From an uncultured Bacteroidota bacterium (GTDB lineage: Bacteria > Bacteroidota > Bacteroidia > Chitinophagales > Saprospiraceae): DNA of 36,658 nucleotides. The DNA is taken from assembly GCA_903933805.1 (NCBI GenBank), contig CAIZLM010000306.1, positions 1 to 36,658 on the forward strand, given 5' to 3'. Made by a program: the position numbers and the translations under genes. Shown here in pieces: positions 1-36,658 of the stretch (its first letter is position 1; every line of letters starts with the position of its first letter). Under the pieces are notes generated by a model that had not been told where the DNA came from, did no database searches, and saw nothing but the letters and a program-made list of their open reading frames with translations.

Positions 1-117
1 GTACACCCTAACCAAAAAATGGAAGGCAAGAAGACACTTTATACCGTTGAACTGGCGATGAATGTCAGTTTCTTGAACAAAAAGCGGATCACTGAACTAT
101 TGGACAGCAACATTGCT
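1..117. other. Left-edge stretch with no supported gene
   Basis: This stretch lies downstream of the rhamnose-mutarotase-like gene. One plus-strand frame is open from base 1 and runs on antisense through that gene to about 402. Its translation resembles no family I know, and most of its length is opposite a real gene. I see no convincing gene, hairpin or repeat here. The end of a gene that starts outside the window cannot be excluded. Confidence 0.3.
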
Positions 118-447
118 TCAAAGTTGGAATATTTTGTCCATCAGCAGCCACTTTTCGCCTGGTTTTGCGGTTGGAAGGGCCTCCTGGTAGCGCCACATGC
201 GCGTCTCCCAAGCTTGTACCATTGGATTTTCAGCGTCTTTTTTTGCCTTTTGCTCGAAAGAAAAACCTGCGTTTGCTTCCAGTATCATGAACAAACGGTT
301 TTCAATCCGATATATCTCCAGGCGCTCTATTCCGGCGTCTCGGATACTGTCGATAATTTCAGGCCATACATTCCGGTGATACTGTTCATATTCGGCAATT
401 AGGGCAGGATCTGGTTTCAGATCAAGTGCAAAACAATGTCGCTTCAT
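118..447 (-). CDS. L-rhamnose mutarotase family protein (DUF718)
   Basis: This 109-residue protein matches the small RhaM/YiiL family, which interconverts the alpha and beta anomers of L-rhamnose (or a related 6-deoxyhexose) in the cytoplasm. Visible family features are the N-terminal CFALDLKPD strand, the segment YHRNVWPEI with its conserved His, Trp, Pro and Glu, the strand LFMILEAN, and a C-terminal hydrophobic strand ending in MDKIFQL. Length is normal for the family (about 100-115). The ATG at 447 gives a complete N-terminus. The gene stands alone and is divergent from tpiA. No other rhamnose gene is in the window, so the sugar is uncertain; L-fucose or another deoxysugar is possible. 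Confidence 0.85.
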   Translation of the reverse strand: MKRHCFALDLKPDPALIAEYEQYHRNVWPEIIDSIRDAGIERLEIYRIENRLFMILEANAGFSFEQKAKKDAENPMVQAWETRMWRYQEALPTAKPGEKWLLMDKIFQL

Positions 448-522
448 GTCGGAGTTATGGAATAATGCGTACTGATTAACGGCAAATTTAATCGTACAGG
501 GACTTCATTCGGTACGATATTG

Positions 523-530
523 TACTTTTG
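523..530 (+). promoter_or_regulatory. Candidate -7 box of the tpiA promoter
   Basis: TACTTTTG matches the Bacteroidota -7 consensus TAnnTTTG exactly and lies about 95 bases before the tpiA start, within the 177-base divergent gap. No clear TTG sits at the expected distance upstream, so only half the promoter is supported. Downstream, in the presumed leader, a small hairpin pairs TTGGGC (565-570) with GCCCAA (584-589). Confidence 0.4.
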
Positions 531-624
531 ACGCGAAAAATAAATGGTTCAGCACTAATAACACTTGGGCGGCTCGTTCTTTGGCCCAATTAGTCATTAT
601 TACAATCAAAAAAAAGTAATTTTT

Positions 625-1380
625 ATGCGTCAGCAAATAGTTGCCGGAAACTGGAAAATGAATACGACCCTCGAGGAAGGGATTGAACTCACCAAGGCTA
701 TGTTGGGGAAAATAGAAAGCCCCCGTGGTCTGGTGGTGGTGGCACCTCCCCTCACCCACCTGCATGGGATTGGAAAACTGCTACAGCCACACCCACAATT
801 CCATTTGGCTGCTCAAAATTGTCACCAAGAACCCAAAGGCGCTTTCACGGGAGAAGTCTCTGCCTCGATGTTGGTTTCTGTGGGCGCTTCTTTTGTCATC
901 ATCGGACACTCCGAACGTCGGCAATATTTTATGGAAGATAATATAACCCTTTCAGCGAAGGTAAATGCCGCTTTGTCCCAAGGATTAAAGCCAATTTTTT
1001 GTTGCGGTGAGCCCTTGGATAATCGGGAAGCTGAAAACCAGGTAGAGTATGTCTGCGAACAAATTAAAGCCGGGCTTTTTCATCTCCCAGAAGAGGCCTT
1101 CAAACAGGTGGTGATTGCCTATGAACCTATCTGGGCAATCGGTACCGGTCGTACCGCCAGCAGTCAACAAGCGCAGGATATGCACCAGGCCTTACGGGAG
1201 TATATTTCAAAAAAGTACGGCGGCTCCATCGCAGATGACACCTCTATTCTATACGGTGGCTCCTGTAATGCCCAAAATGCTGCTGAAATATTTGCCCAGC
1301 CGGATGTTGACGGTGGTCTTATTGGCGGTGCATCCCTGAAATCCGATGATTTTGCGGCCATTATTTCCGCGCTAAAATAG
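625..1380 (+). CDS. tpiA: Triosephosphate isomerase
   Basis: This 251-residue cytoplasmic enzyme interconverts dihydroxyacetone phosphate and glyceraldehyde 3-phosphate in glycolysis and gluconeogenesis. All catalytic positions are present: Asn9 and Lys11 in AGNWKMN, His95 in IIGHSERR, and Glu167 in AYEPIWAIGTG. The phosphate-binding YGGS and GGLIGGASL segments are near the end. The open frame extends upstream to 565, but the family begins at MRQQIVAGNWKMN, so the ATG at 625 is chosen; the upstream codons have no family counterpart. A strong hairpin follows 16 bases after the stop. Length is typical (about 250). Confidence 0.97.
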   Translation: MRQQIVAGNWKMNTTLEEGIELTKAMLGKIESPRGLVVVAPPLTHLHGIGKLLQPHPQFHLAAQNCHQEPKGAFTGEVSASMLVSVGASFVIIGHSERRQYFMEDNITLSAKVNAALSQGLKPIFCCGEPLDNREAENQVEYVCEQIKAGLFHLPEEAFKQVVIAYEPIWAIGTGRTASSQQAQDMHQALREYISKKYGGSIADDTSILYGGSCNAQNAAEIFAQPDVDGGLIGGASLKSDDFAAIISALK

Positions 1381-1396
1381 TCGGGTTGTCGTCTTG

Positions 1397-1438
1397 ATTG
1401 GTCCCCCGCAGCTCCTATGGGTGTAGCGGGGGACCAAT
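1397..1438. terminator. Bidirectional hairpin terminator between tpiA and the adhesin gene
   Basis: A perfect 13-bp inverted repeat pairs ATTGGTCCCCCGC (1397-1409) with GCGGGGGACCAAT (1426-1438) around a 16-base loop. It sits between the convergent stops of tpiA (1380) and the adhesin (1452). The GC-rich stem and convergent context suit a shared terminator, though the T-tracts on either side are weak. Confidence 0.75.
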
Positions 1439-1451
1439 TAAACAACTGGGA

Positions 1452-4400
1452 CTACCGAATCACCGTTAGATCACCTTTGCGTTGGATCAGTCGTCCATCA
1501 ACCAATTCCATTTCAATCAGCCAAACATACACCCCGGGGTTCACAAAGTCGCCATTGAATCGGCCATCCCAGGCGATACCGGCATCTCCAGGCAAGGCGT
1601 CGCGAACCTCGTGTACCAAGCTTCCCCATCGGTTAAAAATCCCCAAATACTTGATTCGCTGGATTGCAGGACCAAAATTGATGTCAAAACGACTGTTTTC
1701 CCCGGCGCCACCGATGGCATTCGGAATGTACACATCGAAAATTGGATCTACCGTCAGCAACATCTCATCGGTGGCGGTACAGCCATTTTCATCGATCACC
1801 GTCAGTATGTATTGAATGGTACGCAAGGGCGTCTCCGCAACAAGGTCAGTACACGTGAGGCAATTTAAAAAGGCCGTATCGCTCCATATCCATTGCGAAA
1901 GAGGAAGCCCAGACAATCCCACTGATAAGGGCACAGAAATACCCAGTTGGACTGAAATATCGGCAGGCAATGACACAGACAGCAATGGCGGTTGAAAAAT
2001 TTGTACCAACGCAGTATCCTGACAGCCGTAAACATCTTGTGCCAATACCTCGTAGTTTCCGGCTACAAGATGCTCAAAATGAATGTTTTGTGTAAATGGC
2101 CCGTCGTTTAAAGCATATGTGAGGGATGCATCCTGACTATTGATCAAAATAGAACCATCCTCAAGGCCAAAACAACTGACGGAATCTTCCTTGATGGCAA
2201 ACGAAAAAGAGGGAAATGACTCCACTATTACATCTGCTGTTTCCGTGCAATCATTGCCATCGGTGACCGTGACGGTGTAGTCTCCCGCAGGAACATCGTC
2301 AACAACTGGTGACATACTACTGGAAAAATTCCAAGAAAATTGCAGCGGATCAATACCCTGGAGAACATTCACCCGAAGAGCCCCAGTCGTTTCACCAAAA
2401 CAGGCTGTCGAGGATTCCACTTCCAACTGAATTTGTGGTAATACATTTAATTGGATCAGGTGGGTTGAATCACAACCGTTCTGTGCCGTAAAATACCCCA
2501 CATACAGCCCACCGGTACCCTGCTGTGTACCAAAAACATTGAGTGATTCACCGTAACAAATGGTGTTGCTTTGAGCAACATAAAACGTGTCTCGAGGCGC
2601 CACCCGCACCAACACCGTTGAATCACAGCCGGTCTCAGCACTGAGGTTGAAGGTTTTTTCTTCTCCCCCATGGAGGTCGAAACCAAGGTAAGACAACGTG
2701 GATCCCAAACAAACCGAGGTGTCAACCACGTGGTTAAAGGTGCCGATGGTTGTGCCAATCACCCTCAACAGCAACGTAGAATCACAACCGTGCACGGTTT
2801 GCATGTGAAAAACAACACTGCTGTCCGGGGGAATAACTTGGCCGTTCCATAATACCGTCCGTCCTCGGCAAATAATGGTATCAATGGCATAGTTAAAGGT
2901 ATCATATACCGTTAAAAAAGCAGTATCTCGGTTGAGACAACCGTTGGAAAAACCTGCTTCCAATACCACTGGTGTCGAGCTGGACGCAGAAACCACCACA
3001 TTGGAACACGTGCTACAACTCAGTGACGCTGCAGTAGTCCATTGGTAATAGTCAAAACCAGATGCCCCAAATGCCACAACTTCCCCTTTGCACAGACTTT
3101 GATCCAACCCAATGTTGACAACGGTCGTGCTGTCTATGGTGATAACGACTGAATCAGTTTGCACGACATGACAGACGTCTGTGACAGAGACCGCGTAGGT
3201 GCCGGGCGTTTGTACAAGCAAACTTGAAGCTGTGTTTCCCACATTCCAATGCCAATCAACCAAGTCGTTGCCGGATACATCCAATAATATGGTTGTATGA
3301 TCACACAGCGCAGTATCCAACCCCAAACTGATAAGTGCAGGTTGGTAGGGATAATAAAGCAGCGTAATATTGTTGTTAAAGCCACATTCGCCAATAGCAG
3401 TTACTGGAAAGTCTTGATTCAGGCTAAAGGGGGTAGCCAGGGTATGATCATCATTTAAGACCAAAAAAATGGTATCATTGGCAATCCTGGGCAGTGGAAA
3501 AACAAGATTTTTACAAGCACCTAGGGGAATATCCTGTCCGATGGGCCACGTCTGTACCCAAACAGCAGCGGTGGTCTGAGGGTTTCCAATGTAAGCGGAA
3601 ATAGGTGTGAGAGAAGGGAGAATATTGTCACCGTTGTTGCAGATTTCCAGCGTAATAGTCAAGGAATCGAGGTTACAGGAAACCGTTTGAAAGGCAATGG
3701 AACCGTCGGGGGTAGGAAACGACGGATTAAAGTACTGGTTTAAAAAGGTATTGAGCACGAGGCTATCGCCGACAATATTAGGATTTTGTTGGTATCGTGG
3801 CACACTTAAATCTTCGTTGATATTGGTATTGAAATATGCATGTTGGTTCCAGACTTTCCTAGACGCTATTCCCGGTGTACCGATTGCTTCATACGCCACA
3901 ACCGTACCTGTATTGGTGGAGCCGTTCGTACCACATTGAATCACGATTTCAGTTTGACCGTCAGCATCGACATCTAGAATCAAGGGTGCTTCGATGTGGG
4001 TGGCGCTTAGGCAGTTGTCTTCCCAACTGACGGTGCCGGTGGCGCCTTCAATCACCCGCAGAAAATCCTGGTCTCTGTAAACGATGTCAGCAGATCCATC
4101 ACCGCAAAAATCAAAAATACTGGAGCAGGTAATAGAGGAGGCGTCGTTGACAAAACGCGTCCACATGATGTTAAAATTGTTGTCGAGGGCATACAACCAA
4201 GGATAGCTCACAAAGCTCACTTCCAGCGCACCATCGCCATTCAAATCAGCCACGTTGACCCTTGAAGCGCCTTCCTGCCAATTGTTTAGCAGTTGAAATT
4301 GGCGCATAATGGTCGGGGTTTGGATATCCCAGCAAAAAATGGTGTTGAAGTTGTTGGTGCTATTTCTGCCCTGTACAATGGCATCTAGGTCGCCATCTCG

Positions 4401-5306
4401 GTCAAAATCTGCCACACTGGTGAAGCCATCGGTCATAGGAGCGTCGGCAGTTACTACGGGGATCACACTGCCTGTGACAAGATTAACCGAAAGTACCTGA
4501 TTGCCAGCGACAATTTCGAGCCCATCGCAATCGGGGCAAAAGGAATCCGGCAAGGCATCAATGGCTACCGGGGAAGCGAAAGAAAGGCCGGTCAGCACCC
4601 GGGTGGGATTTTCGCCCGATGATACTGCGGGACCACCCTGGGCAAGCAATGCGCCCGTTTGTCCGTTGAATACTTGGTTTCCGATATTGACTTCCGGCCA
4701 TCCATCGTGGTCGAAATCAGCAATATTGGGAACGGCATATCTATATCGTGGATGATAGCCGACTTGAACGGCACTGGTGTATTTAAGGGTTCCATCGTGT
4801 TCGTAACAATACAGCAGCCGATCAAATCCAACGATTACCACTTCGCCAAAACCATCGTGATCCAAATCGGCAATGGCTGGCGCTGTGCCGCCCGGCCAAA
4901 CAGTTGGCGCTATGACGTGTACTTTTGTAGCGCCCGTTGCGCCATCAAGGATAAAAAGATCCGGTTCCTCTACCCTGGTGGTAACCACATCCGGGATACC
5001 ATCAGCGTCCATATCACCCGCTACAACTGGAGAGTAGGTACCGGTTTCGGCTGTAGCAGACCACTGGATACCCAAGGTTATTTGGCCACACGGGGGCACG
5101 TAATAACAATCAGCATTGCAAGTAGTGTAGTAGAAATCGGCGCATTGGCCGGAGCAAGTGCAATCGGGATCGAAACAGTCGATGAGCCCATCGCCATCAT
5201 CATCAAAGCCATTGGAACAGTTTTCAGACTGCGAAAAGGCGAAAAATGAAAAAAATATAAGCGTGCTGACGAACAAACTTCGCAGGACAATTGCTTTCAA
5301 TTGCAT
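1452..5306 (-). CDS. Large secreted VCBS/SprB-repeat protein with gliding-motility-type C-terminal domain (T9SS cargo)
   Basis: This 1284-residue protein is probably exported and anchored or released at the cell surface. In order it has a signal peptide (residues 1-25, ending FFAFSQ), an acidic calcium-loop segment (NGFDDDGDGLIDC), and about six FG-GAP/VCBS-type repeats with D-x-D-x-D/NG loops (for example DMDADGIPD, DLDHDGFGE, DFDRDGDLD, DLNGDGALE). After these come Ig-like segments, three modules each ending in a CDST motif, an SprB-like repeat ending YTVTVTDGNDC, and a final CHU_C-type domain (VYIPNAIGG, FNRWGSLVHE, WDGRFNGDFVNPGVYVW). That last domain is a type-B T9SS signal. The open frame reaches 5348, but the ATG at 5306 places the signal peptide at the N-terminus. 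Ligand and exact role are unknown; adhesion or calcium-dependent surface binding is inferred. The domain classes are clear, but repeat boundaries are approximate. Confidence 0.88.
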   Translation of the reverse strand: MQLKAIVLRSLFVSTLIFFSFFAFSQSENCSNGFDDDGDGLIDCFDPDCTCSGQCADFYYTTCNADCYYVPPCGQITLGIQWSATAETGTYSPVVAGDMDADGIPDVVTTRVEEPDLFILDGATGATKVHVIAPTVWPGGTAPAIADLDHDGFGEVVIVGFDRLLYCYEHDGTLKYTSAVQVGYHPRYRYAVPNIADFDHDGWPEVNIGNQVFNGQTGALLAQGGPAVSSGENPTRVLTGLSFASPVAIDALPDSFCPDCDGLEIVAGNQVLSVNLVTGSVIPVVTADAPMTDGFTSVADFDRDGDLDAIVQGRNSTNNFNTIFCWDIQTPTIMRQFQLLNNWQEGASRVNVADLNGDGALEVSFVSYPWLYALDNNFNIMWTRFVNDASSITCSSIFDFCGDGSADIVYRDQDFLRVIEGATGTVSWEDNCLSATHIEAPLILDVDADGQTEIVIQCGTNGSTNTGTVVAYEAIGTPGIASRKVWNQHAYFNTNINEDLSVPRYQQNPNIVGDSLVLNTFLNQYFNPSFPTPDGSIAFQTVSCNLDSLTITLEICNNGDNILPSLTPISAYIGNPQTTAAVWVQTWPIGQDIPLGACKNLVFPLPRIANDTIFLVLNDDHTLATPFSLNQDFPVTAIGECGFNNNITLLYYPYQPALISLGLDTALCDHTTILLDVSGNDLVDWHWNVGNTASSLLVQTPGTYAVSVTDVCHVVQTDSVVITIDSTTVVNIGLDQSLCKGEVVAFGASGFDYYQWTTAASLSCSTCSNVVVSASSSTPVVLEAGFSNGCLNRDTAFLTVYDTFNYAIDTIICRGRTVLWNGQVIPPDSSVVFHMQTVHGCDSTLLLRVIGTTIGTFNHVVDTSVCLGSTLSYLGFDLHGGEEKTFNLSAETGCDSTVLVRVAPRDTFYVAQSNTICYGESLNVFGTQQGTGGLYVGYFTAQNGCDSTHLIQLNVLPQIQLEVESSTACFGETTGALRVNVLQGIDPLQFSWNFSSSMSPVVDDVPAGDYTVTVTDGNDCTETADVIVESFPSFSFAIKEDSVSCFGLEDGSILINSQDASLTYALNDGPFTQNIHFEHLVAGNYEVLAQDVYGCQDTALVQIFQPPLLSVSLPADISVQLGISVPLSVGLSGLPLSQWIWSDTAFLNCLTCTDLVAETPLRTIQYILTVIDENGCTATDEMLLTVDPIFDVYIPNAIGGAGENSRFDINFGPAIQRIKYLGIFNRWGSLVHEVRDALPGDAGIAWDGRFNGDFVNPGVYVWLIEMELVDGRLIQRKGDLTVIR

Positions 5307-5434
5307 GATCGGGCTTTTTTGTAGGTGACAGAAAACGGTCATTTCCATATTTTCTTTTTACCTGTAAACGCGATGATAACCCTATTTTAGTAAAGAAATC
5401 GAGGTGATGTTTGGCAATTGAGGATTAATAGAAA

Positions 5435-5463
5435 CAAAGATAGTGTGTTTTGAGTTAACCCAA
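5435..5463 (-). promoter_or_regulatory. Bacteroidota-type promoter for the large adhesin gene
   Basis: Read on the minus strand, TTG (5463-5461) is followed by an 18-base spacer and TATCTTTG (5442-5435). Both boxes fit the Bacteroidota TTG-N17-21-TAnnTTTG pattern. The predicted start of transcription near 5428 gives a leader of about 120 bases before the ATG at 5306. Confidence 0.6.
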
Positions 5464-5464
5464 C

Positions 5465-5493
5465 TTTATGTTGCGTCAACGACCCAACATAAA
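5465..5493 (-). terminator. Hairpin over the 3' end of the esterase gene
   Basis: TTTATGTTG (5465-5473) and CAACATAAA (5485-5493) form a perfect 9-bp stem with an 11-base loop. The esterase stop codon (5476-5478) lies in the loop, and the -33 box of the adhesin promoter lies just beyond the stem. It may end esterase transcription or be an operator. No T-tract follows on the minus strand. Confidence 0.35.
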
Positions 5494-6378
5494 TGTCGCG
5501 GGTAGCCAAAATCTCTTTTGCCAAGCTGTTTCTGAATGTGGGTCTCCCGGAAATTTGCGGGTGATCCAGTTGTTGGAGTTATATCCTTTCTTTTTCATCA
5601 CCTGATCTACTTTTTGCTGGTGAGGTTCATACCAAGCATCCAGGGTTGTTGTGCCGAAATCGAAGTAAAATTTGTGTTTTTTAGGATTGGGTAAGTGGGC
5701 GCTTAAATAGGCAACAAAGGCGTCCGGTATTGCTTGGTTTTGACGAAATATGGTACCGGGCCAATGGGTTGACAAGCATGCGGCACCTCCAAATACCCCT
5801 GGATATTCACAAATAGCGTACATTGAAATCAGACCGCCCATACTTGATCCACCGATAAAGGTGTTTTTTTGTCCTTGTAGGGTTGAATAGGTATGATCAA
5901 TGAATGGTTTGAGTTCATCCACCAAGAAGTGGAGGTAGGCATCCGATTCCGGTTGGGCTGTTGTGTCACCAAGGTCCCCACGAAGGGTGTCTTGTAGCGC
6001 AGGAGAAAGGGTGAAAAAAGGTTTCGCGGGAAAATATTCGGTACGACGACGTTTTGTATTCCAAATGCCGACGACGATACAATCGCGTATTGACTTGTTG
6101 TGCAAGAGGGAATCCAATGTTTCATCTACCCGCCATTCTTGGTGGCTGAAAGTGCCGCTTGGGTCAAATAGATTTTGACCATCTTGCAGGTAAAATACGG
6201 CATATTTATGGTCTGACGCGTAGTTTTCCGGGAGCCAAACGTCAATATTACGGGGCGACACATATTTGGATGAAAATTGCTCATGGTGCACCAACCGCCC
6301 TTTGGAAGGTGTTGCTACTTGAGCTTCGAGGCTGGAAAGTGCTGATAAAAGGAACAGCAACGTAGTTGTTTTTCGCAT
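5476..6378 (-). CDS. Secreted alpha/beta-hydrolase, putative esterase (esterase D/PF00756-like)
   Basis: The 300-residue product starts with a signal peptide (MRKTTTLLFLLSALSSLEAQ), so it is probably periplasmic or exported. The fold follows the putative-esterase family: WLPENY, then FYLQDGQNLFD, then the nucleophile elbow GGSSMGG with Ser179. A late His281 in GDPHSE and an Asp in TTTLDAWY probably complete the triad. Relatives include carbohydrate and siderophore esterases and S-formylglutathione hydrolases, so the substrate cannot be read from sequence. It has no T9SS C-terminal domain. It lies downstream of mutS on the same strand, separated by a decayed MITE. Confidence 0.85.
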   Translation of the reverse strand: MRKTTTLLFLLSALSSLEAQVATPSKGRLVHHEQFSSKYVSPRNIDVWLPENYASDHKYAVFYLQDGQNLFDPSGTFSHQEWRVDETLDSLLHNKSIRDCIVVGIWNTKRRRTEYFPAKPFFTLSPALQDTLRGDLGDTTAQPESDAYLHFLVDELKPFIDHTYSTLQGQKNTFIGGSSMGGLISMYAICEYPGVFGGAACLSTHWPGTIFRQNQAIPDAFVAYLSAHLPNPKKHKFYFDFGTTTLDAWYEPHQQKVDQVMKKKGYNSNNWITRKFPGDPHSETAWQKRFWLPATFMLGR

Positions 6379-6417
6379 GTTGTGCGGTCACTTATTGGCG
6401 GAGAATCAGGAAGATTT

Positions 6418-6493
6418 GCAACGGGATTGGTGGCACGCGGTCTGTCCAAAAATGATTATTTTTTGTCTCAAAGGCGACCACCCACCCAATTAT
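6418..6493. mobile_element. Decayed 76-bp MITE at the mutS 3' end, with perfect 8-bp target duplication
   Basis: This is a diverged copy of the palindromic repeat family, in the same orientation as the 32864 copy. Shared blocks include GGTGGCACGC, TTTTTTGTCTCA and GCGACCAC. Its ends are worn (GCAACGGG and CCAATTAT in place of GTAACTGG and CCAGTTAC). It is flanked by the identical 8-mer GAAGATTT at 6410-6417 and 6494-6501, the expected target duplication. The mutS stop codon (6490-6492) lies inside the element. Confidence 0.75.
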
Positions 6494-9180
6494 GAAGATT
6501 TTTTTGCAATTTTGACGAGTTCATTCAGTTTCCAGAGGGCATCAATGGGTGTCATGGTATCCAGATCCATACCGAGCAAGGTTTCTTTGATATTGAGGGT
6601 GTAATCGTCCACATCAAAAATATGCAGTTGGAGGGGGGCTGCAATATTTTTCACCTTGTTGCGCATTTGTTTTTGGGTTGCAGTTTTTTGGTGGGATGTG
6701 TGATTGGATGTTGAAGCATCTTCGCTTTCGACCCATTTCGATTCAAGCGTTTTAAGGATTTCGTTGGCCCTTTCTACGATGCTTTGGGGCATACCAGCCA
6801 TTCGGGCAACGTGAATCCCAAATGAATGGTTGGAACCTCCTGCCACAAGTTTACGCAGAAAAACAACTTTTTGTCCCACTTCTTTGGTGCTCACGTGGAA
6901 ATTGTGGACCCTTTCATGGCTTTCGGCCAGTTCATTGAGTTCGTGGTAATGCGTGGCGAACAGCGTCTTGGGTCTTGCACGCCCGTTGTCGTGAAGGTAT
7001 TCCGTGAGGCTCCAGGCGATGCTGATACCGTCGTATGTGCTGGTACCGCGACCGATTTCATCCAGTAAAATGAGTGATCTATCGCTGATATTGTTCATAA
7101 TCAAGGCTGTTTCATTCATTTCAACCATGAAGGTACTTTCCCCACCACTGATGTTGTCACTGGCGCCGACACGGGTAAATACTTTATCTACCAGCCCAAT
7201 ACGGGCGCTCCCTGCCGGTACAAAACTACCCATTTGGGCCATCAGGGTAATCAGGGCTGTCTGTCGCAACAGCGCCGATTTTCCGGCCATGTTTGGACCG
7301 GTGATCAGGATAATTTGAACAGATTCGCTGTCCAGATACACATCATTTGGCACGAAGAATTCTCCGGTGGGCAGCTGTGTTTCAATGACAGGATGTCTGC
7401 CATCTCTGATATCAATCAAGGTACTGTCGTCCAACAGGGGGCGTGTATAGAGATTTTTTTGGGCTACTTTTGCGAAAGAAAGCAGACAGTCAAGTCGCGC
7501 GATGAGTTGGGCGTTGAGTTGAATGGGTTGTATATATTGTGCGATTTCCTCCACCAATTCCCGGAAAAGTCTTTCTTCTAGCACTTGAATTTTCTCTTCA
7601 GCGCCCAATATTTTAGCTTCCAGTATTTTGAGTTCATCCGTAATAAACCTTTCACCATTGGCAATCGTTTGTTTTCGGGTCCATTCTGGGGGTACCTGAT
7701 CTTTCCATTTGGATGTTACTTCGATGTAATAGCCAAATACATTGTTAAAAGCAACTTTGAGGCTGGTGATGCCAGTTCGTTCAATTTCACGGAGTTGTAT
7801 TTCGAGCAATAAATCGCGGCTGTTGCGAACGATGTGCCGAAGCTCATCCAATGCTGGATTGCAGCCATCGGCCATGGCATTTCCTTTTCTGATATCGGCT
7901 GGTGGTTCTGTTGCGATGTCGCGTTCGATGCGGGCACGTAGGGTGAGGCAAGGATTGAGGCCCTCTGCCAGTCGTGCTATCACGGCAGATAATTGGCTGT
8001 TGGCGTTTGCCTCTTCTTGGAGGAGCTGTTTTAGTTGTTCGGTGGCGAGCAATGCCTTACGCAGTTGCATGGTTTCGCGGGGACTAATTTTCCCCACCGA
8101 GGTTTTGGCCATCAGCCGCTCCAAGTCGCCGATATGTCGGATTTGAGGTTCTACCGCTGCTGCGAAAGCGGGTGTTTCCACCATCAATTGAACGGTATCA
8201 TGCCGGTCTTTAATTTGAACCAGGCTGGTCAAGGGCAGCAGTGTCCATTTTTTGAGCAGACGCCCCCCCATGGGGGAAACTGTTTTGTCCAGAATTTGAA
8301 GCAGAGAAACGCCATTTTCATGGGTGCTTGACACCAATTCTAAGTTTCGTATGGTAAACCGATCTAGCCAAACGAACTGTTCTGTTTGGAGTCGGCTGAG
8401 TGCGGTGATGTGGGACAGGCGGTTGTTTTCTGTGGCTGCCAGGTAGTATAAAGCTGCACCAGCAGCTGTTTGTGCCAGTTCCATTTCCTCTATTCCGAAG
8501 CCTTTTAGGCTGGCTGTTTGGAAATGCAGCAATAGTTTTTCACGGGCAAAATCACGAGTGAAAATCCAGTCTTCCAGCGTATTTAGGTAAAACTTATCCC
8601 CATAAATGGCCAAAAATTCCTTCAATCGACTTTTGGGCAATACCACTTCTGCCGGTTTAAAGCTTTGTAACAACTTGTCAATGGTACCACTATCGCCTTC
8701 CGACACAAAAAATTCACCGGTGGAAATATCGAGAAAAGAAAGTCCAAATTGGTCGTTTTTCCCATACGCCAGGGTTGCCAAAAAATTGTTGGCATTGTGG
8801 TCGAGCAAGGCGTCATCGGTAGTCACACCGGGTGTCACCACCTCTGTTACTGCTCTGCGCACCACTTTCCCAGGGGTAGGTTTTTCCATTTGCTCACAAA
8901 TGGCCACCCGATAGCCTGCTCTGACCAATCGCGGCAGATAAACATCCAAGGAATGGTAAGGGAAGCCGGCAAGTTCAATGTCAGACCCGCCGTTGTTTCG
9001 GCTGGTAAGTGTAATGCCAAGGGCTTTGCTTGCCTTGACAGCATCTGCTCCGAAGGTCTCGTAAAAATCACCTACGCGAAAAAGCAACACCGCATCAGGG
9101 TACTTGGTTTTTACCTGAATATATTGTTGCATCAGTGGTGTAGCGGCACCCACTATCCCATCTTTGTTTGTTTTTGCCAT
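6490..9180 (-). CDS. mutS: DNA mismatch repair ATPase MutS
   Basis: This 896-residue protein is the mismatch-recognition component of methyl-independent or methyl-directed repair. It has the N-terminal mismatch-binding motif F39-Y40-E41 within GDFYETFG, the connector, lever and clamp regions, the Walker A loop GPNMAGKS (628-635), the SGGESTFMVEM signature, Walker B LILLDEIGRGT, and the ATHYHEL switch. A C-terminal tail contains a LNELVKI helix. Length is in the usual range (about 850-900). The open frame extends to 9375, but MAKTNKDG at 9180 is the natural start; the extra upstream residues are not family-like and overlap the folP end. The stop codon is provided by an inserted MITE, apparently without changing protein length. 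Confidence 0.97.
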   Translation of the reverse strand: MAKTNKDGIVGAATPLMQQYIQVKTKYPDAVLLFRVGDFYETFGADAVKASKALGITLTSRNNGGSDIELAGFPYHSLDVYLPRLVRAGYRVAICEQMEKPTPGKVVRRAVTEVVTPGVTTDDALLDHNANNFLATLAYGKNDQFGLSFLDISTGEFFVSEGDSGTIDKLLQSFKPAEVVLPKSRLKEFLAIYGDKFYLNTLEDWIFTRDFAREKLLLHFQTASLKGFGIEEMELAQTAAGAALYYLAATENNRLSHITALSRLQTEQFVWLDRFTIRNLELVSSTHENGVSLLQILDKTVSPMGGRLLKKWTLLPLTSLVQIKDRHDTVQLMVETPAFAAAVEPQIRHIGDLERLMAKTSVGKISPRETMQLRKALLATEQLKQLLQEEANANSQLSAVIARLAEGLNPCLTLRARIERDIATEPPADIRKGNAMADGCNPALDELRHIVRNSRDLLLEIQLREIERTGITSLKVAFNNVFGYYIEVTSKWKDQVPPEWTRKQTIANGERFITDELKILEAKILGAEEKIQVLEERLFRELVEEIAQYIQPIQLNAQLIARLDCLLSFAKVAQKNLYTRPLLDDSTLIDIRDGRHPVIETQLPTGEFFVPNDVYLDSESVQIILITGPNMAGKSALLRQTALITLMAQMGSFVPAGSARIGLVDKVFTRVGASDNISGGESTFMVEMNETALIMNNISDRSLILLDEIGRGTSTYDGISIAWSLTEYLHDNGRARPKTLFATHYHELNELAESHERVHNFHVSTKEVGQKVVFLRKLVAGGSNHSFGIHVARMAGMPQSIVERANEILKTLESKWVESEDASTSNHTSHQKTATQKQMRNKVKNIAAPLQLHIFDVDDYTLNIKETLLGMDLDTMTPIDALWKLNELVKIAKKSS

Positions 9181-9209
9181 GGATTTTTTTGAGCGAATGA
9201 TCTTGGATA

Positions 9210-9217
9210 CAAATATA
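9210..9217 (-). promoter_or_regulatory. Candidate -7 box of the mutS promoter
   Basis: On the minus strand the 61-base folP-mutS gap contains TATATTTG, an exact TAnnTTTG match, 30 bases before the mutS ATG. That would give a leader of roughly 20-25 bases. No convincing TTG lies at standard spacing, so this is half-supported. Confidence 0.4.
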
Positions 9218-9241
9218 AGGAATAGCAAGCAGTTACCGCTA

Positions 9242-10117
9242 TCATCGTGTTGGCGATTCTGCAACAGACTTGGGTGGAACGTCTTCCAGTAATTTCCACA
9301 AAGCAATGACCTCCATCGCCTCCCGTACATCGTGCGCGCGAAGGATGGATGCGCCTTGTTGTAATGCAACGACATGCAACGCTGTTGTGCCGTTCAAGGC
9401 AGCAGATGGCGGTATGCCCAGTGGTTTACAGATCATTGATTTTCTTGAGACTCCAGCCAATACGGGCATTTGCAGTACGTTTTTGAACGTGTGTATGTTT
9501 CGTAACAGCGTAAAGTTGTGTTCCACCGTTTTACCAAACCCAAAACCGGGATCCAGTACAATGTCGTTGATACCAAGGGTTCGCAAAAATTTGATTTTTT
9601 GGATAAAAAAATCGAGTACTGTTTGCACCACATCTTGATAGACAGGGTTTTCCTGCATCATGTCAGGGGTGCCCTGCATGTGCATGAGGATGTAGGGTAC
9701 GTTTGGGGGGAATGCACCAACGGTGGCAATATCTTCAACTGTAGCGGGATGAGCAAGCGCGGAGATATCGTTCCAAATAGCCGCTCCTGCATTCAGCGCA
9801 GCCCTGGCAACACGGATACTTTCGGTATCAACGGATAGAATGGTCGCAGGAAAGTACTTCAGAATAAGTTCAACAGTAGGTATCACCCTACGCAATTCTG
9901 TTGTTTCATCGACCACTGTCGCACCGGGTCTGGAAGAAGCGCCACCGATATCCAACATGGTCGCCCCCTCCAACAGCATTTTTTCAGCTTGTTCGAGTAT
10001 AGCAGTTTCATTTACATATCTGCCACCATCAAAAAACGAGTCGGGTGTACAATTCAAAATACCCATCACAATGGGTGATGATAGATCAAGAAGCCGGCCT
10101 TTGCAGTTGATAGTCAA
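9242..10117 (-). CDS. folP: Dihydropteroate synthase
   Basis: This enzyme condenses 6-hydroxymethyl-dihydropterin diphosphate with p-aminobenzoate in folate synthesis and is the sulfonamide target. Family motifs run in order: MGILNCTPDSFFDGG, DIGGASSRPGA, SVDTES, WNDISA, HMQGTPDMMQ, DPGFGFGKT, GVSRKSMI and RAHDVREA. The usual NVTPDSF is NCTPDSF here. The start is unclear because no ATG precedes MGIL. A TTG at 10177 gives 311 residues but lies inside a MITE remnant. The TTG at 10117, giving a 291-residue product beginning (M)TINCKGRLLDL, fits the family start better and is chosen. The gene is 61 bases upstream of mutS and on the same strand. Confidence 0.93.
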   Translation of the reverse strand: MTINCKGRLLDLSSPIVMGILNCTPDSFFDGGRYVNETAILEQAEKMLLEGATMLDIGGASSRPGATVVDETTELRRVIPTVELILKYFPATILSVDTESIRVARAALNAGAAIWNDISALAHPATVEDIATVGAFPPNVPYILMHMQGTPDMMQENPVYQDVVQTVLDFFIQKIKFLRTLGINDIVLDPGFGFGKTVEHNFTLLRNIHTFKNVLQMPVLAGVSRKSMICKPLGIPPSAALNGTTALHVVALQQGASILRAHDVREAMEVIALWKLLEDVPPKSVAESPTR

Positions 10118-10134
10118 TTGATTATTTGTCTTTT

Positions 10135-10210
10135 GTAAAAAGGTTAGGTAGCGCGCCGTGTGATCAAAAAAGGCCAATTATCCGTCATACTTCGGAGGTT
10201 TTTTTGACCG
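10135..10210. mobile_element. Truncated long-form MITE upstream of folP
   Basis: From GTAAAAAGGTTAGGTAGC this follows the left half of the long copy at 32864. Shared blocks are GGTTAGGTAGC, AAAAAGGCC, then CATACTTCG and TTTTTTTGACCG at matching spacing. Similarity fades after 10210, so the right end and the second terminal repeat are lost or unrecognisable. A local GACC/GGTC hairpin around AAAAAA follows. No target duplication was found. The element occupies the folP-GNAT gap. Confidence 0.6.
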
Positions 10211-10238
10211 AAAAAAGGGTCGTTTTTAGCTTGCTGTG

Positions 10239-10748
10239 CTACACTGGTTTTCCCATGAGCCAGTCCACTTGAGGATCATCGGCGACGTAAAATATTTCAG
10301 TTCCCAGTATCTTAAATCCACAGCGTTCATAAAAGCGGACGGCGCTCGGATTTTTTTTCCAAACGCTGAGCCATATCCACTCGGCGTCATTTTTTTTTGC
10401 TTGGTCAATGGCGAAGTCGAGTGCCATTGCCCCCAATCCTTTATTTTGCCATGTTGGTTCAATGTACAATCTTTCGACCTGAACCGAGTGGGTGGTCATC
10501 AGCGATTCTGGGTGATTGTCGAAATTCAATTTTAAGTAGGCAACCAGTTGGCCGTCGTCCCAGCCCAGCCAAAAAGCTGAAAAGGGATGTTCCATTTCCA
10601 TTTGAAATTGCTCCAAGGTAAACGCCTGCCGGCAATATTCCTCAAATGTGACTGGGTCATTGTCTGCTTCGTATGCTATGCGGAAAGTACGCTCCGCAAA
10701 GTTGCGCAGCAGTTCCAGATCCGCTGACGTAGCGCTGCGAATTTGCAT
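10239..10748 (-). CDS. GNAT-family N-acetyltransferase
   Basis: This 169-residue cytoplasmic protein has the GNAT fold: an N-terminal IRSAT strand, AYLKLNF (strand 4), VERLYIEP (strand 5), and the acetyl-CoA pyrophosphate loop QNKGLGA (101-107) leading into an alpha helix. A later SAVRFYERCGFKILG motif is also typical. The acceptor cannot be predicted; amino groups of small molecules, peptides or ribosomal proteins are all possible. It lies between folP and the carboxylase gene on the same strand but is separated from both by repeat or AT-rich DNA, so operon membership is doubtful. Confidence 0.88.
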   Translation of the reverse strand: MQIRSATSADLELLRNFAERTFRIAYEADNDPVTFEEYCRQAFTLEQFQMEMEHPFSAFWLGWDDGQLVAYLKLNFDNHPESLMTTHSVQVERLYIEPTWQNKGLGAMALDFAIDQAKKNDAEWIWLSVWKKNPSAVRFYERCGFKILGTEIFYVADDPQVDWLMGKPV

Positions 10749-10772
10749 ATATTAATTTTTTATTTTATTCGT

Positions 10773-10806
10773 AATAAATTCATTATCATTTAATAATAAA
10801 TTTATT
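10773..10806. terminator. AT-rich hairpin between the carboxylase and GNAT genes
   Basis: AATAAATT (10773-10780) pairs with AATTTATT (10799-10806), with one mismatch and then five more pairs (ATTAT/ATAAT) around a 6-base loop. It is almost pure A+T and lies in the 87-base gap after the carboxylase stop. It may be a weak terminator for that gene or a promoter region for GNAT. Confidence 0.35.
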
Positions 10807-10835
10807 TTTTGTTTTAGTCGCTACCATTCAAGTGT

Positions 10836-12479
10836 TCAAACTTGCATAACCCCAACATTAAATTTTTCGACTGGGGCATTGTTGGCGGCTTCAATACCCA
10901 TACTGATCCATTGTCTGGTATCACGCGGATCAATTATGGCATCCACCCATAGACGTGCCGCGGCGTAATAGGGGGTTGTTTGGGCGAGGTAATTGGCTTT
11001 TGTTTTTTCCAGCAACAGCCGTTCTGCTTCAGGATCGGGGGCGAGCCCTTTGTCTTTAAGCGATTGTATCTGTATCTGTGTCAGCACTTTAGCCGCTTGT
11101 TCACCCCCCATCACGGCAATTTTAGCACTTGGCCAAGCGACAATTAGGCGGGGATCATACGCTTTGCCACACATGGCGTAATTCCCGGCACCGTAGGAGT
11201 TTCCGATTACGATGGTAAACTTGGGGACTGTTGAGTTGGCGACCGCATTGACCATCTTTGCTCCGTCTTTGATGATGCCGCCGTGTTCTGATCGCGTACC
11301 AACCATGAAACCGGTCACGTCGTGCATAAAAACCAATGGTATCTTTTTTTGGTTGCAATTGAGGATAAATCGCGTCGCTTTATCTGCTGAATCTGAGTAG
11401 ATTACACCACCGAATTGAATTTCTCCCTTGGCGTTTTTTACCACCTGTCGGTTGTTGATCACAATACCTACGGCCCAACCATCAATTCGGGCATAGGCGG
11501 TAATGATGGTTTTCCCGTAGTGTTCCTTGTACTGTGTCAACTTTCCTTCATCCACGATACGGCGCAGCAATTCGACCGTGTGGTATGGTTTTGCACCATT
11601 TTCGGGGTAAATCTCAAAAATATCATTGCTGCCCGGCGCTATGGGTGGCTGAGGCGCGACACGGTTAAAACCTGCGGATTCAAATTTGCCATATTTATCA
11701 ACCAGATCTTTGATGGTGTCGAGGCACGTTTTGTCGTCCGGCATCTTGTAATCGGTCACCCCGGAAATTTCCGTGTGGGTGGTTGCTCCTCCCAGTGTTT
11801 CCTTGTCGGCATCTTCTCCAATAGCCGCTTTAACGAGGTAGGGGCCTGCCAGAAAAACAGACCCAGTACGTTCGACAATCAATGCCTCGTCCGACATGAT
11901 GGGTAGGTAAGCGCCACCGGCAACACAGGCCCCCATGATGGCTGCGATTTGAGGAATACCTGCGGAAGATAAGCGTGCATTGTTTCTAAAAATACGCCCA
12001 AAGTGTTCTTTGTCTGGAAATATTTCGTCTTGCATTGGCAAAAATACACCGGCAGAATCCACCAGGTAAATGATGGGCAACCTGTTTTCAAGGGCGATCT
12101 CCTGTGCGCGCAGATTTTTTTTCCCGGTAATAGGAAACCACGCACCAGCCTTTACCGTGGCGTCGTTGGCAACCACAATACACTGGCGGCCCCGAACGTA
12201 GCCGATGTACACCACCACACCACCAGCGGGGCACCCGCCGTGTTCTGGATACAATTCATAGCCTGCAAAAGCGCCGATTTCCAAGCGGGGTGTTTGAGCA
12301 TCCAGCAGGTAATCTATGCGTTCTCGCGCCGTCATTTTGCCTTCCGCGTGCAGTTTTTCGATCCGTTTCACACCTCCGCCATCGTAAATTTTGTAGAGTC
12401 TGTGGGACATTTGCGCGACAGAAAGCAGCAGTGCGTCTGCATTTTTTTCGGCTTCCAAATTAATTTTCTTTTCGGGCAT
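10836..12479 (-). CDS. Acyl-CoA carboxylase carboxyltransferase (beta) subunit, methylcrotonyl-CoA type
   Basis: This subunit transfers CO2 from biotin to an acyl-CoA. The closest recognisable family is methylcrotonyl-CoA carboxylase beta (leucine catabolism); propionyl- or geranyl-CoA carboxylases are alternatives. Motifs include KMTARERIDYLLD, CIVVANDATVKAG, IIYLVDSAGVFLP, MGACVAGGAYLP (an acyl-CoA oxyanion loop), HDVTGFMVG and GNSYGAGNYAM. The open frame extends to 12617, but its first 101 bases overlap the conserved C-terminus of nadE in another frame. The ATG at 12479, giving 547 residues, clears that overlap and matches the length of bacterial relatives. The biotin carboxylase partner is not in the window. 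Confidence 0.88.
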   Translation of the reverse strand: MPEKKINLEAEKNADALLLSVAQMSHRLYKIYDGGGVKRIEKLHAEGKMTARERIDYLLDAQTPRLEIGAFAGYELYPEHGGCPAGGVVVYIGYVRGRQCIVVANDATVKAGAWFPITGKKNLRAQEIALENRLPIIYLVDSAGVFLPMQDEIFPDKEHFGRIFRNNARLSSAGIPQIAAIMGACVAGGAYLPIMSDEALIVERTGSVFLAGPYLVKAAIGEDADKETLGGATTHTEISGVTDYKMPDDKTCLDTIKDLVDKYGKFESAGFNRVAPQPPIAPGSNDIFEIYPENGAKPYHTVELLRRIVDEGKLTQYKEHYGKTIITAYARIDGWAVGIVINNRQVVKNAKGEIQFGGVIYSDSADKATRFILNCNQKKIPLVFMHDVTGFMVGTRSEHGGIIKDGAKMVNAVANSTVPKFTIVIGNSYGAGNYAMCGKAYDPRLIVAWPSAKIAVMGGEQAAKVLTQIQIQSLKDKGLAPDPEAERLLLEKTKANYLAQTTPYYAAARLWVDAIIDPRDTRQWISMGIEAANNAPVEKFNVGVMQV

Positions 12480-12516
12480 GAGTTGAGCTAAGGCTAGTAG
12501 GTCCAAATGTACTCCA

Positions 12517-14154
12517 TCAAATCGAATATTTTGCGACAATGGGAAAGCGACGTCCTGAACCGAAAGCTTTGGTACTGATTCGTAGGACGGGGGGAGCCTG
12601 TTCTCTTTTAAATTCATTCTGGTTTACCATGCGCAATACCCGCGTTACCAATACAGGATCAAACCCCATGGAAACCAGGGCTTTGGGACCTTTTCTGCCC
12701 TCAATGTACTGAAACAACAATCGGTCTAGCTCGTCATAAGGCGGCAGACTGTCGGAGTCCTTTTGGTCGGGTCGGAGTTCAGCACTTGGTGGTTTTGAGA
12801 TGGAGTTTTCCGGAATAACAACCTGCGAGGCATTGATGTGTCGGGCGAGTTCGAAAACCTCGGTTTTGTACACATCACCCAGTACGGCGATACCCCCGCA
12901 CATATCACCATAGAGGGTACCATAACCTACTGCCATTTCGCTTTTGTTGGTGGTGTTCAGCAGGATATTGCCAAATTTGTTGCTCATTGCCATCAACAAC
13001 ACCCCCCGAACACGGGCTTGGATATTTTCTTCTGCAATATTGAAAGGTAATTCGTTAAAAAACGGGTGTAAGGCGGATTCAAAAGCTTCAAAAACAGGTT
13101 TTATCGGTAAAATATCGTATTGAATACCCAAATTTTCAGCCAACGCACGCGCATCCTCTACTGAATGGCCCGTGCTGTATTGGCTCGGCAAGAGCAATAC
13201 CCGTACCTGTTCTTTTCCCAATGCTCGAACGGCCAAAACGGTTGTTACGGCAGAGTCAATACCACCTGACAAGCCGATAATGGCTTGTTTAAAGCCCAGT
13301 TTTTCGAAATAATCCCGAATACCCACGACCAACGCATCGTGAATCAGTGTAATTTTGTCTTTGTCTTGTTCTTGGTCTCTGCCACCTTCCAGAACGGAAG
13401 CCAAGTCGTACACCCGAATTTCTTCCTGAAAATAAGGCATTTCATCAAAAACAGAACCATCTGGAGACATGACTAGGCTACCACCGTCAAAAATAATGTC
13501 CGTTTGCGCCCCTACCCCATTGGTATAAAACAAGGGGATTCCGTACTGTTGAACATTGACCCTGACGGTATGGATCCGTTCTTTTGCGTGGGCGGAATCA
13601 AAAGGTGAAGCAGAAAGATTGAGGATAAAATCAGGACCTTCGCCCATCATTTCATCCAGGGGACAAACTGTGTAAAGGGGGTTTTCATTGCCCACATTCC
13701 AAATGTCTTCACAGATCGACAGCGCTATTTTTTTTCCTTTGAATGCGATGGTATGAAACGTCTTGGCAGGCTCAAAATACCGGTACTCATCAAAAATATC
13801 ATAGGTAGGCAGCAGTGTTTTGTGTTGAATACCTTTGATTTCACCCGCGTAAAGAAAGAAAGCAGCATTGTATAAATCTTTGCCCGCGGCTGTCGGATTT
13901 CGCATGGGCGACCCCACCACAATTGCAATATCACGACTTGCGCTTTGAAGTGTTTCTACAGCCTCTAGGCATTGATCGATGAATTCATCCATTTCCAAAA
14001 AATCTCTCGGCGGGTAGCCACACACCGACAATTCACCGAAACAGATGATGTCGGCCCCTTGCTTCCAGGCATCTTCCACCGCGGAGAGCATTTTTTGAAG
14101 GTTACCTGCGATGTTTCCGATGTGGTAATTGAGTTGTGCAAGTGCTATTTTCAT
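12517..14154 (-). CDS. nadE: Glutamine-dependent NAD+ synthetase
   Basis: This 545-residue enzyme makes NAD+ from deamido-NAD+, ATP and glutamine-derived ammonia. The N-terminal nitrilase-type glutaminase domain has its catalytic triad Glu41 (FGELSVCGYPPRD), Lys112 (HKTLLPTYDIFDEYRYF) and Cys148 (LSICEDIWN). The C-terminal synthetase domain has the ATP-pyrophosphatase loop SGGIDS (296-301), followed by TTNKSEMAVGYGTLYGDMCGG and the C-terminal KREQAPP and FGSGRRFPI segments. Length and order are normal. It starts the leftward housekeeping run; its stop is 37 bases before the proposed start of the carboxylase gene, so co-transcription is plausible. Confidence 0.96.
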   Translation of the reverse strand: MKIALAQLNYHIGNIAGNLQKMLSAVEDAWKQGADIICFGELSVCGYPPRDFLEMDEFIDQCLEAVETLQSASRDIAIVVGSPMRNPTAAGKDLYNAAFFLYAGEIKGIQHKTLLPTYDIFDEYRYFEPAKTFHTIAFKGKKIALSICEDIWNVGNENPLYTVCPLDEMMGEGPDFILNLSASPFDSAHAKERIHTVRVNVQQYGIPLFYTNGVGAQTDIIFDGGSLVMSPDGSVFDEMPYFQEEIRVYDLASVLEGGRDQEQDKDKITLIHDALVVGIRDYFEKLGFKQAIIGLSGGIDSAVTTVLAVRALGKEQVRVLLLPSQYSTGHSVEDARALAENLGIQYDILPIKPVFEAFESALHPFFNELPFNIAEENIQARVRGVLLMAMSNKFGNILLNTTNKSEMAVGYGTLYGDMCGGIAVLGDVYKTEVFELARHINASQVVIPENSISKPPSAELRPDQKDSDSLPPYDELDRLLFQYIEGRKGPKALVSMGFDPVLVTRVLRMVNQNEFKREQAPPVLRISTKAFGSGRRFPIVAKYSI

Positions 14155-14267
14155 ACCATTGTGTTTGTGTGACGGGGCAAAGAAACAGAATTGTCAGGCG
14201 GCAACATGGACAGCGATAAATTATATCCAAGGCTTGTTTGTCAAATCAGTCATAACTTCACCTTTTA

Positions 14268-14300
14268 GTAACTGGTTAGCGTGCCACGCAACCCTTTCGA
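14268..14300. mobile_element. Mini-MITE remnant upstream of the M1 peptidase gene
   Basis: GTAACTGGTTAGCGTG (from 14268) is an intact family end, in the orientation of the 18373 copy. It is joined directly to CCACGCAACC, which resembles the opposite end with the centre deleted. The two halves form a tight hairpin (GGTT-A-GCGTG against CCACGC-AACC). The outermost right-end bases are lost. It lies 17 bases before the peptidase ATG. Confidence 0.6.
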
Positions 14301-14317
14301 ACAAATGTATATTTAAC

Positions 14318-16726
14318 ATGAGACACGTACTACCCTTTTGTTTTTTCTTGTTGCCTGCGTTACTTTTTTCTCAAAAGATGTTCCAAACAGGAGAATGGTG
14401 TTCGAGCAACAAACAGGCTGGGGTGATATCACCCCAAGTATTGGACAACCGGAGTGATTCCATCGATCTGACCCATGGCGCCATCACCCTCGACTTAAGC
14501 AACGCTTCGACGAAGTCAATGGTCGGGAGTTGTCGGTGGTCTTTTACACCCAAGGTGGCTCAAATAGAAACATTGACGTTCGATTTACTCGGACTAACCG
14601 TTGATTCGGTCATCCTAAACAACGAATCCATCGAATTTAGCCATGTTGGGGAGCACTTAAACATAGTCTTTCCTACGCCACCTGCTGTTGGATCGGCCCA
14701 CGTGGTTGTTGTATATTACCATGGGGAGCCACAAAAAGATGCTTCCGGTTGGGGTGGATTTTATTTTGACACCAATTACGCGTTCAACCTTGGCGTTGGT
14801 TTTGATGCCGATCCGCATGTTTTTGGCCGGGCTTGGTTTCCTTGTTTTGATAATTTTACAGAGCGAAGTACCTACACCTTTGACATCACCACCACCCAAT
14901 GGCAACCGGCCTATTGCAATGGCTTGATGTTGACCGATGGAACAACATCCGATGGAAAACGCCACCGTGTGTGGCAAATGGACCAGTCTATTCCTTCTTA
15001 TTTGGCATGTGTGGCCATTGGCCCTTATACTTCTTTCTCGCGTACGTACGCAGGAGAAAACAACCCCATACCAGTAGAAATTGCGGCAGCAGCAGCAGAT
15101 ACCGTAAAGGTCAGAAATACATTTCAACACCTTCAAAATGCCATTCAGGCATATGAATATTGGTATGGCCCTTACAAATGGTCCAAAATAGGCTATTCCC
15201 TGGTACCATTTGGTTCCGGCGCCATGGAGCATGCCACCAATATTGCCATTGGTCGGGCATTTATTGACGGGACACTCAATTACGAAACGCTTTGGGCCCA
15301 CGAGCTCAGTCACCATTGGTGGGGCGATCTTGCGACGTGTTCAACAGCAGAAGACATGTGGCTGAACGAAGGTTGGGCCAGTTATTCGGAGCATCTATTC
15401 ACGGAATGGGTCTATGGAAGACAAAATTTTCAAACGGCTGTTCGGAGTAATTTCCTGCAAGTGCTCCAGACCGCACACGTCACAGAAAGTGGGTACAGAG
15501 CCGTTTCTGGCGTGCCCCACAACTTGACGTATGGAACCCACGTGTACAACAAAGGAGCAGTGGTAGCGCACAATCTTCGCGGATATATGGGCGACTCATT
15601 GTTTCGAGTGGGCACAAGGGCGGCCTTGGAAAGCAACGCATTTGCCGATTGGAGCAGTGGGCGGTTTCGAGATGTACTGTCGAACGCAACGGGGTATGAC
15701 CTGACCGCGTTTTTTGACAATTGGGTGTTTTCAGGCGGCTTCACGGATATGATGATTGATTCAACGTTGGTAACACAAACCGCTCAAGGTCAATACGATA
15801 TTTCTGTTTTTGTCAAGCAAAAACTTCGTGGCGCCACTGCTTATTTTTCAGATATCCCCTTGGAATTCACCTTTGTTCGGGAAGACCATTCCCGTGTTTT
15901 TCGAATGGCAACCATGAGTGGAGAGGCAAACGTGGCGAATTTTACCCTTGATTTCATACCGAAATTCATCTTTTTGAACACCAACCTCCACCTAACATTG
16001 GCGAGAAGTGACGGGGAAAAGGTGCTCAAAACAACCGGTACAAGCAATTTTCAGGAGGCGAAAATGAATATTTCGGTCAGTAATTTGGGTACAGATTCTG
16101 TCTTTTTCAGGGTAGAGCACCATTTTGCACATCCAGATGATGTCGGCGCAAATCCAAATAATTACCACCTCACCAATCGTTTTTGGGAGGTTTACGGTGA
16201 TTTTTCACCTGATTTTAGCGCTCAGGCGACTGTTTCTTATGATGGTCGTGGGCAGTTGGATCAACTGGATACAGAATTATTTGCTGCAACAGGGCCTTCG
16301 GAAGATAGCATCGTGTTGTTGTACCGCCCAGGCGCTGGGTTTCCGTGGCTTCCATGTGCTGATTACAGCAAATTAACCCTAAGCACCACCACCGATAAAT
16401 TTGGCCAACTAAAAATTTTGAAACTGAAGGCTGGGCAATACACCATTGGAAAAGGGGTTGGCCTATCGTCAGATCATACAGCAGATGGTGCTCTGGGATT
16501 ATGTCAGTTGTCGCCCAATCCGTGCGCAGAGCAGGTTCAACTGAATACCGACCAGCCATTTGATCACCTGCAGTTGGTGGGTCAGGATGGAAGCATTTTA
16601 GACGACCTTTACTTCGATAAAACTACTGAGCAGGAATATTCGATGAAACCTTACCCTATAGGGCATTATTGGATCGTATTGAGTGGCACGAAAGGCTTTG
16701 CAGTGATGCCACTCGTAAAATTATAG
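14318..16726 (+). CDS. Secreted M1-family metallopeptidase with T9SS C-terminal domain
   Basis: This 802-residue protein begins with a signal peptide (MRHVLPFCFFLLPALLFSQ). The gluzincin core is complete: His328-Glu329-x-x-His332 in HELSHHWWGD and the third zinc ligand Glu351 in LNEGWASYSE, at the 18-residue spacing typical of M1. The exopeptidase motif reads GAMEH where GxMEN is the classical form; the His variant occurs in bacterial M1 proteins. The C-terminus (LSPNPCAEQVQLN, then YPIGHYWIVL) is a type-A T9SS sorting domain, so the protein is probably delivered to the surface or medium. The open frame reaches 14129, but the ATG at 14318 places the signal peptide correctly. It is divergent from nadE and ends 6 bases from the convergent exonuclease stop. 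Confidence 0.92.
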   Translation: MRHVLPFCFFLLPALLFSQKMFQTGEWCSSNKQAGVISPQVLDNRSDSIDLTHGAITLDLSNASTKSMVGSCRWSFTPKVAQIETLTFDLLGLTVDSVILNNESIEFSHVGEHLNIVFPTPPAVGSAHVVVVYYHGEPQKDASGWGGFYFDTNYAFNLGVGFDADPHVFGRAWFPCFDNFTERSTYTFDITTTQWQPAYCNGLMLTDGTTSDGKRHRVWQMDQSIPSYLACVAIGPYTSFSRTYAGENNPIPVEIAAAAADTVKVRNTFQHLQNAIQAYEYWYGPYKWSKIGYSLVPFGSGAMEHATNIAIGRAFIDGTLNYETLWAHELSHHWWGDLATCSTAEDMWLNEGWASYSEHLFTEWVYGRQNFQTAVRSNFLQVLQTAHVTESGYRAVSGVPHNLTYGTHVYNKGAVVAHNLRGYMGDSLFRVGTRAALESNAFADWSSGRFRDVLSNATGYDLTAFFDNWVFSGGFTDMMIDSTLVTQTAQGQYDISVFVKQKLRGATAYFSDIPLEFTFVREDHSRVFRMATMSGEANVANFTLDFIPKFIFLNTNLHLTLARSDGEKVLKTTGTSNFQEAKMNISVSNLGTDSVFFRVEHHFAHPDDVGANPNNYHLTNRFWEVYGDFSPDFSAQATVSYDGRGQLDQLDTELFAATGPSEDSIVLLYRPGAGFPWLPCADYSKLTLSTTTDKFGQLKILKLKAGQYTIGKGVGLSSDHTADGALGLCQLSPNPCAEQVQLNTDQPFDHLQLVGQDGSILDDLYFDKTTEQEYSMKPYPIGHYWIVLSGTKGFAVMPLVKL

Positions 16727-16732
16727 CCTGTC

Positions 16733-17275
16733 TTAAAAACTCCAAGATCCGAGGTGTTTCAGGAATAATTTTGTCAGGTTTTCGGCGTCTGAAATGGCTC
16801 GGTGGTGCTGGCCTGTAAAAAGTATATCCTCCATTTCAATCACTTTTTTTAGACCTGGACTGCGGCTCATGCGCTTCATCAATCGGTAATGTTCTTTTAA
16901 ATTGACGTGATGCTCCGTCCAATCAACCTCCAATCGGTGCATTCGACAGTCGCTGGCAAACATTTTTCGATCGAAACCACCCCATGAGCACAATAGATAG
17001 TCTTCTTCCTGTATGCGCCCCCAATCCCAAAATTCCTCGATGACCTCGGGGAATTTTTTCGCCCTATTTACATCAAGTTGTTCTATACCAGTAAGTTGTC
17101 GGCAAAACGGTGAAAGCGTTGGGTGTGCTTGGGGCTTTACAAAGCGGTTAAACTTACCCCTTATTTCACCAAAATGGTTGATTTTATAAGCGCCTATTTC
17201 AATGGTTTCTTGTACATAATCCGGCGGCGGATTTTCCCAACAAGTAGCTTCGAGGTCGTAAACGATATAATTCAT
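16733..17275 (-). CDS. DEDDh 3'-5' exonuclease (KapD/ERI1-like)
   Basis: This 180-residue cytoplasmic protein carries all five residues of a DEDDh exonuclease: Asp7 and Glu9 in YDLEAT, Asp102 in WGGFDRKMF, and His158 and Asp163 in HHRAISDAEN. The surrounding LTGIEQ segment also fits. Related proteins (ERI1, KapD, RNase T-like) trim RNA or DNA 3' ends; the target here is unknown. It is the downstream partner of the glycosyltransferase gene. The ancestral junction appears to have been only one base long before a MITE inserted between them. Confidence 0.9.
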   Translation of the reverse strand: MNYIVYDLEATCWENPPPDYVQETIEIGAYKINHFGEIRGKFNRFVKPQAHPTLSPFCRQLTGIEQLDVNRAKKFPEVIEEFWDWGRIQEEDYLLCSWGGFDRKMFASDCRMHRLEVDWTEHHVNLKEHYRLMKRMSRSPGLKKVIEMEDILFTGQHHRAISDAENLTKLFLKHLGSWSF

Positions 17276-17299
17276 GTTAGCGCAATCCTACTCTTTTCG

Positions 17300-17341
17300 G
17301 TAACTGTTTAGCGTGGTACAGCGCGCCACCTAACCAGTTAC
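17300..17341. mobile_element. 42-bp mini-MITE at the glycosyltransferase 3' end, with near-perfect target duplication
   Basis: Ends are GTAACTGTTTAG (17300-17311) and CTAACCAGTTAC (17330-17341), separated by only 18 bases, an internally deleted family member. Direct repeats TCTTTTCG (17292-17299) and TCTTTTCA (17342-17349) flank it and match at 7 of 8 positions. On the minus strand the element's first 12 bases read Val-Thr-Gly-stop and now end the glycosyltransferase. Confidence 0.85.
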
Positions 17342-18247
17342 TCTTTTCAAAAAATACCACAATAAAAGCCTCGGACGACTTTTCTGCGTGAGATAAAACA
17401 AGTACTGATCCATTTCGGGTAGGATATGGATCTGATTGGGGTGTATCAATGGAAATTTGATTTCTTCCGCAACGATGGCGGCGGCATCATTTTTCTTACG
17501 GGTGTGCGTTGCTCCTGACTCCCCTATTCCGGTGTTTTGTACCAGATTTTTTACCGGAACAATGCACACGCCCCCTGTACGGAGAATGCTGTAAAACCAC
17601 GCATAAGCCCAGGAGTTGTTGCGTTTTTGTTGCGTTACATGGAACTTATCGAGTAGGTAAACTTGTGACCTGTGATCTCGCACACAATTTTGTATGCGAT
17701 TTTCCCGTTCGAATGCCTGCAAACCATCCAGCTCAAGCGTCATTTTTTCCCAAGCTCTACGCCAACTCGCCCAGCCCCACACGAAGGAAAACGAGGAAAA
17801 AAAATAGCTTTCAACATAAGTTCCCATTCGCTTTTTGGCCAAGTTAGAGCCTGAAATGTGCATCACCCGAGCGTCGTTTTGATACAGCTCCAACAGTTCA
17901 TCACAAAATCGAAAGAATGAAACATCGGGCAAACAGTCGTCCTCCAAAACAATGCCCATCTCTTCTTGTTCAAAAAACCACCGCAAGGCGCCTGAAACAC
18001 CCCCTCTCAACCCTTCGTTTTGATCCCTTAAGAGGGTCTCAACAGCGCAATCCCAATCTATTTCCGTCAGGAGGGCCCTCACTGCAGCAACTTGTTCCGA
18101 CTCACCGGCAACACCAACCCTTGGGCCATCACAATGTACATACACCTTGCTTGGACGCACCATTCGCAAACGTGATAAAACACGTCTCGCATGATTCGGC
18201 CTGTTGAAAAACAAGAGTAAAACCGGTTTTGAGCAGCAATAATTCAT
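17330..18247 (-). CDS. Glycosyltransferase, GT-A nucleotide-sugar transferase fold
   Basis: This 305-residue protein starts with the GT-A strand VLLLFFNRPNHARRVLSRL. It has the metal/nucleotide-sugar motif LEDDCLPD (Glu102, Asp103, Asp104) followed by FFRFCDELLELY, and WGWASWRRAWE further on. These are features of a bacterial GT2-like group often annotated as glycosyltransferase or HlpA-like. It probably acts on a surface polysaccharide or glycoprotein; donor and acceptor are unknown. The final residues Val-Thr-Gly and the stop come from an inserted MITE; without it the frame would have continued as VGLR-stop. It is flanked on both sides by MITE copies in the same orientation. Confidence 0.85.
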   Translation of the reverse strand: MNYCCSKPVLLLFFNRPNHARRVLSRLRMVRPSKVYVHCDGPRVGVAGESEQVAAVRALLTEIDWDCAVETLLRDQNEGLRGGVSGALRWFFEQEEMGIVLEDDCLPDVSFFRFCDELLELYQNDARVMHISGSNLAKKRMGTYVESYFFSSFSFVWGWASWRRAWEKMTLELDGLQAFERENRIQNCVRDHRSQVYLLDKFHVTQQKRNNSWAYAWFYSILRTGGVCIVPVKNLVQNTGIGESGATHTRKKNDAAAIVAEEIKFPLIHPNQIHILPEMDQYLFYLTQKSRPRLLLWYFLKRVTG

Positions 18248-18350
18248 GTTCAGTTGTTACATTACAATGGTCTTCGTCCGCAAATGTCCAGTAATTAAGC
18301 GCTGCAAAACAGAAATTTGCATTTTATTACAGAAAAAAAAACAGTTGGAC

Positions 18351-18358
18351 TACATTTG
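18351..18358 (+). promoter_or_regulatory. Candidate -7 box upstream of the HerA-like gene
   Basis: TACATTTG matches TAnnTTTG exactly, but no TTG lies at standard spacing. If used, transcription would start near 18365 and the 78-bp MITE at 18373-18450 would lie in the 5' leader as a long hairpin. Confidence 0.3.
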
Positions 18359-18372
18359 ACCCGTTAAAACAT

Positions 18373-18450
18373 GTAACTGGTTAGCGTGGTCGTGTCTGAG
18401 ACAAAAAATGGACTTTTTTGGGCCAGGCAGCGTGCCACCTAACCAGTTAC
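18373..18450. mobile_element. 78-bp MITE with perfect 12-bp terminal inverted repeats (reference copy)
   Basis: Ends are GTAACTGGTTAG and CTAACCAGTTAC, perfectly complementary over 12 bases. Pairing continues inward with interruptions (GTGG/CCAC, GTCTG/CAGGC) to a central CAAAAAA/TTTTTTG stem with a TGGAC loop, so the whole element can fold. The immediate flanks TAAAACAT (18365-18372) and TAAAATAT (18451-18458) match at 7 of 8 positions. It is non-coding and lies 32 bases before the HerA-like gene. Confidence 0.88.
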
Positions 18451-18482
18451 TAAAATATTACGTTCACTGAAAAACTGCCGAG

Positions 18483-20039
18483 ATGTCTAAAAAGGATGAT
18501 TTTATCGCTGAGGTACAATCTGGTTATAATTTTTCCGGCTCCTCTTTGGTGCTCGGTGCAGCCATGCTCGATGGTGAACCCATTCAAGGACTGCAAGTAA
18601 AAATCCCCTTGCGGACCATGAACCGACATGGCCTGATAGCCGGGGCCACTGGTACCGGTAAAACAAAAAGCCTACAAGCCATCGCCGAACAGCTGGCAGC
18701 CAACGGGGTACCCAGTCTGCTGATGGACATCAAAGGTGATCTTTCCGGTATTGCAACACCTGGCGCCGATAATTCAAAAATAACCGACCGAGCTGGAAAA
18801 ATTGGGATTACTTGGCGCCCAACCGGTAATTCTGTGGAATTCCTGACACTTTCTGGTGAAAAAGGGGCCCGCCTCCGGGCCACCATCAGTGAATTTGGCC
18901 CGGTACTCTTCAGCAGAATTCTAGGTCTGAATGATACCCAAGGCGGTGTTGTCGCCGTAGTTTTTAAATACTGTGACGACCAAAATTTGCCTTTGCTCGA
19001 CCTAAAAGACTTTAAAAAAGTACTTCAGTTTTTGGGAAATGAAGGCAAAGAAGCCATAGAAGCAGAATTTGGCCAGTTCTCTGCTGCTACTGCCGGTACC
19101 ATCTTGCGGAAGGTCGTAGAACTGGAACAGCAAGGCGCCGACTTGTTCTTCGGCGAGGCCTCTTTCGAGGTCAAGGATCTGGTTCGGATGGATGAAAATG
19201 GCCGCGGCGTTGTCAGTATTGTACGATTGACAGACATACAGGATCGCCCTAAGTTGTTCAGCACCTTTATGTTACAAATGTTGGCTGAAATATATGCTTC
19301 TTTTCAGGAAGAAGGCGATATGGAGCAACCCAAGCTCTGCATATTCATCGATGAAGCGCATTTGGTGTTTCAGGAAGCAACACCTGCCCTCATGCAGCAA
19401 TTGGAAGCCATTATCAAACTTATTCGCTCCAAGGGCGTGGGCGTGTTTTTTATCACACAAAATCCAGCCGATATCCCGGACAGTATTCTTGCCCAGTTGG
19501 GCCTGAAAGTACAACATTCGCTGCGCGCTTTCACGGCAAAAGACCGGAAAGCCATCAAACTTGCCGCGGAAAACTATCCCATCACCAAATATTATGAAAC
19601 CGAAAATTTGCTCACGTCCTTGGGCATTGGCGAGGCAATCATCAGTGTATTAAATGAAAAAGGTATTCCTACGCCATTGGTTCACACCCTCATGCGCGCG
19701 CCAGAAAGTCGAATGGATATTCTTACACCGATAGAAATTGATACCATCATCGGAAACTCCTCCTTGGCGTCCAAATACAACCAAGTGGTTGACAGAGCGA
19801 GTGCTTATGAGATACTGCGGGATAAAATTGCCACTGCCCAATCATTACAACCTGAACAATCGCCCACCGCATCCAAGACTGAAAAGGAAGAACCCAGCAT
19901 GTTGGAAACAATCGCCAAAGATCCCTTGGCTCGCCAGATAGGCCGAACAGTGGCTCGCGAACTGACCAGGGGATTGTTGGGCGTATTGGGCTTGGGAGGC
20001 AGCAGAACTGGAAGCCGCAAAAAAACAGGGTGGTTTTAA
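18483..20039 (+). CDS. HerA-like P-loop ATPase (DUF853/YjgR family)
   Basis: This 518-residue cytoplasmic protein belongs to the HerA/FtsK superfamily group represented by E. coli YjgR. Walker A is GATGTGKT (54-61), with Walker B FIDEAHL (Asp290, Glu291). A conserved MDIKGDLSG segment and an ITQNPADIP sensor-like stretch are also present. The Gly-rich, Lys/Arg-rich C-terminus (GVLGLGGSRTGSRKK) follows a variable acidic linker. The true role of the family is not established; DNA translocation is inferred from HerA. There is no NurA nuclease next to it. It ends one base before a strong hairpin shared with the convergent CotH gene. Confidence 0.9.
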   Translation: MSKKDDFIAEVQSGYNFSGSSLVLGAAMLDGEPIQGLQVKIPLRTMNRHGLIAGATGTGKTKSLQAIAEQLAANGVPSLLMDIKGDLSGIATPGADNSKITDRAGKIGITWRPTGNSVEFLTLSGEKGARLRATISEFGPVLFSRILGLNDTQGGVVAVVFKYCDDQNLPLLDLKDFKKVLQFLGNEGKEAIEAEFGQFSAATAGTILRKVVELEQQGADLFFGEASFEVKDLVRMDENGRGVVSIVRLTDIQDRPKLFSTFMLQMLAEIYASFQEEGDMEQPKLCIFIDEAHLVFQEATPALMQQLEAIIKLIRSKGVGVFFITQNPADIPDSILAQLGLKVQHSLRAFTAKDRKAIKLAAENYPITKYYETENLLTSLGIGEAIISVLNEKGIPTPLVHTLMRAPESRMDILTPIEIDTIIGNSSLASKYNQVVDRASAYEILRDKIATAQSLQPEQSPTASKTEKEEPSMLETIAKDPLARQIGRTVARELTRGLLGVLGLGGSRTGSRKKTGWF

Positions 20040-20087
20040 CGCGTGTTGGTTTTTTGGACGCTGTGGCCCCCAAAAAACCAACATGCG
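20040..20087. terminator. Bidirectional terminator hairpin between the HerA-like and CotH genes
   Basis: TGTTGGTTTTTTGG (20044-20057) and CCAAAAAACCAACA (20070-20083) form a perfect 14-bp stem, extended by a G-T pair and three more pairs to 18 bp, with a 12-base loop. It fills the 55-base gap between two convergent stops and reads almost the same from both sides. Confidence 0.8.
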
Positions 20088-20094
20088 CTTTGGC

Positions 20095-22398
20095 TTATTG
20101 CCCTTTTACGAAGACATGGGCTCCGCTATGCTGTACCTGTACCCAGTAAAGTCCGGGTTTCAGGTCTGCAACAGACACCCTCAAGGTTTTATTTTGTTGT
20201 CCGTCCAATTCAACCAGTTTTCGACCAACCAAATCCACAATTCTGACAACACCAAGGGAAGTAGTACTTTCAACTTGCAGGACATCGCCGGCAGGATTGG
20301 GCGAAAGCCTGAGTCCACCTGGATCTTGTTGTGTAACCACAGCGGATGTCAAAGAGTTAGGCGCATCAAATGTGGTGGGCATCTGCTCAAAGTTTCCAGT
20401 CCCATTGGGATATCGGCCGAAAGAAATATCCGCCAGTTGTTGCCCAAAACTTACACTGTCGAATACCACACCCGTCGAATCCGACAACATCAGAAACTCA
20501 CCACTGCCCGAAAGTTTGAAGCTGGCGTGGTTGATGCCCTGCCCGCCGTCTTCATCGAGCCAGACCATCAGGTAGTCATGGGGCAAAATGACTGATCCGC
20601 GGGGAAAAACAAACTTTCCGGGGTTGGAAGGATTGTCGGTAAGTTGCAGCCCTACCAAGTCCAATGCCTCATTGCTGCGGTTGTAAATCTCAAGCCAATC
20701 TTCCATTTGGCCAAATTCATCCGTTGACCCAGCTTGGTTGTTGGCCAAAAGTTCATTGATGACCACTTGCCCTTTGATCGGCGATGGCAGTGCCGTGTTC
20801 AAATGATAAAACTCATACTCTGCTCGTTCGGGTGAAAAACGGCCGGCTGAAGCGTTTTCTGCGTAAATATAGTATTGGTTCTCAACGGCGTCTGCGACAA
20901 TGGATGCCCCGAACACGCCATCTCCAGCAGCGCCATCCTCGTGCGCACCATCGTCCCACATAGGTAACTTCTGAAAAACGGTCCAAGATTTATCCCTAAA
21001 ACCGAGCGTGACCGTCGTCGCATTGGCGACGGTCGCAGTTATCCAGACCAATTGACCCGGAATGGGTGTCCCGGTTGATGTTGTGACATTGGTAATCGCG
21101 GGAGCAATGGGTGACAGCGCGGAGGTTCCGTTTAAGTACGTATTTCGGGCACTCATCAACTGCGTGATTCCCGTAACATTGCCACCAAATCCCCCGCCTC
21201 CAGTTGACTGATTGTCAATATTATTGGAGAAATTCTGGTAGGTAAAAAACTTTTTAGTATCTTCCAAAACTGCTTGGTCAATCACAGCCTGCATTTCCAG
21301 TGCCCGTGTTCTGTAGGCGGTATTGGCAAAGTTTTCAGCCAAAATAGTGCGGATATGGGCCAAATACTGGCGTTTGTACACCGGGTTGGCGAGCAGTTTC
21401 TGAATGAGCGGGCGACTTGCATTGGTAGATTGTACAAGTGGGTCCAATTGCTGCATTTGTGTGATGCTCAACTGACCACCCCCTCCGGGCCCGCCGCCGC
21501 TCGTCAGCATGGTGAAACCGCCAAAACTCATGTTCAAATCCCAAACAATGGGAATAAAACGTCCATTTTCATCTTGGTAGAGGTAATAGTTTTGGGCAAA
21601 TGAACCCGTATATGAGTCAAGATTTACCAATACATCGTTGAATGCGATCATCCAAAGAGCGCGGTCCACATCGAGAATAGAAGCAATTTGCTCGGGGCTA
21701 TTTTTTAGTGTACCCATCAGCGACAGCAACTGAGCCCAACCAAAGTTGCTTTTCAATTCATATTTTGCGTAGTACGCCGTGCTGTCGGCGCTGCTGTACA
21801 CAAGATCCGGATTACCGCTGTTGGAACCCGGACCGGCACCGCCGACAGGGTTGCACTTGAAGAGTGGATTGTCGCCGTCGGTGTAAAGATGTGCTTTGAC
21901 GAGTTTTTTATTGATGGATTCTTGGTTGGAATATACGCCCCAATAGGTGCCATTGATCCAGAGTTTCACAAAGTTGGCTCGGGGGGAAACCATATATTTT
22001 GACAAAATTTCATACGATAGCGCTTCCCGAACAAAGGTTGGATCAGCCGCACCATTGCCAAGTTTCACATCGGAATAGCCCAGATAATCGGCATTTGGAT
22101 GGACATAATTCAACTCAATGTGCAATGGATTTTTGAGGTTATTGGCATTGTAGGTAGAATTGCCTTTGTATTTAACCCCCACGCTGTCGAACATTACGCC
22201 GTTTATTTCAACAGAAAGCGCGAGCAAATAAGCCTCCTCATCGGTGGCTTTTAACTGATCGAGTAAAGCGTCCCAGTTGGTCTGCTCAAAAGTTAGTTTT
22301 ATTTCCTGAATGGTCGAAACATCGTAGAAATCTTGTGCGTGTACAGCTCCGCTGACAAAAAAAATCAGGCTAAACAAGAAGATGGTTATTTTGCTCAT
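20095..22398 (-). CDS. Secreted CotH-family protein with lamin-tail and T9SS sorting domains
   Basis: This 767-residue protein has a signal peptide (to VHAQ, residue 22). The CotH spore-coat-kinase-like region follows: VKYKGNSTYN, LGNGAADPTFVREALSYEI, KLWINGTYWGVYSNQE, and the metal-site-like IPIVWDLNMSFGG. The last usually reads WDLD, so the Asn is notable. Two Gly-rich insertions (GGGPGGGG and TGGGGFGG) interrupt it. A lamin-tail domain (INELLANN, DWLEIYNRS, LTDNPSNPGKFVFP) precedes a type-A T9SS sorting domain (LSPNPAGDVLQV, then LKPGLYWVQV). Some CotH proteins phosphorylate secreted proteins; whether this one is active is unknown. Surface or extracellular location is inferred from the sorting domain. 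Confidence 0.9.
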   Translation of the reverse strand: MSKITIFLFSLIFFVSGAVHAQDFYDVSTIQEIKLTFEQTNWDALLDQLKATDEEAYLLALSVEINGVMFDSVGVKYKGNSTYNANNLKNPLHIELNYVHPNADYLGYSDVKLGNGAADPTFVREALSYEILSKYMVSPRANFVKLWINGTYWGVYSNQESINKKLVKAHLYTDGDNPLFKCNPVGGAGPGSNSGNPDLVYSSADSTAYYAKYELKSNFGWAQLLSLMGTLKNSPEQIASILDVDRALWMIAFNDVLVNLDSYTGSFAQNYYLYQDENGRFIPIVWDLNMSFGGFTMLTSGGGPGGGGQLSITQMQQLDPLVQSTNASRPLIQKLLANPVYKRQYLAHIRTILAENFANTAYRTRALEMQAVIDQAVLEDTKKFFTYQNFSNNIDNQSTGGGGFGGNVTGITQLMSARNTYLNGTSALSPIAPAITNVTTSTGTPIPGQLVWITATVANATTVTLGFRDKSWTVFQKLPMWDDGAHEDGAAGDGVFGASIVADAVENQYYIYAENASAGRFSPERAEYEFYHLNTALPSPIKGQVVINELLANNQAGSTDEFGQMEDWLEIYNRSNEALDLVGLQLTDNPSNPGKFVFPRGSVILPHDYLMVWLDEDGGQGINHASFKLSGSGEFLMLSDSTGVVFDSVSFGQQLADISFGRYPNGTGNFEQMPTTFDAPNSLTSAVVTQQDPGGLRLSPNPAGDVLQVESTTSLGVVRIVDLVGRKLVELDGQQNKTLRVSVADLKPGLYWVQVQHSGAHVFVKGQ

Positions 22399-22699
22399 AC
22401 AATTGTTTGTGTCGAATTGTCAAATAAAAAAGTGCTAATTTGGCTCGGTAAAGATAAAAGGGGAAAGGATAATCATCGAAAAAAACGGTGATTGTTGCCT
22501 TGGGGTTGCGTATTCAAGGAAAAAATATCCTGCATCTAGGGGCAATTTTGACAACATCTGACACATTATTAGCGTGTTTTTGCCACAGATGGAAAATAGA
22601 TAGATAACATTCCACGGTAATGTTCCCCGTTTTGTATTATCTCAAACTATCTTTGTGGGTAAATTCGAGTAAAACACTTCCAATGATATGCTAAAAGAC
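22399..22699. promoter_or_regulatory. Divergent CotH/parA control region with a parS-like palindrome
   Basis: This 301-base gap holds no gene. A 19-base imperfect palindrome, AACATTCCACGGTAATGTT (22606-22624), has 6-bp perfect arms. Its core TTCCACG shares bases with the general parS consensus, but the symmetry differs, so assignment is tentative. An exact -7 match TATCTTTG (22648-22655) precedes parA by 44 bases. A near match (TATCTTTA on the minus strand, about 22450) could serve the CotH gene. Confidence 0.35.
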
Positions 22700-23467
22700 A
22701 TGGGCAAAGTAATTACGATTGCCAATCAAAAAGGTGGTGTCGGCAAGACAACTACCGCAATTAATCTAGCCGCTTCATTGGCTATTTTGGAGAAAAAAGT
22801 GTTGTTAATTGATGCTGATCCGCAAGCTAACGCCTCCTCGGGGGTTGGTCACTTGGAAAGTACGGAGTTGATGAGTCTTTATGACTGTCTCGTACACGGA
22901 GCCGATCCACGGCAAGGAATCATCCAGACTGAAACGCCCAATCTTTGGCTGCTTCCTTCCAACATTGACCTTGTTGGAGCTGAGTTGGAACTGGTAAATA
23001 TGCCCAATCGAGAATATGTTTTGCGGGGAGTTGTGGGTGAATTGCGCAATGAATACGATTATATTTTTATAGACTGCCTTCCATCACTGGGACTTATCAC
23101 GGTAAATGCCCTTGTTGCTGCGGACACTGTACTAATCCCGGTTCAATGTGAAATGTTTTCTTTTGAGGGATTGGCAAAATTGAAAAACACCATCGATCTG
23201 ATCCGTAAAGGCTTTAATCCGAACCTGCAGGTGGAGGGGCTGCTTATTTCCATGTACGACAGCCGGTTGCGATTGGCCAATGCTATTGTGGAAGAAGTCC
23301 GCAGCAGTGCGACAGATTATGTGTTTGAAACCATCATCCACCGCAACAGCCGTGTAGCAGAGGCGCCAATGTCGCACACCCCTGTGGCACTTTATGATGT
23401 TACGAGCAAAGGCGCTACCAATTTCTTCAATCTTGCAGAAGAATTTTTGCGGAGAAACCCCAACTGA
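22700..23467 (+). CDS. parA: Chromosome partitioning ATPase ParA (Soj-like)
   Basis: This 255-residue ATPase forms the dynamic partner of ParB in chromosome segregation. The deviant Walker A loop KGGVGKTT starts at Lys11, with the signature lysine just before GGVGKT. Walker A' is DADPQANAS and Walker B is IFIDCLPSLG. Length and the absence of an N-terminal DNA-binding extension mark the short chromosomal (type Ib-like) form. The open frame starts at 22688, but the family begins MGKVITIANQKGG, so the ATG at 22700 is preferred. parB follows 124 bases downstream on the same strand. Confidence 0.95.
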   Translation: MGKVITIANQKGGVGKTTTAINLAASLAILEKKVLLIDADPQANASSGVGHLESTELMSLYDCLVHGADPRQGIIQTETPNLWLLPSNIDLVGAELELVNMPNREYVLRGVVGELRNEYDYIFIDCLPSLGLITVNALVAADTVLIPVQCEMFSFEGLAKLKNTIDLIRKGFNPNLQVEGLLISMYDSRLRLANAIVEEVRSSATDYVFETIIHRNSRVAEAPMSHTPVALYDVTSKGATNFFNLAEEFLRRNPN

Positions 23468-23496
23468 TTGTAGCTGCGTTTTTTGTGTTTTTTGGT

Positions 23497-23550
23497 TTGG
23501 AATGGCCCAGTTCCGGTCGTTTCAGCTAAACCCTTGAGTGGTCATTCCAA
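23497..23550. repeat. Inverted repeat in the parA-parB gap
   Basis: TTGGAATGGCC (23497-23507) and GGTCATTCCAA (23540-23550) pair at 10 of 11 positions around a 32-base loop. It follows parA and precedes parB by 41 bases. It could be an attenuating structure or a protein site; no T-tract follows. Confidence 0.35.
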
Positions 23551-23591
23551 TAAACCAACAAACCCTTCAACCAATAAATATCCGATTCAAC

Positions 23592-24494
23592 ATGGCAAAA
23601 TCAAAATTCGATACGGGAGGCATAAAAGCTTTGCTTGGTAATCCCCGGCAATTGGAAAAAGCCGTTCAAGAAAATCCGCAGGAGTTGGTGCGGGAATTGG
23701 CAACCATGGTTGCCATGATTCCTATTGAGCAGATCAAATCAAACAGTGGACAGCCCCGGAAGGCATTTGCCGGGGAGGCGCTGGAGGAACTGGCATCCAG
23801 TATCAGGGCGCATGGCATTATACAGCCGATAACCGTGCGTCGTCTTCACGACAAAGAATACCAGATTATTTCTGGAGAGCGCCGTTTTAGGGCCAGCCAA
23901 ATTGCCGGATTGGCAGAAATGCCTGCCTATATCCGCCTTGCCAACGACCAGGAATTGTTGGAAATGGCCCTGATTGAAAATATCCAGCGGGAAGATCTGA
24001 ATGCTTGGGAGATTGCTGTTTCATACGGCCGGTTAGCAGAAGAGTTCAAACTCACCCACGAAAATCTGTCCGACCGTGTTGGCAAACAACGCAGCACTAT
24101 TTCGAACTACCTGAGGTTGCTTAAATTTGAAGGAGACCCGGATATCAAACAAGGACTGATAGACAACAAAATCAGCATGGGCCATGCCCGTGCGTTGGCG
24201 GGGGTCGATGACTACGCAACCCGCAACTCTCTTTATCAACAGATCGTGGATCAGGATCTGTCTGTTCGCGCCATCGAAGTACTGATCGCCAGTTATCAGG
24301 AAAGCAGAAAACCCAAGGAAGAAAAAAAAGAAGCCAACTTACCACAGCACCTCCGCGAAATTCAAGATAAGTTCAATGCCTTTTTTGGCACAAAAACCCA
24401 ACTCAAACGCGACGAGAAAGGCAAAGGACAATTGCTGATCAAGTTTTCAAACGATGCTGATTTAAACAGGCTCATTGATGCCATTGATCGCTGA
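23592..24494 (+). CDS. parB: Chromosome partitioning protein ParB
   Basis: This 300-residue protein is the centromere-binding CTPase of the ParABS system. An N-terminal FDTGGIKALLGN segment is the ParA-contacting end typical of chromosomal ParB. The nuclease-like ParB/Srx domain has IKSNSGQPRKAF and the CTP-binding ISGERRFRASQ motif (GERR at 95-98), then IENIQREDLN. A helix-turn-helix region (VGKQRSTISNYLRLLKF, ISMGHARAL) binds parS, and a C-terminal dimerisation segment follows a Lys-rich linker. The open frame begins at 23538, but MAKSKF at 23592 fits the family. The usual Bacteroidota downstream genes are not seen; a metalloprotease gene starts 25 bases after the stop. Confidence 0.95.
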   Translation: MAKSKFDTGGIKALLGNPRQLEKAVQENPQELVRELATMVAMIPIEQIKSNSGQPRKAFAGEALEELASSIRAHGIIQPITVRRLHDKEYQIISGERRFRASQIAGLAEMPAYIRLANDQELLEMALIENIQREDLNAWEIAVSYGRLAEEFKLTHENLSDRVGKQRSTISNYLRLLKFEGDPDIKQGLIDNKISMGHARALAGVDDYATRNSLYQQIVDQDLSVRAIEVLIASYQESRKPKEEKKEANLPQHLREIQDKFNAFFGTKTQLKRDEKGKGQLLIKFSNDADLNRLIDAIDR

Positions 24495-24519
24495 TTTTTT
24501 CGGCCAAAATCTTTTGTTT

Positions 24520-26055
24520 ATGCTTCGATTTTTGTTTTTAATTACTTGTATATCAATTACTCATCTTGGTTTTTCCCAAGATCCACTGAAGGAAAATTTA
24601 GCCCCATGTGGCACTCCTGCCGGCATATCACCCTGGCTTAGGTCGTACGCTGCCAATCCAGGCAGTCAAATGGCCGTGCGAACCGAAGACACCCTTTGGG
24701 TCGCTTTACAGGTACATTTACTGGCAAAAAACAATGCTTCAGGACGTTTTCCTTACGACAAGGTCTTGGACGCATTTTGTCGTTTGAATGCCGATTACGC
24801 TCCTTCCAATATACAATTTTACCTCTACAACCCATTTAACCTGATCAACAGTACTGAATGGTATGCACATGCTACCATTCCTCAAGGTATTGACATGATG
24901 TTGACGAACAATGTGGCAGGCGCTCTAAATACCTACTTTGTGTCTGATCCTGCCGGTAATTGTGGCTATAATATTCCTTACGGAGGCGTTGCGCTTGGCC
25001 ACGGCTGCGCGGCAGCATCTGACCATACCTGGGCGCACGAAGCGGGGCATGCCTTATCGCTCCCACACCCATTTATTGGATGGGAAGGCAAGACATACAA
25101 TTACAACACACAGACACCCTCCGTTTTAACGTACGACTACACCTATTTCCACGACAGTGTGGAAATACAAGTACCGGCGCCACTGGATACCGCCTTGGTA
25201 GAATTGGTGGATGGCTCCAATTGCAGTATTGCGGCTGACCTAATTTGCGACTCAAAGGCGGATTATTTGAGTTACCGTTGGAATTGCAATAGCCAAAACC
25301 AGAGCAGTGTAAAACAAAAAGACCCCAATGGGATCGATTTTTATTCCGATGGCACCTTGTTTATGTCGTATGCCGACGATGCCTGCCAGTCAAGGTTTAC
25401 ACCAGAAGAGATTGGAGCAATGCGATTCAACCTCATGACGGAGAAATCCAGCTGGGTTGCACCAGCGGTTCCAGTTTTGCCCGTTGAAGGTCTCGCGGTT
25501 GCCAAGGAGCCTCTGCCAGATCATCCAGAGCCGGTAACCGGGGTTAAACTGGTTTGGGCATCTGTTCCAAATGCCAGTCATTATTTGGTTCAAGCTTCTC
25601 GGTTTTCCAATTTTGCCGTGCGTGAGGTGGACGTCATCACCTCGGACACCAGTATTTTGACTGGACAATTACTCCTGAATAAAACCTACCATTGGCGGGT
25701 AAAGGCCTTCAATCTTTGGCACGCCTGTACTGATTTTAACACGCCTTCCACTTTTTTAACCGTTCCCTTGTCGGCAGCGCACGTTCCCGATTCAGAGGGT
25801 TGGCGGTGTTATCCTTCTTTGTTGTCTGCCGGGCAGTCCTTAAAAATGGAGATCCCTGAGCGTTGGCTCGGAAAAGAAGCTGTTTTGCGCATCCTTGACG
25901 TAGCAGGAAGCATCGTATGGTCAACAGATATGAAACTTGATCACGTGGATACCACCCTAAAACTTCCAAGTGACACATGGGCGGGTGGGCTATACCATTT
26001 GGTGCTAAGCAGCCCCAGTGGAACAAAACATCAGTCTATCGTGTTTATGAAATAA
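24520..26055 (+). CDS. Secreted zinc metalloprotease, pappalysin/M43-like, with T9SS C-terminal domain (first of tandem pair)
   Basis: This 511-residue protein has a signal peptide (MLRFLFLITCISITHLGFSQ) and a metzincin-type zinc site HEAGHALSLPH with His173, Glu174, His177 and His183. Next are GWEGKTYNY, then DLICDSKADYLSYRWNC, then a Met-turn region LFMSYADDACQSRFT (Met282). This order resembles M43 cytophagalysins, which cleave proteins outside the cell. A fibronectin-III-like segment (TGVKLVWASVPNASHYLVQ) and a type-A sorting-like C-terminus follow. The open frame begins at 24475, overlapping parB; the ATG at 24520 gives the signal peptide. It is a close paralogue of the next gene. Confidence 0.85.
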   Translation: MLRFLFLITCISITHLGFSQDPLKENLAPCGTPAGISPWLRSYAANPGSQMAVRTEDTLWVALQVHLLAKNNASGRFPYDKVLDAFCRLNADYAPSNIQFYLYNPFNLINSTEWYAHATIPQGIDMMLTNNVAGALNTYFVSDPAGNCGYNIPYGGVALGHGCAAASDHTWAHEAGHALSLPHPFIGWEGKTYNYNTQTPSVLTYDYTYFHDSVEIQVPAPLDTALVELVDGSNCSIAADLICDSKADYLSYRWNCNSQNQSSVKQKDPNGIDFYSDGTLFMSYADDACQSRFTPEEIGAMRFNLMTEKSSWVAPAVPVLPVEGLAVAKEPLPDHPEPVTGVKLVWASVPNASHYLVQASRFSNFAVREVDVITSDTSILTGQLLLNKTYHWRVKAFNLWHACTDFNTPSTFLTVPLSAAHVPDSEGWRCYPSLLSAGQSLKMEIPERWLGKEAVLRILDVAGSIVWSTDMKLDHVDTTLKLPSDTWAGGLYHLVLSSPSGTKHQSIVFMK

Positions 26056-26180
26056 TATTTTCCGCATCAATCATCAAACACAAACAAATTGTCGCCATGT
26101 GGCTTTCCTGTAAATGATGATGACAAAAAATGAAAACTAAAACAGACATTTGCGCTACAATTTAACTTTCTGTATTTTAG

Positions 26181-27677
26181 ATGAAATATACCTTGCGTTT
26201 TCTGATTCCTGCCCTATTGTTGTTGAGTAATACCGCTTTTTCTCAGCAAAATTCCGATAATTTTTGCGGCACCAGGGGTATTACCAAATGGTTTGAGTGG
26301 TACTGCCAAAATCGAGATGTATTGGCTCAGGATCGTGGTAATGACTCCACTTGGATTTATGTGCCCATGACCATCCAAATTACCGGCACCGACAGCGGTA
26401 CGGAACATTATAATCTGGAGCAAGCCATCATTGCTGTCAACAACATGAACCAACAATATATTCCGGCAAAAATTCGCTTTTACCTCATGCCGGGGGATCC
26501 TTTTCGTTATTTGGATAAAACATCTTGGCATGACCACGATTGGACCGGTGGAGCCGACTTGATCGACAACAATCGGCTCCCGGATCGTCTGAACGCCTTT
26601 GTCGTAAAAAATCCTGCGGGCAATTGTGGCTACTCTTGGATGGATGCCATTGTTTTGGGAAAAAACTGTTCCGGAGCATCCAATACCACTTGGGCACATG
26701 AGGCTGGTCACCACTTCTCCCTGCCACACCCATTTTTTGGCTGGGAAGGAACCACTTGGAATTATGCCACGCCAGCGCCTGCTGAAATCGGTGGCCGTCC
26801 CGTTGAAACAACAGATGGAACCAACTGCTATAATTCAGGTGATTTTTTCTGCGATACCCGTCCCGATTACCTCAATTACCGCTGGTCTTGCGACCAGAAC
26901 CATGAAAGCACGACCGTACAACACGATCCAAATGGCGTAGAATTCCGTTCTGATGCTACCCTTTTCATGGGCTATGCCTTGGATGCCTGTGCCAACCGAT
27001 TTTCGCCGGAGCAGATTATGGCCATGCGAGACAACATCATGTTCGATCACAATGAATACATTCAAATTACCGACCCCTTGCAGGAAATATCCGATGGCGA
27101 TCCGGTACAATTGGTGAGCCCCATCGATACGGCCTTTGTACAATACAACAATGTGACTTTTTCCTGGAATCCGGTGCCCAACGCATCACTCTATACCGTA
27201 GAAGTTGCTTTGCACGAAAACAACTTACCGCGATTTATTTGGGAAACCGTGTACAACACCACGACGTTGACCATAACCAAAAATATTCCCAACAATAAAT
27301 TATTGTACTGGCGTGTTCGCCCATACAGCGAATGGGACCTAAGCAAACAACTGGCGCCACAACAAATTGGTGTTTTCAGAACTAAAAATTACGCTGCTAC
27401 GAACGATCTGGAACGCGTAGTATTGGCTGACTTGTCACCCAACCCAGTGATCTCCGGAGTAGTGGCACAATTACACCTTTCCGCCGACGATAATATGGAT
27501 GCATCGCTCCGGATTACGGACGCTGCTGGTCGTATGTGTTCCATCGAAACCCTTCGCATTCAGCCTGGCGACAACCTAATTGACATTCCAACAGACAAAC
27601 TCGCTTCCGGACTTTATTTTGTTACCCTTCAAAATGAAAAAGGCAATATCATCAAACGCCTAGCGGTAACAGAATAA
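26181..27677 (+). CDS. Secreted zinc metalloprotease, pappalysin/M43-like, with T9SS C-terminal domain (second of tandem pair)
   Basis: This 498-residue paralogue of the preceding protease has a signal peptide (to TAFSQ) and its zinc motif HEAGHHFSLPH at the same residue numbers (His173-His183). It shares NPAGNCGY, TWAHEAGH, SLPHPFFGWEG, FFCDTRPDYLNYRWSC and the Met-turn LFMGYALDACANRFS. A fibronectin-like segment (NVTFSWNPVPNASLYTVEV) precedes a clear type-A T9SS domain (LADLSPNPVISG, then LASGLYFVTL). Substrate is unknown. A strong hairpin follows 63 bases after the stop. The pair probably arose by tandem duplication; the C-terminal thirds differ more than the catalytic halves. Confidence 0.87.
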   Translation: MKYTLRFLIPALLLLSNTAFSQQNSDNFCGTRGITKWFEWYCQNRDVLAQDRGNDSTWIYVPMTIQITGTDSGTEHYNLEQAIIAVNNMNQQYIPAKIRFYLMPGDPFRYLDKTSWHDHDWTGGADLIDNNRLPDRLNAFVVKNPAGNCGYSWMDAIVLGKNCSGASNTTWAHEAGHHFSLPHPFFGWEGTTWNYATPAPAEIGGRPVETTDGTNCYNSGDFFCDTRPDYLNYRWSCDQNHESTTVQHDPNGVEFRSDATLFMGYALDACANRFSPEQIMAMRDNIMFDHNEYIQITDPLQEISDGDPVQLVSPIDTAFVQYNNVTFSWNPVPNASLYTVEVALHENNLPRFIWETVYNTTTLTITKNIPNNKLLYWRVRPYSEWDLSKQLAPQQIGVFRTKNYAATNDLERVVLADLSPNPVISGVVAQLHLSADDNMDASLRITDAAGRMCSIETLRIQPGDNLIDIPTDKLASGLYFVTLQNEKGNIIKRLAVTE

Positions 27678-27740
27678 TTGGGCGAATAAGAAAGACTATT
27701 GCGACTGGTTGCTTTTTTGTCTTACAAATAATGGTCATAC

Positions 27741-27782
27741 GTTCGACTTCATTTTTACCTTTGGGTAGAAATGAAGTCGAAC
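27741..27782 (+). terminator. Very strong hairpin after the second metalloprotease
   Basis: GTTCGACTTCATTT (27741-27754) and AAATGAAGTCGAAC (27769-27782) form a perfect 14-bp stem. It continues through a G-T pair and TACC/GGTA to a TTTG tetraloop, making a near-continuous 19-bp hairpin. TTTTAT follows soon after. It probably terminates the protease pair; its symmetry also allows use as a binding site upstream of the flippase gene. Confidence 0.7.
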
Positions 27783-27818
27783 CGTTTTATAGCTTCATGA
27801 AACCTCAACCTCAATCAC

Positions 27819-29300
27819 ATGGGTGTCATTCGTCGGCAAAGTCTTAAACATGTTTCTGTCAGCCTGATAGGATTGTTGGTTGGCGCAGCCAGTACTTTTC
27901 TCGTGTACCCACATGTACGGGAGGGTTTCGGGTTGATCCAGGTACTCATGCAAGTAGGGTTGTTGGGCCTTCCGGTGATGTCTTTGGGGGCCAATACAGT
28001 GGCCATTCGTTTTTTTCCAAAATTTCAGGACAAGTTGATGGGGCACCACGGCTTTTTACCATTGTTGTTGATGTTGTGCGGGCTTGGCTTTGCCCTCAGT
28101 GGCTTGATCGCATTTTTGTTTTGGGAGCAATACATGCAACGGGTTGAACACAATGCGCCTTTGATCCGGGAGTACCTGTGGATAGCCTTTCCGATGGGTT
28201 TTTTCAGTGTGGTGAACGCCGTTTTGTCGATGTATTCCGCCAATTTTAAACGCATCGTAGTACCCACTATTTTAATCGATTTCTCTCAAAAACTGGTCTT
28301 GCCTTCCCTGCTGATGGGCGTTTGGCAACAATGGATTACGTTGGAAATTGCTGTTTGGGGCATGCTGTTACATACCTTTTGCGTAACCATTGGTATGATC
28401 CTATACTTGCGGAGTTTGGGAGAATGGCATTGGAAACCAGACTGGGCTTTTCTAAATCCTAGTTTGAAGAAAGAGTTGATGGGCTTCATCAGTTTCTGGG
28501 TACTGGGCGGATTTGCACTGACTATTGCGACAAAATCGGATGTTTTTATGGTGGGATCCTTGAGTACTGTAAAAGCTGCGGGTACTTTTGTCATTGCGGC
28601 AGCGTTGGCAGCCATCATTGAGCTACCCATTAAGAGCCTTTATACTGCCAGTGTTTCTTCTGTGGCCAGTCACCTGGCAGAAGGAAATTTCAAGGCTTTG
28701 GGAAAACTATACCAGCGTGTATCTATAAACTTATTGGTGGGCGGCTTGATGCTATTTGGTGGTTTATGGGTTTCTATTGACAGTATATTCGAACTTTTCC
28801 CCAAAAGTCAGTCGGGAGAGATGGCCTTTGGCATCTGGGTGTTTTTTTTTATTGGTCTTTCCAAGATGGTTGACATGAGTACTGGACTCAACAACTACAT
28901 GATATTTTATTCTCAGCATTACCGGTATGCTTTGATTTCTTTGCTCATTGCTGCAACGCTTACCGTGTCACTTAATATTCTGTTGATCCCCAAAATTGGC
29001 ATGATTGGTGGTGCTATTTCAACCCTCATTGCGGTTGTTTTTTACAACAGCTTCAACGTTTGGTTGGTATGGTTGAAATTCAGGCTATTCCCTTTTACCA
29101 AAGAAACGATCATGGCATTGGGAGTAGCTTTGATGTGTTTTGTCGCAGCCAGTTTTATACCACATACTGGGTATTATTTGTTGGATATTTTGCTCCGAGG
29201 TGGTGTTTTCGCTGCTTTTTTTGGTATTTGTGTCATAAAATTGGAAATTTCTACTGATATAAATACCTTGGCAAAAATGATTTGGCAAAAGTATTTTTGA
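27819..29300 (+). CDS. Polysaccharide flippase-like membrane protein (MOP/Wzx-like)
   Basis: This 493-residue protein is a polytopic membrane protein with about 12-14 hydrophobic segments. It follows the MOP superfamily pattern of oligosaccharide flippases: an N-terminal VSLIGLLVGAASTFLVYPH helix, a GLLGLPVMSLGANTVAIRFFP segment, and a central GFISFWVLGGFALTIATKSD helix pair containing the charged SDVFMVG motif. Members move lipid-linked glycans across the inner membrane. The cargo is unknown; no glycan cluster surrounds it, although a glycosyltransferase lies 10 kb away. The ATG at 27819 gives a complete first helix. Confidence 0.85.
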   Translation: MGVIRRQSLKHVSVSLIGLLVGAASTFLVYPHVREGFGLIQVLMQVGLLGLPVMSLGANTVAIRFFPKFQDKLMGHHGFLPLLLMLCGLGFALSGLIAFLFWEQYMQRVEHNAPLIREYLWIAFPMGFFSVVNAVLSMYSANFKRIVVPTILIDFSQKLVLPSLLMGVWQQWITLEIAVWGMLLHTFCVTIGMILYLRSLGEWHWKPDWAFLNPSLKKELMGFISFWVLGGFALTIATKSDVFMVGSLSTVKAAGTFVIAAALAAIIELPIKSLYTASVSSVASHLAEGNFKALGKLYQRVSINLLVGGLMLFGGLWVSIDSIFELFPKSQSGEMAFGIWVFFFIGLSKMVDMSTGLNNYMIFYSQHYRYALISLLIAATLTVSLNILLIPKIGMIGGAISTLIAVVFYNSFNVWLVWLKFRLFPFTKETIMALGVALMCFVAASFIPHTGYYLLDILLRGGVFAAFFGICVIKLEISTDINTLAKMIWQKYF

Positions 29301-29312
29301 CAAACCATTTTT

Positions 29313-29390
29313 GTAACTTTTTGGGTGGTCATGTATGAGACAAAAAGATGGTCCTTTTTGGGCTATACAGCGTGCCACCTAACCAGTTAC
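29313..29390. mobile_element. 78-bp MITE between the flippase and amidohydrolase genes
   Basis: This copy has the same length and orientation as the 18373 copy. Its right end GCCACCTAACCAGTTAC is intact; its left end is eroded (GTAACTTTTTGGGTGG). The interior retains GAGACAAAAA and CTTTTTGGGC. The flanks share ATTTTT on both sides (29307-29312 and 29391-29396), a less exact duplication than other copies. It starts 12 bases after the flippase stop. Confidence 0.8.
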
Positions 29391-29451
29391 ATTTTTTCAC
29401 TCAAGTCGCTGATATACAGCGTACCAATGCGTCACAAAAACATTCTTTCGC

Positions 29452-32400
29452 ATGAACAGGCTATCTATTTTATTGGTGCTTTCAATTGTATCTGCTACGC
29501 TCCTGCCGGCACAAGACAAAAAAAAATGGGATGTGAACAACCCAAACACAACCATACCGTATCAACCGTTAGAATTTAGCACCAATGAGGGCACTTGGAT
29601 GTGTTTGGACGTATCTCCCGACGGCAAAACCATTGTCTTTGATTTACTGGGTGACTTGTACACCATGCCAATTAGTGGCGGCAACGCAACCTGTATTCGT
29701 ACCGGACTGGCCTGGGAGGTACAACCCCGGTTTTCACCCGATGGCCTAAAAATATTGTTTACCAGTGACGCCGGCGGTGGTGATAACAGTTGGGTAATGA
29801 ATGTGGATGGCAGCAACCCCCAACAGGTAACCAAAGAGTCTTTTCGCTTAATTAACAATGCAACCTGGATTGACAATCAATATATTGTCGCACGGAAGCA
29901 CTTCACCAGCCAACGCTCACTGGGTGCTGGCGAACTTTGGATGTACCATGTTTCGGGTGGTGAAGGGGTGCAACTTACCAAACGAAAAAACGACCAACAA
30001 GACGTCAATGAACCTTCTGTATCCAGCGATGGTCGCTATATTTATTTCAGTGAGGACATGTACGGCGGCGGTTTTTTCCAGTACAATAAAAACCCCAACA
30101 CCCAGATTTTTGCCGTTAGGCGCTATGACCGTGTGGAAGGTAAAATAGAAGAAGTGACCGGCGGATCCGGTGGAGCCTGCCGTCCCCAGATCAGCCGAGA
30201 TGGGAAATGGCTTGCTTTCGTGCGCAGAATTGGCGTAAAGACTGTCCTGATGGTCCAAAACGTCACAACCGGAGCCGAGTATCCCCTGTATGATGGGTTG
30301 GACAAAGATCAGCAAGAGGCTTGGACCATATTTGGGTGTTATCCCGGATATGCTTGGATGCCGGATGGCAAGGGCTTGGTCATTTGGGCAGGCGGAAAAA
30401 TCAACTTGATTAATTTTGCCTTCAATGCATCAACGAATGGCGAAATCAGTGTCAACGTTGTTCCATCTGAGATTCCTTTTAACTGCAGGGTAAACACCAA
30501 ACTGGCAGAAACACAACGCCCCGTACAAAAGGTGTTCGAAGAGTCGTTTACGGCACATGCATTGAGGCAGGTTACCACATCACCAGATGAAAAAATGGTG
30601 GTTTTCAACAGTACAGGCTACTTGTACCAGAAAATATTGCCCAACGGAAAACCTGAAAGATTGACAAAAAACACCGGTGTTTTTGAATTTGAACCTACCT
30701 TTTCCAAGGATGGCGCGTCCTTGGTGTTTGTCACTTGGAATGACGAAAATATGGGGCAAATTCAAACACTCAATCTGAGGAGCCAACAGCTGCAAACTTT
30801 AAAATTGCCACAAGGCATTTACCGAACGCCCTGTTTTTCCGACGACGGAAAAACAATTGTTTTCCGAAAACAGGCTGGAGATGATGAACTCGGCTTTGTA
30901 AATTGTAACAAACCTGGGATTTACCGTGCCAATATCGATGGGAGCAATTTGGAGTACATCACTGAAACAGGTGAAAATCCACATTTTTCTCCCGATGGCA
31001 CCAGAATCTATGTGGCCACGGGCGGTAATATTTTTGGGGCCCTAGACAAATCACTTCGATCATTCGATCTCCATGGCAACGATGAAAAGGTACTCGCCAA
31101 AAGCCAGTACGCAAACCAATGGACGCCCTCCCCGAATGGCAAATGGCTGGCTTTTACCGAGTTGCATAAAGCGTATGTCTGTGCAATGCCCATGCAAGGC
31201 CAAACCTTAGCCGTGAGTGGCGATATGGGCTCTGTTCCGGTTACCCTCGTCAACCGAGATGCCGGATACAACCTGCATTGGTCGGCAGACTCTAAAAAAT
31301 TGCATTATACCCTTGGCGATGAGTATTTTACGATAGACCTGAACGAACGATTCAAATTCCTGCCAGGCGCCCCGGATTCACTACCGGCACTCGATACGAC
31401 AGGGTTGAAAATAGGCCTTCAGTTGATGACCGATATTCCGGAAGGTACCATCGTTTTTGAAAATGCACGCATCATTACGAGTGAAGGCGATCAGGTAATT
31501 GAAAAAGGTGCTGTTGTTGTTGAACGCAACAAAATCACTTTTGTTGGCAGTATGGGCGCGTTTCGAGCTGCTCATTTTCAGTTGGATAAGTCCAAAATTA
31601 TTGACTGTGCAGGCAAAACCATTATGCCCGGAATCGTGGATGTTCACGCTCACAGTGGTAATTTTCGGTATGGACTTAGTCCACAAAAACAATGGGAATA
31701 CTACGCCAATCTGGCATTTGGCGTTACCACCATGCACGACCCTTCCACCAACTCCGAAATGGCTTTTAGCCACGCTGAGTTGATCCGCGCGGGAAGAATG
31801 GTAGGCCCTAGGTTGTTTAGTACTGGCACCATCATTTATGGCGCCGATGGTGATTTTAAAGCGCCAATTAATTCGCTGGATGATGCCCGTTCTGCCCTGC
31901 GTCGAACAAAAGCCTGGGGGGCTTTTTCAGTTAAGAGTTACAACCAACCACGAAGGGAGCAACGGCAGCAAGTGATGGCAGCGGCCAAAGAGCTGGGCAT
32001 GCAAGTGGTACCCGAAGGCGGTTCTTTTTTTGCACACAACATGACCCAAATTGTGGACGGTCATACCTCCGTGGAGCACAATATACCCGTCGCACCATTG
32101 TACAACGATGTGATTACGTTGTGGCGCAATACTAAAACACACAATACCCCAACCCTGATTGTCAGCTACGGAAGCCTGAACGGAGAGTATTACTGGTACC
32201 AAAACACCGATGTTTGGGCAAACAAACGCTTGTTACAATACATTCCAAACCATATTGTGGTTGAAAGAAGTCGTCACATCACCAAAGCGCCTGAAGAAGA
32301 ATATCAAAATGGGCATATTTTGGTTTCAAAAACTTGCCGTAAACTTCAAGATGCAGGCGTTGACATCAACCTCGGTTCCCATGGCCAATTGCAGGGATTG

Positions 32401-32763
32401 GGCGCCCACTGGGAACTTTGGATGCTCCAGCAAGGTGGTATGAGCAACTTACAAGCGCTGCGTTGTGCCACCATCAATGGTGCGAAGAGCCTGGGTATGG
32501 ACGCTGAAATCGGTTCTATAAAAGTTGGAAAACTTGCAGACCTTGTTGTCTTGAATGCCAACCCACTCGAAAACATACGCAATTCTGAGACGATCCAGTT
32601 CGTTATGGTGAATGGGCGATTGTTTGACGCTTCAACCATGCATGAAACTGGTAATTACAACAAGAAAAGAGGTAAATTCTGGTTTGAAATGCCCGGAGGC
32701 AATACGGGTGCAGCTGGCGTCGGGCATTCATGCTCGGAAACCAAGTGTGTTTGTGGCCATTGA
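29452..32763 (+). CDS. Secreted TolB-like beta-propeller/amidohydrolase fusion protein
   Basis: This 1103-residue protein has a signal peptide (MNRLSILLVLSIVSATLLPAQ). About the first 600 residues form WD40/PD40 (TolB-like) propeller blades with repeated SPDGK or FSxDG turns (for example VSPDGKTIVF, RFSPDGLKILF, SRDGKWLAFV). An amidohydrolase domain follows: VENARIITSEGD, the metal motif VDVHAHSGN (His732, His734), and histidines in GHTSVEHNI (871, 876). The usual metal Asp region reads LGSHGQLQGLGAH (His977) instead of GTD, as in other propeller-linked members I recall. The last 15 residues are rich in Cys and His (HSCSETKCVCGH). Substrate is unknown; dipeptides or cyclic amides are possible. 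Confidence 0.88.
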   Translation: MNRLSILLVLSIVSATLLPAQDKKKWDVNNPNTTIPYQPLEFSTNEGTWMCLDVSPDGKTIVFDLLGDLYTMPISGGNATCIRTGLAWEVQPRFSPDGLKILFTSDAGGGDNSWVMNVDGSNPQQVTKESFRLINNATWIDNQYIVARKHFTSQRSLGAGELWMYHVSGGEGVQLTKRKNDQQDVNEPSVSSDGRYIYFSEDMYGGGFFQYNKNPNTQIFAVRRYDRVEGKIEEVTGGSGGACRPQISRDGKWLAFVRRIGVKTVLMVQNVTTGAEYPLYDGLDKDQQEAWTIFGCYPGYAWMPDGKGLVIWAGGKINLINFAFNASTNGEISVNVVPSEIPFNCRVNTKLAETQRPVQKVFEESFTAHALRQVTTSPDEKMVVFNSTGYLYQKILPNGKPERLTKNTGVFEFEPTFSKDGASLVFVTWNDENMGQIQTLNLRSQQLQTLKLPQGIYRTPCFSDDGKTIVFRKQAGDDELGFVNCNKPGIYRANIDGSNLEYITETGENPHFSPDGTRIYVATGGNIFGALDKSLRSFDLHGNDEKVLAKSQYANQWTPSPNGKWLAFTELHKAYVCAMPMQGQTLAVSGDMGSVPVTLVNRDAGYNLHWSADSKKLHYTLGDEYFTIDLNERFKFLPGAPDSLPALDTTGLKIGLQLMTDIPEGTIVFENARIITSEGDQVIEKGAVVVERNKITFVGSMGAFRAAHFQLDKSKIIDCAGKTIMPGIVDVHAHSGNFRYGLSPQKQWEYYANLAFGVTTMHDPSTNSEMAFSHAELIRAGRMVGPRLFSTGTIIYGADGDFKAPINSLDDARSALRRTKAWGAFSVKSYNQPRREQRQQVMAAAKELGMQVVPEGGSFFAHNMTQIVDGHTSVEHNIPVAPLYNDVITLWRNTKTHNTPTLIVSYGSLNGEYYWYQNTDVWANKRLLQYIPNHIVVERSRHITKAPEEEYQNGHILVSKTCRKLQDAGVDINLGSHGQLQGLGAHWELWMLQQGGMSNLQALRCATINGAKSLGMDAEIGSIKVGKLADLVVLNANPLENIRNSETIQFVMVNGRLFDASTMHETGNYNKKRGKFWFEMPGGNTGAAGVGHSCSETKCVCGH

Positions 32764-32775
32764 TATAGCAAATGT

Positions 32776-32853
32776 TTAACTGGTTAGGTGGCAAACGGTC
32801 TGGCCTACAAAGCCCTGTTTTTTTTTCCTAGGCACGACCACTTAACCAGTTTC
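32776..32853. mobile_element. 78-bp MITE, first of a tandem pair
   Basis: This is exactly 78 bp, in the opposite orientation to the 18373 copy. The ends are TTAACTGGTTAGGTGGC and CGACCACTTAACCAGTTTC, so the terminal GTAA/TTAC is worn. The interior keeps GTCTGGCC and a run of nine T. No target duplication is apparent. It lies 12 bases after the amidohydrolase stop and 10 bases before the next copy. Confidence 0.8.
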
Positions 32854-32863
32854 GATAAAAAAA

Positions 32864-33026
32864 GTAACTGGTTAGGTAGCACGCTGTCTGGCCCAAAAAG
32901 GCCCATTTTTCGCCATACTTCGCAGATTTTTTTGACCGTAGCGCTGCTACGGAATGCAAAAATCCGCTTCGTCTGGCAAAAAATGATTGCTTTTTTGTCT
33001 CAGACGCGACCACGCTAACCAGTTAC
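32864..33026. mobile_element. 163-bp long-form MITE, second of a tandem pair
   Basis: It has perfect 12-bp ends (GTAACTGGTTAG, CTAACCAGTTAC) and the same subterminal bases as the 78-bp copies. About 85 extra bases in the middle form their own imperfect palindrome centred on CCGTAGC-GCT-GCTACGG (about 32936-32952). Flanks TAAAAAAA (32856-32863) and AAAAAAAA (33027-33034) match at 7 of 8, but are low-complexity. It lies 34 bases before the HlyD-type gene. Confidence 0.85.
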
Positions 33027-33060
33027 AAAAAAAACACTCCGATTGACAACCTGATCATCC

Positions 33061-34362
33061 ATGCATAAGTCGCGAGAATTCGTAGAACTCCGCTCCGAAG
33101 AGGTGCAGGAAATCTTAGGAACACCACCAGGATGGTTGGTCCGTTGGGGTACAGCCATTGTACTGATTGGTTTTGTCATCATGTTTGCTGCAGCTTGGTT
33201 TGTCCGTTATCCTGATGTGGTGAGTGTAACCGTTGAAATTACCACGGCGACCCCACCCGTAGAGGTTGTGGCCCGATCCGATGGAAGAATTGCCAAACTG
33301 CTGGTGTCAGACACAGCACAGGTGAAATCGAACCAAATTTTGGCAATTCTCCTCAACACAGCCAATTATCGAGATGTTTTGTTGCTCGATTCTTGTGTAT
33401 CCACATGGCGAAATTTCAAAGTAGAGGAATTTAAGAATGTTAACTTGCCTGACAGCCTTAACCTTGGTGACTTGCAGATTGACTATTCCAGTTTTGAGCG
33501 TTTATTGAGTGACTTTCAGTTTGGGCGGGCCACCGGCAATGCTTCCTATCGCTCCAATGTAGGTTCCATACAACTGCAAATCAAACAACTTGAACAAAGC
33601 ATCGTTTTTGAACAAAAAGCCTTGGGCAGGATAAACGACCAACTCAAGAACGCAGAGGAGTTGTATGCCAATCAAAAGGAACTCTACGAGCAAGGAGTCA
33701 GCTCAAAGTCGGATTATGAAAAAGAACGCACCAAATTGGCTGATCTTGAACGACAACGGGATCAATATGAAGACAATGTGCTGGAGAAACGACGAGAAAT
33801 AATTTCCCTAAAAAACAGGATTGACAATGCTTCTTTCGGGCAACAAGAAAGTTCTTCCTCCGCTTCTACCCTACTCATCAACAGCCTGAATATGTTGCAT
33901 ACTGGCATAGACCGATGGAAACAATCCTTTTTGTTGACCGCTCCCATTGAAGGAAAATTATCCTTAAACGGGCTCACCGTACAACAATTTGTCCGCATGG
34001 GTGAACAACTCATGAGTGTGGTGCCGGTGCATGCCGAAATGATTGTTGGAAGAGCTAAACTGCCGGTAATCGGCAGTGGTAAGGTGAAGGAAGGGCAACG
34101 GGTCATCATAAAACTCGACAACTACCCCTATCGGGAATTTGGTACAATCACAGGTCAGGTTGTTTCCAAATCACTCGTACCAAAAGACAAAGAATATTCC
34201 ATCACCATTGCTCTTCCCATCACCAAGCATAAAAAATTGCGTACCAACCAAAACAGGGAAGTAGAATTCGCGCAACAGCTACAGGGTAAGGCAGACATTG
34301 TGACCGATGACAAAGGCTTCATTGAACGCATCAGTGCACAAATGACCGGCATCATTCACTGA
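33061..34362 (+). CDS. HlyD-family periplasmic adaptor (membrane fusion protein)
   Basis: This 433-residue inner-membrane protein has one N-terminal transmembrane helix (about 27-48, VRWGTAIVLIGFVIMFAAAW) and then a periplasmic part. The biotinyl-lipoyl-like half (VVARSDGRIAKLLVSDTAQVKSNQILAIL) is followed by a long coiled coil (about 165-265, rich in Glu, Lys and Gln) and a beta-barrel region (IIKLDNYPYREFGTITGQV). Such adaptors join an ABC exporter to an outer-membrane channel for export of peptides or bacteriocins. No ABC transporter or TolC-like gene is nearby. The stop overlaps the convergent rmuC stop by 11 bases. Confidence 0.9.
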   Translation: MHKSREFVELRSEEVQEILGTPPGWLVRWGTAIVLIGFVIMFAAAWFVRYPDVVSVTVEITTATPPVEVVARSDGRIAKLLVSDTAQVKSNQILAILLNTANYRDVLLLDSCVSTWRNFKVEEFKNVNLPDSLNLGDLQIDYSSFERLLSDFQFGRATGNASYRSNVGSIQLQIKQLEQSIVFEQKALGRINDQLKNAEELYANQKELYEQGVSSKSDYEKERTKLADLERQRDQYEDNVLEKRREIISLKNRIDNASFGQQESSSSASTLLINSLNMLHTGIDRWKQSFLLTAPIEGKLSLNGLTVQQFVRMGEQLMSVVPVHAEMIVGRAKLPVIGSGKVKEGQRVIIKLDNYPYREFGTITGQVVSKSLVPKDKEYSITIALPITKHKKLRTNQNREVEFAQQLQGKADIVTDDKGFIERISAQMTGIIH

Positions 34363-35686
34363 ACAACGAAGCATCATGGTTGGCTTGATCAACCAGATCT
34401 TGTGGCAGTTTTTTGGTCGATCGAGCGCCCAATTCTCTGATTTTTTCAGCCTTGCCCACGAGTGTGTCTCCCGGTCTTGTCGCGCTTACCAGTTTGTGCA
34501 TCGCATCGTCATACGCCAGCCGTGCCAGATCAAGTCGTGCGCCAATGGTGCGTAAATCCTCGACAAAAGCCACAAATTTATCGTACAACAAACCGCTTTG
34601 GCGCGCAATTTCCAACACGGATCGGGACTGTTTCTCTTGTTTCCAAAGGTGCGCGACCGTACGCATGGTAGCCAATAAAGTACTGGTACTCACCAAAACA
34701 ATATTGCGTTCTAGTGCATCGGTGTACAGTGCCGGATCGGCTTGGGCTGCCGTATGCAAGGCGCTGTCCAAGGGTACAAATAGAATAAGATAATCGGGAG
34801 AATTGATCTGATAAAGGGATTGATAGTTGGTTCGGCTGAGATTGTCCACGTGGCTGCGTAAACTGGCAACGTGCGCTCTTAAGTGTTGATCTCGCTGAGT
34901 TGCATCCTCTGTGTTGTAGAAGCGTTCATAAGCTGAGAGGGAGACTTTCGAATCCACCACCAGTTGTTTGTTGTCAGGCAATTGAATGATAAAATCAGGG
35001 CGCTTGGCAGCACCTTCTTCATCGCGATAAGTTGCTTGGGCTAAGTAGTGAATACCTTTTTGAAGTCCAGCCTTTTCAAGCAGCGTTTCCAGTTGAAATT
35101 CTCCCCAATCACCCTGAACTTTACTCTGTCCTTTGAGTGCTGAAGCCAAGTTGTGGGCATCAACACTCAGTTGCTGATTGAGGGAGAGTAATTGTTTTAA
35201 TTCTTCCTTGAGCGTGGCTTTCTCGCGGGTCTCTTCTATAAACTTTCGGTCAATATTTTCTTCAAATTCCTTTATTTTGTCTTTCAACGGCGTCAACACT
35301 GCTTGTAGATTGCGGGCATTTTGTTCCGTAAAACGCTGGGATTTCTCTTCCAGTAATTTGTTGGCAATGTTCTCAAACTCCGTCTTAAAACGGGTTTGTA
35401 ATTGTTCTACTTCTCCTTTTTGTGACTGCAGCGTTTGATCCAAGTGATAAATCTGTTGCTCCCGCGCCGCCAGTTGAGAAAGGGCGCTGCGAAGTTCATC
35501 TTCTTTGACCAACATGTCCCCCTGAAGTTTTTCAAATTGCGTCAACATAACCGTGTACACATCTTTGGAAACAAAAAACGCTTTGTTCGGAATACTTGAT
35601 TCAGCGTTACCCTGTTGCCTCAAGAACATCAAAATAAACACAATTAATATCAATACACCCAACAATATCAGTACTTCTGAGTCCAT
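34352..35686 (-). CDS. rmuC: DNA recombination protein RmuC
   Basis: This 444-residue protein is anchored by an N-terminal helix (about 5-22, VLILLGVLILIVFILMFL). A long coiled coil (about 45-200) is followed by the RmuC nuclease-like domain: GDWGEFQLETLLEKAGL, RPDFIIQLPDNKQLVVDSKVS, then FVPLDSAL and SRSVLEIARQSGLLYDKF. RmuC limits inversions at short inverted repeats in E. coli, which is of interest next to palindromic MITEs, though that link is only suggestive. The open frame extends to 36046, but the upstream part overlaps the divergent gene. MDSEVL at 35686 starts at the membrane helix and is preferred. Confidence 0.93.
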   Translation of the reverse strand: MDSEVLILLGVLILIVFILMFLRQQGNAESSIPNKAFFVSKDVYTVMLTQFEKLQGDMLVKEDELRSALSQLAAREQQIYHLDQTLQSQKGEVEQLQTRFKTEFENIANKLLEEKSQRFTEQNARNLQAVLTPLKDKIKEFEENIDRKFIEETREKATLKEELKQLLSLNQQLSVDAHNLASALKGQSKVQGDWGEFQLETLLEKAGLQKGIHYLAQATYRDEEGAAKRPDFIIQLPDNKQLVVDSKVSLSAYERFYNTEDATQRDQHLRAHVASLRSHVDNLSRTNYQSLYQINSPDYLILFVPLDSALHTAAQADPALYTDALERNIVLVSTSTLLATMRTVAHLWKQEKQSRSVLEIARQSGLLYDKFVAFVEDLRTIGARLDLARLAYDDAMHKLVSATRPGDTLVGKAEKIRELGARSTKKLPQDLVDQANHDASLFSE

Positions 35687-35774
35687 ATTCTCCAGTTTTG
35701 TCGACAAAAGTAATACTCCTTCATCTTTTTGTTTATTTTTGCTGGCTATTTTAAAAATAAATGTTTTAAACACT

Positions 35775-36658
35775 GTGAAAATTGTTTTTCTATCCCTGTT
35801 GTTGTTCCTTTCTTGTTTTGCCACTGCACAAAACAACAGGACGGAACAACAGGCAAAATATACGCTCACCATCTCCCGGACAACCACACCCGTTGTAGTA
35901 GACGGCGATTTGACTGAATTGGCATGGAAAAGTGCGCCGGAAGCAGGTAATTTCTGGATGAAATGGCCCCGCGATGGTGGCCCTGCTCCGCAACAAACTT
36001 CCGTCCGATGCTTGTATGACGACCGTTTCTTGTATGTTTCAGCCATCTGTTACGACAGTACAACCAACAATGTCATTCAAAGCCTTAAAAGAGACAACGG
36101 TTACTGGGATTCGGATGGTTTTGCCATGGTGCTCGACCCAACGAATACCGCCAACAACGGCTATTTTTTTGGGGTTAACGCCGCTGGTGTTCAAAGTGAT
36201 GGACTGCTCTCTACCGGAAGTGATGACGCCGATCTCAATTGGGACAATACATGGCAGACAGCGGTTAAAACATATGCAGACAAATGGACTGTTGAATATG
36301 CTATTCCACTGCGCATCTTACGTTTTAAAGAAGGGCAAGACAAATGGGGTATCAATTTTATCCGAAATGACTTGGGTAAGGGAATATATTCCATCTGGGC
36401 AAGCGTTCCTTTCCAATTCGACGGCCTAAATTTGGGTTGGACAGGCGCATTGAAGTGGGAAGAGGCTCCCAAACACACCAAAGGCAGCTACAACATCATC
36501 CCTTACGGCAGTACAACCGTTTCAAAAGATTACGAACAAAACCAAAATTGGCGCACAAAAGCAAATGCTGGTCTGGATGCAAAGATTGGCATCGGTTCCG
36601 GATTGAACCTTGACTTGACCATCAACCCTGATTTTTCTCAAGTGGAAATAGACCAGCA
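35775..36658 (+). CDS. DUF5916-like secreted/outer-membrane protein with CBM9-like N-terminal domain (partial)
   Basis: The 3' end is cut off by the window, with about 294 codons visible. A GTG at 35775 starts a signal peptide (VKIVFLSLLLFLSCFATAQ); no in-frame ATG precedes it. The first domain is a CBM9/DOMON-like beta-sandwich (VVVDGDLTELAWKSAP, VRCLYDDRFLYVSAIC, DSDGFAMVLDPTNTANNGYFF), followed by the DUF5916-type INPDFSQVEIDQ at the edge, where an outer-membrane beta-barrel normally begins. The function of the family is not established; carbohydrate binding or uptake is inferred from the CBM9 fold. It is divergent from rmuC across an 88-base gap. Confidence 0.82.
   Translation, partial: MKIVFLSLLLFLSCFATAQNNRTEQQAKYTLTISRTTTPVVVDGDLTELAWKSAPEAGNFWMKWPRDGGPAPQQTSVRCLYDDRFLYVSAICYDSTTNNVIQSLKRDNGYWDSDGFAMVLDPTNTANNGYFFGVNAAGVQSDGLLSTGSDDADLNWDNTWQTAVKTYADKWTVEYAIPLRILRFKEGQDKWGINFIRNDLGKGIYSIWASVPFQFDGLNLGWTGALKWEEAPKHTKGSYNIIPYGSTTVSKDYEQNQNWRTKANAGLDAKIGIGSGLNLDLTINPDFSQVEIDQ

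Follow-up and report, generated by a model that had tools for sequence, protein, structure and literature searches.

An abundant family of palindromic MITEs with IS66/ISBst12-type ends in an uncultured Saprospiraceae genome

Copies of the repeat in the window

The stretch of DNA analysed here (the window, 36,658 bp) is a single contig, C306, of an assembly of 4,206,178 bases (4.2 Mb) in 336 contigs that is 97% complete. Between and at the ends of its genes, which include mutS and a gene for a HerA-like ATPase, lie copies of a palindromic repeat that ends in GTAACTGGTTAG. A first, sequence-only reading had placed members of one repeat family at eight positions; the family is real, and the repeat or a part of it is present at 8/8 of these places. 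A profile made from full-length copies matched seven of the eight at E<=0.01 and gave no match at this threshold in a reversed 380-kb sample, the position left over (14268) being only a one-ended remnant. The features are as follows.

6410..6417, no strand: left target duplication (TSD) GAAGATTT of the 6418 copy; its second copy lies at 6494-6501
6418..6493, plus strand: decayed 76-bp MITE at the mutS stop codon (ORF 6490-9375, minus strand); flanks match 8/8; profile match 6419-6486
10135..10212, plus strand: left-half fragment of a copy of the 163-bp class, right end absent; profile match 10140-10212, which is model 5-77 of 163
14268..14283, minus strand: one-ended remnant that retains one exact 12-bp end and 4 further bases of its arm; missed by the profile at E<=0.01
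17300..17341, minus strand: 42-bp copy at the 3' end of ORF 17330-18247 (minus strand), TSD 7/8; its end GTA ACT GGT TAG supplies V-T-G-stop; profile match 17316-17341
18373..18450, minus strand: 78-bp full copy upstream of the HerA-like ATPase gene, TSD TAAAACAT/TAAAATAT 7/8; profile match 18373-18450
29313..29390, minus strand: 78-bp copy just past a stop codon (ORF ends at 29300), flanks match 4/8; profile match 29313-29390
32776..32853, plus strand: decayed 78-bp copy just past a stop codon (ORF ends at 32763), flanks match 3/8; profile match 32777-32851
32864..33026, plus strand: 163-bp full copy, 10 bp from the 32776 copy, flanks TAAAAAAA/AAAAAAAA 7/8; profile match 32864-33026

The earlier description was also right in giving three copies a length of exactly 78 bp (18373, 29313 and 32776) and in the flank matches of 8, 7, 7 and 7 of 8 at 6418, 17300, 18373 and 32864, the flanking repeat of the last being a run of A. 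Folding along the whole length, which it had ascribed to the copies, holds for four of the five window copies that were folded (z -6.59, -4.87, -4.14 and -3.76) but not for the decayed 6418 copy, which folds no better than chance (z -0.63). A search of the window against Rfam returned nothing above the gathering score.

Copy number, anatomy and insertion of the family

Eight places in one contig had been taken to indicate a very abundant genome-wide family, and a whole-genome count agrees with this: with at most one mismatch, the 12-bp end occurs 589+563 = 1,152 times, against 15+16 = 31 for the reversed pattern. In 380,385 sampled bases the profile search recognised 96 copies (E<=0.01), against 0 when the sequence was reversed; the sample consists of the window and 20 stretches of the same genome, and carries a mild bias since its contigs came from match lists, together with three IS66 contigs. 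Scaled by length this gives 1,062 copies in the genome, and scaled by end counts 928 (about 930-1,060), the copies making up 2.6% of the sampled sequence. Pairing of the ends gives lengths concentrated around 78 and 163 bp, and majority consensus sequences were built for both classes, from 22 and 24 copies, respectively. The 78-bp form resembles the 163-bp form minus an inner hairpin, the 163-bp consensus folds at -74.2 kcal/mol (z -8.95), and the arms internal to the 12-bp ends differ, with GTGGCACGCTG on one side and CGTGGTCGCG on the other. The repeats are thus short, have 12-bp terminal inverted repeats and hold no transposase gene, as MITEs do.

As judged with a simple ORF caller, 74 of the 96 copies lie between ORFs over their whole length, a stop codon is included in 9 and a start codon in 7, and 6 are inside an ORF (four of these six ORFs are shorter than 115 aa, the other two about 260 and 370 aa), whereas 87% of random points land in ORFs. 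The distance to the nearest ORF end is at most 26 bp in 40/90 cases for 3' ends and in 14/76 for 5' ends. This placement, together with the stop codons that the ends carry in two of three frames, would fit a family that was once mobile and is now kept for a host role, e.g., ending or insulating transcription between genes. We regard such a role, which would be compatible with transposition as the origin of the family, as unlikely: among the genomes of the order that were drawn, the 395 others lack the core of the repeat, and a preference for intergenic positions would also result from A+T-rich targets and from selection against insertions in genes. A terminator role was rejected, as no copy in the part scanned (17000-36658) contains any of the 29 terminator-like sites listed there.

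The 8-bp target duplications claimed from the window were borne out by flank statistics and by the comparison of empty sites at 17300. When duplication lengths of 2-15 were compared on the flanks of 50 end pairs, only 8 stood out (mean match 0.67, against 0.48 for 7 and 0.44 for 9). The 8-bp flanks match at 7-8 of 8 positions in 25/53 full-length copies (1.4% for mispaired flanks) and at 6 or more in 32/53 (mispaired flanks, 4.8%), the remaining 21/53 matching at 5 or fewer. Moreover, the preservation of a copy goes along with the quality of its TSD (Spearman 0.40, p 0.003), 19/24 copies at >=93% identity and 4/13 copies below 85% having a TSD of at least 6/8. In the 25 TSDs with 7-8 matches, 163/200 bases are A or T, and the sample as a whole is 53% A+T.

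The window protein of ORF 17330-18247 ends in ...LKRVTG-stop, its last codons being the MITE's own end. Deleting the 42-bp copy at 17300-17341 together with one 8-bp repeat changes this to ...LLLWYFLKRVGLR-stop, i.e., to a gene end ...GLR-stop, and the orthologue ends in GLR in 8/9 congeners and in NVR in 1/9. These nine loci, picked from match rows and representing 9 of 41 congeners, all have the RNase T-like gene following the orthologue, as in the window, and 0/9 hold the MITE at this site. At the mutS stop codon the MITE was likewise present in 0/29 congener loci read; this is a weaker case than 17300, since with the insertion sitting at the stop codon the filled and joined alleles encode the same protein. 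The comparison covers these two gene-end sites; for herA, the closest congener matches show 71-77% identity at the DNA level, which would make purely intergenic sites hard to align. A repeat standing at every site in the relatives is contradicted at both sites. Thus, the repeats are transposed elements that insert with an 8-bp duplication, and one of them, at 17300, has inserted itself into a gene end.

A family that is palindromic, abundant, mostly intergenic and rich in strong RNA hairpins could also consist of REP/BIME-like palindromes that owe their spread to a RAYT (Y1) transposase, rather than of MITEs of a DDE transposon. REPs are not known to make a target duplication. The 8-bp duplications and the precise empty site strongly disfavour this origin, as do the identical ends found on IS66-type elements (see below), and we consider it highly improbable.

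Pairs of copies were also found close together. Over the whole genome, outward-facing exact ends lie 0-30 bp apart at five places, with a gap of exactly 8 bp in 5/5, and the sample contains five full-length pairs less than 60 bp apart, with gaps of 8, 7, 8, 8 and 10 bp, two of which are shared with the whole-genome set. For two of the pairs, in contigs C27 and C37, the gap agrees with the bases to the right of the second copy (8/8 and 7/8) and is therefore that copy's TSD; in a third (L056) it matches 2/8, which is no TSD match. These copy-8 bp-copy pairs suggest insertion targeted to sites flush with the edge of a copy already present, the numbers being small and recombination being the alternative.

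IS66-type elements with the same ends

GTAA termini and 8-bp target duplications are the rule for the IS66 family. Exact copies of the 12-bp end were searched for in 120 genomes, i.e., the own genome and 119 relatives, and were found in 27 of them (own genome 597, G014 35, G020 12, G025 10, G016 9, G030 6, others at most 3). Ends that face each other at transposon distance in these genomes bound single-ORF IS66 elements, and three such elements, all from sister species, were read.

G042 element, 1,554 bp: exact ends on both sides, TSD 8/8, frame shift near the C-terminus
G009 element, 3,130 bp: exact ends on both sides, TSD 8/8, interrupted by IS1-type elements
G025 element, 1,050 bp: exact ends on both sides, TSD 6/8, internally deleted

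All three carry PF03050 and PF20042 (TnpC with DUF6444) and belong to the IS66 family by Pfam and NCBIfam, the deleted G025 copy falling under the NCBIfam cut-off. The 1,554-bp element has one long ORF and no room for more. An IS66 TnpC unaccompanied by tnpA and tnpB is indicated, based on this single-ORF element and on PF03050/PF20042 in elements with these ends, and the GTAA... ends and the 8-bp duplication of the IS66/ISBst12 group are both present. The assignment to IS66 that had been proposed from the window alone therefore stands as regards the identical 12-bp ends on IS66-family elements, but the partner belongs to the single-ORF, ISBst12-type branch and is not a TnpA/TnpB/TnpC element.

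In the own genome, three loci pass the Pfam cut-off for the IS66 transposase (contigs C216, C186, which is a fragment, and C180), and both elements with a full-length TnpC have ends unlike those of the MITE. The classical IS66 in C216, where tnpB was also found, ends in GTAAGCCTCCCAC, and the single-ORF element in C180 ends in GTAACTATCCAG (GTAACTATCCAGCCGCC) with a TSD of 3/8; both were rejected as partners. The genome also holds four TnpC pieces that are 56-58% identical to the G042 protein. One relic (C104) is a 370-bp element with a TnpC N-terminus, an exact left end, a right end with one mismatch and flanks that match 2/8, hence without TSD; in another (C332) a TnpC piece is followed by an exact end. 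Neither the own genome, at 97% completeness, nor the three sister copies read showed an autonomous element that is intact and has precisely these ends. An IS66-like element with these ends, on which the sequence-only reading depended, is therefore represented in the genome by decayed relics (C104, C332) but by no intact copy. An autonomous element with these ends is thus putative, the G042, G009 and G025 copies being all broken. In G020 and G016, contigs break off at the position of such ends or a little way within them (by about 127 bp in G020), as would be the case for a multi-copy element.

The first bases of further single-ORF IS66 elements in the genus are GTAACTATTTAG, GTAACTGTTTAG or GTAAAAACTTAG. 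The four other kinds with readable ends all begin with GTAA, three of them with GTAACT, this comparison being one of readable ends and thus excluding the loci L114, L115 and L116. Their TSDs match 8/8 (L110, in G007), 6/8 (L113), 3/8 (L111) and 2/8 (L112). The similarity between MITE and IS stops after 12-16 terminal bases, so that descent of the MITE from the IS by internal deletion is not supported.

Eight-bp duplications are also made by IS256, ISL3 and IS1595. The MITEs could have been moved by such another DDE family, the 12-bp match being a coincidence or reflecting cross-use, and MITE interiors that are unlike the IS as well as a genome lacking an intact partner would be in keeping with this. 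We nevertheless judge it improbable, since three IS66-type elements match 12/12 at either end, two relics in the own genome match 12/12 at one end, and further single-ORF IS66 elements start with variants of the 12-bp end.

It is very probable that the repeats are non-autonomous MITEs with IS66/ISBst12-type ends, present in about 1,000 copies and moved, with 8-bp duplications, by a single-gene ISBst12-type IS66 transposase. Identical ends are carried by IS66-type elements, and relics of such elements are present in the genome. By inference, an ISBst12-type transposase would have mobilised the MITEs by copying them in, and 12 bp would be sufficient. The transposase would recognise the 12-bp end and would insert the element into A+T-rich, mostly intergenic targets, thereby generating the 8-bp duplication; the palindromic interior would require no coding capacity, in this species the family would have expanded to about 1,000 copies, and the helper element may now be decayed or unassembled in this genome.

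Spread among relatives and comparison with known systems

The core arm GGTTAGGTGGCACGCTGTCTGG (at most 2 mismatches) was found in 1/396 genomes of the order that were drawn, namely the own genome, where it occurs 446 times; this draw left out G025 and G014. The exact 24-base core is present in 2 GTDB records, CANJPT010000133.1 (a Lewinellaceae MAG) and CAJAVU010000005.1 (a MAG labelled Flavobacteriales), the own genome being possibly outside this count. Beyond the MITE, a single 86-base stretch of CAJAVU010000005.1 matches the own genome among the matches listed, which allows no allele comparison. Identity to the 78-bp copy of the window is 90% for one copy in G025, against 73% for herA; a repeat closer than herA would be explained by either horizontal spread or a binning error. 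Two G025 copies of this MITE are without TSD (3/8 and 2/8). G014 has related elements of 161-162 bp, of which three were read, with a TSD of 8/8 in all, and a 55-bp element with ends near-identical to those of the MITE and a TSD of 8/8. In further congeners, the same 12 bp bound MITEs whose interiors are unrelated, with a TSD of 8/8 in L075, L079 and L080 and of 7/8 in L076. We tentatively propose that the ISBst12-type transposase might take almost any short hairpin with the same 12-bp tip (to about 42-60 bp), so that unrelated MITE families recur in the genus, and might prefer flush insertion at resident ends, leaving copy-8 bp-copy pairs; this proposal could well prove wrong.

The closest known elements are those of the ISBst12 group of IS66. 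ISDge4, a member that has been reported to transpose, has ends GTGACTACTCAGCA/GTAACTGCTCAGCA, a single ORF and an 8-bp repeat (PMC12898284). We call the mobiliser an ISBst12-type IS66 because of ISDge4-like GTAACT ends, a single ORF and an 8-bp repeat: the MITEs share with ISDge4 the GTAACT-starting ends and the 8-bp duplication, and the partner elements likewise have a single transposase ORF of the IS66 family, whereas the MITEs are gene-less and the match is limited to the terminal 12-16 bases. MITECca01 of Cardinium is a similarly lineage-specific and mostly intergenic MITE burst (169 copies, 3.5% of the chromosome), but it is IS982-derived, has an intact parental IS in its genome and is less numerous (PMC9769881). 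ERIC of enterobacteria, compared here by copy number only, is likewise abundant, intergenic and classed as a MITE by a review, in the relevant section of which 711 copies in Photorhabdus is the largest count for a single family (PMC10969869). MITEPye1 also forms a long RNA hairpin and has IS-like terminal inverted repeats and an intergenic location, but is IS1182-type and present in 1-3 copies (PMC11578231). Our literature search, which covered parts of the sources, met with no IS66-derived MITE, although one may have been published elsewhere.

To conclude, the family is an unusually abundant example of a known element type, the MITE. It connects the poorly characterised IS66 family with a very large expansion of MITEs in a bacterium, the copy number exceeding the single-family figures met in the parts of the literature consulted, and it represents a burst at the level of the species, the helper of which seems to be lost or hidden. 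These MITEs give a minimal substrate, with 12-bp ends and 42-163 bp in all, and such elements can rewrite the C-terminus of a protein by bringing their own stop codon.

Copy pairs in the window genome, and like termini in congeners

Five pairs of neighbouring MITE copies were found in the window genome, and the gap between the two copies is exactly 8 bp in all five:
C27, 29752-29783
C37, 1296-1327
C76, 48707-48738
C109, 23822-23853
C259, 122-153

MITEs of 55-273 bp also occur in congeners, with 12-bp ends identical or nearly so to those of the window family and interiors mostly unrelated to those of the window copies (matching bases of the 8-bp target duplication in brackets):
L075, 1262-1435 (8/8)
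L076, 2324-2497 (7/8)
L079, 1473-1745 (8/8)
L080, 1484-1544 (8/8)
L089, 1890-1944 (8/8)

In the window itself, ParA and ParB genes lie side by side (22688-24494).

A copy in a MAG labelled Flavobacteriales

CAJAVU010000005.1 (locus L144), from 306: MITE

This contig belongs to a MAG labelled Flavobacteriales, and its MITE shares 94-98% identity over ~136-150 bp with its best matches in the window genome. It adjoins an 86-base stretch matching the IS66 relic contig C186 of that genome. Horizontal transfer or misbinning might account for this copy.

IS66 elements and a candidate helper

C216, ~611-3029 (L044): classical IS66 element, tnpB and tnpC by Pfam
C180, 3857-5297 (L046): single-ORF IS66 element

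Both belong to the window genome. The C216 element terminates in GTAAGCCTCCCAC; with the boundary moved one base inward of that tested, CACCGGGA apparently stands at both flanks. In G007, a related genome, several near-identical copies (L110, L111) of a single-ORF IS66 element (475 aa) end in GTAAAAACTTAG, with an 8/8 target duplication at L110, and this element looks recently active. The C180 element, which ends in GTAACTATCCAGCCGCC, has an open TnpC frame of 464 aa and a flank match of just 3/8. Though unmatched, it is a possible candidate helper for the MITEs.
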